Source: Chryseobacterium suipulveris (lineage in GTDB: Bacteria > Bacteroidota > Bacteroidia > Flavobacteriales > Weeksellaceae). Taken from it: a stretch of 64,000 nucleotides of DNA. The notes beneath the pieces were generated by a model, which had not been told where the DNA came from, did no database searches, and saw nothing but the letters and a program-made list of their open reading frames with translations. The stretch covers positions 2,584,501 through 2,648,500 of the forward strand of contig NZ_CP094532.1 in assembly GCF_022811685.1 (NCBI RefSeq), written 5' to 3'. Position numbers and translations under genes: made by a program. Below, one piece after another: positions 1 through 64,000 of the stretch (its first letter is position 1; each line of letters opens with the position of its first letter).

Positions 1-597
1 ACGATTTTCGTTATCAAACCCAATATAGCTTCCGTAAAAACCTTCACCATAACCCGTTTCGAATGCGAAGATGTTTCCGCCCTTTTCTTCATCAGGTTTG
101 AGGAAGGCAAACTGGTCGATTGCTCCGTTTTCGTCAAAAAAATGTTGGTGGAAAAACTCCTCGTAAATCCCCATAAAGTCATCGCCTTTTCGGTGGAACA
201 ATCTTTTTTCCAAATGATTCAAGCAATCCTGAGTTTCTGCATCCATAAAGCACCCCATTCCGCTTTCCACGGGATAGCCGAAAATTTCGCCTTCCTTCAA
301 ATCAGCCGTGTTCTGACCATCGGTTGTCGCTAATTTCCAGTTCGTAACCTCGTTCGCATTGAAAACAATTTCCACATAAGCAATGCAGTTGGACTCTTTT
401 TCTTTATGCACCAAAACTTCGAATTCGCCAACAGGAAAATCTTCATTGAAAGCAGCCATATCTCCCGTTAACAGAAGATCGCACGCTACAATTTTTCCCG
501 TCGGAAGATGGATTTTTCCTGCGTCGAAAGTTTCAATCAAAGGACTTTCAACAAAATTTTTGCTGAAGAGTTTCGCGATATTTTCAAGGTGCGTCAT
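1..597 (-). CDS. DUF4241 family protein (3' end outside window)
   Basis: An open frame runs from an ATG at 595-597 to the window edge with no stop, giving 199 residues starting MTHLENIAKLFSKNF. It has features I associate with DUF4241: an early segment DAGKIHLPTGKIVACD, and a later YPVESGMGCFMD followed by a Gly-rich GYGEGFYGSY stretch. No signal peptide or membrane segment is visible, so it is probably cytoplasmic. Function is unknown. It lies downstream of valS on the same strand, separated by a phased repeat hairpin, so it may be read through from valS. Confidence 0.75.
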   Translation of the reverse strand, partial: MTHLENIAKLFSKNFVESPLIETFDAGKIHLPTGKIVACDLLLTGDMAAFNEDFPVGEFEVLVHKEKESNCIAYVEIVFNANEVTNWKLATTDGQNTADLKEGEIFGYPVESGMGCFMDAETQDCLNHLEKRLFHRKGDDFMGIYEEFFHQHFFDENGAIDQFAFLKPDEEKGGNIFAFETGYGEGFYGSYIGFDNENR

Positions 598-605
598 AAT
601 TAAGG

Positions 606-697
606 TTTGAAAGGGTTTGAGTTGATTTGAGTTTATTTGATGTTGCGGAGCTTCTTAAACCCTCAAAGAATTTCAAATAAAATCAAACAACTTCAAA
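606..697. repeat. Period-10 phased repeat hairpin between valS and DUF4241
   Basis: TTTGA occurs at 606, 616, 626 and 636, exactly 10 bp apart. After a short spacer the inverse TCAAA occurs at 663, 673, 683 and 693, again exactly 10 bp apart. The two halves can pair as one long imperfect hairpin. The right half ends three bases before the valS stop codon (700-702) and the left half begins nine bases beyond the start of the next gene. The same layout recurs between rpoC and DUF3467. Confidence 0.8.
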
Positions 698-699
698 TT

Positions 700-3318
700 C
701 TAAAGCGTTTTCAGTTTCTCCTCCAGAAGTGCGATTTTTTCCTGCGCGTCTTTCTGTTTTTTCAGTTCGTTATCCACTACCTGTTGCGGAGCTCCTGCCA
801 TAAATTTCTCGTTGGAAAGTTTCTTCTCAACTGAAATCAGGAATCCTTTCAGGTATTTGAGTTCTTCCTCGGTTTTGGATTTTTCTTCTGCCAAATCAAG
901 GTTTTCACTCAGAGGAATTGAGATTTCCGTGGCTCCAACTAAAAAGGTGAAACTCGGTTTGTCGGTTTTCTGCGCAAAATGGATTTCAGAAATATTCGCC
1001 AGCTTTTTCACTAATTCTTCATTGGCAAAAGAGTCGGTGTTGGTAAAAACCTCCACTTCTTCCCTTGGTGAAATTCCTTTTGACTGTCGGTAATTCCGCA
1101 CTCCAGAAATCAGTTCCTTAGAAGTTTCGAAATTTTTAATCAATTCACTATTAAAGCTATCAGCTTTCTTTTGTTGCGAAATGACCAATGCGTTTTCAGG
1201 AGTTCTTGCGGAAATATTCTGCCAAAGCTCTTCCGACAAAAACGGCATGAACGGATGCAGCAGTTTCATTAATTCCTCAAAATATTCGATCGATTTATGA
1301 TAAACTTCCGCCGAAATCGGTTCGCCGAAATTGGGTTTGATCGCTTCCAGATACCAAGAACAGAAATCGTCCCAGATCAGTTTATACACCAAGTGCAGCG
1401 CATCAGAAATTCTGAATTTTTCGAACTGGTCTGCAATTTCGGTGATGGTTTTGTCCATTTGGTTTCCAAACCATTCGATGGCCTGTTTGTCGGAGCTGTT
1501 GGGTTGCAGCGTTTCGTTTTTTTTCCAACCCTGGATCAGTTTGTAGGCGTTCCAGATTTTGGTGGCAAAATTTCTTCCTTGCAACATCAGGTCTTCATCG
1601 AAAAGCAGGTCGTTTCCTGCAGCGGAACTCAGTAAAATTCCTACGCGAACTCCGTCTGCACCGTATTTGTCAATGAGTTCAATTGGATCGGGTGAGTTTC
1701 CGAGCGACTTCGACATTTTGCGTCTTTGCTTGTCGCGAACGATTCCCGTGAAATAAACATTTTTAAAAGGAACCTCTTTTCGGTATTCCAAACCGGCCAT
1801 AATCATTCTTGCAACCCAGAAGAAAATAATATCGGGACCCGTTACCAAATCCGAAGTCGGGTAGTAATAATTAATGTCTTTATTCTCGGGATCGAGCATT
1901 CCGTCGAACACCGAAATCGGCCACAACCACGAAGAAAACCAGGTATCGAGCGCATCTTCATCCTGCTTTAAGTTTCGAGTTTCGAGTTCCGGGTTTCGAG
2001 TTTTTTGTTTGGCTAAAGCCAAAGCATCTTCGATATTTTCGGCAACCACAAAATCGTTTTCTCCACTACCATAGTAATACGCCGGAATTTGCTGTCCCCA
2101 CCAAAGCTGTCGGGAAATATTCCAGTCGCGGATGTTTTCCATCCAGTGTTTATAGGTGTTCTTGAATTTTTCAGGATGGAATTTCACCTCGTCGTTCATC
2201 ACCACATCCAATGCTGGTTTAGCGATTTCCGACATTTTCAGGAACCACTGCTGCGAAATTTTCGGCTCGATTACGGCACCAGTTCTTTCGGAGGTTCCCA
2301 CTTTGTTGATATAATCTTCCTGCTTTAGCAATAATCCTTTTTCCTCCAGTTCTTTGGCGATGAGCTTTCGTACTTCGAAACGGTTTTTGCCTGCGTAGTG
2401 AAGTCCGTGCTGATTGAGATTGGCGTCATCATCCAAGGAATCGATCATCTGCAGGTTGTGACGTTGCCCAATTTCGTAGTCATTTGTGTCGTGAGCAGGA
2501 GTGATTTTCAGTGCACCCGTTCCGAATTCAATATCCACATAATCATCCTCAATTATAGGGATCACGCGATTCGCGATGGGAACGATCACATTTTTTCCTT
2601 TTAAATGAGCATATCTTTCATCATTAGGATTAATGCAAACCGCGGTGTCGCCGAAAATGGTTTCAGGACGAGTTGTTGCTACAGAAAGAAAATCCTCCGT
2701 TCCTTCAATTTTATATTTTAAATAATAGAGTTTTCCTTTCTGTTCTTTAAAGATAACTTCCTCGTCAGAAATATTGGTTTTGGCTTCCGGATCCCAATTT
2801 ACCATTCGGTAACCGCGATAAACCAGATCTTTATTGTAAAGATCTACAAAAGATTTGATTACCTGCTGCGAAAGCTTGGGTTCCATCGTGAACCGCGTTC
2901 TTTCCCAGTCGCAGGAAGCGCCGAGTTTCTTGAGTTGTTCCAAGATTGTTCCACCGTATTTGTCGGTCCATTCCCATGCATGTTTCAAGAATTCTTCTCT
3001 TGAAATATCGGACTTGTTGATTCCTTCCTCTTTCAGTTTTGCCACGACTTTTGCTTCAGTCGCAATCGAAGCGTGATCCGTTCCGGGAACCCAGCAAGCG
3101 TTGAAACCCTGCATTCTTGCGCGGCGAACCAAAACATCCTGAATTGTATTGTTCAGCATATGTCCCATGTGAAGAATCCCAGTTACGTTTGGCGGTGGAA
3201 TAACGATGGTGTATGGCGGCTTTTCGTTGGGTTCAGAATGAAAGTAATTGTTCTCCAACCAGTAACTGTACCATTTCTGTTCAGTTTCCTGGGGATTATA
3301 TTTGTCCGAAATCTGCAT
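700..3318 (-). CDS. valS: Valine--tRNA ligase
   Basis: Class Ia aminoacyl-tRNA synthetase of 872 residues that charges tRNA-Val in the cytoplasm. The HIGH-type motif is HMGH near residue 50, after PPPNVTG. The KMSKS motif is present as RRKMSKSLGN near residue 534. The connecting editing domain lies between them (TTRPETIFGDTAV). The C-terminus is the Lys/Glu-rich coiled-coil arm typical of ValRS. Length is normal. Near residues 440-450 the linker KTRNPELETRN is encoded by a four-fold period-7 array (1971-1998) like the intergenic arrays elsewhere in the window, followed by a GGCTAAAGCC palindrome. It appears to be first in a unit with the DUF4241 gene. Confidence 0.97.
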   Translation of the reverse strand: MQISDKYNPQETEQKWYSYWLENNYFHSEPNEKPPYTIVIPPPNVTGILHMGHMLNNTIQDVLVRRARMQGFNACWVPGTDHASIATEAKVVAKLKEEGINKSDISREEFLKHAWEWTDKYGGTILEQLKKLGASCDWERTRFTMEPKLSQQVIKSFVDLYNKDLVYRGYRMVNWDPEAKTNISDEEVIFKEQKGKLYYLKYKIEGTEDFLSVATTRPETIFGDTAVCINPNDERYAHLKGKNVIVPIANRVIPIIEDDYVDIEFGTGALKITPAHDTNDYEIGQRHNLQMIDSLDDDANLNQHGLHYAGKNRFEVRKLIAKELEEKGLLLKQEDYINKVGTSERTGAVIEPKISQQWFLKMSEIAKPALDVVMNDEVKFHPEKFKNTYKHWMENIRDWNISRQLWWGQQIPAYYYGSGENDFVVAENIEDALALAKQKTRNPELETRNLKQDEDALDTWFSSWLWPISVFDGMLDPENKDINYYYPTSDLVTGPDIIFFWVARMIMAGLEYRKEVPFKNVYFTGIVRDKQRRKMSKSLGNSPDPIELIDKYGADGVRVGILLSSAAGNDLLFDEDLMLQGRNFATKIWNAYKLIQGWKKNETLQPNSSDKQAIEWFGNQMDKTITEIADQFEKFRISDALHLVYKLIWDDFCSWYLEAIKPNFGEPISAEVYHKSIEYFEELMKLLHPFMPFLSEELWQNISARTPENALVISQQKKADSFNSELIKNFETSKELISGVRNYRQSKGISPREEVEVFTNTDSFANEELVKKLANISEIHFAQKTDKPSFTFLVGATEISIPLSENLDLAEEKSKTEEELKYLKGFLISVEKKLSNEKFMAGAPQQVVDNELKKQKDAQEKIALLEEKLKTL
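1971..2023. repeat. Period-7 array inside valS coding sequence
   Basis: On the + strand AGTTTCG-like heptamers follow one another at 1971, 1978, 1985 and 1992. They are followed by the palindrome TTTGGCTAAAGCCAAA at 2008-2023. Both parts resemble intergenic elements of this window, yet they lie in frame in valS and encode a linker between conserved ValRS blocks. Confidence 0.65.
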
Positions 3319-3373
3319 AAAATCTTAAATAATTATTAAAATATCAGTGCAAAAATAGGGTAAATAAAATTTT

Positions 3374-3406
3374 TTGGAATGATTATTAAAATAATTTTTA
3401 ACTTTG
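3374..3406 (+). promoter_or_regulatory. Flavobacterial promoter for the DUF1573 gene
   Basis: A -33 TTG at 3374-3376 and a -7 TAACTTTG (consensus TAnnTTTG) at 3399-3406 are separated by 22 bp. The ATG follows about 50 bp later, in a gap between divergent genes. Confidence 0.6.
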
Positions 3407-3457
3407 TTACTCGATTTCAATCTAACAACAGATATTAACAAAAAACAAATTAGGAAT

Positions 3458-3988
3458 ATGAAAAAGATTTTCGCAGCACTTTTCATTACTGCATCATTTG
3501 CTTTCGCTTCGGCGCAAACCATTTCATTCGACAAAACGACTTACGATTACGGAACAGTAAAAAATGGATCCGACGGACACAGAATGTTTACCGTGAAGAA
3601 TACAGGAGACAAACCTCTGATCATTTCCAGAGTTCAGGCATCTTGTGGATGTACCACACCGGAATGGAGCCAGGATCCTATTATGCCAGGAAAAACAGCA
3701 CAGTTAAAAGTGGGTTACAACACCACTATTACCGGACCCTTCACTAAATTGATCGAAGTTTTTTCTAATGACCCTCAAAACAGCAGATCAGTTATCAACA
3801 TCAAAGGAACTGTTGAGGCCCCTGCGCAAGCACAAGGTCAGATGATGGAAATGAAGTCAAGTGAAGTTGCGACTGCGAAAACTGCTGTGTTGCAACCAAT
3901 GCAAGCTGCAAGAGCAGAGGTCGCTGTAAAAGCAGAGCCAGCGCAAAAAGCAACAAAGAAAACTGCAAGAAAAGCTGCCGCAAAATAA
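3458..3988 (+). CDS. Exported DUF1573 domain protein
   Basis: A 176-residue protein. The ATG at 3458 is preferred because it begins directly with a signal peptide (MKKIFAALFITASFAFASAQ), whereas the upstream in-frame start would add 18 unrelated residues. Residues of about 20-120 form a DUF1573 Ig-like domain with the usual FDKTTYDYGTVKNG, F.VKNTGDKPL and CGCTTPEW motifs. The C-terminus is a low-complexity Ala/Lys/Glu tail. It is probably periplasmic or envelope-associated; the molecular role is unknown. It has its own promoter and terminator. Confidence 0.88.
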   Translation: MKKIFAALFITASFAFASAQTISFDKTTYDYGTVKNGSDGHRMFTVKNTGDKPLIISRVQASCGCTTPEWSQDPIMPGKTAQLKVGYNTTITGPFTKLIEVFSNDPQNSRSVINIKGTVEAPAQAQGQMMEMKSSEVATAKTAVLQPMQAARAEVAVKAEPAQKATKKTARKAAAK

Positions 3989-4010
3989 TTAAGAATTAAA
4001 AAAATCCTAA

Positions 4011-4040
4011 AATCACTTCATAATTGGAGTGATTTTTTTA
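4011..4040 (+). terminator. Rho-independent terminator after DUF1573
   Basis: The stem AATCACTTCA / TGGAGTGATT has a short AT loop and is followed by a T run on the + strand. It sits about 20 bp past the DUF1573 stop. Confidence 0.75.
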
Positions 4041-4062
4041 TTTTAGTTTAAAATTAAAAGAT

Positions 4063-4932
4063 ATGGATTTGGATTTCACCGATAACTTTGTTGTAAAAGG
4101 AAAGTTCTCAATTAAAAACGCTGATACCGAATACACAGGGAAATTAACCAAAGAAGAAGGGCAAAAAATGCTGCAGGATGAAAAAGTTAAGCTGCGCAAA
4201 TTGCAGGAACGGCTTTATGCTGATGGAAGCAAATCCCTCCTCATTGTTATCCAGGCAATGGATGCGGCCGGAAAAGACTCACTGGTTGAACACGTTTTTG
4301 GAGGAGTGAATCCACAAGGTTGTGAAGTGACCAGCTTCAAAGCACCAAGTACCAAAGAATATTCTCACGATTTTCTTTGGCGCCAGTATCTTGCACTTCC
4401 TGCTAAGGGAAAGATTGGGATATTCAACAGAAGTCATTATGAAAGTGTCCTGGTTTGTAAAGTTCATCCGGAATACAACCTCAGCGAGAAAGTTTGGAAA
4501 TCCATTGACGATTTCGACGACAAGTTCTGGGAAAACCGATACGAAAGCATCAGAAATTTCGAAAAACACCTCGCTCAAAACGGAACGACGATTGTAAAAA
4601 TCTTCTTGAATGTCTCTAAAAAAGAACAGAAGAAAAGGTTTATTGACCGAATCGACGAGCAGGAAAAAAACTGGAAATTCTCGATGGGAGATTTACCGGA
4701 GCGTGCATTGTGGGATAAATACATGAAGGCATATGAAGAAGCCATCAGCGAAACCTCGAAAGATTATGCACCGTGGTTTGCGATTCCCGCCGATGATAAG
4801 TGGTTTGCGAGAGTAGCAGTAATACAAATTATTATTGACGCGTTGACCGGAATGGACCTGAAATATCCCGTGCTTTCCGACAAGGACCGCGAATCGCTAC
4901 AAGAAGCCAAACAGCAGTTGCTGAACGAGTAA
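4063..4932 (+). CDS. Polyphosphate kinase 2 family protein
   Basis: A 289-residue PPK2-type polyphosphate:nucleotide phosphotransferase, which moves phosphate between polyphosphate and nucleotides in the cytoplasm. The Walker A-like motif QAMDAAGKDS lies near residue 67, and the PPK2 signature IGIFNRSHYE near residues 120-130 ends with the conserved VKVHP-type segment (VLVCKVHPEY). Length matches single-domain PPK2 proteins. Whether it prefers AMP, ADP or both cannot be read reliably from sequence. It stands alone between a terminator and the RNase P RNA gene on the opposite strand. Confidence 0.9.
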   Translation: MDLDFTDNFVVKGKFSIKNADTEYTGKLTKEEGQKMLQDEKVKLRKLQERLYADGSKSLLIVIQAMDAAGKDSLVEHVFGGVNPQGCEVTSFKAPSTKEYSHDFLWRQYLALPAKGKIGIFNRSHYESVLVCKVHPEYNLSEKVWKSIDDFDDKFWENRYESIRNFEKHLAQNGTTIVKIFLNVSKKEQKKRFIDRIDEQEKNWKFSMGDLPERALWDKYMKAYEEAISETSKDYAPWFAIPADDKWFARVAVIQIIIDALTGMDLKYPVLSDKDRESLQEAKQQLLNE

Positions 4933-4979
4933 TTTTTCAAAAAGAATTTCGGTTGGAAATTATCTTCCGACAAAAAAAA

Positions 4980-5289
4980 CCACAAGAAAAACTATAAGCC
5001 GGATTCTGTTCCCCAAAAATGGGGCGCCTGTTATTTATCTGCGTTTTACATTGCTGCAAAACTTTAGCTGTTTACCCCTCGACATTGGACGAGCCGCCCT
5101 TGATTGCCGATATACTTAACATTGCACCGCAAAGAGTTTACCTGATTTCACTATAAATTAATATACATTCTTTCTGTTGCACTGGTCCTGATCTCGCGAC
5201 CGGCGGACGTTATCCGCTTTGCTGCTCTGTGGTGTCCGGACTTTCCTACTTTCGCCGAGACGAAAATCAACAAGCCGTTTTTCTTGTGG
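4980..5289 (-). ncRNA. rnpB: RNase P RNA (bacterial type A)
   Basis: Read on the minus strand, the conserved RNase P core AGGAAAGTCCGGAC is near the 5' end and the 3' part has the AGAATCCGGCTTATAG block. The ends pair as helix P1: GTTTTTCTTGTGG (5277-5289, + strand) is the exact complement of 4980-4992. These ends set the limits at about 310 nt. The RNA is the catalytic subunit that removes tRNA 5' leaders. Confidence 0.93.
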
Positions 5290-5306
5290 ATGGCAAAGAT
5301 AAGGAG

Positions 5307-5359
5307 AAATACGAAATACGAAGGACGAATTACAAATTACGAATTTTGAATTTTGAATC
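5307..5359. repeat. Period-7 array upstream of rnpB
   Basis: Seven consecutive heptamers of the form AA(A/T)(T/G)(A/T)CG drift from AAATACG through AATTACG to AATTTTG. They lie between the 5' end of rnpB and the start of mscS. The array belongs to the same period-7 class seen between other genes in the window. Confidence 0.7.
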
Positions 5360-5399
5360 AGAGAGAGAATTGGTTTAAATGGTTTTTATAAATTTGCGT

Positions 5400-6239
5400 A
5401 TGGATTATTTTAGTGTAGTTTCCGCGGTTCTTGAAAGGTGGTATCTCAAGTTTGCCCAGTTTACCCCAAAACTGATCGTGGGGATTATTATTTTCTCCTT
5501 TTTTTTGATCGCGAGCAGTTTCCTAAGCAAAGTCGCTGTACGCATTTTTAACCGCCTGTTTCCGAAAAGCAGAAGATTCGATACCGTTGCCTCCTTAGTT
5601 GGATTTTTTAGATTTATGATCCTCCTTTTCGGCACATTTATCACGCTTGAAGTAATGGGACTCAGCGGATTTTTTCTGAAACTTCTTGGAAGTTTGGGTG
5701 TTGCAGGGATTATTGCCGGTGTTGCCTTAAAGGATTTGGTATCGTCGATGTTCTCGGGGATTTTGGTAGGGATGGACAAATCATTCAAAGTCGGTGATCT
5801 CGTGCAAATAAGCAATATCACGGGAACAGTGGAGGAAATAGGTTTTTTGACTACCAAAATTATCGCTGATGACGGCAAGAAAGTGTATTTACCCAACCAA
5901 CTCATCTTCAACTCGCCTTTTATCAATTTCACAGCTTCGGGAGACCGGAAAATTTTCATCGATATTGAAATTCCAAACACGCAGGATCTGGAGAAGTCAA
6001 AACGTGTGATTTACGATGAAGTATCGAAATTTGAATTTGTTGATCAATCAAGAAAACCGCAGGTAATTCTATTGAAACAAAACTTGGGAATTTTCACGAT
6101 CGAGGGACAGTTTTGGATTCGCTCTGGACTTAATATCCAGGAAGTGAGGAGTGAGGCATTACTCAAAATTAAGCAACGACTGGATTCCGAGGGAATTTCT
6201 ATGGTGAATCCTGTAGCTACTAATCCAGGAAACCTTTAA
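5400..6239 (+). CDS. MscS-family mechanosensitive ion channel
   Basis: A small inner-membrane channel of about 279 residues that releases solutes on hypo-osmotic shock. The N-terminus has hydrophobic segments near residues 15-40 and 60-80. The pore helix and beta domain follow: GVAGIIAGVALKDLVSSMFS, then VGDLVQI and GTVEEIGFLTTKI, then the VYLPNQLIFNSPFINF strand. The start at 5400 is preferred to 5379 because a TAAATTTG -7-like element at 5389-5396 would put transcription start at about the second ATG; this is weak evidence. The gene converges on the nuclease gene with an 11-bp gap. Confidence 0.9.
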   Translation: MDYFSVVSAVLERWYLKFAQFTPKLIVGIIIFSFFLIASSFLSKVAVRIFNRLFPKSRRFDTVASLVGFFRFMILLFGTFITLEVMGLSGFFLKLLGSLGVAGIIAGVALKDLVSSMFSGILVGMDKSFKVGDLVQISNITGTVEEIGFLTTKIIADDGKKVYLPNQLIFNSPFINFTASGDRKIFIDIEIPNTQDLEKSKRVIYDEVSKFEFVDQSRKPQVILLKQNLGIFTIEGQFWIRSGLNIQEVRSEALLKIKQRLDSEGISMVNPVATNPGNL

Positions 6240-6250
6240 TACAGTGGTTT

Positions 6251-6745
6251 CTATTTTCTGAAACTCCATGGGGAAACCGAATTGGGGTCGCTCCACAAAC
6301 CGAGTTTATTTTTCTTGGCAGTTTCTTCAAGTCGGGCATAATCTGCATCGGAAGAGTATTTTTTGTAATGCCAAGCTAAACCAAATTTCACCATTTCTTT
6401 ATTGACATTGGTGCCGTCTTCCAGAAAAATTTCGGCAATCAGTCTCCCTCTTGAATCATAAGAACCGTTTCTCCCATTACTGATAATGGTCGCATTTTTT
6501 CCAAAACAAAGGTCGGAAAGCCGTTCTTTGGATTTTGTTCCGAATGGCTGTCTTTTCTCGGGTGCGTCGATATGTTCCAAACGGACGCTCATTGGAAATT
6601 GGTAGTAGAGTGCTTCAACAGTATCGCCGTCTTTTACCCCGATTATTTTTACTTTCAACACGACGCTATTCTGATCCGCGTTAGCAAATTTTGCTGGAAT
6701 TAATGTTGCGAAAAATAGTAATAAGAGAAGAAATGATTTGTTCAT
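6251..6745 (-). CDS. Exported thermonuclease-family nuclease (SNase-like)
   Basis: A 164-residue staphylococcal-nuclease-fold protein with a signal peptide (MNKSFLLLLLFFATLIPAKFANA). It keeps the catalytic pattern: VKDGDTVEA with the metal-binding Asp, VRLEHIDAPE with the first Arg, DSRGRLIAEI with the second Arg region, and NVNKEMVKFGLAWHYKKY near the C-terminus. It is expected to cut DNA or RNA outside the cytoplasm in a calcium-dependent way. Convergent with mscS. Confidence 0.9.
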   Translation of the reverse strand: MNKSFLLLLLFFATLIPAKFANADQNSVVLKVKIIGVKDGDTVEALYYQFPMSVRLEHIDAPEKRQPFGTKSKERLSDLCFGKNATIISNGRNGSYDSRGRLIAEIFLEDGTNVNKEMVKFGLAWHYKKYSSDADYARLEETAKKNKLGLWSDPNSVSPWSFRK

Positions 6746-6830
6746 AGTAGATTTTAACTATGCAATTTACAGAATTTCTTGAAAAAATAATATTGTGGAT
6801 GCTCTAAATATCTTATAAGCTTTATGATAA

Positions 6831-6916
6831 TAACCACAAAGTCACAAAAGGTGTATGTCAAAAATTGATACAGTCGAAAATACCACCTATTTAATGACAC
6901 AAAAGTTTAGAAAAAC
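6831..6916. repeat. Dispersed intergenic repeat, copy A
   Basis: It contains TAACCACAAAGTCACAAAAG, then CACCTATTTAATGACACAAA and AGTTTAGAAAAA. The same order of blocks with small changes occurs at 26955-27045. It lies between the nuclease gene and the DUF3467 terminator. Confidence 0.55.
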
Positions 6917-6933
6917 TCTGGCACTTTTTCGCA

Positions 6934-6968
6934 CAAAAAATATCCCGATTCCTAAGAACCGGGATTTA
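6934..6968 (-). terminator. Rho-independent terminator after rpoB-rpoC-DUF3467
   Basis: The stem ATCCCGATTC / GAACCGGGAT (6942-6951 with 6956-6965, one mismatch) has the loop CTAA and, read on the minus strand, is followed by a T run. It lies 55 bp beyond the DUF3467 stop. Confidence 0.75.
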
Positions 6969-7023
6969 CTTTTATACTAAACTTTGTCAAAGATTTTAAC
7001 TTTGACGAAGTGAGTTGGCAATT

Positions 7024-7329
7024 TTACGCCTGAACGTTGTTTTGTCCCAATACGAACGGCTCAACTTCCTTGATTTCGCCAAACTGCTGCTCGTAATTAG
7101 CGATGTTTTGTTGCAATGCAGCAAGAACTCTTTTAGCGTGAAGCGGAGCCAAGATTACTCTTGATCTCACGTTTGCCTGCTGAACTCCCGGCATCAATTG
7201 GATGAAGTCTAATACGAATTCAGATGGAGAGTGGTTAACCAATGCAAGGTTACAGTAAACACCTGCAGCGATCATTTCGTTCAATTGAATGTTGATGTTG
7301 TTTGGATCTTGGTTTTGATTGTTGTCCAT
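7024..7329 (-). CDS. DUF3467 family protein
   Basis: A 101-residue cytoplasmic protein. The segment AAGVYCNLALVNHSPSEF followed by DFIQLMPG and RVILAPLHAKRVLAAL is the DUF3467 pattern. The family is commonly encoded after rpoC in Bacteroidota; its role is unknown. It is separated from rpoC by a period-10 repeat hairpin and followed by a terminator, so it is likely the last gene of the rpoBC transcript. Confidence 0.88.
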   Translation of the reverse strand: MDNNQNQDPNNINIQLNEMIAAGVYCNLALVNHSPSEFVLDFIQLMPGVQQANVRSRVILAPLHAKRVLAALQQNIANYEQQFGEIKEVEPFVLGQNNVQA

Positions 7330-7340
7330 TTTTAAAATTT

Positions 7341-7437
7341 TTGTTTGATATAATTTGATTTTGTTTGATGTAGTTTGATTTGGTTTGAAAGCAGAACGTT
7401 ATCAAACTTTCAAACCTTATCAAACGATTTCAAACTA
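7341..7437. repeat. Period-10 phased repeat hairpin between rpoC and DUF3467
   Basis: TTTGA occurs at 7344, 7354, 7364, 7374 and 7384, exactly 10 bp apart. After one spacer block the inverse TCAAA occurs at 7402, 7410, 7420 and 7430. The right arm ends a few bases before the rpoC stop (7442-7444), so the element fills the whole intercistronic gap. This is the same design as 606-697. Confidence 0.82.
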
Positions 7438-7441
7438 TTAG

Positions 7442-10400
7442 TTAATTAATGTCTTCGAATTCTTTCTTCGAACCTACGATGATGTTCTGGTAATCTTTAA
7501 GTCCGGTTCCTGCAGGAATTCTGTGTCCTACAATTACGTTTTCTTTCAGACCGCCAAGATAATCAACTTTTCCTGAAACCGCTGCCTCATTCAAAACTTT
7601 GGTAGTTTCCTGGAACGATGCTGCAGACATGAAGGATTTGGTTTGGAGCGCGGCTCTCGTAATTCCCTGAAGAACAGGAGTTGCCGTTGCAGGAAGCGCT
7701 TCGCGAACTTCCACCAGTTGTAAATCCTCACGTTTCAGTTTGGAGTTTTCATCTCTCAGTTCTCTCGCCGTGATCATCTGACCTGGCTTGAATTCTTTGG
7801 AATCACCAGCTTCGGTTACGACTTTCAGTCCGAAAACTCTGTTGTTTTCTTCAAGGAAATCGTATTTGTGTTCCAAAGCTCCTTCAAGGAATTGGGTGTC
7901 ACCACCGTCCACAATTTCTACTTTGGTCATCATCTGTCGAACGATGATTTCGAAATGCTTGTCGTCTATTTTTACCCCCTGAAGTCGGTACACTTCCTGA
8001 ATTTCATTTACCAGATATTCCTGAACTGCGGTTGGTCCTTTGATTTTAAGGATATCGTCCGGAGTGATGGAACCGTCGGAAAGTGGTGCTCCTGCTCTCA
8101 CGAAATCGTTTTCCTGTACCAGAATCTGGTTAGAAAGTTTCACGAGATATTTAGAAATTTCTCCGGTTTTCGCTTCCACGATCAATTCGCGGTTACCTCT
8201 CTTGATTTTTCCGTAAGAAACTACCCCGTCGATTTCGGTTACTACCGCCGGATTCGATGGATTTCTTGCTTCGAACAATTCGGTAACTCTCGGTAAACCA
8301 CCTGTGATATCCCCTGCTTTTGCAGATTTTCTCGGGATCTTGATCAGGACTTTACCTGCCTTGATTTTCTCGCCGTCATTAACCATCAAGTGAGCTCCAA
8401 CAGGAAGGTTGTATGCTTTCTGCTCTACTCCTTTCGCATCTACAACTTTCAGCGTAGGAACGGCTTTCTTGTTTCTGGATTCAGAGATTACTTTCTCTTC
8501 GAAACCGGTTTGCTCGTCGATCTCCAACTGGTAAGATGTACCTTGAATGATGTCCTCGTATTCTACCTTACCTGAAGTTTCGGCAATGATTACCGCGTTA
8601 TATGGATCCCATTTCGCGATCATATCTCCTTTGCTTACTTTGTCGCCCGACTTCACAAAGATTTCGGAACCGTAAGGAACGTTCGCCACCATCAATGGTG
8701 TTCTTGCTGCATTGTCGGCTACCAAACGGAATTCCGTAGAACGGGAAACCAGGATGGTCGCTTTCTTACCTTCTTCATTTTCAGAAATTACGGTTCTGAT
8801 TTCGTCCATTTCAACGATACCGTCTCTTCTTGCAACGATGGATGGGTTTTCTGAAATATTACCTGCAGTACCTCCTTGGTGGAAAGTTCTCAACGTCAGC
8901 TGAGTTCCAGGTTCACCGATGGACTGCGCAGCGATTACTCCTACTGCTTCTCCAATGTGGATTGGTTTTCCTGTCGCCAAGTTTCTACCGTAACATTTCG
9001 CACAGATTCCTTTCTTCGCCTCACAAGTTAATGGTGAACGAACTTCTACCACCTCGATTCCAGCTTCTTCGATCTGTTTTGCAATCGCCTCGTCGATGAG
9101 TTGGTCTGCTTCCAGAATAACCTCGTCGGTTTCTGGGTGGTAAATATTGTGAAGGGAAACTCTACCCAAAATTCTCTCGGAAATCTTTTCAACGATTTCG
9201 TCGTTTTTCTTAAGCGGAGTAATTTCTGTTCCTCTCAATGTTCCACAGTCGTCTTCGGTAATGATTACATCCTGTGCAACGTCCACCAATCTTCTGGTCA
9301 AGTAACCAGCATCAGCGGTTTTCAGAGCGGTATCAGCAAGACCTTTACGAGCACCGTGAGTGGAGATGAAGTATTCCAAGATGGAAAGACCTTCCTTAAA
9401 GTTCGCCACAATCGGGTTTTCGATAATTTCTGCTCCGGTAGAACCGGCTTTTTGTGGTTTTGCCATCAAACCTCTCATTCCCGATAACTGACGGATCTGT
9501 TCCTTAGAACCTCTCGCTCCTGAATCAAGCATCATATACACAGAGTTGAATCCACCTTGGTCGGTTTTCATTCTGCTCATAATCATCTCGGTCAAACCAG
9601 CGTTGGTGTTTGTCCAAACGTCGATTACCTGGTTGTATCTCTCGGTGTCTGTAATCAGACCCATGTTATAGTTTGCCTTGATTTCGTCCACATTTTCAAC
9701 CGCCTGTGCAATCATTTTCTTTTTCTCTTCCGGAATTACGATATCTCCTAATGAGAATGAAAGTCCACCTTTAAATGCGTTGGAATATCCAAGGTTCTTC
9801 ATATCGTCGAGGAACTTCACGGTTGTTGGGAAATCTGTTTCCGCAAGGATTCTACCGATAACGTTTCTCAATGATTTCTTCGTCAACAGTTCGTTTACGA
9901 AGCCAACTTCTTTAGGAACAATTTGGTTGAACAGGATTCTTCCGACCGTAGTTTCGATCAGTCTGATCACGAGTTCGCCGTTTTCTTTCACAGGAAGTTT
10001 ACATCTTACTTTCGCGTTCAGGGAAACTTTTCCTTCTGCGTAAGCGATTTCTGCTTCTTCCGGAGAATAGAAAGCCAAACCTTCACCTTTTACTTTGTAA
10101 TCATCGGTGGAGTATGCTTCTTTAGTCATGAAATAAAGACCAAGAACCATGTCCTGAGAAGGTACGGTAATCGGTGAACCATTTGCAGGGTTCAAGATGT
10201 TTTGCGAACCGAGCATCAAAAGCTGAGCTTCCAAAATTGCTTCCGGTCCTAACGGTAAGTGAACCGCCATCTGGTCACCGTCAAAGTCAGCGTTGAATGC
10301 CGTTGTTACGAGTGGGTGAAGCTGGATTGCCTTACCTTCGATCATTTTCGGCTGGAACGCCTGGATTCCCAATCGGTGAAGCGTAGGTGCTCTGTTCAGA

Positions 10401-11707
10401 AGTACAGGGTGACCTTTCATCACGTTTTCAAGGATATCGTAAACTACTGGCTCTTTTCTATCGATGATTCTTTTCGCAGATTTCACGGTTTTTACAATTC
10501 CTCTCTCGATCAGTTTTCTGATGATGAATGGCTTGTACAATTCTGCCGCCATATCTTTAGGAATACCACATTCGTGCAACTGAAGGTTTGGACCTACAAC
10601 AATTACCGAACGAGCAGAGTAGTCAACCCTTTTACCCAAAAGGTTTTGACGGAAACGACCCTGTTTACCTTTCAGTGAATCCGAAAGTGATTTCAAAGGT
10701 CTGTTTGATTCAGATTTTACTGCAGAAGATTTTCTCGTGTTGTCGAACAGTGAATCCACCGATTCCTGCAACATTCTCTTTTCGTTTCTAAGGATTACTT
10801 CCGGGGCTTTGATTTCCAAAAGTCGCTTCAAACGGTTGTTTCTGATGATTACTCTTCTGTAAAGGTCGTTAAGGTCGGAAGTTGCGAAACGTCCACCATC
10901 CAACGGAACCAATGGTCTCAGTTCTGGTGGAATTACAGGGAGCACTCTCATAATCATCCATTCCGGACGGTTGATCATTCTGGTGTTTGCTCCACGAAGT
11001 GCTTCTACAACGTTCAATCTTTTTAACGCCTCAGTTCTTCTTTGTTTTGAAGACTCGTTGTGCGCTTTGTGACGAAGGTCGAAAGAAAGTGCATCGAGGT
11101 CGATTCTTCTCAACAATTCTTCAACTGCTTCCGCTCCCATTTTGGCAACGAACTTGTTTGGATCGGAATCGTCAAGATATTGGTTTTCAGCAGGAAGCGT
11201 ATCGAGGATATCCAGATATTCTTCTTCTGTTAAAAACTCCATATCCTCGAAATCGGAACCATCGGCTTTCTTAGCGATCCCTGGTTGGATTACGACATAT
11301 CTTTCGTAATAGATAATCATATCCAACTTCTTGGAAGGCAATCCGAGAAGGTAACCGATTTTGTTCGGCAGCGAACGGAAATACCAAATATGTGCTACAG
11401 GAACCACCAAATTGATGTGCCCGATTCTTTCACGACGCACTTTTTTCTCGGTAACCTCCACTCCACAACGGTCGCAAACGATTCCTTTGTAACGGATTCG
11501 CTTGTATTTTCCACAGGCACACTCATAATCTTTCACGGGACCGAAGATTTTCTCGCAGAAAAGTCCGTCACGCTCCGGTTTGTGCGTTCTGTAGTTGATG
11601 GTTTCGGGCTTTAGAACCTCTCCTCTTGATTCCTGAAGAATGGATTCGGGAGAAGCAAGACCGATTGTAATTTTACTGAAATTACTTGTTTTATTTTTGT
11701 TTGACAT
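7442..11707 (-). CDS. rpoC: DNA-directed RNA polymerase subunit beta'
   Basis: A 1421-residue catalytic subunit of RNA polymerase. The N-terminal zinc site is [20 protein letters not shown] near residue 63. The magnesium-binding NADFDGDQM lies near residue 472. The second zinc site ([13 protein letters not shown]) is near residue 896, next to the trigger-loop region [13 protein letters not shown]. Length is normal for Bacteroidota. It lies 98 bp downstream of rpoB with a repeat hairpin in the gap. Confidence 0.98.
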
Positions 11708-11719
11708 AACTCTTTTTAA

Positions 11720-11805
11720 GATTATAAATTTTAGATTTTAGATTTTAGATTAATTATTGAATATCAAGCAGTTTGAATTCAAAATTTATAATTTAAAATT
11801 TAAAA
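11720..11805. repeat. AT-rich period-7 repeat hairpin between rpoB and rpoC
   Basis: One arm is a run of TTTTAGA heptamers (about 11727-11751). The other arm is AATTTAAA-type repeats (about 11780-11805) that run straight into the rpoB stop codon at 11806-11808. The arms are roughly inverse complements, so the mRNA between the two genes would fold on itself. Confidence 0.65.
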
Positions 11806-14800
11806 TTATTCTTCTAGTCTTACATCCAGACCAAGACCCTGAAGTTCGTGCAGCAATACGTTGAACGATTCAGGAATTCCAGGTTCAGGCATTGCCTCAC
11901 CTTTGGCGATTGCTTCGTAAGTTTTCGCTCTACCAATTACGTCATCGGATTTTACCGTCAAGATTTCACGTAAAATATTCGATGCTCCGAACGCTTCAAG
12001 CGCCCAAACCTCCATCTCTCCGAAACGCTGTCCACCGAACTGCGCTTTACCTCCTAAAGGTTGCTGCGTGATCAGTGAGTAAGGTCCGATCGAACGTGCG
12101 TGCATTTTATCATCCACCATGTGACCAAGTTTCAGCATATAGATTACCCCAACTGTTGCCGGCTGTGTAAATCTTTCACCAGTTCCACCGTCGTAAAGGT
12201 AAGTGCTACCGAATTTCGGAAGTCCAGCTTTATCGGTGTATTCGGTGATTTCTTCCAGTTCAGCACCGTCGAAAATTGGCGTCGCAAACTTCAGTCCTAA
12301 CTTCTGACCTGCCCAACCAAGAACAGTTTCATAAATCTGACCGATGTTCATACGCGAAGGTACACCAAGTGGGTTCAGTACGATGTCCACAGGAGTTCCG
12401 TCTTCAAGGAACGGCATGTCTTCTTCACGAACGATTCGGGAGACGATCCCTTTGTTACCGTGACGACCCGCCATCTTATCACCCACGTTCAGTTTACGTT
12501 TTTTAGCGATGTAAACTTTTGCCAATTTGATGATTCCCGCTGGAAGTTCGTCTCCGATGGAGATTGCGAATTTCTCACGGTTTTTCACACCCTGGATGTC
12601 GTTGTACTTAATTTTATAGTTGTGGATCAGCTGTTTGATGAGTTCGTTTTTGTCTGCATCCACTGTCCAGTCAGAACCGCTTACGTTTACGTAGTCTTCA
12701 ACGCTTTGAAGAAGTTTTGTGGTAAACTTCACTCCTTTTCCGATGATTTCTTCATCAAGGTCGTTTTTCACTCCTTGAGAAGTTTTACCGTTAACAAGCG
12801 TTCCGAGTTTTTCGAGCAACATGTTTCTCAAATCGTCGAACTTCGCTTTGTAGGTATTTTCGATTTCTTCGAGTTTCAGTTTCTCTTCGGTTCTTTTCTT
12901 TTTGTCTTTAATGTTTCTTGAGAAAAGCTTCTTGTCGATCACCACACCTCTCAATGAAGAATCGGCTTTCAGGGAAGCGTCTTTTACGTCTCCTGCTTTG
13001 TCACCGAAGATTGCGCGAAGAAGTTTTTCTTCCGGAGTTGGATCAGATTCCCCTTTCGGAGTAATTTTCCCGATCATGATGTCTCCAGGTTTTACTTCGG
13101 CGCCGATTCGGATCATACCGTTTTCGTCAAGATCTTTGGTTGCTTCTTCAGAAACGTTTGGAATATCCGAAGTCAGTTCTTCCATACCGAGTTTGGTATC
13201 ACGAACTTCCAGTGAATATTCATCAACGTGGATGGAAGTAAACCAGTCCTCACGAACTGCCTTTTCGTTGATCACGATCGCATCCTCGAAGTTATACCCT
13301 TTCCAAGGCATGAACGCTACAGTAAGGTTTCTACCCAATGCAAGTTCGCCGTTTTCAGTTGCGTAACCGTCGCAAAGAACCTGTCCTTTCACCACTTTGT
13401 CGCCTACTCTTACGTTTGGTCTCAAAGTAATGGTGGTACTTTGGTTGGTTTTTCTGAATTTGGTAAGGTTGTATGTTTTCGTCGCAGATTCGAATGACAC
13501 TAAATCATCGTCCTCGCTTCTTTCGTATTTAATGGTAATTTTGTCCGCATCCACATATTCCACAACACCGTTTCCTTGAGCATTGATCAATACTCTGGAA
13601 TCTGTCGCCACCTGTTTTTCAAGACCGGTACCAACAATCGGAGCTTGCGGTTTCAAAAGCGGAACCGCCTGTCTCATCATGTTCGATCCCATCAATGCAC
13701 GGTTCGCGTCATCATGTTCCAGGAACGGAATCAATGATGCAGAAATACCCGAAATCTGGTTTGGTGCAACATCGATCAGGTTAACCTCGTTTGGTTCTAC
13801 TACAGGATAATCACCGTCAAGACGCGCAATTACTCTATCGGTAGAAATGGTTCCATCGTCGGTCATTTCAACGTTTGCCTGTGCAATTACCTTTTCTTCC
13901 TCATCTTCAGCATTCAGGAAGATTGCAGGACTTTTCAGGTCAACTTTACCATTAGCAACTTTTCTATATGGAGTTTCAATGAATCCTAAGTTGTTGATTT
14001 TCGCATAGATTCCCAGTGAGGAGATCAAACCGATGTTCGGTCCTTCCGGTGTTTCAATCGGACAGATTCTTCCGTAGTGGGTATGGTGAACGTCACGAAC
14101 CTCGAAACCTGCTCTTTCTCTTGACAAACCACCTGGTCCGAGTGCAGAAAGACGACGCTTGTGCGTGATTTCTGAAAGCGGGTTGGTTTGGTCCATAAAC
14201 TGTGAAAGCTGGTTGGTTCCGAAGAACGAGTTGATTACCGATGTTAAAGTTTTTGCATTAACTAGGTCGATCGGCGTGAAGATTTCGTTGTCTCTCACGT
14301 TCATTCTCTCACGGATGGTTCTTGCGATTCTTGAAAGACCTACGCCGAACTGTCCTGCCAACTGCTCACCAACAGTCTTGATTCTTCTGTTGGAAAGGTG
14401 GTCGATATCGTCCACCTCAGCTTTGGAATTTACCAGTTCGATCAGGTGACGAACGATGGAGATGATGTCTTCCTTCGTCAATACTTCTGTTTTTTCAGAA
14501 ATATTAAGCCCTAATTTCTTGTTCAAACGGTAACGTCCCACTTCACCTAATGAATATCTCTGCTCGGAGAAGAATAGTTTTTCGATAATTCCTCTTGCAG
14601 TTTCCTCATCTGGCGGATCAGCGTTTCTCAACTGACGGTAGATATATTCCACCGCTTCTTTTTCGGAGTTTGTAGGGTCTTTCTGTAAAGTATTCTGGAT
14701 GATCGAGAACTCGTTGGAATTTTCTTTGTGGATGAGGATTGATTTTACTCCCGCGTCCAAAATTAAATCCAAATGTTCTTTTTCAAGAACGGTTTCTCTG

Positions 14801-15633
14801 TCGAGGATGATCTCATTTCTTTCGATAGAAACCACTTCCCCTGTATCTTCGTCCACGAAATCTTCGAACCAGGTGTTCAAAACTCTCGCGGCCAAAGTTC
14901 TGCCTTCAACTTTTTTCAAAGCTGCCTTAGAAACTTTCACTTCTTCGGCAAGGTCGAAAATCTGAAGGATATCTTTATCGGATTCGTATCCGATTGCTCT
15001 CAACAAAGTCGTCAACGGTAATTTTTTCTTACGGTCGATGTAAGCGTACATTACGTTGTTGATGTCGGTTGTAAATTCCATCCAAGATCCTTTGAAAGGG
15101 ATGATTCTGGAATAGTACAGTTTGGTTCCGTTGGCGTGGTAAGTCTGTCCGAAGAACACACCCGGAGAACGGTGAAGCTGTGTAACGATCACACGTTCAG
15201 CACCGTTGATGATGAATGATCCCGAAGGAGTCATATAAGGAACCGGCCCCAAATACACATCCTGCACCACGGTCTGGAAATCTTCGTGCTCCGGATCGGT
15301 ACAGTAGAGTTTAAGGCGGGCTTTAAGAGGCACGGAATACGTCAAACCTCTTTCCACACACTCGTCGATCGAGTAGCGCGGTGAATCAACCAGGTAATCC
15401 AGGAACTCGAGTACGAACTGGTTTCTGGAGTCGGTGATTGGGAAATTTTCTTCAAAGGTTTTGTAGAGGGTTTCGTGAACTCTCTGTTCCGGGAGCGTGT
15501 CCAGCTGGAAAAACTCTTTGAATGACTGGATCTGAATGTCCAAAAAGTCAGGAGTCTCAATTCTTCCCTTTGCTGCGGAGAAATTGATTCTTTCGTTTCC
15601 CTGAGTTTTTGCGACTGCTTTAGATTTACTCAT
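11806..15633 (-). CDS. rpoB: DNA-directed RNA polymerase subunit beta
   Basis: A 1275-residue subunit. Visible landmarks include the rifampicin-pocket region with [19 protein letters not shown] and [34 protein letters not shown] residues after it, and [11 protein letters not shown] near the C-terminus. Together with beta' it forms the catalytic centre. No rplJ or rplL gene precedes it here; the next upstream gene is an exported protein. A promoter about 340 bp upstream suggests rpoBC-DUF3467 is its own transcription unit. Confidence 0.98.
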
Positions 15634-15970
15634 AAAAAAGATTAAGAATAAAGGGTTAAAAAATATTTTGGTTAAAAAATATCAGAAAGATGGAAGAAAC
15701 AAGATAAATGTAAAAAGATAAAAGTTCAAGTGAAGAATTGTAAGTTTGGCGCCACAAATACTTGAGTCTTTTGCCTTTGTTCTTGGCTCTTTGTGCTCTT
15801 TCTAACTGCAACGCCGGTATATCTTTTCACGGAGTAGTGCAAAATATTTTTTGGTTCTTTCGGCGGAAAAAATTGGTAATTGTATAAAACACGAAAGCCC
15901 TTTCAAATTCTTTGAAAGAGTTGATGATCAATATTTTACGAAATTAAGAACAATTATTAGCGCCAAAAGG
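15634..15970 (-). promoter_or_regulatory. Long untranslated leader of rpoB
   Basis: About 335 nt separate the predicted rpoB promoter from its ATG, with no credible gene inside. On the minus strand it includes a perfect 8-bp hairpin CTTTCAAA-GAA-TTTGAAAG (15900-15918) shortly after the start, followed by GGCTTTCGTGTTTT, which is weakly attenuator-like. A CTTTG-rich stretch with period near 7 lies at about 15760-15800. A regulatory role is inference only. Confidence 0.4.
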
Positions 15971-15974
15971 AGTG

Positions 15975-16005
15975 CAAATGTACAATAATTTTTGGCAATA
16001 CGCAA
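15975..16005 (-). promoter_or_regulatory. Flavobacterial promoter for rpoBC
   Basis: On the minus strand a TTG (16003-16005) is followed after 20 bp by TACATTTG (15975-15982), matching TTG-N17-23-TAnnTTTG. It is the only good match between the upstream gene and rpoB. Confidence 0.6.
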
Positions 16006-16070
16006 ATGATTTCAGAATTGCAAGAGATAGGCGCGAACACTTTGTTGATTCTGACTTTAAAACGAAAAAA

Positions 16071-16670
16071 TCAGTGCCGCGAAATGTGACCTTTAAGTGT
16101 AATCATCATATTTTTTTCAATGAACTTGACTGAGGAATATTTTGCGTCACAAAGGTTGCTAGTCAGCAGATACTCCCCTTTCTTAATAACGATGGAATTC
16201 TTACCATGTCTTGGTATGGCGAGGTTGTAATAGTTTTTCCCAGAGATCCGCATAATCATATTGCAGTCTGAATAATTCTCCGCAAGGAGGATTGCCTCAT
16301 CTGAATTTGTGTCATTATCAAAAAGTTGGCTCAATAATTTGGCTGTATGGCTGTTTTTCGCCGCTTCGGACTGATTCATCAGCTCTTCAAACTCTTCCTG
16401 TTCACTATTTTTACTGGGTTTAGCTGGAGGAATTGCGGTTATAGTAGGTTTTGCCGGCTCAGAAGGTTTGGAGCTACTCTTCATCCATTCATTTTTTAGT
16501 GAAATGAGTTTTGCCCTCAACACTGTACGTTTGGGATCATCGGGATGAACGTTTTTCAGGTAGTTTTCAATTTCGGGGATGCTTTTACTTTCAAGGATAT
16601 CTTCGCTGCGTTTCTGGCCAGAAAGCAAAATCAGAAAAAACAACATCAAAAGCACAAAAAACTTCTTCAC
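16071..16670 (-). CDS. Exported protein, paralogue of the gene at 17428-18225
   Basis: A 199-residue protein starting at GTG (16668-16670) with a signal peptide (MKKFFVLLMLFFLILLSG). An N-terminal helical part includes HPDDPKR, then a Pro/Lys/Ser linker. The C-terminal domain, of about 100 residues, contains KLLSQLFDNDTNSDEAIL, SDCNMIMRISG, and RHGKNSIVIKKGEYLLTSNLC. The same motifs occur in the same order in the gene beyond trmB. The C-terminal domain resembles a Chryseobacterium family I tentatively associate with DUF6759. Function is unknown. The stop lies 14 bp from trmB's 3' end, in the same direction. Confidence 0.75.
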   Translation of the reverse strand: MKKFFVLLMLFFLILLSGQKRSEDILESKSIPEIENYLKNVHPDDPKRTVLRAKLISLKNEWMKSSSKPSEPAKPTITAIPPAKPSKNSEQEEFEELMNQSEAAKNSHTAKLLSQLFDNDTNSDEAILLAENYSDCNMIMRISGKNYYNLAIPRHGKNSIVIKKGEYLLTSNLCDAKYSSVKFIEKNMMITLKGHISRH

Positions 16671-16683
16671 CTTAAGGAATCAT

Positions 16684-17361
16684 TTATTTAATTCGAAATT
16701 TGATGTAAGTGATCGTTTTTCCTTTCGCCGAGAAAAGGCCTTCATAGTAAGTTTTTATCTCTCTCAGCAAAGGTGTCCCAGGATCATATTCCGGAGCTCC
16801 GTAGATATCGTGGTGCGCAGTGATGATATCGTGACCAGCTCCCTGCAATAGTCCCAAAGTATAACCGTGCAAAAATTCGGAATCCGTTTTCAGGTGGATC
16901 ATTCCATCTTTTTTTAGAATCTTCTTATACCTTTCTAAGAAATCCGGATGCGTCATCCTGTGTTTTGTTCTGCGGTATTTGATCTGAGGATCTGGAAAAG
17001 TAATCCAAATTTCATCCACCTCATCTTTTTCGAAGAAGCAGTCGATCAGTTCGATTTGCGTCCTGAGAAATGCAACATTTGTCATTCCTTCATTTATCGC
17101 CTCTTTTGCTCCAAACCAAAAACGCGCTCCCTTGATATCAATACCGATAAAGTTTTTCTCAGGAAAAGCTTTGGCTAAACCAACCGAATATTCTCCCTTT
17201 CCACAACCCAACTCCAAAACCAGAGGGTTTTGATTCTTAAAAACTTCGCTTCTCCACTTTCCTTTCAAATAAAAGTTATTCAACGCCTCTTCCCTGGTTG
17301 GCTGAAAAACATTCGGAAGCGTCCTGTTTTCGGCAAATCTTGCCAATTTATTCTTGCCCAT
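16684..17361 (-). CDS. trmB: tRNA (guanosine(46)-N7)-methyltransferase
   Basis: A SAM-dependent methyltransferase that forms m7G46 in tRNA. The start MGKNKLARFAEN at 17361 fits the family better than the ATG 24 bp upstream. Visible motifs are LELGCGKGEYSVGLA (SAM binding), IGIDIKGARFWFGAKEA, WITFPDPQIKYRRTKHRMT (TrmB signature with the conserved Pro-Asp-Pro), and GTPLLREIKTYYE near the C-terminus. Length of 225 residues is normal. It lies between two paralogous exported-protein genes on the same strand. Confidence 0.96.
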   Translation of the reverse strand: MGKNKLARFAENRTLPNVFQPTREEALNNFYLKGKWRSEVFKNQNPLVLELGCGKGEYSVGLAKAFPEKNFIGIDIKGARFWFGAKEAINEGMTNVAFLRTQIELIDCFFEKDEVDEIWITFPDPQIKYRRTKHRMTHPDFLERYKKILKKDGMIHLKTDSEFLHGYTLGLLQGAGHDIITAHHDIYGAPEYDPGTPLLREIKTYYEGLFSAKGKTITYIKFRIK

Positions 17362-17427
17362 CTTAAACTCATCATGAGATGACAAAAATAAATATTATTG
17401 TTGGAATAACAATTCGCTCAATGTGAA

Positions 17428-18225
17428 TCATTTTTGTTGATTTGCGCCCAACGAAACCATCACTGCTTTCTGAACGGTTTTCTGTGAAGCATACTGAGCG
17501 CCGCAAACCAAGCTCGAGAAAAGATAGTCTCCTTTCAATACTACGATCGTATTGTCGCCATGTGCAGGAATCGGTAATCGGTAGCGGGTATTTCCCACGC
17601 CTTCAATCCTCATGATCATATTGCAGCTGGATTTGTTTTCGATCAGCACAATGCTTTCCTTGCTATTGGGATCGTTGTCAAACAGGGAATTCAGTATTTT
17701 GACCGTATTGTTTTTTTTCTCCATCGGACTTGCCGACATCAGCATATTAAACTCCGCTTCTTCCTCATCCGTCATTCCGCTTTTCATCGGAGCAGCTACT
17801 TCAACGTCGGTTTCCTGTTGTTCTACATTTCCGTAGACTTTAGTTTTATAAGCTCTCTCTACTTCTTTTTCAATTATTTGCTGCTTGAATTTCGCTATCT
17901 GCCTCTGCCTGATCTGTTCGTTAAATTCCTCAAAACTCATCCTTGTCGAGGGTTTCTTTCTAAGCAGAGCAATTTTCTCTTGAAAATCCTTCACACGCTG
18001 ATCAGCGGGATGCGCTTTTCTGATATATTCTCTCAGCATTTTGATCAGCCGCGGCTTCAAAATCAATCGTTTAGGATCGTCGGGATGGGCGTCGCGCAAG
18101 AAGGCATCAATCTCATAGATATTGGTGCTCCTCATAATTTTGGAGTAGTCTTTCATTTTCTGCTGCGAAAAGGTATGACAAGACAGCAGTATCGTAAGAA
18201 GACACAGGATTTTTTGGTTCATCAT
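17428..18225 (-). CDS. Exported protein, longer paralogue of the gene at 16071-16670
   Basis: A 265-residue protein. The ATG at 18225 is preferred because a signal peptide follows at once (MMNQKILCLLTILLSCHTFS). The N-terminal part has two HPxD repeats (AHPDDPKRL and AHPADQRV) in a helical context. A charged helical middle follows. The C-terminal domain contains KILNSLFDNDPNSKESIVL, SSCNMIMRIEG, RLPIPAHGDNTIVVLKGDYL and SSLVCGAQYASQK. It is shared with the shorter paralogue; DUF6759 is a tentative family name. Function is unknown. Confidence 0.75.
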   Translation of the reverse strand: MMNQKILCLLTILLSCHTFSQQKMKDYSKIMRSTNIYEIDAFLRDAHPDDPKRLILKPRLIKMLREYIRKAHPADQRVKDFQEKIALLRKKPSTRMSFEEFNEQIRQRQIAKFKQQIIEKEVERAYKTKVYGNVEQQETDVEVAAPMKSGMTDEEEAEFNMLMSASPMEKKNNTVKILNSLFDNDPNSKESIVLIENKSSCNMIMRIEGVGNTRYRLPIPAHGDNTIVVLKGDYLFSSLVCGAQYASQKTVQKAVMVSLGANQQK

Positions 18226-18304
18226 CGGCGTTTTGTGCGGGTGAAAATTTCTCACAGGAAAAGCCGCTGTGTAAAAATATTTTTTTTTAATGAACCAACA
18301 AATT

Positions 18305-19096
18305 TTATCTTGAGAGATCCATCAGCTGAGAATTGCGGAGTCGCCGCTGATAAATTGGCAGATATTTCTCAATGTACATTGCAACCGGCTCATAATTATT
18401 GGCTGCGATATATTGGTAAATATTGTCGGACGAATACACGAACTGCAAAAAATTATCGACCAGATTTGCTGGAATCTTGAGATTGGCGAAATAGTCCTGA
18501 CCGTAGTATTTTTTTATGCTTGCAATGGAATTATTCATTTTTTCGTACTCGTTGGCTCTTTCCTTTTTCTTTCTTTCGCCCGAAAGAATGTCGTAAATGC
18601 TTTCTAAACTGAAAGTAAGTCCGCCACCGGAAAAACCTGCAACCGGAAGTTCTGGAGGCAAGCCGTTTCCTTTTGGAGCAGGGAGACCAATCATTCGTTG
18701 TAATTCTAATTCCCTTTCACCTGTTTTTAGTGAACTCACGTCTTTACGAAGATTTCCCGTAGGTTTAAACCTGCTGATCACCACTTCCTGGATGTCGTAA
18801 TATGCCACTTTAAGCTCGACGATGTTTTTGGAGTTCTGCATATTTTCTTCGGTAACTTTCACGTCTTTTCTGTCAGTTACAATAGAAGTAAAACGGATGA
18901 TATCGCCTGGTTTTGCGGGGATCTTGAAAGTACCGAAATAGTCGGTATAGACAGTTTTATGGGAAGTAATATTGGTAACATAGACCTGATTCAGATAATA
19001 TACCGATTTGTCCCTGATCAGGATTTCGCCAGAAAAAAACTGGGCATTCGCCAAAACAGTGAGCAGGAATGTGAACAGGAGCAGAAACTTCTTCAT
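18305..19096 (-). CDS. Exported carboxypeptidase-regulatory-like domain protein
   Basis: A 263-residue protein. The ATG at 19096 gives a clear signal peptide (MKKFLLLFTFLLTVLANAQ). It is followed by an Ig-like carboxypeptidase-regulatory fold: LNQVYVTNITSHKTVYTD, YFGTFKIPAKPGDIIRFTS and YDIQEVVISRF. This resembles the N-terminal plug-like domains of Bacteroidota envelope proteins. The rest is helical with no recognised motif. It is too short to be a TonB-dependent receptor. Function is unknown. Confidence 0.75.
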   Translation of the reverse strand: MKKFLLLFTFLLTVLANAQFFSGEILIRDKSVYYLNQVYVTNITSHKTVYTDYFGTFKIPAKPGDIIRFTSIVTDRKDVKVTEENMQNSKNIVELKVAYYDIQEVVISRFKPTGNLRKDVSSLKTGERELELQRMIGLPAPKGNGLPPELPVAGFSGGGLTFSLESIYDILSGERKKKERANEYEKMNNSIASIKKYYGQDYFANLKIPANLVDNFLQFVYSSDNIYQYIAANNYEPVAMYIEKYLPIYQRRLRNSQLMDLSR

Positions 19097-19206
19097 ACAG
19101 TGGGCAAAAGTAAATGTTTTTTGGAACAAATACCGAATTTTAGATGCCGTTGCACGGTTAAAGTTAGGTTAAATACTAAGAAATTCTGTTAAAGCATGAC
19201 ATTAAG

Positions 19207-19240
19207 CAAAAAAAATCCCAGCCAATTTAAGCTGGGATAA
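19207..19240 (-). terminator. Rho-independent terminator after the metalloprotease operon
   Basis: On the minus strand ATCCCAGC, a 7-nt loop and GGCTGGGAT are followed by an uninterrupted run of eight T. It lies just past the lipoprotein stop codon. Confidence 0.88.
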
Positions 19241-19253
19241 ATATCATTTTTTA

Positions 19254-19931
19254 TTATATAAACTTAATTCGTAGAGTTAGTCCGTTTGTCCTATATTCGC
19301 CCATATTACAGAGTAAAGAATCATAATACATTTGAACCGCATAAACTCGCATATTTCCGCCATTATCCTGAATATGTTTCACAACTTGTTGAAGTATTCG
19401 GTTTAACAAATCAGGAGGTAAACCACTTCCGATAGGAAAAACCCAATATGATGGTGGAAGACTCGCATCGACGGTTTGGAAAATATCAAGCTCAAGATAA
19501 CCATTAGATTTAATTATACTAAAATCGTAATCCGGGTCAACATAATTTGGATCATTAGGCAGGAACTTGTAATCAATGGCAGAATTATTATAGTAATTCT
19601 CTATATAATTTACTAAAAGTCTCGGCAAGTCAGTACAACCTCTACAATAATATAAAGAAGAATCATCATTCCAAAAGTACACATTACCATGAGGATAATA
19701 TGGCACTGTGCTGTTAGGAACGTTAGTCAAACCAATACCTCCCCCACATTTATTAGCTTCATTGATAAGGAGATAGGCACTTGCCTCTTTTGAGGAACGA
19801 TTCACACCCTCTGCTTTTCCGATAGGATCTAATGAGGATATTGCTTCTGAAGATCTATCGATATTTTGGCATGCGATTGACAGTAATGCAACAATAAGAA
19901 GATAAACTGTGTTAAAAAATAATTTCTTCAT
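19254..19931 (-). CDS. Lipoprotein of unknown function, co-transcribed with the metalloprotease
   Basis: A 225-residue protein with a lipoprotein signal ending in the lipobox LLSIAC. The mature part has four Cys in the first half (NKCGGG, YYCRGCTDL) and one near the C-terminus (LLCNMGEY). It is rich in Tyr, Asn and Pro. No family is recognised. It starts 4 bp after the metalloprotease stop and is followed by a strong terminator, so the two genes form one transcript. A role as protease partner or inhibitor is a guess. Confidence 0.75.
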   Translation of the reverse strand: MKKLFFNTVYLLIVALLSIACQNIDRSSEAISSLDPIGKAEGVNRSSKEASAYLLINEANKCGGGIGLTNVPNSTVPYYPHGNVYFWNDDSSLYYCRGCTDLPRLLVNYIENYYNNSAIDYKFLPNDPNYVDPDYDFSIIKSNGYLELDIFQTVDASLPPSYWVFPIGSGLPPDLLNRILQQVVKHIQDNGGNMRVYAVQMYYDSLLCNMGEYRTNGLTLRIKFI

Positions 19932-19935
19932 AATT

Positions 19936-22878
19936 CTATTTTTTGATGAATTTCACTTTTTCTACGGTTCCTTTATCATCTACAGAGATAAAGTAAACAC
20001 CTGACTGAAGTTTGGAAACCGAAACTTTGTTGTCAGCAACATTTCCTTTAGCAACCAACTGACCTGCAGCATTATAAATGCTGTATGTAGCGTTATTAGA
20101 AACTTTGGAAACATTCAATACGTCAACTGCCGGATTTGGATAAACCTGAACTGCATTTGCACGTACATTGTCGTTAACTCCAAGAGTTGGCGAGATTATT
20201 ACTGCGTAATCCTCAACTTCACCGTACGTGTAGCTTCCACATGGATTGGTTTGTGCAGTGTTAAATTTCAGAGCAACTCTCATTCTTACTGGCTTGTCTC
20301 CAGAATAAGCATCCGCAGGAACCGAGAAGGTTTGTGTAACCGGAGTCGTTTGGTTTCCTGGAGTCTGCATTACAAGTTCACTTGGCTCAAATGTTCCGTT
20401 TCTGTTGAAATCGATCCAGGCAGTAACTGCCTCACTATACTTGGTTCCAGTCCAAGCTTTTGAAACAGAAAGAACGTTATTTGATGTTCCTTTGGCTAAA
20501 TGTACAGTTCTAGTATTATCAGTAGTGTAATCAGTGTAATTTGAAGCTCCTGAGCTGCTGTTTACTCCTGTTGCACCTTCCGCGGTGATCGTTACATTAG
20601 AAATATACTCGTCATTAGAATTGGTTGAAGTTAATGTACAGTATGTCAGCACTAAAGTACTAAAGTTGGTTACCGGTGTATATGTTCCGGTAGTTCCGGT
20701 ACAAACTGACGCTACCTGCACTTCATACGCAACTGCTTCTTCCAGTCCTGTGATGGTGTAAGTGTTAGTCGAAACAGGAACTTCGTTCCAGGTAGTATCA
20801 GACGCTTTCTTCCATCTAAGAATATAGGTCGCACTTGCGATCGGATCCCAAGAAACTGTCGCAGCAGCAGTGGTGATGTTGGATACCGTTAATCCTGCAG
20901 GTGCAGTACCGTCGCAAGGAACAATTGCAGAAACTATAACCGGCGCCACCGCATAGAAAACGTTACCTATCGCAGAAACCCTCATCTTAAGCTGAGTGTT
21001 GGTTGGGAACGATGCAAAGCTCAATTCTTCAGTACCGTCGTTTGGAGTTGATGCAGCGATTACGTTCCAAGTCACACCGTTGTCCTGGGTGTATTCGATC
21101 TTAACATTTGCCACATAAAATGGAGCAGCGTCAGTTCCCACTACATCCCAGGTAAATGGACCGGGAGCGTTGTTATACACTTTGGTTGAAGTAATCTTAA
21201 AAGGTCCGTTTGCATGAATAGTAACTTTCTGACCTGCAACCTGAGTTTGTTGCGCCTCCACATTGGAATTGTTATCACGTACAGTTACTCTGAAGTTCAT
21301 TACTCTCGCCACATTAGAAACAGATTCCCATTCAGCTTTTAAACCTAAAATACCGTTCATTACCATTGACGTCTTAGGGAAATATCGTGTAGGCGAAGTA
21401 GTTCCCATAATAGATCTGAATTTCGGTCCCTGAGTATTGTTTGCGGTAACATCAGTTACTGCTGCAGTCGCCCCGTCATATTGTTCCCAGGTATAAGTAA
21501 TCGGGTCATTTTCAGGATCGGTAGCAGTCGCAGTCAGTGCGAATGCAGTACCCTTAGGAATGGTCACATCCGGCATTGGCGTGATTACTGGTGGCTGATT
21601 GGTGATCGGTGTGTTGACATCGCAGTTTTGCGTCTGCACATAATTCTGCACCTGGAAAATACTCACTGCGTGAAAATAAGGGTCAGAATGTGGCTGTACG
21701 TCAGCACTGGTAATTCCTGCGTACCCCATAATAGTAGAACCTGATCCCGGCTCCATGTGTGCGATACTTCCCGAGTGGATTCCGTGAGCAAAGGTATGCC
21801 ATGCTCCAAACTGGTGACCCATTTCATGGGCTACATAGTCGATATCGAAATTGTCTCCTACAGGATCACCGGATCCAGGCGAAGTGTATCCCTGTCCTTT
21901 ATGCCAATACCACTGATAACCTGAATCATAAGTATCTGTATTGTTACACACACAACCGATACATCCCGCGGAACCTCCTCCACCGGAACGTCCGAACAAG
22001 TGTCCAATATCATAATTGGCATCTCCTACCCCGTAAGTAGTTCCCTTGAGTACATTCTTAAGTTCGGCAGTCCATGCTCCTTGAGCTCCTGGATTCGCCG
22101 GGGAATAAGGGTCGGTATTAGGATTGGTAAAAATAATCTGCGGAAAATCCTGCAGAACCATTCTGATGGCGAAGTCTTTCTCGAAAACACCGTTTACTCT
22201 GGTCATCGTAGCGTTCATCTGTGTAAGCGCTCCAGCAACTCCACCGAATAGCTGAGTATACTCACCTGTTACAGACAATGCCAAACGGTACTTTCTAAAT
22301 TTCTGATCACTATTTTTGGAAAAATTGGTAACCTGGTTAGAAAAATCAGTAGTTTGCCCAAGTTTCTCAATCTGGCTCTTTGTCAACAGTTCCTGCCCGT
22401 GACAAGTGTACGCTCCATCAGGTTTTTTTGATTTCGGAAATACGCCATATACGGATTTGTTAGCATTAAGAGGTTCAATAAACTCCTGCTTTCCGTCGGT
22501 AAACATCATCGATTGGAAATCGGTAGGCGACACAGAAAATCTCACATATTTCGCAGGATCGTCAATTCCCACACCTGCGTAGGATCCAAGCTGGTAACGG
22601 TCTGCCAAAGATTTCACGACAACTGGCGCACTGTACACTGCGAATCTTTCGGTCTTTCCGTCCAAAGTCGGCAGATTAATTTCAACAGCTACAGCACCTT
22701 TCCCGCTTTCCTGCGCATTCGCAAGCTTCGCTCTCATCTGGTTGAGGTCTAAAGAATAGTAATTCTTTACATTCGCCTCAGGTCTTGTCCTCTCACCCTG
22801 CATCGTCGTAGGTGCCCATTGTGCAAAGGCAGCCGTACTCATGAGTCCGCAAAGCAAAGAAGTAAAAATTTTCTTCAT
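19936..22878 (-). CDS. Secreted reprolysin-like zinc metalloprotease with T9SS sorting domain
   Basis: About 980 residues. The ATG at 22878 leads straight into a signal peptide (MKKIFTSLLCGLMSTAAFAQ). After a propeptide-like region, the zinc site HEMGHQFGAWH (HExxHxxGxxH) lies near residue 351, with a Met-turn-like IMGYAG further on, as in metzincins of the M12B type. A fibronectin type III segment (PAGLTVSNITTAAATVSWD) follows, then a GEVEDY-ending beta domain. The C-terminus is a type A T9SS signal (VYPNPAVDVLNV ... GVYFISVDDKG). It should be exported by the gliding-linked type IX system. It has its own promoter. Confidence 0.92.
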   Translation of the reverse strand: MKKIFTSLLCGLMSTAAFAQWAPTTMQGERTRPEANVKNYYSLDLNQMRAKLANAQESGKGAVAVEINLPTLDGKTERFAVYSAPVVVKSLADRYQLGSYAGVGIDDPAKYVRFSVSPTDFQSMMFTDGKQEFIEPLNANKSVYGVFPKSKKPDGAYTCHGQELLTKSQIEKLGQTTDFSNQVTNFSKNSDQKFRKYRLALSVTGEYTQLFGGVAGALTQMNATMTRVNGVFEKDFAIRMVLQDFPQIIFTNPNTDPYSPANPGAQGAWTAELKNVLKGTTYGVGDANYDIGHLFGRSGGGGSAGCIGCVCNNTDTYDSGYQWYWHKGQGYTSPGSGDPVGDNFDIDYVAHEMGHQFGAWHTFAHGIHSGSIAHMEPGSGSTIMGYAGITSADVQPHSDPYFHAVSIFQVQNYVQTQNCDVNTPITNQPPVITPMPDVTIPKGTAFALTATATDPENDPITYTWEQYDGATAAVTDVTANNTQGPKFRSIMGTTSPTRYFPKTSMVMNGILGLKAEWESVSNVARVMNFRVTVRDNNSNVEAQQTQVAGQKVTIHANGPFKITSTKVYNNAPGPFTWDVVGTDAAPFYVANVKIEYTQDNGVTWNVIAASTPNDGTEELSFASFPTNTQLKMRVSAIGNVFYAVAPVIVSAIVPCDGTAPAGLTVSNITTAAATVSWDPIASATYILRWKKASDTTWNEVPVSTNTYTITGLEEAVAYEVQVASVCTGTTGTYTPVTNFSTLVLTYCTLTSTNSNDEYISNVTITAEGATGVNSSSGASNYTDYTTDNTRTVHLAKGTSNNVLSVSKAWTGTKYSEAVTAWIDFNRNGTFEPSELVMQTPGNQTTPVTQTFSVPADAYSGDKPVRMRVALKFNTAQTNPCGSYTYGEVEDYAVIISPTLGVNDNVRANAVQVYPNPAVDVLNVSKVSNNATYSIYNAAGQLVAKGNVADNKVSVSKLQSGVYFISVDDKGTVEKVKFIKK

Positions 22879-22908
22879 AAGATTAATATTTGTTTTAAAT
22901 GAATCTGC

Positions 22909-22938
22909 CAAAAATAGCTTATTTTCTCAAAGCGACAA
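22909..22938 (-). promoter_or_regulatory. Flavobacterial promoter for the metalloprotease operon
   Basis: On the minus strand TTG (22936-22938), 19 bp, then TATTTTTG (22909-22916), a match to TAnnTTTG. Transcription would start about 25 nt before the ATG at 22878. Confidence 0.6.
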
Positions 22939-23130
22939 AATAAAAGATTCAATATTTTTGGTGTTTTTAAAGAAAATAAATAGAGTAAGACCAAAATAAA
23001 TAAATTATTGTCAAAATAATCATCACATCAATATCAACACCTTATTTAAAGCATGAATTTTAGAAAAAATACGGCAAATATTCCTTAAAAAAAATATTAA
23101 AAAAACAACCGTATTATTTGCAGCATAATA

Positions 23131-23790
23131 TCAGAAGCGATACGCCAAATTCCAAGAAAAACCTAAGTTGAATTTGGCTGAGCTTTTCCCAAATCCAGGA
23201 ACGATCATCGGTGAGATTTCCTCCTGTTTGGTAGAAAATATGAGGTACTTCGGCTGAATATTCACATCAATATAGAAAGGGCTTTCGAAAAGCTGAACCC
23301 GGCCTCCAACCGTTCCTTCAAGCCAATAAGAACTTTGCGTGGAAGCAGGAAATGCCACCGAAGTTTCGCTGCCGCCATAACCGCGGACAGGAACCGCCCT
23401 GTATTCCTGGCTGTAAAAAGAACCCGCAAGTTTGCCACCTGCGTAGAACCCGTTAAGATGATTTTCGCTGTCATAAGCCAACATGTAGAAAGATCCGAGC
23501 TTTAGGAAGCCGCCACTTACAGTAGCGTCGTATCCATTTTTTTTGTAGCTGTTCTTTTCAAAACCGGCATCTGCAACTGCGTGAAGGTTGCCTTTTAGTT
23601 GCGTTGATACAAATCCCTGGAAAAGTTTCCGTTCCGAGAAAACACCGATTCCCGCATTCAGCACATCGAAACCGACCATGAAGTTGGGTTCGTATTTCCA
23701 TTTCACTTTCACCGAATCCTTTTCATTCTGAGCAAAAGCGAAAACGAAAAGTACACTAAAAAAGAAGGAAAAGATGCGTTTTGCTTTCAT
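23131..23790 (-). CDS. DUF6048 family outer-membrane-like protein
   Basis: A 219-residue protein with a signal peptide (MKAKRIFSFFFSVLFVFAFAQ) and alternating hydrophobic/polar strands ending in an aromatic residue (WNLAYRF), suggesting an outer-membrane beta-barrel. It overlaps the end of the DUF6452 gene by 35 bp. In flavobacteria DUF6452 and DUF6048 genes usually follow rlmD, as here. Function is unknown. Confidence 0.82.
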   Translation of the reverse strand: MKAKRIFSFFFSVLFVFAFAQNEKDSVKVKWKYEPNFMVGFDVLNAGIGVFSERKLFQGFVSTQLKGNLHAVADAGFEKNSYKKNGYDATVSGGFLKLGSFYMLAYDSENHLNGFYAGGKLAGSFYSQEYRAVPVRGYGGSETSVAFPASTQSSYWLEGTVGGRVQLFESPFYIDVNIQPKYLIFSTKQEEISPMIVPGFGKSSAKFNLGFSWNLAYRF

Positions 23791-24235
23791 CAGTAATCTG
23801 GGCTTGGTTCTGCTCGGTTCCAGTAACCGGATTTGCTATCTCGACCGTGGAATTTACATTTTCGTACACTTTCTTAATTCCGCAAGCGGGGGAAACATAT
23901 TCCGAAGCAGTCGTATAATTGATTTTGATTTTAGAGGTAATCGCAGCTTTCGACAATCCCACGTAGATTTCGGTAAAAGGATTTCCATCCACCCGAAGCG
24001 GGATGTAAACGGAGTCGGTTTTCGCCTTCCGCGCAATCAAAGGAATCTGCCCGTTTCCGTAATCGACATTGACATAAAGAGAATCAAGCGTTTTCAGTTT
24101 TCCGGTCGAAGCGGTTTTGAATTTCATTTTCATTCTGGGCGTCGCTTCGCCACCAATACAGATGTCGTCATCACTGGTACATGAAAAAAGCGAAACCAAA
24201 AACAAAGAAAGAAAAAATATTTTCAGGAAATTCAT
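23756..24235 (-). CDS. DUF6452 family lipoprotein
   Basis: A 159-residue protein with a lipoprotein signal (SLFLVSLFSC). The mature region contains CIGGEATPRMKMKF and LYVNVDYGNGQIPLIARKAKTDSVYIPL, a pattern of the flavobacterial DUF6452 family. It overlaps the downstream DUF6048 gene, indicating translational coupling, and is preceded by rlmD. Function is unknown. Confidence 0.82.
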   Translation of the reverse strand: MNFLKIFFLSLFLVSLFSCTSDDDICIGGEATPRMKMKFKTASTGKLKTLDSLYVNVDYGNGQIPLIARKAKTDSVYIPLRVDGNPFTEIYVGLSKAAITSKIKINYTTASEYVSPACGIKKVYENVNSTVEIANPVTGTEQNQAQITDESKTHLFLLF

Positions 24236-24330
24236 TGTTCAAAAATAATAAAAAGTTGAGAGCTACGCTGCAATTGCAGGAAAAGAGTGGTTCAATGGTT
24301 CAGTGGTTCAGTTCACCTTTGACAATCACC

Positions 24331-24372
24331 CATCGCTCATCACTCATCACTTATCACCTATCACCAATCACA
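24331..24372. repeat. Period-7 array between rlmD and DUF6452
   Basis: Six heptamers on the + strand: CATCGCT, CATCACT, CATCACT, TATCACC, TATCACC and AATCACA. It lies in the 264-bp gap between the rlmD stop and the DUF6452 start. Confidence 0.7.
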
Positions 24373-24387
24373 AACACATCGACTCAA

Positions 24388-24425
24388 AAATTTCCTTTAC
24401 CCCAAAACCCTAAAGGGAGGAAAAT
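24388..24425. repeat. CTTTACCCC...CCCTAAAG dispersed element, copy 1
   Basis: TTTCCTTTACCCCAAAACCC is followed by TAAAGGGAGGAAAATTTT. The sequence is nearly the same as 36472-36507, where the neighbouring genes are unrelated. Confidence 0.55.
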
Positions 24426-24432
24426 TTTTTCG

Positions 24433-24504
24433 CTCCAACTCACCTACTCACCTACACTCCAACTCTCCAACTCTCCAACTCTCCAACTCTCCAACTCACC
24501 TACA
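24433..24504. repeat. Period-8 array running into the rlmD stop codon
   Basis: Nine octamers: CTCCAACT, CACCTACT, CACCTACA, five more CTCCAACT and a last CACCTACA. The last unit contains the rlmD stop codon (CTA, 24500-24502). The reverse complement of the unit (AGTTGGAG) recurs as the period-8 array at 56125-56196. Confidence 0.8.
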
Positions 24505-25912
24505 CCTTCTTCACAAGCAGCGCAATATTCTCCACATGATGAGTTTGCGGAAACATATCGACCGGGAGGATTTTTACCAGTTGATACTGCTCTTTCATCA
24601 ACGCCAAATCTCTCGCCTGCGTCGCAGAGTTGCAGCTCACATACACAATTTTTTCGGGGGAAAGCTTCAGGATTTGCTCGACCACTTTCTGGTGCATTCC
24701 GTCTCTCGGCGGATCGGTGATGAGCACATCCGCTTTCGGATGATTGGCAAGAAACTCGTCATTAAAAATATCTTTCATATCGCCGCAATAAAAGGTGCAG
24801 TTAGAAAGTCCGTTCAGTTCCGCGTGCTCTTTTGCAGCGTCGATCGCCTCCTGAACCGACTCAATCCCAGTCACCTGTTTCGCGTTTCTTGCAACGTACT
24901 GCGCAATTGTTCCAGTTCCAGTGTACAAATCATAAACAACCTCATCGCCTTTCAAATCAGCGAATTCTAAAGTTTTTCGGTAAAGTTCGAGTGCCTGATT
25001 ATAATTGGTCTGGAAAAAGGATTTCGGCCCGATCTTGAATTTCAATCCATCCATTTCCTCCATCAGAAAACCATCGCCAAAGTAAGTGATCACGTCCTGA
25101 TCATAGATCGAATCGTTTGGTTTTGAATTAATTACATAAACCAAAGTCTTGATTTGCGGAAATCTTTCCAATAGGAAATCAAAAAGAGCTTCGCGATTTT
25201 CCTGATCTTCTTTAAACAGTTGGAAAAGCACCATCCACTCTCCTTTCGAGTTTTGGCGCATCATCAAAGTTCTCAGGAAACCTTCCTGATTCTTTACATC
25301 AAAAAATTCCAGACCTTTTTCCACCGCATAATTTTTTACGGCAAGTCGAATGGAATTCGAGGGTTCCTCCTGGAGATAACATTCCTTTAAATCCAGAATC
25401 TTGCTCCACATTACGGGAATATGGAAACCGAGTGCATTTTTATTGTCGAAATCCTCTCCGGAATTTACCTCCTCCAAAGTCAGCCAACGCGCGTTGGAGA
25501 AAGAAAATTCCATTTTGTTGCGGTAGAAGTACTGTTCCTTGCTTCCCAAAATTGGCAGCGTCTCGAAATCTTCAATTCCGCCGATTCTTTTGATATGGTT
25601 AAAGACTTCGTCCTGTTTAAACTCAAGCTGTTTTTCATAAGAAAGGTTCTGCCATTTGCAGCCGCCGCAAACTCCGAAATGGATACATTTTGGCTCTGCG
25701 CGAAATGGCGACTTCTCGATAATTTCCACTGCATCTGCCTCAAAATATTTTGACTTGGATTTTTTCACTCGTGCATTCACCACATCGCCCGGAACGGCGC
25801 CAGAAACCAGTACGGTTTTGCCTTCTTCGGTTCTTCCGACAGCAACACCTTTTGCACCTGCGGAAATGAGTTTGATGTTTTCTAAAACAATATTTTTATG
25901 CTTCTTTCTCAT
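24500..25912 (-). CDS. rlmD: 23S rRNA (uracil(1939)-C(5))-methyltransferase
   Basis: A 470-residue SAM-dependent RNA methyltransferase of the TrmA/RlmD family, acting on U1939 of 23S rRNA. The N-terminal TRAM domain is visible (KGVAVGRTEEGKTVLVSGAV and PGDVV). Iron-sulphur cysteines lie in CIHFGVCGGCKWQ. The SAM motif is VVYDLYTGTGTIAQY, and the catalytic Cys is in YVSCNSATQARDL near residue 430. RlmD, RlmCD and TrmA-like members are hard to tell apart; the place in front of DUF6452-DUF6048 fits the flavobacterial gene annotated rlmD. Confidence 0.93.
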   Translation of the reverse strand: MRKKHKNIVLENIKLISAGAKGVAVGRTEEGKTVLVSGAVPGDVVNARVKKSKSKYFEADAVEIIEKSPFRAEPKCIHFGVCGGCKWQNLSYEKQLEFKQDEVFNHIKRIGGIEDFETLPILGSKEQYFYRNKMEFSFSNARWLTLEEVNSGEDFDNKNALGFHIPVMWSKILDLKECYLQEEPSNSIRLAVKNYAVEKGLEFFDVKNQEGFLRTLMMRQNSKGEWMVLFQLFKEDQENREALFDFLLERFPQIKTLVYVINSKPNDSIYDQDVITYFGDGFLMEEMDGLKFKIGPKSFFQTNYNQALELYRKTLEFADLKGDEVVYDLYTGTGTIAQYVARNAKQVTGIESVQEAIDAAKEHAELNGLSNCTFYCGDMKDIFNDEFLANHPKADVLITDPPRDGMHQKVVEQILKLSPEKIVYVSCNSATQARDLALMKEQYQLVKILPVDMFPQTHHVENIALLVKKV

Positions 25913-25929
25913 TGAAAAATTTCGTGAAG

Positions 25930-25937
25930 CAAAAGTA
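25930..25937 (-). promoter_or_regulatory. Possible -7 element for rlmD
   Basis: TACTTTTG on the minus strand matches TAnnTTTG 18 bp before the rlmD ATG. No TTG lies at the expected distance, so this is weak. Confidence 0.3.
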
Positions 25938-26122
25938 AGGTTTTAAAATAAAAATCTTTGGGATCGTGAGGTTTTCTTTTTATATGAGCTTGAGGAAAAA
26001 CTTATTAGCTTTCGCTTGAACGTAAAAAATTCGAAATGCTTCTGCAACGCAAAGATTTTCTATGAACACGTACAAATTTAGTTAAGCAAAGATTGCGGAT
26101 AAATCGCTGATTAAGCAAGCAC

Positions 26123-26386
26123 TTCATCAATTCGCTTTAGCGGACAAAAATCATCGTCTTCAAAAAAATTAACTTAGAAAGAATTGCATGGAAAAATTCT
26201 CGCAGTGCCAAACAAAGTAATATTTATACACCTACATCTCTACCAGACAAACAAAGGCGCTTTCTCTTATCGAAGATAGACAACGTCTAAAAGACCCCTA
26301 TTGAATAGCTTAATCGCAAAGGTTCTAATTTCATCCTACTCTTTTATAAGAATGCAAAGTTTCTTCGCTAAAGCGAATTGATGAAG
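26123..26386. repeat. Gene-free stretch with a perfect 21-bp inverted repeat
   Basis: Positions 26123-26143 and 26366-26386 are perfect inverse complements (one arm starts CTTCATCAATTCGCTTTAGC), 222 bp apart. The whole gap between rlmD and the next gene (25938-26567) shows no credible ORF, tRNA or known RNA on either strand. Confidence 0.75.
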
Positions 26387-26567
26387 CTTGGAAAGAATCA
26401 AAAATAACAGAAAGTATCGAAAATGATATTATTTCTCAATGCTTGGCTAAATGAAATGCCTTTGCGCTCCAAATAAGCGGAATAATTAATCATAAATTTC
26501 CTTGCATCTTTGCGATGAATGACTCTCACAGAAAATAACCATCAAGAATTATTTCCAAGAATGCTGA

Positions 26568-26870
26568 TCATTTTCCAGCCATTAACTTTTCCCGGTTCAT
26601 TAGATAATACAATCCAGCGATACAGCCGGTTAACAGGAATCCGAGTGTCCAAAGATATTTGGAGGAGAAGTTGTTTTTGAAGACATCCACGATCAAAACC
26701 ACCACGGTGATGAAAGTCGCAGCAAGTCCAAGAACAGGAAAAACAGAGCCAAACTCTTTAGGAACACCGAGTGACGTAAGGTCGATAGTGATTGTAAAAA
26801 GCGTAAAAATCAACCCGATAAGCGCAATTGGATAAAGTTTGTTTTTCTGAATAATTAAAGGAAACTCCAT
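26568..26870 (-). CDS. Small integral membrane protein
   Basis: A 100-residue protein with three hydrophobic segments (about residues 13-32, 44-63 and 72-90) and a Lys/Arg-rich C-terminal end. No family is recognised. It is closely followed by nothing on its strand for about 650 bp. The upstream gap holds a terminator hairpin for the gene before it, so it is probably transcribed alone. Confidence 0.65.
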   Translation of the reverse strand: MEFPLIIQKNKLYPIALIGLIFTLFTITIDLTSLGVPKEFGSVFPVLGLAATFITVVVLIVDVFKNNFSSKYLWTLGFLLTGCIAGLYYLMNREKLMAGK

Positions 26871-26885
26871 AATTTTAATTTTGGT

Positions 26886-26922
26886 AAATATAAAAATTCC
26901 CGCCGAAAAATCGACGGGAATT
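26886..26922 (-). terminator. Terminator hairpin upstream of the small membrane protein
   Basis: On the minus strand AATTCCCGTCGA and TCGGCGGGAATT pair with one mismatch (26895-26922), followed by a T-rich run. It lies about 260 bp past the stop of the gene at 27184 and may end that transcript. Confidence 0.6.
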
Positions 26923-26952
26923 GAATATTGAACAGTTCAAACGCATTATAAT

Positions 26953-27136
26953 TTTAACCACAAAAGGAACAAAATCTTTATATAGCAATTACAAAGGTGA
27001 AAAAACCTATTTAAGAGGACACAAAAGTTCAAAAAATTCTTCGATTTTTTCTTTTGTTATCTACTAAGAAAATATTTTGAAATTCTTTAAATATAGTATT
27101 TAGCAGTATTCTTTTGTGACTCTTTTGTGGTTTTTA
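26953..27136. repeat. Dispersed intergenic repeat, copy B, with inverted ends
   Basis: The left part (26955-27045) repeats the blocks of 6831-6916: TAACCACAAAAGG, then ACCTATTTAAGAGGACACAA and AGTTCAAAAAA. The right end (27109-27134) is CTTTTGTGACTCTTTTGTGG, roughly the inverse complement of the left end. It is about 184 bp without an ORF, like a MITE-like or REP-derived element. Confidence 0.5.
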
Positions 27137-27183
27137 TGAATTAGTCTTTTTAGTGCGTTTGACCTGAATATTGAACGATTTTT

Positions 27184-28707
27184 TTATTTGCTCGGAGCAG
27201 GTGCTTTCTCCGGTTGGGGGACCTGGTTTTGCGGAGCCAGCAAGTCGTTCTGCAGATGCGCTTCAGGAACCGTTGGCGCTTTAAGACCTGTCAGTTTATC
27301 GAGCACGGTCACAATTTCAGGGTCGCCCAAGTTGTAGAAGAATCTGCTTGCAACTTTACCGTCTTTGTCTAAAACGATGAACGAAGGCATTTTGAAACCA
27401 TAGACTCCAAAATCTTTCGCAACTTGGGAATTCATTCCACCTTCACCGTAAACATTTGCGGCAGGAATACCTTTCAGCATCGCATTGCTCGTTTTGATGA
27501 ACTGATCTTTCGTATCGTCAAGGTTCACGAAAGTGAAATTCATTTTCGATTTGTAGAAATTCACCACTTCCTTCAGAACAGGAACTGTCGCTTCTGAAAT
27601 ATAAGGATTCCACGAAGCATAGAACATTACCAATGTTGGTTTTCCTTTACCATCAAAAATTTTATCGGTACTTCCGTCTGCTTTGATCACTTTCGGACTT
27701 GGTGCAGCTTCGCCAACTTTTGGTCCTGCAATCACGAAGAGAATTTTCTCCATGTCTTTTTTGATTCCTGAATCTTTTATTTTGTCCTGAATCAACTTAT
27801 TGATTTTTGCTGAGCTTTCAGCCGGCATTCCGGGAGCAAGGTCACTGCTTGAAAGCACGAACGACAAAAGATAATCCTTGGTCAGCTGTGGGAGATCTTT
27901 TTTGGTGTCGAGGAAATTGGCGAAGAGTTCAGAAGTCAATTCTGTTCCGGTTTTCTTACTCGTTTCTGCAAATTTCTGGAATTCCGGGCTCAATTTGCCT
28001 AGAAGATAATTTCGGTAAACCGGTTGAGATTTCAGCATTCTGTCTTTATCGGTTTCGAGTTTTGCAACGACATCGGTGAAATTTTTGGAAACTTTGTAGG
28101 ATGGATTTCCAGATGCTTGCGCATGATTCATTTCATACTGGTTCATCAATCCCAAAATACTCGCGTGAAGTTCATCTTTTTTGTAGGTAATCACTTCGCT
28201 GTCCGGTGAAGTTTTCTTGGCCGCAGTTTCGATCCCGCCTTCAAAATCTTTTTTGATTTTCTCCACCTCTTTCAAAAATGCAGGTTCGTCTTTCGCAACA
28301 AGTTCGCCCACATTGATTTTTTCTGCATAAGTTTCGATTGTTTTCTGAACTTCGTGCAAGAAATCATTGTTCTTTTTCGCGTCACCAGAGACTGTGTACT
28401 GCATTGGGAAATTTTCTGCCTTCCCTGAAATATTGAGTTTCTGACCGCCTTTCAGATAAATCATTGCCTGTCTTCCTCCGTAAGTAATGATGTACATCCC
28501 GTTCTTAGGCGCTTCAAAGCTGCCCGAAAAGCTGCCTTTGGAATCCACACCGATATTGGTTAATGGCAAAGTCGCAACTCCGGAAGCTTCGATAAACTCG
28601 ATTCTCTCTAATGGTGATCCACCGGCGAAATTACCCATAACTTCAACTTTTTTTGAACACGCGATTGCAACCACTGCAAAAAGCATCAATAAAAAAAACT
28701 TCTTCAT
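27184..28707 (-). CDS. TlpA-like thioredoxin-fold lipoprotein lacking CxxC
   Basis: A 507-residue protein. The start at 28707 gives a lipoprotein signal with lipobox (AVVAIAC). An N-terminal DUF4369-like beta domain follows (about residues 25-100, with GMYIITYGGRQAMIYLKGG), then a long helical middle. The C-terminal TlpA-like domain has PTLVMFYASWNPYISEATVP, then FVNLDDTKDQF, ANVYG and the cis-Pro segment MPSFIVLDKDGKV. The usual WCxPC is replaced by WNPYI, so both redox cysteines are missing. Probably periplasmic-facing; not a thiol oxidoreductase. It is separated from sdhB by a terminator. Confidence 0.85.
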   Translation of the reverse strand: MKKFFLLMLFAVVAIACSKKVEVMGNFAGGSPLERIEFIEASGVATLPLTNIGVDSKGSFSGSFEAPKNGMYIITYGGRQAMIYLKGGQKLNISGKAENFPMQYTVSGDAKKNNDFLHEVQKTIETYAEKINVGELVAKDEPAFLKEVEKIKKDFEGGIETAAKKTSPDSEVITYKKDELHASILGLMNQYEMNHAQASGNPSYKVSKNFTDVVAKLETDKDRMLKSQPVYRNYLLGKLSPEFQKFAETSKKTGTELTSELFANFLDTKKDLPQLTKDYLLSFVLSSSDLAPGMPAESSAKINKLIQDKIKDSGIKKDMEKILFVIAGPKVGEAAPSPKVIKADGSTDKIFDGKGKPTLVMFYASWNPYISEATVPVLKEVVNFYKSKMNFTFVNLDDTKDQFIKTSNAMLKGIPAANVYGEGGMNSQVAKDFGVYGFKMPSFIVLDKDGKVASRFFYNLGDPEIVTVLDKLTGLKAPTVPEAHLQNDLLAPQNQVPQPEKAPAPSK

Positions 28708-28795
28708 TTTCTGATAAATAAATTTGAGCAAAAATAAGCTATTCGGCGGTTTATTAAAAATTAATCGTAAGATTTGTGAATATTTAACAAAGACA

Positions 28796-28822
28796 AAAAC
28801 CACCTCGGTCGAAGTGGTTTAT
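28796..28822 (-). terminator. Terminator of the sdhCAB operon
   Basis: On the minus strand AAACCACTTCG, ACCG and AGGTGGTTTTTG form a stem-loop with a T run, 27 bp past the sdhB stop. Confidence 0.8.
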
Positions 28823-28848
28823 GTTCTAATTTCTAATATTTCAATTTT

Positions 28849-29616
28849 TTATCCTCTGTCAACAGAAGAGGTGGTAAACTCGCGGTTAAGTCTTGCGATA
28901 ACTTCGAGGGTAATTCCTTTCGGACATTCCACTTCGCAGGCGCCGGTGTTGGAACAGTTTCCGAAACCTTCTTCGTCCATCGCTTTTACCATATTCAGAA
29001 CTCTTCTCTTTCGCTCCACCTGTCCTTGTGGAAGCAGTGCGTATTGGGAAACTTTCGCTCCCACGAAAAGCATCGCGGAACCGTTTTTACAGGTCGCTAC
29101 ACAAGCTCCACAACCGATACATGCAGCGGCATCCATTGCTTTATCGGCATCTTCTTTTGGAACGAGGATCGAGTTGGCGTCAGTAGTATTTCCCGAAGTG
29201 TTTACGGAGATGAATCCACCTGCTGCCATAATTCTGTCGAATGCAGAGCGATCCACAACCAAGTCTTTGATTACTGGGAAAGCGGCACTTCTCCAAGGTT
29301 CGATGGTAATGGTTTCACCGTCTTTAAACATTCTCATGTGAAGTTGACAGGTGGTGATTCCTGTGTCCGGTCCGTGTGGTCTTCCGTTGATGTAGAGGGA
29401 GCACATACCGCAAATTCCTTCTCGGCAGTCGTGATCGAATGCGATCGGTTCCTTTCCTTCGTTAATAAGGTTTTCGTTCAAAACATCAAGCATTTCCAGG
29501 AACGATGAGTCGGTGGAAACATCGGAAATTTTGTAGGTTTCGAACTGTCCTTTTGATTTATTGTTTTTCTGTCTCCAAATTTTCAGAGTCAGATTAAGTC
29601 CTTTTTTTGCACTCAT
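28849..29616 (-). CDS. sdhB: Succinate dehydrogenase/fumarate reductase iron-sulphur subunit
   Basis: A 255-residue electron-transfer subunit of respiratory complex II. The [2Fe-2S] site is [19 protein letters not shown] with a later Cys (GITTCQLH). The 4Fe-4S and 3Fe-4S cysteines follow in [11 protein letters not shown] and [15 protein letters not shown]. It is last of sdhC-sdhA-sdhB, 23 bp after sdhA. The sequence type is the Bacteroidota/epsilon-like SdhB paired with a di-haem SdhC. Confidence 0.95.
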
Positions 29617-29639
29617 TTTCTTAACTTTTTTTTTGGAGA

Positions 29640-31652
29640 TTATTTATAACTTCTTGTTTTCACTTCAATATTTTCATAGATCAGGTCTTCTTTGTGCATC
29701 ACCTCCTGATTAATGTCGTCACCTTTGTATTCCCAAGCTGCAACGTACTTGAAGTTGGCGTCGTCTCTTTTCGCCTCTCCTTCCGGAGTTGAGTGGTCCC
29801 AACGGAAATGTCCACCGCAGGATTCTCTTCTTTCCAAAGCGTCTTTCGCCATCAGCTGTCCCAGTTCCAGGAAGTCTGCAACTCTGAACGCTTTTTCCAG
29901 TTCGGGATTCATTTCGTCATTCGATCCGGGAACTCTTACATCTCTCCAGAATTCCTCACGTACTTCGGCAATTTCTTTGATCGCCTCCTGCAAACCTTCA
30001 GGAGTTCTTCCCATTCCTACCTTGTTCCACATAATGTGTCCCAGTTTTTTGTGGAAATAATCTACCGAGTGTTTTCCATTATTATTAAGGAAGAAATCGA
30101 TTTTGTCTTGAATACCCTTCGCTGCCTCGTCAAATTCAGGAGTATTGGTTGGAATTGCTCCTGTTCTGATGTCTGCAGAAAGATAATCGGCAATCGTGTA
30201 AGGAAGCACGAAATAACCATCGGCTAATCCCTGCATCAATGCGGAAGCTCCCAATCTGTTCGCTCCGTGGTCGGAGAAATTCGCTTCACCGATTACGAAA
30301 CAACCAGGAATCGTGGACTGCAGATTGTAATCAACCCAGATTCCGCCCATCGTGTAGTGAACTGCCGGATAAATCTTCATCGGAGTTACATACGGATTGT
30401 CGTCGGTAATTTTTTCATACATCACGAAAAGGTTTCCGTATTTTTCTTCTACCCAAGCTTTTCCTAAATCATAAATCTGTTTTTCTGTTGGGTTGTGGAT
30501 ATTTTTCTCGAGTGCCGCTTCTTTACCTTTCTTCATAATTTCTGTAGAGAAATCAAGATAAACTCCTTCTTTGGTATCATTGTTCTCGATTCCGAAACCG
30601 GCGTCACATCTTTCTTTTGCCGCTCTGGAAGCAACGTCGCGCGGAACGAGGTTTCCGAAAGCAGGATATCTTCTTTCAAGGTAATAGTCGCGGTCTTCTT
30701 CTTTGATATTTTCAGGGCGAAGTTTGCCTTCCCTAATTGCAACCGCGTCTTCAATTTTCTTTGGAACCCAGATTCTTCCTGAGTTTCTGAGCGATTCCGA
30801 CATCAAAGTCAATTTACTCTGCTGCGTTCCGTGTACAGGAATACAGGTTGGGTGAATCTGCACATAGCAAGGATTTGCGAAGTACGCTCCTTTTTTATGG
30901 ATTTTCCATGCCGCAGAAACATTGGATCCCATCGCGTTGGTTGAAAGGAAGTAAACATTTCCATAACCTCCGGAAGCGATTACGACAGCGTGCGCCGAAT
31001 GTTTTTCGATCTCACCGGTTACGAGGTTTCTTGCGATAATTCCTCTTGCTTTTCCGTCAACGATAACCAAGTCGAGCATCTCGTGACGGTTGTACATTTT
31101 GATTCTACCTTTCCCGATTTGTCGGCTCATTGCAGAATATGCTCCTAAAAGTAACTGTTGTCCGGTTTGTCCTTTTGCATAGAACGTTCTTTTTACCTGA
31201 ACTCCACCGAACGAACGGTTATCTAATTGTCCGCCGTAATCTCTACCAAACGGAACTCCCTGTGAAACACACTGGTCGATAATATTTGCAGAAACTTCCG
31301 CCAAACGGTAAACGTTGGCTTCTCTTGCGCGGTAATCTCCACCTTTGATGGTGTCGTAGAATAATCGGTACACCGAGTCGCCGTCTCCTTGATAATTTTT
31401 TGCCGCATTGATCCCACCTTGCGCCGCAATAGAGTGCGCTCTTCTTGGTGAGTCCTGGTAGCAGAATGCTTTCACATTATAACCCTGCTCCGCTAAAGTT
31501 GCAGCAGCAGAACCTCCCGCTAAACCTGTACCCACAACGATCACGTCAATTTTGTCGCGGTTGTTGGGTGCAACGAGGTTCATATGGTCTTTATGATTTT
31601 TCCATTTGTCGGCTAAAGGTCCGGCTGGAATTCTTGAATCTAATTTGCTCAT
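29640..31652 (-). CDS. sdhA: Succinate dehydrogenase/fumarate reductase flavoprotein subunit
   Basis: A 670-residue FAD subunit that oxidises succinate to fumarate. The FAD-binding motif is [19 protein letters not shown] near residue 40, and the His that carries covalent FAD lies in [14 protein letters not shown] near residue 71. HPTCIPVHG and [11 protein letters not shown] are further conserved blocks. It sits in the sdhCAB operon at the cytoplasmic side of the inner membrane. Confidence 0.96.
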
Positions 31653-31656
31653 TTCT

Positions 31657-31699
31657 TGAAATTTTGAATTTTAGATTTTAAATGAATTAAAACTTAAAA
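31657..31699. repeat. AT-rich inverted repeat between sdhC and sdhA
   Basis: TTTTGAATTTTAGATTTTAA on one side and TTAAAACTTAAAATTATGA on the other are roughly inverse complements. They fill the 47-bp gap between the sdhC stop and the sdhA start. Confidence 0.5.
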
Positions 31700-32371
31700 T
31701 TATGATTGAGTTAGAAAGTGGTACAGTGCAATAAAAATAAAACCTGCAGGAATTAGGATCGAATACCATTTTCCTAAAGTCTTGATCATCGGCGTATATT
31801 TCGGATGTCTCGCCCCGATTGACTGGAACGACGATTGGAAACCGTGTGCCAAGTGTAATCCTAATAGAATAAAGGAAATCACATAAAGTACAACACGCCA
31901 AAGTTCACTGAATTTATGGTGAAGCTCGCCCCAGAATCTCGTCATATCATTTGGATCGCCATTTCCGGGAACATACTTGTAATTCATCTCGTGCAGCCAG
32001 AAGTCATACATATGCAGACCAAGAAACGCAAGAATTACCGCGCCCGAAATAATCATATTTCTCGACATCCAGGTTGAGTTGGCCGCAGAACCATTCACCG
32101 CATATTTTACCGGCCTTGCTTTGTTGTTCTTTATTTCGAGCACAAACCCCATGATGAAGTGAAACATCACCGCAAAAACAAGGATCGGCTGCATCAGAAA
32201 CTGAACCGCGGGATTATATCCCATGAAATAGGACGCACCGTTGAACGCGTTTTCGCTGAAAACGGAAAGCATATTAACCGAAAGGTGCATCACAAGAAAA
32301 ATCAGCAAAAACATTGCAGACAATGCCATTGCATACTTTCTACCAATAGTAGAACCTGTAAATCCTGCCAT
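31700..32371 (-). CDS. sdhC: Succinate dehydrogenase cytochrome b subunit (di-haem)
   Basis: A 223-residue membrane anchor with five hydrophobic segments and several His candidates for haem (MHLSVNM, FHFIMGF, LGLHMYD, LGLHLAHGFQ, ALYHF). This is the single-subunit type found in Bacteroidota and Wolinella-like complex II. It passes electrons to menaquinone. First gene of sdhCAB. Confidence 0.93.
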   Translation of the reverse strand: MAGFTGSTIGRKYAMALSAMFLLIFLVMHLSVNMLSVFSENAFNGASYFMGYNPAVQFLMQPILVFAVMFHFIMGFVLEIKNNKARPVKYAVNGSAANSTWMSRNMIISGAVILAFLGLHMYDFWLHEMNYKYVPGNGDPNDMTRFWGELHHKFSELWRVVLYVISFILLGLHLAHGFQSSFQSIGARHPKYTPMIKTLGKWYSILIPAGFIFIALYHFLTQS

Positions 32372-32396
32372 AATTTATTTTTAAATTGAATTCCCA

Positions 32397-32404
32397 CAAA
32401 GTTA
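32397..32404 (-). promoter_or_regulatory. Possible -7 element for sdhCAB
   Basis: TAACTTTG on the minus strand matches TAnnTTTG, 26 bp before the sdhC ATG. No TTG is visible at the right distance. Confidence 0.4.
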
Positions 32405-32489
32405 AAAAAATGTTAAGGTATATCCCAGTGAGAAAAATCAGAATTGATTAGTTTGTAATGCTTCTAAATAAGATATCCACGATAGATGC

Positions 32490-34268
32490 TTAGTTTTTCT
32501 GCTTTAGATAATAGCGTTTCCCATTGATATCAATGTGTTCTACGTTGGCGGGAATTTTCTTCACTTCAAAATTAGTGGTCCGCCTCGAAGTGAGGTACGG
32601 CTCCATCACATAAGTCGAAAGTTTTTCCAAATCCAAACCTTCAGGAACAAGAAACTGAACTCGGTCTTTATTCTTAATGGAAATTATCCTTTCCTTAAAA
32701 TATTGATGACCCAAAACCTCATCCAATCGTGCAGCGCGGTAATTCAACATTATTCTCAACGCAATAAAAAGCAAAAGAAAATAAACCAACCGTGAAACAT
32801 TTTTGATATTAAAATTCAAAATGGCAAACCTTAAGAAATACACCACGATGAAACCCACACCAACTTCCAGCAATGTCATTGGAATCATTTTATGGAAGGC
32901 GAAATCGGTGTCGGCAAAGAAATGAATCGTCTTCAAAGTCCAATTAACCACAAAATCATAGATCAGATTCAGCCAGTCGCAACCTACAGAAAAAGCGATC
33001 AAAACCGTCATTAATAAAGCAAAAATAATCAGGATTTCCGCAATCGGAATAATGACGAGATTCGCAGGAATCGAAATAAAGCTCCACTGATGAAAGTAAA
33101 AAATCACCAACGGAAGTGTCGCAATCTGCGCCGCAAAACTGATCGAAACCACATTGACCATAAAATCCTGGAATCGGTTTCTTGGTTTTGGCAAATATTT
33201 CAGGATCGGTTGGTTCAGCCAGAAAATCCCAAACACCGCCGCAAAACTCAGCTGAAATCCCACATCGTATAGTTGGTTCGTGTCATAGATGAGAATTGCG
33301 AAAGCAGCAATTGCCATCGCGTGCAGCAAATCGGTCTTTCTTTGCAGCAACACATATATATAATAGCACGAAATCATAATGCAGCTGCGAACGACCGAAC
33401 TACCATAATCGATAAAAATCGCAAAAGCCCAAATCAGCACCAACGAAATCACGATTTTGAAATTCCTGAATTTCGGCGGAAAAATCGGGTTCAATACCAA
33501 CAGAATCAGCCAGAAAATAATCGCCATATGAGATCCAGAAATCGCCAGAATATGCATCAGTCCAGACTTTGAGAAATCCTGAACCGTTTCCTTATCCATT
33601 TCGGTACGGTCGGCGAGAATGATTCCCTTTGTGAATTCGCGGGTTCGCTTGCTGAGATTGGTTCGGTCGATTTTGGCTAAAGTTTCCAAACGCTTTTGTC
33701 GGATTTTTTCGGCAAAAGTGAGGTCGTTTCTTTTTCCTTTCTGATAAGAATTGGGAAGGTAGCTTTGAAAATAAATACCGCGTCGCGACAGATATTTCCC
33801 GTAGTCAAACTGAAAATCGCTGTACGGTTTCTGAATCCTGTTCAAATAAGCTTGCGCTTTGTAATAATGGTTGAAGTCGAGTTCCTGCTCCTCTTTCGGC
33901 ATCGAAAGCACGCTATGAAACGGCTCCTTATTCTTCCACGCGCTGATTTCGTAGCGGCGGTTTTTCTCGTTGGAGTTCAGTTTCCCGTTGATTTTAAAAT
34001 AGATGAATTCCTTTCCCTGAAGTTGGGGCAGATCTGGTTTTTTCATCTTTAAAGAATGGGCGAAAATTCCCACCGAAAAGAAAAACAGGATCAACGAGAT
34101 ATTTCGAAATTTATGGAAGTAAAAATTCCTGACCAGAAAAACAAACAACGATAAAAAGCTGAAAATCAGAAAAATATAAATCCAATAATCAGCCAAATGA
34201 AAAAAATCCTGCAGAAAAATCCCAAGGACAAATGCGGCGCAAAGAATAAGATGCGGCTGTTTTTTCAC
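32490..34268 (-). CDS. ComEC/Rec2 family DNA-uptake channel protein
   Basis: A 592-residue polytopic membrane protein starting at GTG. N-terminal membrane segments are followed by a DUF4131-like domain and then the Competence domain with GIILADRTEMDKETVQDFSK and HILAISGSHMAI, the ComEC signature. About eight more membrane segments follow. The metallo-beta-lactamase domain that ends long ComEC proteins is absent, as in many Bacteroidota members. Likely role: transport of transforming DNA through the inner membrane. Confidence 0.88.
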   Translation of the reverse strand: MKKQPHLILCAAFVLGIFLQDFFHLADYWIYIFLIFSFLSLFVFLVRNFYFHKFRNISLILFFFSVGIFAHSLKMKKPDLPQLQGKEFIYFKINGKLNSNEKNRRYEISAWKNKEPFHSVLSMPKEEQELDFNHYYKAQAYLNRIQKPYSDFQFDYGKYLSRRGIYFQSYLPNSYQKGKRNDLTFAEKIRQKRLETLAKIDRTNLSKRTREFTKGIILADRTEMDKETVQDFSKSGLMHILAISGSHMAIIFWLILLVLNPIFPPKFRNFKIVISLVLIWAFAIFIDYGSSVVRSCIMISCYYIYVLLQRKTDLLHAMAIAAFAILIYDTNQLYDVGFQLSFAAVFGIFWLNQPILKYLPKPRNRFQDFMVNVVSISFAAQIATLPLVIFYFHQWSFISIPANLVIIPIAEILIIFALLMTVLIAFSVGCDWLNLIYDFVVNWTLKTIHFFADTDFAFHKMIPMTLLEVGVGFIVVYFLRFAILNFNIKNVSRLVYFLLLFIALRIMLNYRAARLDEVLGHQYFKERIISIKNKDRVQFLVPEGLDLEKLSTYVMEPYLTSRRTTNFEVKKIPANVEHIDINGKRYYLKQKN

Positions 34269-34321
34269 GTTATGTTTTTGGTAAATTTATCAAATCTCTT
34301 TGATAAAAACCAACCGTGAAA

Positions 34322-35428
34322 TCACCCTTTAACAATAATCGCAGCCGCTTTGTCGCTCGCTCCTTTCCCGCCTAACTTTTCGCGGAGTTGGCTGTAGTTA
34401 TCTAAGATTTGTAATCGTTTATCGCCCTCCAAAATCATTCCTAATTCTTCAACTAAATTTTTCGTGTTGAGTTCGTTTTGAATGAGCTCGGTCACAATTT
34501 CGCGATCCATAATCAGATTGACGAGAGAAATATACTTGATATTTTTGATGAGCCGCTTCCCGATTTCATAAGAAATTCTGCTTCCGCGGTAGCAAACGAC
34601 TTCGGGAACATTCAGCAATGCAGTTTCCAAAGTGGCGGTTCCTGAAGTAACGAGTGCCGCTTTTGAACATCGCAGTAAATCGTAAGTTTTGTTGGAGACG
34701 AAATGCACATTCTCGTCCACATATTGTTCGTAGAAACTTTTTGGCAAACTCGGCGCACCAGCGATCACGAACTGATAATCTTCAAACTTCGGACGAACCG
34801 AAAGCATAATTTCGAGCATTTTCGAAACTTCCTGTTCACGGGAACCCGGTAAAAGTGCGATGATTTCTTTTTCGTTTAATCCATTTTCTTGCTTGAATTT
34901 CTCTACATTCATTTCAGGCAGATCCGAAATCGCATCGAGTAGCGGATGTCCCACAAAATGTGCATCAACACCGTGTTTGCTATAGAAATCTTTCTCAAAT
35001 GGAAGAATCACGAGCATTTCGTCCACAAACTTTTTAATGATTTCCACGCGTCCTTCTTTCCACGCCCAAAGTTGCGGGGAAATATAGTAAACCACTTTAA
35101 TTCCCAGTTTTTTTGCGAACTCCGCAATGCGTAGATTAAAGCCAGGATAATCCACGAGAATCAAAACATCGGGTTGAAAATTTCTGATATCTTCTTTGCA
35201 AAGTCTGATATTTCCAAGAATGGTTTTCAGGTTTTTCGCCACTTCCAAAAAACCCATGAAAGCAAGCTCCCTATAGTGTTTCACGGGTTGAATACCAGTA
35301 ACTCTCGTCATCAGATCTCCACCCCAAAAACGGAACTCCGCACTGGAATCTTTCTTGAGAATCGATTTCATTAAATTTGAGGCATGAAGGTCGCCTGAAG
35401 CTTCACCTGCGATGATGTAGTATTTCAA
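34322..35428 (-). CDS. lpxB: Lipid-A-disaccharide synthase
   Basis: A 368-residue GT-B glycosyltransferase that joins UDP-diacylglucosamine and lipid X in lipid A synthesis at the inner membrane. Signatures: YYIIAGEASGDLHASNLM at the N-terminus, SPQLWAWKEGRVEIIKKFVD, ALLPGSREQEV and CYRGSRISYEIG with a Glu-rich C-terminus. The start codon appears to be TTG (35426-35428); no ATG or GTG lies upstream that would keep the family's N-terminus. It precedes comEC on the strand and follows the dipeptidase gene. Confidence 0.94.
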   Translation of the reverse strand: MKYYIIAGEASGDLHASNLMKSILKKDSSAEFRFWGGDLMTRVTGIQPVKHYRELAFMGFLEVAKNLKTILGNIRLCKEDIRNFQPDVLILVDYPGFNLRIAEFAKKLGIKVVYYISPQLWAWKEGRVEIIKKFVDEMLVILPFEKDFYSKHGVDAHFVGHPLLDAISDLPEMNVEKFKQENGLNEKEIIALLPGSREQEVSKMLEIMLSVRPKFEDYQFVIAGAPSLPKSFYEQYVDENVHFVSNKTYDLLRCSKAALVTSGTATLETALLNVPEVVCYRGSRISYEIGKRLIKNIKYISLVNLIMDREIVTELIQNELNTKNLVEELGMILEGDKRLQILDNYSQLREKLGGKGASDKAAAIIVKG

Positions 35429-35446
35429 ATTCTTTCTGTTTATGGT

Positions 35447-36409
35447 TTAATAATTCGCAAGCCGTTCAAAATAAGAAAGCACATTTCCGTAGCTCATTTT
35501 TTTCTGAAATTCTGGTGAAAAAATCTGCGCAACTTTCCTATTTATTTTTTCATACGATTGCGGAGTTCCGTATTCATCGAAGAAATATGGATATCTTGTC
35601 TGATCGGGATGTGTTCTGTCATCAAAAAAATCGGCACCGAAACAGATGCTGTTTTCAGCTCCCATTTTTAGGGCATAATCAATGTGAGCGTAGATTTGCT
35701 CGGCATCTTCAGGATTGATGAAATATTTCACAAAGTTAATCCCGATCAAACCGCACCGATTTACAATTTCAGAAACCAATTCATCGGGAAGATTTCTGTT
35801 GTGTCTAAAAACGGCTCTCATATTCGAATGGCTCGCTATCACAGGAATCCGGTAATTTCTTTGGTCGATGTAATTTAAAATATCGAAAGCAAGTTGGTCG
35901 CTTGTATGCGCTAAATCGACGGCGATTTTTTTTCCATCTATATAGTCGAGGAGCAGTTTCCCGTCTTCCTTCAATCCGATATCTGTGAAATTTCCGCCAC
36001 CGAAACGGTTTTCTGTGTGGTGCGTCAAACCAATATACATCAGCTTTACTTCGGAATTCAGCGTGTCGAAATTTTCAAACATCGTTTCAATCGGCATCTC
36101 TTCCTCACAAAACCCGGAAGCGTTTTCCACCGTCGCAATGATTGAAAGTCCATCATTTTTAATATCAAAATTTTCAGGAAAAAACTCACGGATTCCCTCT
36201 GTTTGAAGGAGATTTTTGTAGCATCGAAGCTGTTTTTTTACGTATTCCACACTGCCTTTTTCAGTGGAAGAATACATTGCCATCACCTGCATTTTCACGT
36301 TTCCCTCAAGAATATTTTTCAGTGAGCACCGAACCTCATCTTGTACAGAAGTGTTGGGCAATGCGAGATATGCCATTAAATCACAGTGCAGATCGATATT
36401 TGCATTCAT
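35447..36409 (-). CDS. Membrane dipeptidase family hydrolase (M19)
   Basis: A 320-residue member of the renal dipeptidase (M19) family, a zinc amidohydrolase cleaving dipeptides. Metal-binding elements are visible: DLHCDL at the N-terminus, VDLAHTSDQLAFD and VIASHSNMRAVFRHNRN, followed by GLIGINFVKYF and CFGADFFDD. There is no signal peptide, so it may act in the cytoplasm. It is the first of a dipeptidase-lpxB-comEC run with short gaps. Confidence 0.85.
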   Translation of the reverse strand: MNANIDLHCDLMAYLALPNTSVQDEVRCSLKNILEGNVKMQVMAMYSSTEKGSVEYVKKQLRCYKNLLQTEGIREFFPENFDIKNDGLSIIATVENASGFCEEEMPIETMFENFDTLNSEVKLMYIGLTHHTENRFGGGNFTDIGLKEDGKLLLDYIDGKKIAVDLAHTSDQLAFDILNYIDQRNYRIPVIASHSNMRAVFRHNRNLPDELVSEIVNRCGLIGINFVKYFINPEDAEQIYAHIDYALKMGAENSICFGADFFDDRTHPDQTRYPYFFDEYGTPQSYEKINRKVAQIFSPEFQKKMSYGNVLSYFERLANY

Positions 36410-36467
36410 AGTAAACCGCGGTTCGAATTAGGTGTTCGTAAAAATATAGTTCAAATATAATAATATC

Positions 36468-36509
36468 GGAAATTTTCTTTACCCCGACCCTAAAATGAGG
36501 AAAATTTCC
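36468..36509. repeat. CTTTACCCC...CCCTAAAA dispersed element, copy 2
   Basis: GGAAATTTTC (36468-36477) and GAAAATTTCC (36500-36509) are perfect inverse complements around CTTTACCCCGACCCTAAAAT. Nearly the same sequence occurs at 24388-24425. It lies in a divergent intergenic region. Confidence 0.6.
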
Positions 36510-36527
36510 CTCAAGATTAACCAGAAT

Positions 36528-36560
36528 TTGACCAGCTCTAAAAGAATTGGCGTAATTTTG
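36528..36560 (+). promoter_or_regulatory. Flavobacterial promoter for the DUF2480 gene
   Basis: TTG at 36528-36530, 22 bp, then TAATTTTG at 36553-36560. The ATG follows 19 bp later. Confidence 0.6.
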
Positions 36561-36578
36561 CTTCAAAGATAAAATAAA

Positions 36579-37088
36579 ATGGCGGAAGATTTTGAAATTA
36601 AAAATAAGGTAGCAGAGAGCGGTTTGGTGAATTTTGACCTTTCACAGCTCGTTCCAAAAGGCGAAAGAAAAGGTATTGACCTCAAAGATTTTCTGTTTCA
36701 GGGTTTGATTTTAAAGGAGAAGGATTTCCGTGAGAAAGTTGCCGCGATCAATGCTGAACATTATTCGGGGAGTTACGTTTACATCTATAATTCCGCTGAT
36801 GCGATCGTTCCGCTTTGGGCGTATTTTCTCTTAACGGCAAAAATCACGGGCTCAGCAAAAAAAATCGTTTATGGAAACCGCGAGGATCTGGAAGTTCTCC
36901 TGATGCACAACGCGCTTCAAACCTACGATTTCACCGAACTTACCGACAAACGCGTCTTGGTAAAAGGTTGCTCCGATGAATCCATTCCCGAAAACGCTTA
37001 CATTGAACTGGTTGAACAGCTGAAACCCTTGGTAAAATCGCTGATGTTTGGAGAAGCGTGCTCGAATGTCCCGATTTTTAAAAATTAA
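36579..37088 (+). CDS. DUF2480 family protein
   Basis: A 169-residue cytoplasmic protein found in Bacteroidota. Family marks: LVNFDLSQLVPKGERKGIDL near the start, YNSADAIVPLWAYFLL in the middle and the C-terminal GEACSNVPIFK. Function is unknown. The next gene starts two bases after its stop, so they are co-transcribed. Confidence 0.88.
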   Translation: MAEDFEIKNKVAESGLVNFDLSQLVPKGERKGIDLKDFLFQGLILKEKDFREKVAAINAEHYSGSYVYIYNSADAIVPLWAYFLLTAKITGSAKKIVYGNREDLEVLLMHNALQTYDFTELTDKRVLVKGCSDESIPENAYIELVEQLKPLVKSLMFGEACSNVPIFKN

Positions 37089-37090
37089 CG

Positions 37091-38341
37091 ATGAAAAAAG
37101 AAGGGGAATTTTTTGGCGCTGCATTGTTTTTTATTTTTCTTCTTATCTATTATTTGGGGAGTTTCTCCAAAGTGCCCTTCGGCGACGGTATTGGATTTGT
37201 AACCGATATTGAAAAGCAGGAATTTGTTTTTTCTACCAACACCTACGCTCATTTTCTTTTTACAAACATTGGGGTATTTTTCCAAAAACTCTTTCCTTTT
37301 ATAGAAAGTGCAGAAATTGCAAAATTTGTCACAATAACCTCTGCTGCTGGGACCGTGGCGGTATTTTACTGGATTGTTTCTTTTTTAGGAAACTCTTTTT
37401 CAGGGTTTTTCGGCGCTGTTATTTTTGGTTTTAGTTTTTCTTTTTGGAAAAACGCTGAAATTGTGGAAATTTATACCCTGAATATTTTTTGCATCGCGCT
37501 TTTTATCTTTTTCATTATAAAATATTTAATGGAACGCAGAGAAAAATGGCTGCTGATTGGCTCTGTGATTTTGGGAATAAGCATGTTCAGCCACATTCAG
37601 AATATTTTGCTGATTCCTGCATTTCTTTTGGTATTAACCCGTTTTTCAGACTTTAAAACCTCGGTAAAGTGCGTTGCAGTCTTTACGTTTTTTTTGTTTT
37701 TACTGTTCCTGATTCCCATTCTTAACAATGAGCCGGTTTCCGGTGTCATTTCTTCCGGAACAGCACTCAGCCAGATCAATTATTCGGGGTTTTTGAAAAG
37801 CTTTGTAAGTTCATTTGCGTATCTGTTTTATAACTTCTGGTACTTCACAGTTTTGGCATTTTTTGGTATGGTTTTTCTGTACCGCTCAAATTTCAAAATT
37901 TTTATTTTTTTGATTGCAATCGCAGTTCCTGTATATTGTTTTTCTGTATTTTTCAATGTTTCGGACAATTATGTATTTTTTATCCCTTTCAATTTTACTT
38001 TTGCCGTATTCATTGCATTTGGCATTTTTGCATTACAAAGAAAAAAATGGATAAGAATGCTGGCTTACACTGCATTTTTGATTCCCGCACTTTATTATGT
38101 TACTTTTAAAATCGCGTCGCAAAACGAAAAAGCCCGGGAATTTTCAGAAAAGAAAGAATACAAGGGCGGGCTTCGTTATTATTTACTGCCATGGATGAAA
38201 AACAATGTCGGCATTTTGGAATTTACAATTGAAAACCGACAAGCACCAGAAGCAATGTACTGGATGACCCGCAGTGCAAAGGAATTTATTCTCCTGAAAA
38301 AAGCAAAAGGATATAATGACAAGCAAATAAAAAAACTTTAA
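37091..38341 (+). CDS. DUF2723-type polytopic membrane protein (glycosyltransferase-like)
   Basis: A 416-residue protein with about ten membrane segments. The segment FSFWKNAEIVEIYTLNIF resembles the conserved AEVYTLN motif of DUF2723 proteins, often annotated as protein O-mannosyltransferase or GT117-like. It is followed by a short C-terminal soluble part ending in a Lys-rich tail. It is shorter than usual DUF2723 members, so the assignment is tentative. Co-transcribed with DUF2480. Confidence 0.75.
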   Translation: MKKEGEFFGAALFFIFLLIYYLGSFSKVPFGDGIGFVTDIEKQEFVFSTNTYAHFLFTNIGVFFQKLFPFIESAEIAKFVTITSAAGTVAVFYWIVSFLGNSFSGFFGAVIFGFSFSFWKNAEIVEIYTLNIFCIALFIFFIIKYLMERREKWLLIGSVILGISMFSHIQNILLIPAFLLVLTRFSDFKTSVKCVAVFTFFLFLLFLIPILNNEPVSGVISSGTALSQINYSGFLKSFVSSFAYLFYNFWYFTVLAFFGMVFLYRSNFKIFIFLIAIAVPVYCFSVFFNVSDNYVFFIPFNFTFAVFIAFGIFALQRKKWIRMLAYTAFLIPALYYVTFKIASQNEKAREFSEKKEYKGGLRYYLLPWMKNNVGILEFTIENRQAPEAMYWMTRSAKEFILLKKAKGYNDKQIKKL

Positions 38342-38432
38342 TAATAATTTATAAGTCTTAGAAAAATTTACGGCTTATTTTTTGATAAATTTGATGTTCA
38401 TTTTTTAATCATTATAAAAAAATAAACAAACT

Positions 38433-39098
38433 ATGAGTTTAATTGATTTAATCACAGGTAATGCCGGAAATCAGGTAGCTGCAGACGCTGAAAACAAATT
38501 CGGAATCAGCAGAAATCAGGTGATCGCACTTTTGGCGGTTGCCGCTCCATTGGTAATTTCCTACCTCAGAAAAAAATCCCAGGAAAATCCTGCTGAAGCA
38601 GATGCACTGAATAACGCACTCGACAGAGATCACGACGGAAGTATCCTGAATGATCCATCGCAAGCCGCAGCGAGACAAGCTGAAGGTGGATCGATTCTTG
38701 ACCACATTTTTGGGGGCCAGAAAGCGAGCGTGGAAAACCAACTTTCGCAAAACACTGGAATCTCGATGGACAAAATAGGTCCGATTTTAGGAATGCTTGC
38801 TCCACTGATCATGGGCTATATCGGCAAAGAAAAACAAGCAAACGGAGTAACTTCAGGAGGTTTGGGAGATTTGTTAGGCGGAATTTTGGGCGGCGCTCAG
38901 AATCAGGCACAAGCTGAACCGTCGAATCCTTTGAACGACATTTTAGGACAGGTTCTTGGCAGTGGTCAACAACAGTCATCAGGAAATCCTTTGAACGATA
39001 TTCTCGGACAGGTTCTTGGAGGCGGCCAACAACAGCAGCAACAACAAGGAGGCGGACTTTTAGGCGGAATCCTTGGAAATATTTTGGGAGGAAGATAA
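38433..39098 (+). CDS. DUF937 domain protein
   Basis: A 221-residue protein without a signal peptide. It has two DUF937 repeats: residues 1-45 (ISRNQVIALLAVAAPLVISYL) and about 80-130 (DKIGPILGMLAPLIMGYIG). The C-terminal third is Gly/Gln-rich with the duplicated segment NPLNDILGQVLG and ends LLGGILGNILGG. Function is unknown. A TAAATTTG -7-like element at 38386-38393 suggests its own promoter. It ends at a terminator shared with the THX gene. Confidence 0.85.
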   Translation: MSLIDLITGNAGNQVAADAENKFGISRNQVIALLAVAAPLVISYLRKKSQENPAEADALNNALDRDHDGSILNDPSQAAARQAEGGSILDHIFGGQKASVENQLSQNTGISMDKIGPILGMLAPLIMGYIGKEKQANGVTSGGLGDLLGGILGGAQNQAQAEPSNPLNDILGQVLGSGQQQSSGNPLNDILGQVLGGGQQQQQQQGGGLLGGILGNILGGR

Positions 39099-39108
39099 AT
39101 CCAGAACT

Positions 39109-39141
39109 AATCCTTCAAGGTTTTTGAAACCTTGAAGGATT
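39109..39141. repeat. 15-bp perfect hairpin after DUF937
   Basis: AATCCTTCAAGGTTT (39109-39123), a 3-nt loop and AAACCTTGAAGGATT (39127-39141) make a perfect stem. It lies between the DUF937 stop and the terminator, and looks like a REP-like element common in flavobacteria (from memory). Confidence 0.75.
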
Positions 39142-39148
39142 ATATAAA

Positions 39149-39176
39149 AAACCGAAGATTATTCTTCGGTTTTTTT
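39149..39176 (+). terminator. Bidirectional terminator between DUF937 and THX
   Basis: AAACCGAAGA, TTAT loop, TCTTCGGTTT followed by a T run on the + strand. The minus strand also has a T-rich tail. The THX stop codon (39159-39161) lies in the loop region. Confidence 0.8.
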
Positions 39177-39398
39177 CTTTCTCGTTGTTTTTGGTTTTTC
39201 CTCGGCAGGTGCTGTTTCCTCTGGCTTCTCAGCTTTCGGTTTGGCTGCTTTTGGTTTTGGTTCAGCTTTTTCGGCTTTTGGCTTTACAGGTTTTTCGGCT
39301 GCAGCGGCGACAGGTTTTGCTGATTTTCTTGGCCGTGTTTTACCGTAGCTTCCCGCTTTGCGCTTTCCGCGAGCGGTTTTCTGATCTCCTTTTCCCAT
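39159..39398 (-). CDS. 30S ribosomal protein THX (with Ala/Lys/Pro-rich tail)
   Basis: A 79-residue basic protein. The first 25 residues, [13 protein letters not shown]...SYGKTRPRK, match the THX family (KTxRGK and [10 protein letters not shown]). A low-complexity AEKPxxPK tail of about 50 residues follows, ending KKKTEE. THX is a small 30S subunit protein. The tail is much longer than in Thermus THX, which I recall as about 25 residues. Confidence 0.85.
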
Positions 39399-39489
39399 AA
39401 TAAATCGTTTATTTTGTTATTGATTTACACAAAGTTAAAAATATTTTGCAAAACAAAGCGCTTTCATCAAATAAGTAAAAACGAACTTT

Positions 39490-39517
39490 TTGCTACCGCC
39501 CGAAAATCTTATCTTTG
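39490..39517 (+). promoter_or_regulatory. Flavobacterial promoter for aspS
   Basis: TTG at 39490-39492, 17 bp, then TATCTTTG at 39510-39517. The leader to the aspS ATG (39597) would be about 75 nt and would contain the TCAAA array. Confidence 0.65.
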
Positions 39518-39552
39518 CACTCGGATTTTTGAAATGAAGAACAATCCAGTTC

Positions 39553-39588
39553 TCAAACGATTTCAAACATTTTCAAACGACATCAAAC
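39553..39588. repeat. TCAAA period-10 array in the aspS leader
   Basis: TCAAA occurs at 39553, 39563, 39573 and 39583, exactly 10 bp apart. It is the same as one arm of the hairpins at 606-697 and 7341-7437. It ends 9 bp before the aspS ATG; no clear partner arm is present. Confidence 0.75.
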
Positions 39589-39596
39589 AAAAAATT

Positions 39597-41357
39597 ATGT
39601 TTCGCACGCACACCAACGGAGAATTATCGCTAAAAAATCTTAATGAAGAAGTTACCCTTTCAGGTTGGGTTCAGACCATCCGCGACAAAGGTTTTATGGT
39701 ATGGATCGATTTGCGCGACCGTTACGGGATTACGCAGCTGGTGTTTGATGAAGACCGCTCGTCACAAGAATTGATGGAAAGCGTAAAAAAACTCGGACGT
39801 GAATTTGTAATTCAGGTGACAGGAAAAGTCATTGAAAGAGCATCAAAAAATCCAAAAATCCCAACCGGTGAAATCGAAATTTTGGTGGAGAAACTGAATC
39901 TTCTGAACGCTTCCGAACTTCCGCCTTTTACCATTGAAGATGAAACCGACGGTGGTGAAGAGCTGCGAATGAAATACCGCTATCTCGACATCCGAAGAAA
40001 TCCGGTAAAAGACAAGCTGATCTTCCGCCACAAAATGGCGCAGAAAGTGAGAAATTATCTTTCAGATAAAGGTTTTATCGAAGTTGAGACGCCGGTTCTC
40101 ATCAAATCTACTCCGGAAGGAGCGAGAGATTTCGTGGTTCCGAGCAGAATGAATCCGGGACAGTTTTACGCACTGCCGCAATCACCGCAAACTTTCAAAC
40201 AGTTATTAATGGTCGGTGGAATGGACCGCTATTTCCAGATTGTAAAGTGTTTCCGTGATGAAGATCTGCGTGCAGACCGACAACCGGAATTCACCCAAAT
40301 CGACTGCGAAATGGCGTTTGTAGAACAGGAAGATGTACTCGAAATATTTGAGGGAATGACCGCATCACTCATCAAAGAAATTTCAGGGAAAGAAGTTGGA
40401 AGATTCCCGAGAATGACGTTCGACGAGGCGATGAGAAAATACGGAAACGACAAACCCGACATCCGTTTCGGAATGGAATTTATCCCCCTGTCTCCCGAAG
40501 GGAAAAAAATGGAAAGCGGATTTCCGGTTTTTGATGACGCAGAACTCGTCGTCGGAATTAATGTTGAAAATTGTGCAGACTGGACCAGGAAACAAATCGA
40601 TGGCTATATTGATTTTGTAAAAAGACCACAAATTGGCGCAACCGGAATGGTGTGGATAAAATACCAACAGGATGGAACCCTCACTTCCTCTGTGAATAAA
40701 TTTTTCAATGAAGATGCTTTAAAGAAAATTGCAGAAAAATTCGGTGCAAAACCAGGCGACCTGATGTTTGTAATGAGCGGCGACACCTACAAAGTGAGAA
40801 CCCAGCTTTCGGCATTGAGAATGGAACTCGGCAACCAGCTCGGATTGAGAAAAGGTGACGAGTTTGCTCCGCTTTGGGTCGTTGATTTCCCGCTTTTGGA
40901 ATGGGACGAAGAAACCGGTCGTTACCACGCAATGCACCATCCTTTCACTTCTCCAAAACCTGAAGATATTCACCTCCTGGAAACCGAACCTGGAAAAGCG
41001 AGAGCCAACGCTTACGATATGGTGCTGAACGGAAACGAAATCGGTGGCGGTTCTGTAAGAATTTTCGACAAAACTTTACAGAGCAAAATGTTCGACTTGC
41101 TCGGTTTAACCAAAGAAGAAGCGGAATCACAGTTTGGATTTCTGATGAACGCTTTCAAATACGGAGCTCCGCCGCACGCAGGTTTGGCTTTCGGTTTTGA
41201 CCGTTTGGTTGCGATTCTCGACGGCAACGAGGTGATCAGAGATTACATTGCTTTCCCAAAAAACAATTCCGGAAGAGACGTGATGATCGATGCGCCGAGT
41301 GCGATCGCGAAAGAGCAGTTGGATGAACTTTCTTTGAAAGTGGAAACGAGGGAGTAA
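39597..41357 (+). CDS. aspS: Aspartate--tRNA ligase
   Basis: A 586-residue class IIb synthetase. The start [15 protein letters not shown] at 39597 fits the family; in-frame ATGs further upstream (39534 and earlier) lie before or inside the leader and are not credible. The N-terminal OB fold ([21 protein letters not shown]) is followed by motif 1 ([21 protein letters not shown]), motif 2 ([18 protein letters not shown]), and motif 3 ([13 protein letters not shown]). The GAD insert is present. Length fits bacterial-type AspRS. Confidence 0.97.
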
Positions 41358-41360
41358 ACT

Positions 41361-41396
41361 GTTGCAATTGATGCAGTTGTTGCAATGGTTACAATG
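41361..41396. repeat. Period-9 array after aspS
   Basis: Nonamers GTTGCAATT, GATGCAGTT, GTTGCAATG and GTTACAATG follow the aspS stop. They are the inverse complement of the nonamers at 56464-56535 near rplQ. Confidence 0.7.
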
Positions 41397-41417
41397 GTTT
41401 TTAAGTTGTAGCATAAA

Positions 41418-41529
41418 ATTCACTCGAAGAAATTCACTCGAAGAAATTCACTCGAAGAAATTCACTCGAAGAAATTCACTCGAAGAAATTCACTCGAAGA
41501 AATTCACTCGAAGAAATTCACTCGAAAAA
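41418..41529. repeat. 14-bp tandem repeat, eight copies
   Basis: The unit ATTCACTCGAAGAA occurs seven times without change and an eighth time with one change. It lies between the stop codons of aspS (+) and the enoyl-CoA hydratase gene (-), ending 16 bp from the latter. There are no spacers, so it is not CRISPR-like. Confidence 0.92.
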
Positions 41530-41545
41530 TTCATTCCGAAGTAAA

Positions 41546-42310
41546 TTATTTCGCTCTTAATCTCTCCTTAATCGCTTCAATATTTTTCTTTGCTGAATCT
41601 TCAAGGATTAAAGAAGCACTCATGTGGATTCTTTCGGGCATCAGCTGTTCGAAATGCTCCGTTCCTTCCCACGAAACTTTTTTGATTAAAGCCAACGCAT
41701 CCGAACTTCTTGAAGCCAATTTTTGAAGAAAATCAAAGATTTTTTCGTCCATTTCCTCGATCGTATGCGAAACCGAATGAAACACATCATGCTTTACGAA
41801 CCAATCCGCAGTTCTGAAATCGGCGTCGATCGACATGGCTTCATGCGCGGACTTTCCGATTTTCCTTTCGACATAAGGTCCGATGACGAATGGTCCGATT
41901 CCCAGATTCAGTTCGGTTAAAGCCATCGACGCATCTTCAACCGCAAAACAGTAATCCGCAGCACAGGCAATTCCGACGCCACCACCAGTCGTTTTTCCCT
42001 GAACACGGACAATCACAAGTTTGCCGCAACTTCTCATGGCATTCAACACTTTTGCAAAACCCCCAAAGAATCTTTTGGAAGTTTCCAAATCCTGAATTTC
42101 TAAAAGTTCGTCGAAACTTGCTCCGGCGCAAAATGCTTTGTCACCAACAGATTTCAGCAAAATAGCTTTTACCTCATCTTTTGAACCTTCATCCAGTATA
42201 GTTTGTGCAAGCTGTTCTAAAATATTTCCCGGCAATGAATTGCTTTTCGGGGTTCCGAAAGTAATTTCGGCAATTTGATTTTTGATTTCTGATTTTACGA
42301 ATGGTTCCAT
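41546..42310 (-). CDS. Enoyl-CoA hydratase/isomerase family protein
   Basis: A 254-residue crotonase-fold protein. It has the oxyanion-hole segments KAFCAGASFDELL and KTTGGGVGIACAADYCFA with EDASMALTELNLGIGP. The catalytic Glu is conserved in the crotonase position of ALTELNLGI. Likely acts in acyl-CoA metabolism; the presence of a PaaZ gene 2 kb away may hint at phenylacetate catabolism, but it could equally be a general or PaaG-like hydratase. Confidence 0.85.
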   Translation of the reverse strand: MEPFVKSEIKNQIAEITFGTPKSNSLPGNILEQLAQTILDEGSKDEVKAILLKSVGDKAFCAGASFDELLEIQDLETSKRFFGGFAKVLNAMRSCGKLVIVRVQGKTTGGGVGIACAADYCFAVEDASMALTELNLGIGPFVIGPYVERKIGKSAHEAMSIDADFRTADWFVKHDVFHSVSHTIEEMDEKIFDFLQKLASRSSDALALIKKVSWEGTEHFEQLMPERIHMSASLILEDSAKKNIEAIKERLRAK

Positions 42311-42318
42311 AAATTTAT

Positions 42319-42356
42319 CCTCACCCCAACCCTCTCCAAAGGAGAGGGAGTTTTTA
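42319..42356. repeat. REP-like palindrome upstream of the hydratase
   Basis: CCCTCTCC-AAA-GGAGAGGG is a perfect palindrome preceded by CACCCCAA and followed by AGTTTTTAGGG. It lies in the intergenic gap. Similar ACCCTCTCC...GGAGAGGG elements are widely dispersed in Bacteroidota genomes (from memory). Confidence 0.7.
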
Positions 42357-42375
42357 GGGCATTTTATTTTAAATC

Positions 42376-42415
42376 TTTTCTAATTTCCTAATCTCTTAAT
42401 CTCCTAATTTCTTAA
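42376..42415. repeat. Period-8 array running into the SMUG2-like gene stop
   Basis: Five octamers: TTTTCTAA, TTTCCTAA, TCTCTTAA, TCTCCTAA and TTTCTTAA. The last unit contains the stop codon (TTA, 42412-42414) of the gene upstream on the minus strand, as at rlmD. Confidence 0.7.
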
Positions 42416-43101
42416 TTGTTAAATGCTATGAGATATTTATCTATATACAAATCCTTCTCCTTCGATTTATATTGTTGAATATATCGCGGATGTTCCAACA
42501 CAGTCATTTTTTCAAACAGCTTTTCCCGCTCGTTGATTTTTTTGAGAAAAGTAGCGTTTTTTACACCCAAAACAAAAACTTCGGAAGTATCCAATCCTAA
42601 ACTGATATGTTTTTTGAGCGATTCTATCATAAAATCTTCGACACAGTTGAACAATTCCTTGTCGTCGTAATAATTCGCATTTAGGTAAACTCCGCTTTTT
42701 CCTTTTCTTGTGATTGCCAACGGAAACGGCGAATTGATGTAAAATTCAGAATAAAATTTTTCTGCTCCGCCAAATGCTTCTATCATATCATATAGAAAAA
42801 CCGACGAAACTTCGTGAGTTCGCGCAGATTTCATTTTAATTCCACAATATTTTTCCAAATTTTTGGTATCGGTGAACGGAACGCCTGTAACTCCTGCTCC
42901 ATGACGACTCGGATTGATACCGATCAAAAACTTTCGCGTTCGGTTGTCGCTGTAGAATTTGTCGTAAAACTGCTTCATTACAACCATTGTTTCAGGATTA
43001 TCCAAAAACGGATTCATCACCTGAAAATCCTGGGGGAGTTTCCCGCTGTATTTCAGGTTTTTGTTGAAGGAGATGACTTTTTGGGCGAAGGTTTTATTCA
43101 T
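42412..43101 (-). CDS. SMUG2-like uracil-DNA glycosylase family protein (DUF4918)
   Basis: A 229-residue protein. The segment KFLIGINPSRHGAGVTGVPF, followed by ARTHEVSSVFLYDMIEAFGG, matches DUF4918/SMUG2-like uracil-DNA glycosylases (GINPxxHGxxxTGVPF). A later TRKGKSGVYLNANYYD and VLEHPRYIQQYK, with the His-Pro of the family, are visible. Likely acts in DNA base-excision repair. No signal peptide. Confidence 0.8.
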   Translation of the reverse strand: MNKTFAQKVISFNKNLKYSGKLPQDFQVMNPFLDNPETMVVMKQFYDKFYSDNRTRKFLIGINPSRHGAGVTGVPFTDTKNLEKYCGIKMKSARTHEVSSVFLYDMIEAFGGAEKFYSEFYINSPFPLAITRKGKSGVYLNANYYDDKELFNCVEDFMIESLKKHISLGLDTSEVFVLGVKNATFLKKINEREKLFEKMTVLEHPRYIQQYKSKEKDLYIDKYLIAFNN

Positions 43102-43112
43102 CTATTATTTAG

Positions 43113-43432
43113 ATAGCGTTCCTAAGGAACGCATTTACAAACTTTAAACTTTATTTTTACACAGATTGCTTTCCTATGGAATGCTCCGTTTATCGTTAAT
43201 TTTTTCCTACGCAGATTGCATTCCTACGGGAATGCCTTCAATCGATCTTCAAATATTTCTAAACAGATTACATTCCTACGGAATGACCTTTTCTTCTATA
43301 TTTTTATTCTAAATTTACCACTAATTAGTATCATTTTCTTTTAATTTTAGTGCGTTGGTGGATTCCGTAGGAATCTTATCTGTGTAGGAATAACATTGGA
43401 TTGCGATTTAGGGCACTCCGTAGGAGTGCTAT
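43113..43432. repeat. REP hairpin array downstream of the IS200-like transposase
   Basis: Six palindromes: GCGTTCCTAAGGAACGC (43116-43132), GCTTTCCTATGGAATGC (43168-43184), GCATTCCTACGGGAATGC (43218-43235), CATTCCTACGGAATG (43271-43285), GATTCCGTAGGAATC (43361-43375) and GCACTCCGTAGGAGTGC (43413-43429). Four or more are preceded by an ACAGATT or ACGCAGATT tag. The core TTCCTACGGAA is shared. Together with two palindromes on the other side they surround the transposase gene. Confidence 0.9.
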
Positions 43433-43454
43433 CTTTTTCAAAAATAGTTAAAAG

Positions 43455-43919
43455 TCAATCATAAAATTCAAATAAATATTCATCCTTAAATTCAATTTCA
43501 AACGCCTTCAACAATGCTGAATATTCTTCTTTAAAACTTTTCTTCTTGTGATGTTCTTCCTGATTTAAAACATAATTCACCACTTTATCTTTTTGACTTT
43601 TAGAATATGAAAATGCTCCATAACCTTCCTGCCAGTTAAATTTTCCTAAACAAAGTCTGTTATCATTAATGAAGTTTGAAGATTCTATTTTTGTAGTTTT
43701 CACTAATTCCGGAATGGTAATCTGCAAATTTTTATAACTGAAAAAGATATGCAAATGGTCTGGATTTGCATAGATTGCTAAAACTTTCTGTTTTTTATTG
43801 TTGAAAATTCCACATATATATTTTTCGATTTCGTCACGAACGTTGGAAGATATTTTAATATCCCTTCCTTTTGTAGCGAAGATGATGTGCAAATAAATTT
43901 GTGTGTATGTGTTTGGCAT
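43455..43919 (-). CDS. IS200/IS605-family (RAYT-like) Y1 transposase
   Basis: A 154-residue HUH nuclease, of normal length for TnpA. The HUH motif is PDHLHIFFSY, and the C-terminal QEGYGAFSYSKSQKDKVVNYVLNQEEHH carries a catalytic-Tyr candidate. The frame is intact. It is flanked on both sides by palindromes with the core TTCCTACGGAA, the arrangement of REP-associated tyrosine transposases. These enzymes cut single-stranded hairpin ends and mobilise them; a host-domesticated role is possible. Confidence 0.9.
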   Translation of the reverse strand: MPNTYTQIYLHIIFATKGRDIKISSNVRDEIEKYICGIFNNKKQKVLAIYANPDHLHIFFSYKNLQITIPELVKTTKIESSNFINDNRLCLGKFNWQEGYGAFSYSKSQKDKVVNYVLNQEEHHKKKSFKEEYSALLKAFEIEFKDEYLFEFYD

Positions 43920-43949
43920 CTATTTAAATTTTCTAAAAAATTATTAAAG

Positions 43950-44022
43950 ATAGCGTTCCTACGGAACGCCCTTATCCTGCGCTAATTATATTTCTACACA
44001 GATAACATTCCTACGGAATGTT
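43950..44022. repeat. REP hairpins upstream of the IS200-like transposase
   Basis: GCGTTCCTACGGAACGC (43953-43969) and ACATTCCTACGGAATGT (44005-44021), with GATAGC or ACAGATA tags next to them. They belong to the same family as 43113-43432. Confidence 0.88.
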
Positions 44023-44043
44023 CCAAACGCCTTCTCTTTATAC

Positions 44044-44083
44044 AGTAAATTGATAAATTGCTACATTAGTAAATTGTTAGATT
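44044..44083. repeat. Period-8 array at the paaZ stop
   Basis: Octamers AGTAAATT, GATAAATT, GCTACATT, AGTAAATT and GTTAGATT. The last unit contains the paaZ stop (TTA, 44077-44079). Most of the sequence is the inverse complement of the array at 46578-46609 on the other side of the gene. Confidence 0.72.
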
Positions 44084-46566
44084 AAATTAAACTGTTCGAA
44101 ATGATATGTAAAATGCTTCCTGTGAAACAACTCCCACATTTCTTTATTTATGGTATGGAATAACGGATGTGCGTGTTCTGCTTTCGGATTTTCTCTGTAA
44201 TAAATCAAAAATTCCGTAAGCGTTTCCATAAATTTTTGTTTGGCTTCATCCAGATTTTTATATCTCAGCGGTGCATTTTCATTTTCCGGTAATTCTTCAT
44301 ATTTCAAACCTCTCGAAATAGGTTTATTTTTATACAGCCAATCGTGAAGTTTTTCAAGTTGTTCTTCGGATTGCTCACGAAATGGAGCTTCAGTTTTCCC
44401 AATAGCAAAATGCATAAAATCTTCAAGATGTTCCAGCATATTTTGCGGCGTCATAATTCCAAATTCAGGTTTTGTATTAGCGGTTAAACCGTTCAGCATT
44501 TTCTGAATTTTCGTTTTGTTGAGTTCGATAAATGGCGATTTTTTCGCTACCAAAGTTAAAATCGTTGCCACGCAAACCACTTCTTCACGCTGATTCACAA
44601 CCTCGACCAACCATTTTACCACGCCCGAAGGAATATTTCTGCCCTTCACGCCACGGTTGATTTTTTCTTTCGCCGTCAAATAAACCGTAATCGTGTCGCC
44701 GGCATAAACGGGTTTGAAGAAACTTGCATTTTCGAGACCGTAATTTGCGATAACCGGGCCTTTTTTTCCAGAAACAAATAATCCCGCCGCCGCTGAAAGA
44801 ATAAAATATCCGTGAGCAACAGGCTTGTCGAAAATGGTTCCGTTCAGGGAAGTTGCATCGGTGTGTGCATAGAAATGGTCCCAGGAAACATTGGAGAAAT
44901 TCACGATATCTGCTTCTGTGACGGTTCTTCCAGCCGTTTCGAGCGAATCGCCGACTTCCACTTCTTCAAAATATTTGTGGAACGGATGTTTATCGCTGTA
45001 TTTTTTCTCTGCACCTTGAGTGTAGATTTTGGTAATCGCCGTCAAAACATCGGGCGAACCTTGGATTGCCGTTTTCTGTAAAAAGAAATGAAGCCCGTTC
45101 AAACCGCCCATTTCTTCGCCACCTCCCGCTCTTCCGGGACCGCCGTGCATTAAAGTTGGCAACGGTGAACCGTGACCGGTAGATTCTTTTGCGTTATCGC
45201 GGTTCAAAACGAAAATTCTTCCGTGTGTGGAAGCCATTTTCCAGGAAGTTTCGGCTACAAATTTTTCGTCGTGGGAAATAATAGAACCCACCAAACTACC
45301 TTTTCCTCTTTTTGCCAATGCAGCAGCTTCTTCTGCATATTTATACGGCATCAAGGTAGAAACCGGCCCGAACGCTTCCACTTCGTGAGAAATATTTTTT
45401 TCAAACGGTTTATCGTTCAAAAAGACTTTTGGCGAAATGAATGCTCCACTTTCAAAATCAGCATCTACCAATTCGTGCTGTCCGTCGTATATAAGTTCGG
45501 TTTCGGCTTTCAACTGATTGATTTTTCCCTGTAAAACTTCGAGTTCTTTCTTCCCGACGATACTTCCCATTCTCGTTTCACGGTTCAAAGGATTCCCGAT
45601 TTTGGTTTGATCCAATACTTTTGAAAGCGCGTTCTGAACCTCGCCAATCAAATTTTCAGGAACGATAATTCTGCGGATTGCGGTGCACTTTTGTCCGGCT
45701 TTCGTGGTCATTTCGTTGCGAACTTCCTTGATGAACAAATCAAATTCCGGCGTTCCGGGTTTAGCATCAAGTCCCAAAATCGAGGCGTTCAAAGAATCGG
45801 CTTCCTTGTTGAAACGAACGGCATTCTGAGAAATCGAAGGCAGGGATTTCAGTTTTCTCCCTGTATTCGCAGAACCGGTAAACAAAACGGAATCACCATC
45901 CTGAACATAATCCAGAATATTCCCCGGCTCACCGCAAACCAACTGAAGTGCGCCTTCCGGAAGCAATCCACTTTCAATCATATCCTGGAAAACGGCATTG
46001 GTAAGGTAAGAACCGGGTGTTGCAGGTTTTACAATACTTGGAACTCCCGCCAACAATGAGGTCGAAAGTTTTTCCATCATTCCCCAAACCGGAAAATTGT
46101 AGGCATTAATCTGAACGGAAACACCTTCACTCGGCGTTAAAATGTGCGTTCCGAGATGTGTTCCGTTGGCCGAAATTTTCTGAACATCGCCATCCACCCA
46201 AAACGGTGTATTGGGCAACATTCTTTTCGCCAAACCGGAATAGGTAAAAAATGTCCCGAAACCGCCTTCAATATCCACCCAAGAATCAACATGCGTTGCA
46301 CCGGTTTTATAGGAAAGTTCGTAGTATTTTTTCTTTCTCTCGAGAAGATATAATGCGATATTTTTCAGCATTTCGCCACGGTCGTAGAAAGTCATAGAAG
46401 ACAAGTTTCTGTAACCAACCGTTCTTCCGTAATGCAGTGCTTCTTCAAAATTAATTCCGTCGGTATCGGAAATAGCGACGAGTTCACCGTTAACGGCATT
46501 GAAAAGTTTAATTCCTTCTCCTGTTCCTTCCTGCCATTGTCCGGCGATATAGTTTTTTAGTTTCAT
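44077..46566 (-). CDS. paaZ: PaaZ-like aldehyde dehydrogenase-MaoC protein with extra C-terminal domain
   Basis: An 829-residue protein. Residues 1-520 are an aldehyde dehydrogenase with the catalytic Cys in KAGQKCTAIRR and Glu in FNKEADSLNASILG. Residues of about 530-680 are a MaoC-type hydratase (WDHFYAHTDATSLNG, KPVAHGYFILSAAAGLF, NYGLENASFFKPVYAGD). E. coli PaaZ (about 680 residues) opens the ring of oxepin-CoA and oxidises the aldehyde. Here about 140 more residues follow with MTPQNMLEHLEDFMHFA and HPLFHTINKEMWELFHRKHF, which resemble DinB/DUF1569-like four-helix domains. No paaABC genes are seen nearby. Confidence 0.88.
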   Translation of the reverse strand: MKLKNYIAGQWQEGTGEGIKLFNAVNGELVAISDTDGINFEEALHYGRTVGYRNLSSMTFYDRGEMLKNIALYLLERKKKYYELSYKTGATHVDSWVDIEGGFGTFFTYSGLAKRMLPNTPFWVDGDVQKISANGTHLGTHILTPSEGVSVQINAYNFPVWGMMEKLSTSLLAGVPSIVKPATPGSYLTNAVFQDMIESGLLPEGALQLVCGEPGNILDYVQDGDSVLFTGSANTGRKLKSLPSISQNAVRFNKEADSLNASILGLDAKPGTPEFDLFIKEVRNEMTTKAGQKCTAIRRIIVPENLIGEVQNALSKVLDQTKIGNPLNRETRMGSIVGKKELEVLQGKINQLKAETELIYDGQHELVDADFESGAFISPKVFLNDKPFEKNISHEVEAFGPVSTLMPYKYAEEAAALAKRGKGSLVGSIISHDEKFVAETSWKMASTHGRIFVLNRDNAKESTGHGSPLPTLMHGGPGRAGGGEEMGGLNGLHFFLQKTAIQGSPDVLTAITKIYTQGAEKKYSDKHPFHKYFEEVEVGDSLETAGRTVTEADIVNFSNVSWDHFYAHTDATSLNGTIFDKPVAHGYFILSAAAGLFVSGKKGPVIANYGLENASFFKPVYAGDTITVYLTAKEKINRGVKGRNIPSGVVKWLVEVVNQREEVVCVATILTLVAKKSPFIELNKTKIQKMLNGLTANTKPEFGIMTPQNMLEHLEDFMHFAIGKTEAPFREQSEEQLEKLHDWLYKNKPISRGLKYEELPENENAPLRYKNLDEAKQKFMETLTEFLIYYRENPKAEHAHPLFHTINKEMWELFHRKHFTYHFEQFNLI

Positions 46567-46577
46567 TTTTTTTAATG

Positions 46578-46609
46578 TAACAATTTAGCAATTTACCAAT
46601 GTAGCAATT
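46578..46609. repeat. Period-8 array upstream of paaZ
   Basis: Octamers TAACAATT, TAGCAATT, TACCAATG and TAGCAATT begin 12 bp before the paaZ ATG. The inverse complement (AATTGCTACATTGGTAAATT) is close to 44052-44075. Confidence 0.7.
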
Positions 46610-46659
46610 ATCTGATGATTAATGCATTTCGTAAAAAGTAAGTTGGGTCTTTGTCCTAA

Positions 46660-46732
46660 AAATAAGTTGTGGATAAAGCCAATTCGTTTCGTTACTTTTT
46701 TTAAACGGGCTAAAGCCCGTTCCTATTGATCC
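46660..46732. repeat. GGCTAAAGCC dispersed element, copy 1
   Basis: AATAAGTTGTGGATAAAGCC, about 20 bp, then the hairpin AACGGGCTAAAGCCCGTT (46704-46721) and TCCTATTGA. The same two-part layout recurs at 56303-56372. It sits in the 302-bp gap upstream of paaZ, which shows no ORF. Confidence 0.7.
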
Positions 46733-46868
46733 GCATCTCTTTTTTCGTCAAATTGATTATGTTTTTTCCGAGGGTTAAGATACGGAAAATTTGAGTTTGT
46801 ACTTTATTTCAAAATAACAACAAGTTTTATTCTTTCTAATAATTATTGAGCGTCCTGTGTCTTTAGAA

Positions 46869-47903
46869 TTATGATTTTCTTAGCGAGAACGTCAACCAGT
46901 AGGAGGAAAAGAAGAAGTAGAAATCCCGAAAAAAAACGATATTCACCTGGAGCAGGAAAGAAAAAAACTTCAAATAAAGATTGGCGAAAAGAAACATTGC
47001 TAATAGTTTCGTCCATAAATCTTTAGTAAAATAGAAAATACTTGCAATGCATAAAAATGCTGCAACTGATATTTTCTTGAAACTTGACAAACCATCTATC
47101 AGTATTGCCCTATATTGACTGAAAGAAAATTCTGCGGGATCTGAAAGATATCTACGACGATAAATAAATGTATCGTAAAACACATCGTTCCATCCAGGAT
47201 ATTTGTTAATTTTTAAGATGAGGATGTACATCAATAGAATTGTGACGCCAGAAACAAAGCTTAGCCAATGTATTTTTTTCTTAGTGATGAAATCGTACAG
47301 AAAAACAGTTCCAAAATAGCTTAAGGTGAAAATTACCATATCCGGTCTTGTAAAAACCAGTAAAAGTAATACCATACACTGAATCAAGAAATTTTGTTTA
47401 TCTAATATTACATAAAAAAACCAAAGCATCAGTAAGATCGTCAACATATCAGGAGATGGGATTGTCGCCAAAAATCGAAATTGCGGAATAAGAAGCAGAC
47501 CCACAGTAAACAAAAATGACAAAATTGTTTTTTCCGGAATTATCTTGTTAAAAATTGAAAAGAGAAGAAATCCGAAAATAAAAAACGAAATTAGATTAGG
47601 CAAGAATACTGAAAGTGGCGCAATAATACCTAAGTTACTAAAGACAAAAATCAGCGCCACAAACAAAACTTTGAACGAGTAGTATGGTATCTGTTGGATA
47701 AATGCTTGTGGGTTTTGTGAGATGAAACTTTTCCAATCCCGAATATGTTCGTCTTCTCCATTTTGAAGAACATTAACTCCAGTCATGTTATCATATGAAG
47801 CCGCGGGAGCTTCGCTCCTTATAGCAGAATATACATCATTCTTAAGTTGGACATTATCGACTGGTGAGTCTACAATGAAACTACTTCCCAGATATCCAGG
47901 CAT
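46869..47903 (-). pseudogene. Polytopic membrane protein (GT-C-like) with disrupted 5' end
   Basis: The open frame of 344 residues starts MPGYLGSSFIV, where the family would be expected to have a cytoplasmic start and first membrane helix. About ten membrane segments are visible. Upstream in the same strand an ATG at 47997-47999 begins MINSVKIYYFLLLIVSVLLF, a typical first helix, but it stops within 22 codons. The main frame continues upstream as RSYGWDMPG before an in-frame TAG. So the 5' part appears to be out of frame by at least two changes. Alternatively the gene starts at MPG and is functional. Resembles GT-C glycosyltransferases only by topology and the TRPD/SPDM loops. Confidence 0.55.
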
Positions 47904-48054
47904 ATCCCAACCATAACTTCTCTGCTAAAAATTATGATAAAAAAGCAAAACACTGACAATTAGGAGCAAAAAATAATAAATTTTAACTGAATTAATCATG
48001 TGAAACAAGGAGTTTAATCATAACGTTGAGCAAGTTACGGATTTTGATTTTTCA

Positions 48055-48095
48055 ATAAACAAAAAACCCTTTCTTTGCATGACATAGAAAGGGTT
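48055..48095 (-). terminator. Terminator after gltA
   Basis: AACCCTTTCT (48065-48074) and AGAAAGGGTT (48086-48095) pair; on the minus strand a T run follows. It lies 30 bp past the gltA stop. Confidence 0.8.
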
Positions 48096-48124
48096 GTATG
48101 AAAAATTTTTGAAATATTGGAAAT

Positions 48125-49411
48125 TTATCTCGCGTTCATATCGACATAGTCGCGTTTTTGTGCGCCTTGGTAAACCTGTCTTGGTCTTCCGATTGGGTCG
48201 TTTTTCAGGCGCATTTCTTTCCATTGTGAAATCCATCCCGGTAATCTTCCCAAAGCGAACATTACGGTGAACATTTCTGTTGGGATTCCTAAGGCGCGGT
48301 AAATGATTCCTGAGTAGAAATCCACGTTTGGATAGAGTTTTCTGCTTACGAAGTATTCGTCTTCCAGCGCCACTCTCTCCAACTGCATTGCGATATCGAG
48401 TGCTTTATCCTCGATTCCGAGTGCGTCGAGAATATCGTCTGCAGCTTTTTTGATGATTTTCGCACGTGGGTCGAAGTTCTTGTAAACGCGGTGTCCGAAT
48501 CCCATCAAACGGAAATTATCGTCCTTATTTTTTGCTTTCTCTACATATTTTGCAACGTCTCCGCCATCTTGCTCAATCATTTCGAGCATTTCGATTACTG
48601 CCTGGTTTGCTCCGCCGTGAAGCGGTCCCCAAAGTGCAGAAATCCCTGCAGAAACTGAAGCGAACAAACCTGTGTGTGCAGAACCAACCATTCTTACTGT
48701 GGAAGTGGAACAGTTTTGCTCGTGGTCTGCGTGAAGCATCAATAATTTGTCCAAAGCATCTACTACAACAGGATTCATCACAAATTCTTCGTTTGGACGA
48801 CGGAAGCACATTTTATAGAAATTCTCCACATAATTCAGGGAGTTGTCTCCGTGGTTAATTGGGAATCCCATTTTCTTTCTGTATGTCCACGCGCAAAGGT
48901 GTGAGAACTTTGCGATCAGCATTTCTGCAGCGTGGTCCAAATCTTCTTTGGAAGAAACATCCACCGCTTTCGGGTTGAACGCCGTCAAAGCAGAAGTGAG
49001 TGAAGAAAGAACTCCCATCGGATGCGCAGAACGCGGGAAAACGTCGATGAGTCGCTTCATTTCGTCAGCAACGTAATTGTATTTTTTTATTCCTGCATCG
49101 AATTTACCAAATTGGTCTTTGTTCGGCAATTCACCGTGAAGCAGCAAATACATCACCTCGGTGAAGTTGGATTTTTCTGCAATCTGCTCGATTGGGTAAC
49201 CTCTGTAATACAGCTCACCCTGATCACCGTCGAGGTAAGTAATTTCGCTGATGGTTGCTCCGGTGTTCTTGTAACCAAGATCGAGTGTGATTAAACCGGT
49301 TTGGTCTCTGAGTTTGGAAATATCGATTCCACGGTCGCCGAGCGTGCTGTCGATGATCGGATATTCATAAGAATTCCCGTCGTAATTCAATACAACTTTA
49401 TTGTCTGACAT
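48125..49411 (-). CDS. gltA: Citrate synthase
   Basis: A 428-residue hexameric-type citrate synthase, condensing acetyl-CoA and oxaloacetate. Conserved sites: MHADHEQNCSTSTVRMVGSAH, the second catalytic His in GFGHRVYKNFDPRA, and VDFYSGIIYRALGIP with the catalytic Asp. ENFYKMCFR and the N-terminal VVLNYDGNSYEYPIID are as in proteobacterial GltA. It follows eno on the same strand with 95 bp between. Confidence 0.97.
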   Translation of the reverse strand: MSDNKVVLNYDGNSYEYPIIDSTLGDRGIDISKLRDQTGLITLDLGYKNTGATISEITYLDGDQGELYYRGYPIEQIAEKSNFTEVMYLLLHGELPNKDQFGKFDAGIKKYNYVADEMKRLIDVFPRSAHPMGVLSSLTSALTAFNPKAVDVSSKEDLDHAAEMLIAKFSHLCAWTYRKKMGFPINHGDNSLNYVENFYKMCFRRPNEEFVMNPVVVDALDKLLMLHADHEQNCSTSTVRMVGSAHTGLFASVSAGISALWGPLHGGANQAVIEMLEMIEQDGGDVAKYVEKAKNKDDNFRLMGFGHRVYKNFDPRAKIIKKAADDILDALGIEDKALDIAMQLERVALEDEYFVSRKLYPNVDFYSGIIYRALGIPTEMFTVMFALGRLPGWISQWKEMRLKNDPIGRPRQVYQGAQKRDYVDMNAR

Positions 49412-49506
49412 TTTATAATTTATTTTTCTACTAATTTATGAATATTGAGAGATAACCGCAAATAAATCAATGCGCTATTTGTTATTCATACAATATATTT
49501 TTTCTA

Positions 49507-50891
<1,385 letters not shown>

Positions 50892-51415
50892 GTTAAAATT
50901 GAGCATTTATTAATGTTTGCAAAAATGATTTTGATAAGGTTTGCGTTAATTTTTGGTTAATTTCCTGGATTTGTTGAAAAGTAATGATTCTTGAAAAAGA
51001 AATTGCGTGGATTATCATTATTAAGCTAAAATGAGCGCGAAACTTGGCTATTAAAAACCATTATGAAGCGCTTCAGCAAGTCTAGCTCAATTTTTCGCAC
51101 CTATCCAGAAAAATTCACACTAGGTCATTCATTTGCCCCAAACCTGTCCGCCAACAAGCAAGCATTTTGCGTCTTCACCGCTATTCCCTTTTTTTTAATG
51201 AAAAAAATATGGAGGGCTTACTTATTCAGAAAACCTTTTGAAATTTTAGCCGCATGTTCTAAACTTGGAAGTCCTATTGATTTTCGATTTCGATTTACTT
51301 TTGGGTTTTGCAGGAAAGAACAATAATTAGAAGTAAGAGAAAAGTTAGCTTGAAGAAAAGTTTCATCATTTTAATTCTTTAATTTCCTAAATTTACATAA
51401 TAAACAAATCCAAAA
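50892..51415. other. Gene-free stretch upstream of eno
   Basis: No credible gene. An ATG-started frame at 51063-51326 (+) is Phe/Arg-rich with no motif. No RNA gene is recognised. Confidence 0.5.
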
Positions 51416-51523
51416 ATGAAAAAGCTCACACTAACAATTGCAGCTTTTTCCCTGCTCACGACTTATAGCTGCAAGAAAGTCAATTTTTTGTTTAATTGGG
51501 GAAATAATATAACAAATACTTAA
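51416..51523 (+). pseudogene. Lipoprotein signal-peptide remnant (35 codons)
   Basis: A short frame encodes MKKLTLTIAAFSLLTTYSC, a lipoprotein signal with lipobox, then only 16 more residues and a stop. The sequence before its ATG (AATTTCCTAAATTTACATA) is nearly the same as that before the lipoprotein at 55649. It looks like the front part of a related lipoprotein gene cut short, or a leader peptide. Confidence 0.55.
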
Positions 51524-51549
51524 GAATATCATTTGAAAAATTCCTTAGA

Positions 51550-51890
51550 TTAAATTTGATACCCTAGTAATTTTCTGATTAGATAAAAGAATCTTTCAAT
51601 CAACCGCAAATCTTGAGTGACAATTTCTGCATTACCTTTCATCTCCTTATCGAACGGGAGTGTTTTGTTATAAGAAGTCTTAAGTCCTTTCGGCAGAAGA
51701 ACGTCGATATAGTAATTTCATTTATAGTCAGGTGTCAAAGAAATATTTTTAACCCGTCCTTCCACAATTCCAAATTCCTGATAGCGGAAGTTGTAGAGCT
51801 TTATCAACACTTTTTGCCCTGACGAAATTTTCCCAGAGTTGGTTGCCGGCACCAACATTCTTCCAACGATTGCAATCTCATTTTTTATCC
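51550..51890 (-). pseudogene. HlyD-family secretion protein, C-terminal fragment with internal stop
   Basis: On the minus strand the frame reads NEIAIVGRMLVPATNSGKIS, then GQKVLIKLYNFRYQEFGIVE and VKNISLTPDYK, then TGA (51718-51720), then, in the same frame, NYYIDVLLPKGLKTSYNKTL and ending LIERFFYLIRKLLGYQI. This is the C-terminal quarter of a flavobacterial HlyD-type adaptor of bacteriocin/RiPP exporters. The N-terminal three quarters are missing; its upstream edge meets the 3' end of the lipoprotein gene at 51878. Not functional as read. Confidence 0.82.
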
Positions 51891-52765
51891 GGCTTATTAA
51901 TAAAATTAACATACTCTCGTAAATCAAGCAAGTCGTTATTAAATCGTAGTTGGTCAAGACCTTGAGGATTTTCAACAGGACTTGTCTCCATTTTACCTGT
52001 TAATGAATTGATTTGCATCTGTGTTCCATAGATTTGCTTTTTTCCTTCATTAATTTTGATCCTGTCTATAAGGTATGTATAATATCGTGGTTTTATGTTA
52101 GGAAGTGGAGAAGAAAACATTTGTAAAATTTCCTTTTGAAAAGCGAGATCAGAATCACTATGTTGCGCAACAAACCAAATGGTTTCAAGTAACTTACAAT
52201 CACAATCATTTTCTGCTATTTTCTTAATTCCAAATTTAGACAAAGCTCGTTTGATGTCTTGCCTATTTTGATTATCATTATTTGTTATCACAGCCATTAT
52301 ACTATCTATCTCTTTCTTTGTTCCAGTAAAAAAATTATCGGGTAAATTCCTATAATACTGATCTTTATACAGTATCTCCGTAAAACTAATGCGAAGACTA
52401 TCATAATCAGGAGTTGTTTTGCAGGAAGTTAATTCATTATAATAGGATATCGATGATGAGTCTAATGAACATTTATTGATTTTAGAAAAGTTATTTTTAA
52501 TATAATTATTAGCAACTGATAGATACTTGTCGTTTTCAGAAATTTTCATATAGTTTAATACTCTTGCTTTCTTATTTTTGTCAAGGTATTCAATATTTGG
52601 AAATAGATGCTTAAAGGTGAAGTCGGCTAGCTTTTCCTTCTCATCATTTATCAGGTAAGCATCCGCAATCCTAAAATATTCTTGCACTCTCTGTCTTTCA
52701 TAGTTTAAATTAGTACAATTAATTATGATAAGAAAAATAAATATAATATTAAATGATATCTTCAT
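51878..52765 (-). CDS. Lipoprotein with DUF6624-like C-terminal domain
   Basis: A 295-residue protein with a lipoprotein signal (FIFLIIINC). The mature N-terminal two thirds is unrecognised and Lys/Asn-rich. The C-terminal part, ETIWFVAQHSDSDLAFQKE, then PRYYTYLIDRI, GKKQIYGTQMQ and LREYVNFI, resembles DUF6624. It is AT-rich compared with its neighbours. The stop overlaps the HlyD fragment, so its last residues may be altered by the deletion. Function is unknown; it is downstream of the broken peptide-maturase gene. Confidence 0.65.
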   Translation of the reverse strand: MKISFNIIFIFLIIINCTNLNYERQRVQEYFRIADAYLINDEKEKLADFTFKHLFPNIEYLDKNKKARVLNYMKISENDKYLSVANNYIKNNFSKINKCSLDSSSISYYNELTSCKTTPDYDSLRISFTEILYKDQYYRNLPDNFFTGTKKEIDSIMAVITNNDNQNRQDIKRALSKFGIKKIAENDCDCKLLETIWFVAQHSDSDLAFQKEILQMFSSPLPNIKPRYYTYLIDRIKINEGKKQIYGTQMQINSLTGKMETSPVENPQGLDQLRFNNDLLDLREYVNFINKPDKK

Positions 52766-52946
52766 GATTTATTATTTTAGAAATCGGAAATTTTGGAGGA
52801 AACACCTCATATCCATTTGTTTGAAATATGTTAGAGCTGCTACAAACATAAAAGTCTTCTATAACAGATTTTGAGATTTTTGATCTTCTTATAAACCAAT
52901 GAGATAGTGGGAAAGAAGGTTTTCTAAAATTAAGCTTTTTTTTCAT
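52749..52946 (-). CDS. Small ORF coupled to the broken ATP-grasp gene
   Basis: A 65-residue frame that starts 17 bp inside the 3' end of the ATP-grasp gene and overlaps the lipoprotein gene by 17 bp. It is Lys/Ser/Phe-rich with two Pro-rich segments (FRKPSFPLSHWF and VFPPKFPISK) and one Cys. I do not recognise it. The position matches where a second maturation gene (gwsS) or helper would start, but no SPASM cysteines are present. Confidence 0.45.
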   Translation of the reverse strand: MKKKLNFRKPSFPLSHWFIRRSKISKSVIEDFYVCSSSNIFQTNGYEVFPPKFPISKIINHEDII

Positions 52947-53910
52947 GGTGGGTATTTGTTAATATTTTTCCAACTTTTTTTTCTAAAAAATAATTACAAG
53001 GACGGGATACCATTCCGAACTGACCTACAGGATTTATTTCTAAAAAATAATACTCCCAGTTTTTAGTCACAATCATATCAATAGAACATGTAATTAATTT
53101 TAATTCTATAATCATTTTTCTTAATTTTTCTTCAATATTCCTTGGAAGTTTGTAAGGAACAAACCGATTAGGTCTTTGAAAATTATAATCTCTGAAATCC
53201 AGTCTTGTCTGTTTATCATTTTGAGAAAATATTGCCATTGAATAAAATTCTCCGTCACAATAAAAATTCTCAATTCAAATTTCTTTTCTATTTCTTCCTG
53301 AATTTTAGAGGGGAAAAAATTATCTGCATTATTTTTTAAAAATTTAATTCGACTTGTATATAAAGTAAATATCTCTTTATTATAGTTGTATGATGTTGCT
53401 TCTCCTATCGCTTTTGTTATTAATTGTTTATTTCCTAATTTTTTTTTTGATGTGTTTGGTCGAGTTCGTCACGACTGTGAAAGGAACTTTTAATCCATAT
53501 TTTATCGCGATGCAAATATTTTTTAGCTTATCTATTCTTTGAGAATATTTATTAACCCATAACGATTCTAAGAAAAAGTATTCGAAAAAAAAGTATATGC
53601 GACCTAATTCACCCATTAAGTGAAGTTCTAGCGTTTTGTCACTACCATATGTATTGAAAAATGGCACATTATCAAACACGCTTTCATCATAAGTTCTTCT
53701 AAACCATACAGTTTTAACTTTATGTGGATTAATAATATTATCTTTAAATTCGAAAAAACTACTATTAATTTTTAAATTGAAATCTGAAAAAATTAAATCT
53801 TCACCATTGATTCTAACAATATTTTCTATATTGCTAGCAAATATCCAATCCATAACGTTGTCAGTTGTAGTTTCTCCCTTGTCTTTACTAAAAATAACAA
53901 TATAACTCAT
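52930..53910 (-). pseudogene. Grasp-with-spasm type ATP-grasp peptide maturase (gwsG-like), two frameshifts
   Basis: The protein is readable in three pieces. Piece 1 (53910-53428) starts MSYIVIFSKDKG and has VKTVWFRRTYDES. Piece 2, in another frame between about 53437 and 53262, reads GNKQLITKAIGEATSYNYNK and NFFPSKIQEEIEKKFELRI. Piece 3 returns to the first frame: DGEFYSMAIFSQNDKQTRLD, NRFVPYKLP, SIDMIVTKNWEYYFLEINPV and GQFGMVSRPCNYFLEKKV. Joined, they give about 320 residues of a graspetide-type ATP-grasp ligase, which makes ester or amide bonds in a precursor peptide. Piece 1 ends in a 10-T run (53439-53448); the second shift is near 53262-53266. Confidence 0.85.
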
Positions 53911-53930
53911 GATTATATAAGTACGTTATA

Positions 53931-53954
53931 AAAAAACACACAAAAATGTGTGTT
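53931..53954 (-). terminator. Hairpin with T run between precursor and maturase genes
   Basis: On the minus strand AACACAC, a 6-nt loop and GTGTGTT are followed by further T. It lies 28 bp past the stop of the putative precursor and 20 bp before the maturase ATG. It could be the usual partial terminator that lets precursor mRNA exceed maturase mRNA. Confidence 0.6.
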
Positions 53955-53981
53955 CTAATTAATAATTCTTACAGTTAATAA

Positions 53982-54150
53982 TTATACCATTGGAGCGACC
54001 CAATCATATCTCACTCTATCTACAGTATAACAACCGCACTGAGTTTGGGTTGCTTCATTGCGATAAGTATCGCCAAGTGAGGCGCGCCAATTATTCTTCT
54101 CATGGTTTCTTTCTTGAATTTTTTTGAATTCAGCTTTTCCAGTTTTTCAT
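53982..54150 (-). pseudogene. Degenerate RiPP precursor peptide gene (gwsA-like)
   Basis: An ATG at 54148-54150 is followed by the wrong frame (MKNWKS and stop). In the next frame the leader reads KLEKLNSKKF, as in flavobacterial grasp-with-spasm precursors. A third frame gives a core with GDTYRNEATQTQCGCYTVDR and RYDWVAPMV and stops at 53982-53984. One base short in the A run after ATG and one more shift would join them. It lies directly upstream of the broken ATP-grasp gene, where a precursor belongs. Confidence 0.5.
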
Positions 54151-54340
54151 AATAAAAATTTTTAATTGGTTTTGTACTATTGATTATTCAAATTTAAATC
54201 AAAATTTATAATACAAAAACAAAAACTTTTGCGATTTATTTGCGATTTTAAACAATATCTTTCAAAACTCTACTAAATTAAGGCAATAAAAAATAGAGTT
54301 TCTATCTAAATTTTTTAATTTAGCATCAAATGAATGCACC
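54151..54340. other. Gene-free AT-rich stretch
   Basis: Divergent gap between the precursor remnant and the XRE gene. No consensus promoter stands out on the + strand. Confidence 0.4.
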
Positions 54341-54679
54341 ATGGAAAAAATAAAGCTCACCGAAGCACGCAAGCGAAAGGGGTTTTCCCAAAGCCACATC
54401 GCAGAACAGCTCTGTATGGATGTCTCCAACTATAATAGGCGAGAGAAGGGTCAGGCAAAAATTACCGCAAAAGAATGGCAGAAGCTGGCAGAAATTTTAG
54501 AAGTTCCATTAGAGGATATCTACGAATCTGAAGAATCCCAGATCTTTATCTTTAATGACCAGTCCTCCGGAAACGGCAATATTGTGAATAATTACAATAT
54601 TCCCTTCTCAATTTGGGAGACCCAAAAGAAATATATTGAAAAACTGGAAGAAGAATTACAACAATTGAGAAAACGGTAA
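54341..54679 (+). CDS. XRE-family helix-turn-helix regulator with coiled-coil tail
   Basis: A 112-residue DNA-binding protein. The HTH_3 domain occupies residues 5-60: LTEARKRKGFSQSHIAEQLC, then VSNYNRREKG and WQKLAEILEVPLEDIYE. A short Gly/Asn linker (NDQSSGNGNIVNNYN) leads to a C-terminal coiled coil (QKKYIEKLEEELQQLRKR), likely for dimerisation. It is divergent from the RiPP remnants and may once have controlled them, though this type is also common alone in flavobacteria. Confidence 0.88.
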   Translation: MEKIKLTEARKRKGFSQSHIAEQLCMDVSNYNRREKGQAKITAKEWQKLAEILEVPLEDIYESEESQIFIFNDQSSGNGNIVNNYNIPFSIWETQKKYIEKLEEELQQLRKR

Positions 54680-54690
54680 TTCCTTTTCAG

Positions 54691-55590
54691 TCATTGTTTC
54701 GGTCTTAATATACTGTCCTTCCATTTTTTGTATTGCAAAGAAGGCAAACCGTATTTCTTTCTTCTTAAATTGAAAGTGTCAATGGGTTTGTCGGACTTGA
54801 TGATTTTGAAACCTCTCGCATTACCATCGTCGCCAAAATAATAGTGATGATAGAAATGCAGAAATCGGGAACCGATTAAGCTTTCCATTTGAAAAGGTTC
54901 GGCTTTTCCTTTTTTCAAGTTGGTAAAAACAAACTCCTTTAACTGATCATACTCCTCTATACGTGAAATATGATAGTAAATCAATCCCAATTTAGACGCA
55001 TTCATCAATCCAAGAACCTTTTGTTCGGGATAGCCAAATTGTTCGGATAGTTTGCGAAGTTTTTTATAGTTGTCTTCGTCAACTTCCCATTCGTTTGGCT
55101 TTCCTCTGGATTTTTGGTCATTGCTGAACATTGATTCGAAAGTAGAAATATATTCCTGGTTTCTCGTCTTTAAATATGAGTTTTCCCAAGTTTTTAATTC
55201 ATCATCGGTAATTTTGAGCGATGCTATTTTTAGATTTACCAAACTATCCTTTTTAAGAAACTCGGGTTTGGAACCCCAATTCTCAACCAAACTTTTAAGG
55301 ATATTCCTTACATTTTTATCCTCATCAAGTAATTGAGAAAGCTCCACATAAGACTTCATCTCATAAACGGAAACGCTATTTCTTGGCGGATAGATTTTGA
55401 ACAGACTATCTAACTTTCTAAATGCTTCTTTATTTTTGCCAATAATTTTCAAACTATCTGCTTTATAAGCTTCTAAAAAATAAGGGATGTAATTTATTTC
55501 TTCTTGGTTGGGAGCAGGTTTTCGTACAAAACAAGAAATAATAGAGAGCAATGAAAAAAGGAATATTGATCTCGTAAAATATTTTTGCAT
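54691..55590 (-). CDS. Lipoprotein of unknown function
   Basis: A 299-residue protein with a signal peptide and lipobox (FLFSLLSIISC). The mature part is helical, Lys/Glu/Leu-rich and TPR-like in places (AYKADSLKIIGKNKEAFRKL, then LDSLFKIYP), with a C-terminal RFLHFYHHYYFGDDGNARGF block. No family is recognised. It converges with the XRE gene, 12 bp apart. Confidence 0.7.
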   Translation of the reverse strand: MQKYFTRSIFLFSLLSIISCFVRKPAPNQEEINYIPYFLEAYKADSLKIIGKNKEAFRKLDSLFKIYPPRNSVSVYEMKSYVELSQLLDEDKNVRNILKSLVENWGSKPEFLKKDSLVNLKIASLKITDDELKTWENSYLKTRNQEYISTFESMFSNDQKSRGKPNEWEVDEDNYKKLRKLSEQFGYPEQKVLGLMNASKLGLIYYHISRIEEYDQLKEFVFTNLKKGKAEPFQMESLIGSRFLHFYHHYYFGDDGNARGFKIIKSDKPIDTFNLRRKKYGLPSLQYKKWKDSILRPKQ

Positions 55591-55648
55591 GGGAAGTTTA
55601 TTTTATCAACGTACAAATTTCTTAAATTTACATACTAAATCCTTAATT

Positions 55649-56086
55649 ATGAAAAATCCAGTTTTAGTTCTTTCTTCAGTTTTGTTACTTTCTGCATTCA
55701 GCTGCAAAAAATCTTCAGACGGCAACAAAAGCATAATCGTTGAAGAAAACGTAGAAAAAACCGTTAGCAACGACAACGGAAAAATCGACAGTACTTTTAC
55801 TGATGCCAAAACCGAAAAAACAGCCGACACCCAAGTTCAGGAAATTACAGAAAGATATGTCGGAACCGACGGAACCTCCGCTTTGGTGACCTTTAAAAAT
55901 TCTGACAAGGAACACACGATCAGCATCCGAAGCAACAACAAAACCATCGTTCTTCCCCAAAAAGAAGCGTGGGCAAAAGGCGGAATCTACGCCGACCACG
56001 ACATCGAAGTGAAATCGGAAGGCGACAATATCACCATTACGCAAGGAAACAACGTGATCGAGCTGAAAAAAGCGAGGGGACAGTAG
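55649..56086 (+). CDS. Lipoprotein with MliC-like domain
   Basis: A 145-residue protein; the ATG at 55649 starts a lipoprotein signal with lipobox (LLLSAFSC). After a Lys/Thr/Glu linker, residues of about 67-143 (ERYVGTDGTSALVTFKNSDK, NKTIVLPQKEAWAKGGIYAD) resemble the C-type lysozyme inhibitor MliC/PliC beta-barrel fold, but without an obvious Cys pair. A role in defence against host lysozyme is possible. The sequence upstream of its ATG is shared with the remnant at 51416. Confidence 0.6.
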   Translation: MKNPVLVLSSVLLLSAFSCKKSSDGNKSIIVEENVEKTVSNDNGKIDSTFTDAKTEKTADTQVQEITERYVGTDGTSALVTFKNSDKEHTISIRSNNKTIVLPQKEAWAKGGIYADHDIEVKSEGDNITITQGNNVIELKKARGQ

Positions 56087-56124
56087 CGGCTTCGCCGAGG
56101 TTCCTCACTGCGTTCGGAATGACA

Positions 56125-56196
56125 GTTGGAGTGTGGGTGTGTTGGAGAGTTGGTGTGTGGGTGAGTCGGTGTGTTGGAGAGTGAAGTAGTGAATTT
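56125..56196. repeat. Period-8 TTGGAG array
   Basis: Nine octamers such as GTTGGAGT, GTGGGTGT, GTTGGAGA, GTTGGTGT and GTCGGTGT. The unit is the inverse complement of the array that ends in the rlmD stop codon (24433-24504). Confidence 0.7.
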
Positions 56197-56302
56197 GCTT
56201 CGCAGTGAATTTCTGTGAGTGAATTTCTTGTAGAGTAAATTTTTATTAAAGTTCTTTCTTAGTGCAAGCAGAGCAACTTGAACTTTGAATGTTGAATCTC
56301 AA

Positions 56303-56372
56303 AAAAATAAGTTTTGGCTAAAGCCAAATTACAACTCACACTTCTAAGCGGGCTAAAGCCCGCTCCTATTGA
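56303..56372. repeat. GGCTAAAGCC dispersed element, copy 2
   Basis: TTTGGCTAAAGCCAAA (56313-56328) and, 18 bp on, AGCGGGCTAAAGCCCGCT (56347-56364) plus TCCTATTGA. Copy 1 is at 46660-46732. No ORF is seen here. Confidence 0.7.
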
Positions 56373-56421
56373 AGCGAAAGATTCTATTATTTTCCTTTCT
56401 GTGAAAAGATCTTGCGTATTT

Positions 56422-56535
56422 GAAACTTGGAACTAGAAACCTGAAACTCTAGAACAATCTGAAACCAACTGCAACCATTGCAACAACTGCAACCATTGCA
56501 ACCATTGCAACAACCACAACAACAGCAACCAAAAA
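56422..56535. repeat. Period-7 then period-9 array next to the rplQ terminator
   Basis: From 56422 heptamers GAAACTT, GGAACTA, GAAACCT and GAAACTC; from 56464 nonamers ACCAACTGC, AACCATTGC, AACAACTGC, AACCATTGC, AACCATTGC and on. The heptamers match the rpsK-rpsD array and the nonamers the array after aspS (inverted). Confidence 0.75.
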
Positions 56536-56573
56536 CAAAAAATCCGCTCAGAACTTCTGAACGGATTTTTATG
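56536..56573 (-). terminator. Terminator of the ribosomal operon after rplQ
   Basis: On the minus strand AAATCCGTTCAGAA, T, then TTCTGAGCGGATTT with one mismatch, followed by a T run. It lies 17 bp past the rplQ stop. Confidence 0.85.
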
Positions 56574-56589
56574 TTGAAAACCAGGATTC

Positions 56590-57129
56590 TTATTCCTCAG
56601 TTTTTTCTTCTGCAGTGTCAGCAGCTTCAGCTTTTGGAGCTTCTGCAGCCGGTTCTTCAGCTTTTGCTTTTTCCTTTGCAGGGATTTCTGCAACGGGTTC
56701 TACTTTTTTCGCTGTGGTTCTTCTGCTTCTTCTTGTCGCTTTTTTCTCTTCAGCATTCGGGTTGTAGAGCTCGTTGAAATCTACAAGTTCGATCATTGCA
56801 GTATCTGCAGCGTCTCCCGGTCTGAATCCGGTTTTGATGATTCTGGTATAACCACCGTTTCTTTCTGCAATTTTAGGGGCAACTGTTCTGAATAATTCAG
56901 TAACCGCCTCCTTGCTTTGCAGGTAAGAGAAAACCGTTCTTCTGTTGTGTGTTGTATCTTCTTTAGCTTTGGTAAGAAGGGGCTCAACATATACTCTCAA
57001 AGCTTTTGCTTTGGCAACAGTAGTGTTGATTCTTTTATGCTCAATAAGAGAACAAGCCATATTAGAAAGCAATGCCTTTCTGTGGGAAGCTGTTCTTCCT
57101 AAGTGATTGAATTTTTTACCGTGTCTCAT
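56590..57129 (-). CDS. rplQ: 50S ribosomal protein L17
   Basis: A 179-residue protein. Residues 1-115 are L17: [20 protein letters not shown], then [31 protein letters not shown] and [22 protein letters not shown]-terminal tail of about 60 residues, rich in Lys/Arg then Ala/Glu, follows; such tails are usual in Bacteroidota L17. Last gene of the spc/alpha operon. Confidence 0.96.
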
Positions 57130-57135
57130 TGTTTT

Positions 57136-58131
57136 TTATTTATCAGCGTCTAATTTATATTTCGCAACGTCGAAACCGAAGTTCAGACCTTTTGCATGCA
57201 CTAATTCTTCTAATTCTGTTAAAGATTTTTTACCGAAATTTCTGAATTTCATCAAATCAGACTTAGTGTAGGAAACCAGCTCGCCCAAAGTTTCTACTTC
57301 TGCCGCCTTCAAACAGTTCAAAGCTCTTACGGAAAGATCCATGTCTGTCAATTTAGACTTCAGGAGTTGTCTTGTGTGCAACGTTTCCTCGTCGTATTGG
57401 ATGGACGCCTTCACTGCCTCGGTCTCAAGAGTGATTCTCTCGTCGGAGAACAGCATGAAGTGGTAGATCAAAATCTTTGAAGCTTCAGTTAAAGCATTCT
57501 GCGGAGAGATTGATCCGTCGGTCTCGATATCCAGAACGAGTTTTTCGTAGTCTGTTTTTTGCTCTACACGGTAATTTTCAATCGTGTACTGAACTTTCTT
57601 GATCGGGGTGAAGATCGAGTCGATTGCAATCGTTCCGATCGGAGCGTTTGCTGATTTGTTTTGTTCTGATGGAACATAACCTCTACCTTTTTCGATGTTG
57701 AAAGTCATTTCAAACTTCACGCTTTTGTTCAGGGTGCAGATTACCAAGTCTGGGTTCAGTACGTCGAAACCAGTGATTGATTTTCCTAAGTCACCTGCTG
57801 TAACGGTAGTTTGTCCGGAAACTTTAGCGGTTACCTGTTCTGCAGCAGCATTTTCGGATTTCGCTTTCAGTCGCAATTGCTTCAGGTTCAGAATGATTTC
57901 TGTAACGTCTTCAATTACACCGGGAATTGTTGAAAATTCGTGCTCTACGCCTTCTATTTTAATAGATGAGATAGCATATCCTTCAAGAGAAGAAAGCAAA
58001 ACTCTTCTCAAAGCATTACCGATGGTTAATCCGAATCCTGGTTCTAACGGTCTGAATTCAAATGATCCTTTGAAGTCGTCGGAATTGAGAAGGATTACCT
58101 TATCGGGTTTAATAAATGTTAAAATTGCCAT
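57136..58131 (-). CDS. rpoA: DNA-directed RNA polymerase subunit alpha
   Basis: A 331-residue subunit. The start [15 protein letters not shown] at 58131 is the conserved one; the ATG 18 bp upstream is not needed. The N-terminal dimerisation domain has [24 protein letters not shown], and the C-terminal domain has the helix-hairpin-helix [32 protein letters not shown]. It scaffolds polymerase assembly. Confidence 0.97.
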
Positions 58132-58165
58132 ATAATTTGGGTTGAGCAAAAATTTGAAAAAATTA

Positions 58166-58774
58166 TTATTTAGAGTAAAGTTCGACGATCAGCTGTTCTT
58201 TGATATCTTCCGGGATTTGGATTCTTTCCGGAGCTGATACGAAAGTACCTTCTTTCTTCTCGTCGTTGAACTGTAACCACTCATAATTTGATTTGGAAGC
58301 GAGTGCGTCAGCAATTACCTCAAGAGATTTAGATTTCTCTCTGATTGCCACTACATCACCAGCTTTCAACAAATATGAAGGAATGTTTACGAGCTCGCCA
58401 TTTACTGTTACGTGCCTGTGAGAAACCAACTGACGTGCACCTGCTCTGGTTTTAGAAAACCCTAATCTGTACACCACGTTGTCTAATCTCGATTCACATA
58501 GCTGTAAAAGTACTTCACCAGTAACGCCTTTTGCTCTCTGCGCTTTTTCGTAAAGGTTAGCAAACTGTCTTTCCAAGATACCGTAGGTATATTTTGCTTT
58601 CTGCTTTTCTGTAAGCTGGATCGCGTACTCGGATTTTTTTGCACCTCTTCTTTTATTCGGTCCGTGTTGTCCCGGTGGTTGGTTTTTTCTTTTCTCGAAA
58701 TTTTTGTCGTCTCCGTAGATTGCAGCACCAAATTTTCTTGCAATCTTAGTTTTTGGTCCAATATATCTTGCCAT
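58166..58774 (-). CDS. rpsD: 30S ribosomal protein S4
   Basis: A 202-residue protein with the S4 RNA-binding domain ([19 protein letters not shown], then [20 protein letters not shown]). The N-terminus [17 protein letters not shown] and [20 protein letters not shown] are typical. Primary 16S rRNA binder. Confidence 0.97.
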
Positions 58775-58791
58775 AAAATTTTTTTTTAAGA

Positions 58792-58849
58792 GTTTCAGGT
58801 TTCAGGTTTCAGGTTCGTTATGGAACTTGGGACTTGAAACTTGGAACTA
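58792..58849. repeat. Period-7 repeat hairpin between rpsK and rpsD
   Basis: Three GTTTCAG heptamers (58792-58812) are answered by GGAACTT, GGGACTT, GAAACTT and GGAACTA (58822-58849). The two arms pair over about 25 positions if G-U is allowed. The element fills the gap between the rpsK stop and the rpsD start. Confidence 0.78.
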
Positions 58850-58855
58850 AGATTG

Positions 58856-59245
58856 TTATACTCTTCTTCTTTTTGGTGGTCTGCATCCGTTGTGCGGCAT
58901 TGGAGTCACGTCAACGATTTCACTTACTTCAATTCCTGAATTGTGGATGGTTCTGATTGCAGATTCTCTACCTGCACCCGGACCTTTCACAAACACCTTT
59001 ACTCTTCTCAGTCCTGCATCGTGTGCAACCTGCGAGCAATTTTCTGCAGCCATCTGAGCTGCGAATGGAGTATTCTTTTTAGAACCTCTGAATCCCATTT
59101 TTCCGGCAGATGCCCAAGAGATTACTTCTCCGTTTTTATTCGTTAAAGAAATAATAATGTTGTTGAATGATGCCTGGATATGTGCTTCACCGATCGCTTC
59201 AACTTTTACTTTTCTTTTCTTAACAACTTTAGTTTGTTTTGCCAT
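58856..59245 (-). CDS. rpsK: 30S ribosomal protein S11
   Basis: A 129-residue protein: [21 protein letters not shown], then [18 protein letters not shown] and [19 protein letters not shown], ending [10 protein letters not shown]. Length and motifs are normal. Confidence 0.97.
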
Positions 59246-59260
59246 AATTAATTCTAAAGA

Positions 59261-59638
59261 TTATTTACTTGCTTTTTTCTTGTTAGCAACAGTTTTTCTC
59301 TTTCCTTTACGGGTTCTAGAATTGTTTTTAGTTCTTTGGCCTCTTAAAGGTAATCCCAGTCTGTGACGTATTCCTCGTTGGCATCCTATGTCCATCAATC
59401 GCTTGATGTTCAATTGCACTTCAGAACGAAGCTCACCCTCAACTTTCACGTTGTCGGTGATGTAGTTTCTGATTGCAGCCAATTCATCGTCATTCCATTC
59501 GTAGACTTTCTTGTCTTCGCTGATTCCAGCGTTCTTCAAAATTTCAGCAGCGGTACTTCTTCCGATTCCGTAGATGTAAGTAAGCCCGATTACGCCTCTT
59601 TTGTTTTTTGGTAAATCAATACCTGAAATTCTCGCCAT
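59261..59638 (-). CDS. rpsM: 30S ribosomal protein S13
   Basis: A 125-residue protein. [34 protein letters not shown] and [20 protein letters not shown] are the S13 marks. The C-terminus is Lys-rich. Confidence 0.97.
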
Positions 59639-59647
59639 AATTTAATT

Positions 59648-59764
59648 TTAGCCTTGTCTTTGTTTAAATTTTGGGTTCTTCTTGTTGATCACAAACAGAA
59701 CGCCTTTGCGGCGAACGATTTTGCAATCAGCACTTCTTTTTTTGATAGATGCTCTAACTTTCAT
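59648..59764 (-). CDS. rpmJ: 50S ribosomal protein L36
   Basis: A 38-residue protein, [20 protein letters not shown] then [18 protein letters not shown]. The zinc-type CxxC...H pattern of the C+ form is reduced (one Cys), so this is a C- type L36. Too short for many gene finders. Confidence 0.93.
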
Positions 59765-59836
59765 TTGAATTGTATTTATTCTTTTCAGTGGACAAATGGA
59801 ATCTTAACGATTTCATTTGTTTCGATTTTAGCAATC

Positions 59837-59864
59837 GGCTTTTGGCTTTCGGCTTTCGGCTTTT
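59837..59864. repeat. Period-7 GGCTTTN array between infA and rpmJ
   Basis: GGCTTTT, GGCTTTC, GGCTTTC and GGCTTTT in sequence within the 133-bp gap. Confidence 0.65.
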
Positions 59865-59897
59865 CGCAATTTATATTTAAAAGTATTCTTAAAATAA

Positions 59898-60113
59898 TTA
59901 ATACCTGAAAGTAATTCTCCCTTTAGATAAATCATAGGGAGACAGTTCCAATTTTACCTTGTCTCCGGGTAAAAGTTTGATGTAATGCATTCTCATCTTA
60001 CCCGAAATGTGAGCGATGAGGACGTGTCCGTTTTCCAACTCAACACGAAACATGGCGTTAGAAAGTGCTTCCACGATCACGCCATCCTGTTCGATATGTT
60101 TTTGTTTTGCCAT
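59898..60113 (-). CDS. infA: Translation initiation factor IF-1
   Basis: A 71-residue S1-fold protein: [20 protein letters not shown] then [20 protein letters not shown] and [20 protein letters not shown]. Normal length. Confidence 0.96.
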
Positions 60114-60121
60114 CCGTCCAA

Positions 60122-61501
60122 TTACAAATTTGTTGTTCTTGATAATTTCGACTGCATCAAGCCATCATAGTGGTGGTTCAACAAATAAGTATTGATTTGC
60201 TGAACGGTGTCTAAGATAACTCCAACCATGATCAACAGCGATGTGCCGCCGAAAAACAGGGCAAATCCGTCTGTCTGGACAAGCCATCCGTGTATAAACG
60301 CGGGAAGGACTGCAAAGATAGCCAAAAATATGGAACCTGGCAAAGTTATTTTTGAAAGGATATCATCCAGATAATCAGAGGTTTCTTTCCCCGGTCTTAC
60401 TTTTGGGATCAATCCGCCGTTCCTTTTTAGGTCATCCGCCATCTGGTTTACCGGAATAGTGATCGCAGTATAGAAGAAGGTGAAGATGATGATCAGTATC
60501 GCAAACAATACATTGTATTGCCAACTGAAAACATTCTGGAATCCAGCGAGGAACGTGTTGCTGTCATCAAGCTTTGTCAATAATCCCGGTACAAACATTA
60601 ACGCCTGTGCGAAGATGATCGGCATTACTCCCGCCGCATTCACTTTCAGTGGGATCCACTGTCTTGCTCCCTGCATCAGGTTTCTGTTGACACCACCTCT
60701 TGCCTGTGCTCTGCTCACGTACTGGATCGGGATTTTTCGAACCGCCACAGAAAGCAGGATTCCGAGAAGCACCACCAATAACCAGAAAAGGACTTCAACA
60801 AGGATCATAATTGTTCCCAATCCTCCTTTACCTGTTTGTGTAGCTACTTCCTGTAGGAATGCCGAAGGGAAATCTGCCAAGATTCCAACCATGATCAGAA
60901 TCGAGATCCCGTTTCCGATACCTTTGTCGGTAATCTTTTCACCCAACCACATTGCGAATACAGATCCCGCCACCAAAATCACGATACTCGGAAGCCAAAA
61001 CATGATCGACTGCGGATGCACGTAATATGCAGACGCAAACTGAGCATGCGGAAGGAACATCTGGGTAATCGATGTAAGGTAAGAAGGTGCCTGTACCAAA
61101 CAAACCGCAATGGTTAACCATCTTGTAATTTGGTTCAATGTATTTCTACCGCTTTCGCCGTCTTTCTGCAGTTTCTGGAGATATGGAATCGCCATTCCCA
61201 TCAGCTGAACGATGATGGAAGCAGAAATGTAGGGCATGATTCCGAGTGCCATGATCGACGCTCGGGAAAACGCACCACCGGTAAATGAAGAAAGCAACCC
61301 AAGAAGTCCTGCTCCCTGTCTGTTGCCTCCCTGGTTTTTGTACTGCTCCAAAAGACTCCCTACTTCGGCCATGTTGATGGCCGGAAGCGAGATATAAGAT
61401 GCGAATCTATACACAAGGATTATCCCGAGAGTGAAAAGGATTTTCTCTCTGAGTTCCTTAAGCGTCCAAATGTTTTTCAGTGTTTGTATAAATTCTTTCA
61501 T
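60122..61501 (-). CDS. secY: Protein translocase subunit SecY
   Basis: A 459-residue channel protein with ten membrane segments. Family marks: [33 protein letters not shown], and [20 protein letters not shown] with the [15 protein letters not shown] plug-loop region. It forms the SecYEG pore. Confidence 0.97.
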
Positions 61502-61510
61502 TGGTAGAAA

Positions 61511-61957
61511 TTAAAGGGTAATTGCTTTTCCTCCTGCTTTAGAGATTGCCTCTTCAGCGGATTTTGTGAATTTTTCTGCAGAGATCGAAACACCTGTTTT
61601 CAATTCACCTCTACCCATAATTTTCACGATTTCGGTTTTCTTGGCCAATCCGTTTTCTACCAAAACTTCTTTGGTGATCTCGGTGATGTTTTTAGCATCT
61701 GCCAAAAGCTGGATCGTATCAAGGTTGATTCCTCTGTACTCTTTTCTGTTTACGTTGTTGAAACCGAACTTAGGCAATCTTCTTTGAAGTGGCATCTGTC
61801 CACCTTCGAAACCGATTTTCTGAGAGTATCCGGCTCTAGATTTCTGACCTTTGTGTCCTTTCGTTGAAGTTCCGCCGTAACCGCTTCCCTGTCCTCTACC
61901 GATTCTCTTTTGGCTGTGCGTGGAACCTGCTGCCGGTTTTATGTTATTTAAATTCAT
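61511..61957 (-). CDS. rplO: 50S ribosomal protein L15
   Basis: A 148-residue protein: KRIGRGQGSGYGGTSTKGHK then GQKSRAGYSQKIGFEGGQMP, LQRRLPKFGF. Normal length; 9 bp upstream of secY. Confidence 0.97.
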   Translation of the reverse strand: MNLNNIKPAAGSTHSQKRIGRGQGSGYGGTSTKGHKGQKSRAGYSQKIGFEGGQMPLQRRLPKFGFNNVNRKEYRGINLDTIQLLADAKNITEITKEVLVENGLAKKTEIVKIMGRGELKTGVSISAEKFTKSAEEAISKAGGKAITL

Positions 61958-61980
61958 TTTATTTAGATTTGAGATTTAAA

Positions 61981-62012
61981 GATGAGAGACAAGAGACCTA
62001 AAGTCTCTCATC
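61981..62012. repeat. Perfect hairpin between rpmD and rplO
   Basis: GATGAGAGAC (61981-61990) and GTCTCTCATC (62003-62012) pair perfectly around a 12-nt loop that itself contains GAGAC. It is inside an operon, so it is not likely a full terminator; flanking AGATTTG/AGATTTA units suggest the periodic class. Confidence 0.7.
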
Positions 62013-62026
62013 TCGTTTCTATTTTC

Positions 62027-62203
62027 TTATTTTTGAACTTCTACCAAGTGGCTAATTGCAGCCACCATTCCAAGGATTGCAGGAGTTGCCTCGTGCTCTA
62101 CAACTTGGTGAAGTTTTTTCAATCCTAATGCTTCAAGCGTTCTTTTTTGGGTTTTTGTTCTTCCAATAGCGCTTCTTACTTGTTTTACCTGAATTTTTGC
62201 CAT
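62027..62203 (-). CDS. rpmD: 50S ribosomal protein L30
   Basis: A 58-residue protein starting MAKIQVKQVRSAIGRTKTQK then RTLEALGLKKLHQVVEHEAT, with stop at 62027-62029. Normal for L30. Confidence 0.95.
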   Translation of the reverse strand: MAKIQVKQVRSAIGRTKTQKRTLEALGLKKLHQVVEHEATPAILGMVAAISHLVEVQK

Positions 62204-62213
62204 TGTCTTAATA

Positions 62214-62735
62214 TTAACCGTTAAACACTTTATTTAATGTAACACCTCTCAGCTTTGCAATTTCCTCAGGTCTTCTGATATCGAGCAACGCTTTGAAAGT
62301 AGCTTTCACCACGTTGTGCGGGTTTGAAGATCCTTTGGATTTTGAAAGAATATCTTTGATCCCTGCAGCTTCTACCACCATACGCACAGTTCCACCAGCG
62401 ATTACACCGGTACCGTGAGTTGCAGGTCTTAGGAAGATATCTGCACCACCGTATCTTGCGGAAGTTTGGTGAGGGATGGTGTGATTGATTACAGGAACTT
62501 TAACCAAGTTTTTCTTTGCATCTTCTACCGCTTTAGCGATAGCGGAAGCAACCTCCTTAGATTTTCCCAAACCGTAACCTACCGTTCCGTCTTCGTCTCC
62601 TACAACCACAATTGCAGAAAATCCGAAAGCTCGACCACCTTTGGTTACTTTTGTTACTCTGTTTACAGCTACGAGACGATCTTTAAGTTCTAATCCTCCC
62701 GGTTTTACTTTTTCTATATTATCTAGTCCTAACAT
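62214..62735 (-). CDS. rpsE: 30S ribosomal protein S5
   Basis: A 173-residue protein: [40 protein letters not shown] and [20 protein letters not shown]. Normal. Confidence 0.97.
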
Positions 62736-62754
62736 ATTTTCCGAAATTTAATGA

Positions 62755-63102
62755 TTAGAATTTAAGTCCTGCTTCTCTCGCTCCATCGGCTAAAGCTTTG
62801 ATTCTGCCGTGGTACACGAATCCATTTCTGTCAAACACAATACTTTCGATTCCTGCAGCTTTGGCTTTTTCAGCGATTGCTTTACCTACTTCTGCGGAAA
62901 CTTCAGTTTTTGTTCCTTTAGCGTTCAGCGCTCTTGAAGAAGCTGATGCCAAAGTTTTACCATCTTTATCGTCGATCAATTGCGCGTAAATCTCCTTGTT
63001 ACTTTTGTAAACGGATAATCTTGGCAATTCAGCAGAGCCGGAGATTTTCCCTCTAACTCTTCTTTTGATTCTGTCTCTTTTTTGTACTTTGTTCAGTGCC
63101 AT
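62755..63102 (-). CDS. rplR: 50S ribosomal protein L18
   Basis: A 115-residue protein: [20 protein letters not shown] then [25 protein letters not shown] and [20 protein letters not shown]. It binds 5S rRNA. Confidence 0.97.
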
Positions 63103-63116
63103 TTTCTTAAAATTTA

Positions 63117-63662
63117 TTAAGCAGATTTACCAGCTTTACGTCTAACAATTTCTCCTACGAATCTGATTCCTTTTCCTTTGTAAGGTTCAGGTTTTCTGAA
63201 TGATCTGATTTTTGCGGCAACCATTCCCAAAAGTTGCTTGTCGTATGATGACAAGGTGATGATTGGGTTCTTACCTTTTTCAGATAGTGTTTCTACTGAT
63301 ACTTCTTTCGGAAGGTCCAGTACGATACCGTGAGAGAATCCCAGTGCAAGCTCAAGTTTTTGACCTGAGTTCGATGCTCTGTATCCTACCCCTACCAATT
63401 CTAGCTTCTTCGTGAAACCTTCTGAGGTTCCTACAACCATATTGTTGATTAACGCTCTGTAAAGACCGTGTAATGCTTTGTGCTGTTTTGATTCGGACGG
63501 TCTTTCCAATGTAAGTTTTCCGTCTTCTAAGTTTAGAGAGATCCCTTCGCTCAACTGCTGCGTAAGCTCACCTTTCGGTCCTTTCACAGTAACCAGACCT
63601 TCTTTCTCGGTGATGGTAACATTTGCGGGAACTTCTATAATTGCTTTACCAATTCTTGACAT
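63117..63662 (-). CDS. rplF: 50S ribosomal protein L6
   Basis: A 181-residue protein: [27 protein letters not shown] and the C-terminal [20 protein letters not shown]. Normal. Confidence 0.97.
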
Positions 63663-63680
63663 TTTCCTTTGGATTAAAAA

Positions 63681-64000
63681 TTAATAAACATAGCAGATTA
63701 CTTCACCGCCTACTTTTTCTTGTCTGGCTTTCTTATCGGTCATTACTCCTTTAGAAGTCGAGATAATTGCCACTCCCAAACCGTTGAGTACTCTTGGCAG
63801 TTCCTCGGAACCTTTGTACTGTCTCAAACCTGGTCTTGAAGCTCTCTGGATGCTCTTGATTGCTCGTTTGTTGGTTTGTTTGTCATACTTCAAAGCGATT
63901 TTGATATTTCCCTGAACAGCGTTGTCCTCGAACTTGTAGTTGAGGATGTAACCCTGATCAAACAAAATTTTCGTAATCTCCTTTTTGATTTTCGATGCAG
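63681..64000 (-). CDS. rpsH: 30S ribosomal protein S8 (5' end outside window)
   Basis: The frame continues beyond the window edge as [20 protein letters not shown], so the apparent start at 63965 is internal. Marks: [40 protein letters not shown] and GGEVICYVY at the C-terminus. Confidence 0.95.

Follow-up and report, generated by a model that had tools for sequence, protein, structure and literature searches.

What are the short, degenerate repeats that fill gaps between co-oriented genes in the window, a 64,000-nt stretch of the Chryseobacterium suipulveris (Weeksellaceae) genome: by-products of replication, or hairpins that act in the mRNA? We followed this question through a sample of 1.26 Mb of the 3.04-Mb genome (42%), consisting of the window and 60 stretches of 20 kb spaced at ~50-kb steps. 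Gene borders came from a home-made caller and not from the annotation, and the array score was home-made as well (match 1, mismatch -1.5; cut-off 15, 14 or 12 depending on the analysis); the named gaps of the window were compared with dinucleotide shuffles, 1000 for repeats and 300 for folding. By Pfam, the window products are valyl-tRNA synthetase, DUF4241, DUF3467, RpoC, RpoB, S4 and S11, and further a U5-methyltransferase-type protein, a member of the uracil-DNA-glycosylase (UDG) superfamily and an aldehyde dehydrogenase + MaoC fusion. The only match of a cmscan of the window was RNaseP_bact_a at 4979-5286; no Rfam RNA above gathering score lay at the arrays, and no group I intron was found by this search.

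Table 1. Repeat arrays and hairpins in gaps of the window
Feature	Position	Strand	Description
valS–DUF4241 gap	598..699	-	two-armed period-10 array, GTTTGA/TCAAAC family; arms ~657-699 and ~605-643; tandem p=0.001, z -3.4
rpoC–DUF3467 gap	7330..7441	-	two-armed period-10 array, strong predicted hairpin; tandem p=0.001
rpoB–rpoC gap	11708..11805	-	two period-7 arrays (TTTTAAA / TCTAAAA); tandem p=0.001
gap downstream of rlmD-type gene	24236..24499	-	period-8 array (AGTTGGAG), begins 2 nt past stop; tandem p=0.001
same gap, after the first array	24236..24499	-	period-7 (GTGATGA) and further period-8 arrays
convergent gap	41358..41545	.	period-14 array (AAATTCACTCGAAG, 9.4 copies) and period-9 TTGCAAC-type array
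gap after UDG-superfamily gene	42311..42411	-	one-armed period-8 array directly past stop; tandem p=0.002
gap after paaZ-type gene	43920..44076	-	weak period-8 array (CAATTTAN); tandem p=0.015
part of convergent gap	56250..56589	.	period-9 (TTGCAATGG/TTGCAGTTG) and period-7 arrays; tandem p=0.001, z -4.0
rpsK–rpsD gap	58775..58855	-	two-armed period-7 array (GTTTCAAG / CCTGAAAC); tandem p=0.001
gap	59639..59897	-	one-armed period-7 array (AAAGCCG), 34 nt past stop
operon gap	61958..62026	-	degenerate GAGA/TCTC units forming a predicted hairpin; z -3.7, tandem p=0.23

The arrays themselves are confirmed. The original prediction had seven named gaps occupied by repeats of constant period, and all seven are repetitive at p<=0.015, six of them at p<=0.002; among its one-armed period-8 examples, those after the rlmD-type and UDG-superfamily genes are clear and the one after the paaZ-type gene is weak. 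A second, pairing arm was borne out at valS–DUF4241, rpoC–DUF3467 and rpsK–rpsD, which fold above shuffles (z -3.4, -7.9 and -3.8), but not at rpoB–rpoC. Across the sampled 1.26 Mb, arrays of period 6-16 (score >=15) occupy 56/596 gaps, whereas shuffled gaps of the same composition predict ~0.3. They lie in 46/425 co-oriented, 6/77 convergent and 4/94 divergent gaps, where shuffles give 0.2, 0.0 and 0.1, and in 5/1788 segments of coding DNA. The period of the co-oriented arrays is 7 in 23/46 and 8 in 10/46, and many arrays of the sampled genome have one arm only. As degenerate, intergenic tandem units whose commonest length is 7 nt, they are of the STRR / LSSR type, the former being also a name of the short repeats in the hyp operon of Nostoc PCC 7120. 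Long arrays keep certain unit positions invariant and leave others free, a pattern that simple slippage does not predict.

The arrays turn over among relatives, whose gaps we took mostly around rpoBC after removal of gaps sharing identical first 25 bases. Co-oriented gaps carry arrays in 3/103 cases in C. koreense, 0/21 in R2A-55 and 7/151 in another genus member; at other Weeksellaceae loci, they were found in 25/269 co-oriented, 5/66 convergent and 0/28 divergent gaps, with L075-L143 taken en bloc as non-genus in this comparison. In small rpoBC-centred samples of more distant groups, arrays were rare: of co-oriented gaps, 0/49 had one outside the family but within the order, and 2/77 in other orders of the class. 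One two-armed gap of 124 nt in C. suipulveris (L061:7325-7448) corresponds to a bare 21 nt in C. koreense.

The junction at which a hairpin stands out is rpoC–DUF3467. Here, 99 gaps from 95 Weeksellaceae genomes (4 entered twice, which leaves the family number unchanged; gaps <=30 nt or >=260 nt left out) comprise 66 distinct sequences in 23 sequence families, whose identity to one another is 0.51, compared with 0.48 for shuffled sequence. All 23 family representatives fold at z<=-4.2, the 66 distinct gaps without exception at z<=-4.0, and 21/23 families contain an uninterrupted helix of at least 11 bp. The predicted stem starts 6 nt past the stop and leaves 33 nt to the next start (medians). 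Repeats are detectable at p<=0.025 in 11/23 families, and both arms are repeat-built and complementary in the transcript, as in the P6b stem of a Nostoc intron considered below. Support for the hairpin comes from this comparison between families, because covariation within a family is no better than in shuffles: in the one well-sampled family (28 distinct gaps), the covariation score was reached by 69/500 shuffles and the two-sided changes, at 1 pair, by 135/500; 94.8% of cells pair, a value that 3/500 shuffles reach and that lies barely above the shuffled mean of 94.2%. G.U exceeds A.C by 137 to 47 over all distinct gaps; with the 23 representatives alone, the excess is not significant (40 vs 28, p=0.18). 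Foreign arms can pair as well, because they share the polarity and are AT-rich, and a family's own arms outpair all of them in only 4/23 families. Taken together, the sequence comparison suggests that related species keep the hairpin while its sequence is replaced, so that the shape would be kept and not the letters.

What, then, of the neighbouring junctions? At rpoB–rpoC (91 gaps from 88 genomes, 3 entered twice, family number again unchanged; the same length filter removes gaps with inserted genes), the relatives' gaps are more repetitive and fold more weakly than at rpoC–DUF3467, and only 6/20 families have an uninterrupted helix of at least 11 bp. In the window, each unit sets one A against a C, and the hairpin is weak (z -1.2, p=0.13); over the representatives, A.C outnumbers G.U by 46 to 16, opposite to what an RNA hairpin would lead one to expect. 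Own arms outpair all foreign arms in 1/20 families, polarity and AT-richness again letting foreign arms pair. As the two junctions gave opposed signs, G.U versus A.C was dropped as a general RNA test. At rpsK–rpsD, where the rpsK stop was placed by an automatic rule, 11/21 genomes have a bare gap of 18-25 nt and 9/21 an array; none of the nine arrays has an uninterrupted helix of at least 11 bp, and the helices in the window are <=6 bp. Both junctions keep repeats with mostly short helices, in which A.C mismatches outnumber G.T, and speak against one single function of the arrays. One further junction near rpoBC (38 loci, 4 families) had z<-3 in 0/4 families and arrays in 0/4.

The reading we prefer, to which we give about an even chance, is that slippage together with inverted copying creates the arrays at operon junctions, where they are retained as intercistronic hairpins acting like REP/BIME elements, with structure rather than sequence selected at rpoC–DUF3467. 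Replication slippage at gene borders within operons would create arrays whose units are mostly 7 or 8 bases long; with template switching adding a second arm in inverted orientation, a bare gap of ~20 nt could grow to ~65-125 nt with two complementary arms. Comparison of related species shows such modules present, absent or replaced in the same gap. The arms have the potential to pair in the mRNA a few bases past the upstream stop, and the resulting hairpin without a U-tract may, like REP/BIME, block 3' exonucleases or provide a processing point, giving unequal mRNA levels within one operon. In enterobacteria, REP/BIME elements are intergenic hairpins past stops and in operons, and copies of a defined palindrome family; the likeness lies in position and shape, whereas the Weeksellaceae arrays share only short core units. 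REP/BIME elements lie between co-oriented and convergent genes and not between divergent ones, a contrast that the arrays of the sampled genome show without significance (p=0.08). At rpoC–DUF3467, the long helices in all genomes compared, with a sequence free to change, would mark the hairpin itself as selected. The stems at rpoB–rpoC and rpsK–rpsD consist mostly of short helices and are therefore read as tolerated arrays, at sites where long double-stranded RNA may be selected against. A bolder version, which we offer tentatively, takes rpoC–DUF3467 for a conserved regulatory RNA without conserved sequence: selection would act on the double-stranded stem alone, for example as a site of the RNase III type or an exonuclease barrier, and each lineage would rebuild it from the short-repeat family that its replication errors currently spread. 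Standard sequence or covariance methods would therefore miss it as one element. Of the two ideas originally raised, birth by slippage and a role as mRNA hairpins, both fit and neither excludes the other, the interpretation as a whole being partly supported; folding past stops, start-side polarity on both replication strands and the rpoC–DUF3467 hairpin favour the latter, and the short helices at rpoB–rpoC and rpsK–rpsD weigh against a single function.

A purely mutational origin, in which operon borders merely tolerate slippage and hairpin template switching and the hairpin is functionless, is possible, if on balance doubtful. It would account for the indifference to motif, for gain and loss at one site as at rpsK–rpsD and in the 124-nt gap, for the short helices with A.C mismatches, for the many one-armed arrays, and for a scarcity of arrays in divergent gaps that is not significant (4/94, compared with 52/502 gaps containing a 3' gene end, p=0.08). 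Strong folding is another matter: fold z<-3 occurs in 149/502 gaps with a 3' gene end but in 3/94 divergent ones (p=9e-10), the former comprising 112/425 co-oriented and 37/77 convergent gaps. Convergent gaps also contain ordinary terminators. In favour of the preferred reading, the arrays sit close to genes on both sides. As originally claimed, they often start at the upstream stop codon, within 10 nt in 16/51 co-oriented arrays (score >=14; expected 7.4, p=0.0006), and in 19/51 the next start follows no more than 15 nt after the array (expected 10.2, p=0.0004). Arrays before starts are C-rich and G-poor, with C>G in 25/27, and this polarity, against the mutational account, holds on both replication strands (15/16 and 10/11). 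Arrays after stops are more often G-rich (16/24), clearly so only on the leading strand (9/11, vs 7/13 on the lagging strand). The hairpin in 66/66 distinct rpoC–DUF3467 gaps likewise argues against a functionless by-product.

Could the arrays instead be remnants of, or insertion targets for, a small mobile element that is dispersed in the genome and carries the motif families around it? This we regard as unlikely. Motif families do turn up at many loci within a genome, and they are clade-limited: of 36 genus genomes, 3 have three TCAAAC units spaced at period 10 and 4 have three TTGAAAC units (<=2 mismatches), and another genus species has mostly different heptamers. The claim that different loci use different motifs therefore needs to be qualified, as families recur across loci and most genus genomes lack the two families tested. 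Moreover, some CTTGAAAC arrays flank a ~60-bp dispersed repeat, for which the C. suipulveris genome gives 32 matches; of the 35 further genus genomes searched, one gives 2 and 34 give none. In its 12 sampled copies, a CTTGAAA-type unit lies to the right in 12 and to the left in 11 (by eye). But these 12 copies compare with 56 array gaps in the same sample, and the period-10 arrays, which have the core TCAAAC in common, contain 36 distinct 4-base spacers in 118 units (overlap counted) at 24 places. With core units shared and spacers not, they are not many copies of one conserved palindrome as in REP/BIME. The view that the arrays are not copies of one mobile element hence stands for most of them, the exception being the CTTGAAAC arrays beside the dispersed repeat.

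Less probable still is a translation device, in which the C/A-rich, G-poor arm before a start would be an unstructured leader aiding initiation without a Shine-Dalgarno sequence, and the arm past the stop would fold this leader away in read-through mRNA. The composition of near-start arrays (42% A, 24% C, 5% G) and their ends near starts above chance suit this idea, but the rpoC–DUF3467 stem, with its median distance of 33 nt to the start, ends too far upstream to lie in the usual initiation footprint. Intrinsic terminators are the least probable reading and were discarded: despite hairpins past stop codons and strong folding in convergent gaps, a T-tail follows only 1/39 co-oriented array hairpins in the sampled genome, 0/23 rpoC–DUF3467 and 3/20 rpoB–rpoC families, and the stems are AT-rich (GC 0.30 at rpoC–DUF3467 and 0.33 at rpoB–rpoC). 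A promoter in the loop, an idea prompted by rpoC–DUF3467, was also rejected as a general rule. The box TAnnTTTG, validated beforehand, is rarer in array gaps (7/48 vs 112/270 non-array gaps, p=0.0003; gaps of 60-250 nt, arrays at score >=12) and occurs in 1/20 rpoB–rpoC families (shuffles 1.2); unlike most array gaps, rpoC–DUF3467 has it in 11/23 families (shuffles 1.7). The scarcity of the box in array gaps favours the preferred reading, and the 11/23 count weighs against it.

Among the closest known parallels is stem P6b of the Nostoc tRNA-Leu(UAA) group I intron, described as flanked by degenerate 7-base repeats that pair in the RNA; repeats of the class TDNGATT or NNTGAGT are swapped repeatedly while the structure stays similar, with unit-sized indels, some on both stem sides (PMC4476775, PMC3488679). 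It shares with the Weeksellaceae arrays a repeat-built stem whose sequence is replaced and whose structure is retained, but concerns one site in an intron and two classes, as opposed to many operon junctions, 23 families at one of them, periods of 7, 8 and 10, and another phylum. The heptamers GGGAATC in Xanthomonas and GGGGA(C/T)T in Nostoc are reported as prominent repeats at different genes in sister species, with an inverted pair among the examples (Rehm et al. 2015, PMC4692102); these are G-rich with G-quadruplex potential, whereas the arrays described here are AT-rich, of many motifs per genome and often two-armed. TAACTGA direct repeats, reported from Beggiatoaceae, cyanobacteria and five Bacteroidetes including Elizabethkingia, are likewise gene-adjacent heptamer arrays, with mixed heptamers in some hosts and presence or absence between relatives, but the account given is of one fixed motif, with no RNA structure predicted by itself and, in the main host, a position mostly just before starts (MacGregor 2015, PMC4679880). 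Apart from these Elizabethkingia cases, none of the matches listed in the open-licence literature describes arrays of this kind in Weeksellaceae, nor was a paper on REP elements in Flavobacteriia found there. In Nostoc punctiforme, hupS–hupL is a co-transcribed pair with an intergenic hairpin, a single case likened by description and not by sequence, whose description mentions no repeats (PMC2661322). The gaps of the hyp operon in Nostoc PCC 7120 contain recurring short repeats, including an LTRR, some of them foldable; they are described as fixed sequences of 11-23 nt, with no turnover at one junction in that description, whereas the Weeksellaceae arrays turn over (PMC2408588).

If our reading holds, one operon junction would keep its RNA structure family-wide while the letters are replaced wholesale via transient arrays. 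Three scattered findings, the heptamer arrays in cyanobacteria, in Xanthomonas and in Bacteroidota, could then be linked as one process with a common polarity, offering a testable system for the birth of structured RNA from replication slippage and a warning that covariance searches may overlook some forms of conservation in RNA elements.

Other gaps of the window were compared with C. koreense. Behind the rlmD-type gene, the orthologous gap is shorter and without an array. The AAAGCCG array is also present there, at a gap identity of 0.75; by eye, the 3' part of this called gap resembles a small missed gene. The counterpart of the operon gap with the GAGA/TCTC hairpin is 8 nt longer, with an identity of 0.78.

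Arrays, by which we mean degenerate short tandem repeats filling an intergenic gap, were scored (match 1, mismatch −1.5) in a 1.26-Mb sample of the host genome that includes the window; genes were called, and 596 gaps of 40–400 nt were screened at lags 6–16 with a cut-off of at least 15. The window covers positions 2,584,501–2,648,500 of the genome, a single contig of 3.04 Mb, and because the window's DUF3467 and RpoC are nearest to those of Soonwooa and Chryseobacterium/Kaistella species, we assign it to the Chryseobacterium/Kaistella genus in Weeksellaceae; the same-genus comparison genomes include C. koreense, Chryseobacterium sp. R2A-55, C. salipaludis and Kaistella pullorum. The original prediction of a class of repeat hairpins in gene gaps is borne out as far as the repeats go. 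Tandem repeats exceeded dinucleotide shuffles in all seven gaps it had named, strongly in six and weakly in the paaZ-type gap, and across the sample arrays occupied 46/425 co-oriented, 6/77 convergent and 4/94 divergent gaps, where shuffled gaps predict 0.2, 0.0 and 0.1. The commonest period was 7, followed by 8, and coding segments of matched length carried arrays in 5 of 1788 cases. The hairpins held in part: of the four named gaps with a second, inverse-complementary arm, three fold better than their shuffles and rpoB–rpoC does not. While the array frequency of divergent gaps did not differ significantly from that of the others (p=0.08), strong folding (z<−3) did (p=9e-10 against the remaining gaps), being found in 112/425 co-oriented, 3/94 divergent and 37/77 convergent gaps, the last figure taking in ordinary terminators.

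The arrays have a preferred position and polarity. As had been proposed, they are linked to stop codons: 16 of 51 co-oriented arrays (score at least 14) start 10 nt or less from the preceding stop (7.4 expected), and 19 finish 15 nt or less from the start that follows (10.2 expected). On the coding strand, start-nearer arrays have more C than G in 25/27 cases, with G at 5%, and stop-nearer arrays are G-richer in 16/24. Read along the coding strand of whichever gene lies closer, all six convergent arrays are G-richer, and of six divergent arrays four are C-richer, one is G-richer and one is tied. With origin and terminus placed by us from sampled GC skew, start-side polarity holds on both the leading (15/16) and the lagging (10/11) replication strand; stop-side polarity is clear on the leading strand (9/11) and absent on the lagging one (7/13). 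A T-tail follows 1 of 39 co-oriented array hairpins. The promoter box TAnnTTTG is real, occurring 182 times forward versus 61 times in reverse in co-oriented gaps, and 68 and 72 times in divergent gaps versus 17.8 after shuffling. Among co-oriented gaps of 60–250 nt, it was present in 7/48 array gaps (score at least 12) versus 112/270 others (p=0.0003); more of the array gaps are therefore likely to be operon-internal.

At the junction between rpoC and DUF3467, the hairpin is kept while the sequence is replaced. We collected 99 gaps from 95 Weeksellaceae genomes including our own, four of them entered twice; one of the 80 named loci in this survey lacked rpoC. The gaps form 23 families at 70% identity, and identity between families (0.51) is close to that with shuffled partners (0.48). 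All 23 family representatives nevertheless fold at z≤−4.2, and the 66 distinct gaps, without exception, at z≤−4.0; the stem begins a median of 6 nt past the stop codon, and an uninterrupted helix of at least 11 bp is present in 21/23 families. Since every family folds and repeats are significant (p≤0.025) in 11/23, the hairpin is the constant part, and repeats are one frequent route to building it. By our count, 19/23 families have a higher G minus C in the first half of the gap than in its second half, and transition mismatches lean to G.U over A.C (137 versus 47 in all distinct gaps, 40 versus 28 in representatives). In the largest family (28 distinct gaps), 94.8% of cells keep pairing, changes are mostly one-sided, such as A-U to G.U, and covariation does not rise above shuffles. 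Selection for structure is well supported here, and at this junction alone. No stem in the 23 families has a T-tail. The hairpin may act in processing or as an exonuclease barrier. TAnnTTTG lies inside the gap in 11/23 families (1.7 expected), so a promoter may sit there in part of the set; the window's own gap lacks the box.

The rpoB–rpoC and rpsK–rpsD junctions have arrays whose stems are mostly broken. The 91 rpoB–rpoC gaps, from 88 genomes, form 20 families, of which 17 have significant repeats (p≤0.025); folding beats shuffles at p≤0.025 in 13 and reaches z<−3 in 7, and a helix of at least 11 bp is found in 6. When the analysis was repeated with different gene calls and a smaller number of shuffles, z<−3 was reached in 3/19 families here versus 23/23 at rpoC–DUF3467. 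G minus C drops from the first to the second half in 18/20 families, with one tie, and transition mismatches in representatives are mainly A.C (46 versus 16 G.U). The rpsK–rpsD set (our genome plus 20 drawn from 60 matched) comprises 11 bare gaps of 18–25 nt, nine arrays of 65–101 nt and one other gap of 107 nt; the nine arrays fold at z between −4.1 and −1.2, with helices of at most 7 bp and 31 A.C versus 9 G.T mismatches. As both junctions carry arrays with mostly short helices, arrays and strong hairpins are separable. Breaks this regular would be expected if long double-stranded RNA were selected against, though neutral decay may also lie behind them. In the start-side arm of many rpoB–rpoC array families, AATCT cores recur by eye every 7–8 nt, with the variants AATCTAA, AATCTCA, AATCTGA and AATCTTTT before the rpoC start across Weeksellaceae; this hints that the core is constrained and the spacer is not. 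The usually short rpoB–rpoC junction is 1.2–4.1 kb long, apparently split by inserted open reading frames, in at least five Weeksellaceae genomes (L066/L175, L081, L089, L098 and L181).

Turnover is evident among close relatives. In 320 kb of C. koreense, 44 orthologous gaps could be paired with our genome, and at a score of at least 12 arrays occurred in 11 gaps of ours, 3 of C. koreense and 3 of both; median gap identity was 0.60 without arrays (n=28) versus 0.41 with them (n=9), and rpsK–rpsD was 94% identical. In some gaps the whole module is there in one genome and missing in the other (two-armed and 124 nt in our genome versus a bare 21 nt in C. koreense), and in one, judged by eye, the interior is kept and both arms are present in our genome only. 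Array motif families are clade-limited inside the genus: three TCAAAC units at period 10 were found in 3/36 genus genomes, and three TTGAAAC units at period 7 in 4/36. The period-10 arrays, whose core TCAAA plus C/T is invariant by the search pattern itself, show 36 four-base spacer forms in 118 units, overlap counted. Co-oriented array density was 17/89 near rpoBC in 18 genus genomes, 3/103 in C. koreense and 0/21 in R2A-55. In 420 kb sampled from another genus member, arrays occupied 7/151 co-oriented, 1/36 convergent and 1/41 divergent gaps, mostly heptamers other than ours. Other Weeksellaceae loci gave 25/269, 5/66 and 0/28, respectively, other families of the order 0/49 co-oriented and 1/3 divergent, and other orders of the class 2/77 co-oriented.

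How might such arrays arise and persist? An RNA-level filter is favoured by the placement at gene ends, by the polarity on the start side and by strong folding being concentrated after stop codons, while turnover, presence or absence and indifference to motif speak for a mutational engine that would constantly generate arrays. The simplest combined model is that slippage and inverted copying would supply the arrays, which would then be retained as intercistronic hairpins wherever useful or harmless. In the literature searched, two systems are the closest precedents. In the P6b stem of the Nostoc trnL intron, which is built from heptamers, sequence classes are replaced and structure stays similar (PMC4476775, PMC3488679). 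The G-rich heptamers described in Xanthomonas and in Nostoc show the stop/start polarity seen here, and their prominent repeats do not sit at the same genes in sister species (PMC4692102). Further relatives are the TAACTGA repeats, present also in Elizabethkingia of the wider group (PMC4679880), and a hairpin between hupS and hupL of Nostoc (PMC2661322). New, as far as the literature was searched, are the two-armed form at operon junctions, the number of families replacing one another at one junction, and the split of junctions into long-stem and broken-stem.

Other features and repeats of the window and of the sampled stretches L031, L034 and L047 of the same genome
Feature	Stretch	Position	Strand	Remarks
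RNase P RNA, bacterial class A	window	4979-5286	(-)	sole Rfam match in window at gathering score
Period-14 array AAATTCACTCGAAG	window	41416-41547		9.4 copies; convergent gap
GGGCTTTAGCCC-type palindromes	window	46560-46875		
Low-GC segment	window	52001-56000		GC 0.31 (~0.40 around); few confident genes
GGGCTTTAGCCC-type palindromes	window	56240-56600		
~60-bp dispersed repeat GCGAAGCATTCACGAACTCAAA ... TTGTGAGTAAAC	L047	19502-19640		example
~60-bp dispersed repeat	L034	10869		example
~60-bp dispersed repeat	L031	14020		example

The same genome holds other repeats. The dispersed repeat of about 60 bp has, by eye, a CTTGAAA-type unit on the right in 12/12 sampled copies and on the left in 11/12, with one tandem pair; at up to two mismatches it matched 32 times in our genome, twice in G179, another genus genome, and never in the 34 others, and it is possibly a small mobile element exploiting heptamer arrays. 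The GGGCTTTAGCCC-type palindromes, 13 in our sample (up to one mismatch, both strands scanned) and also seen in the rpoB–rpoC gaps of the relatives' loci L067 and L193, look like a REP-like family common to our genome and its relatives. The low-GC segment is possibly acquired DNA. Sites of GAATTTCTTCGAGTGAATTT, related to the period-14 array, number 22 in our sample (up to three mismatches), and intergenic sites of the CTCCCTTTAGGGT type number 21 (up to one mismatch), several of them within long folded gaps.
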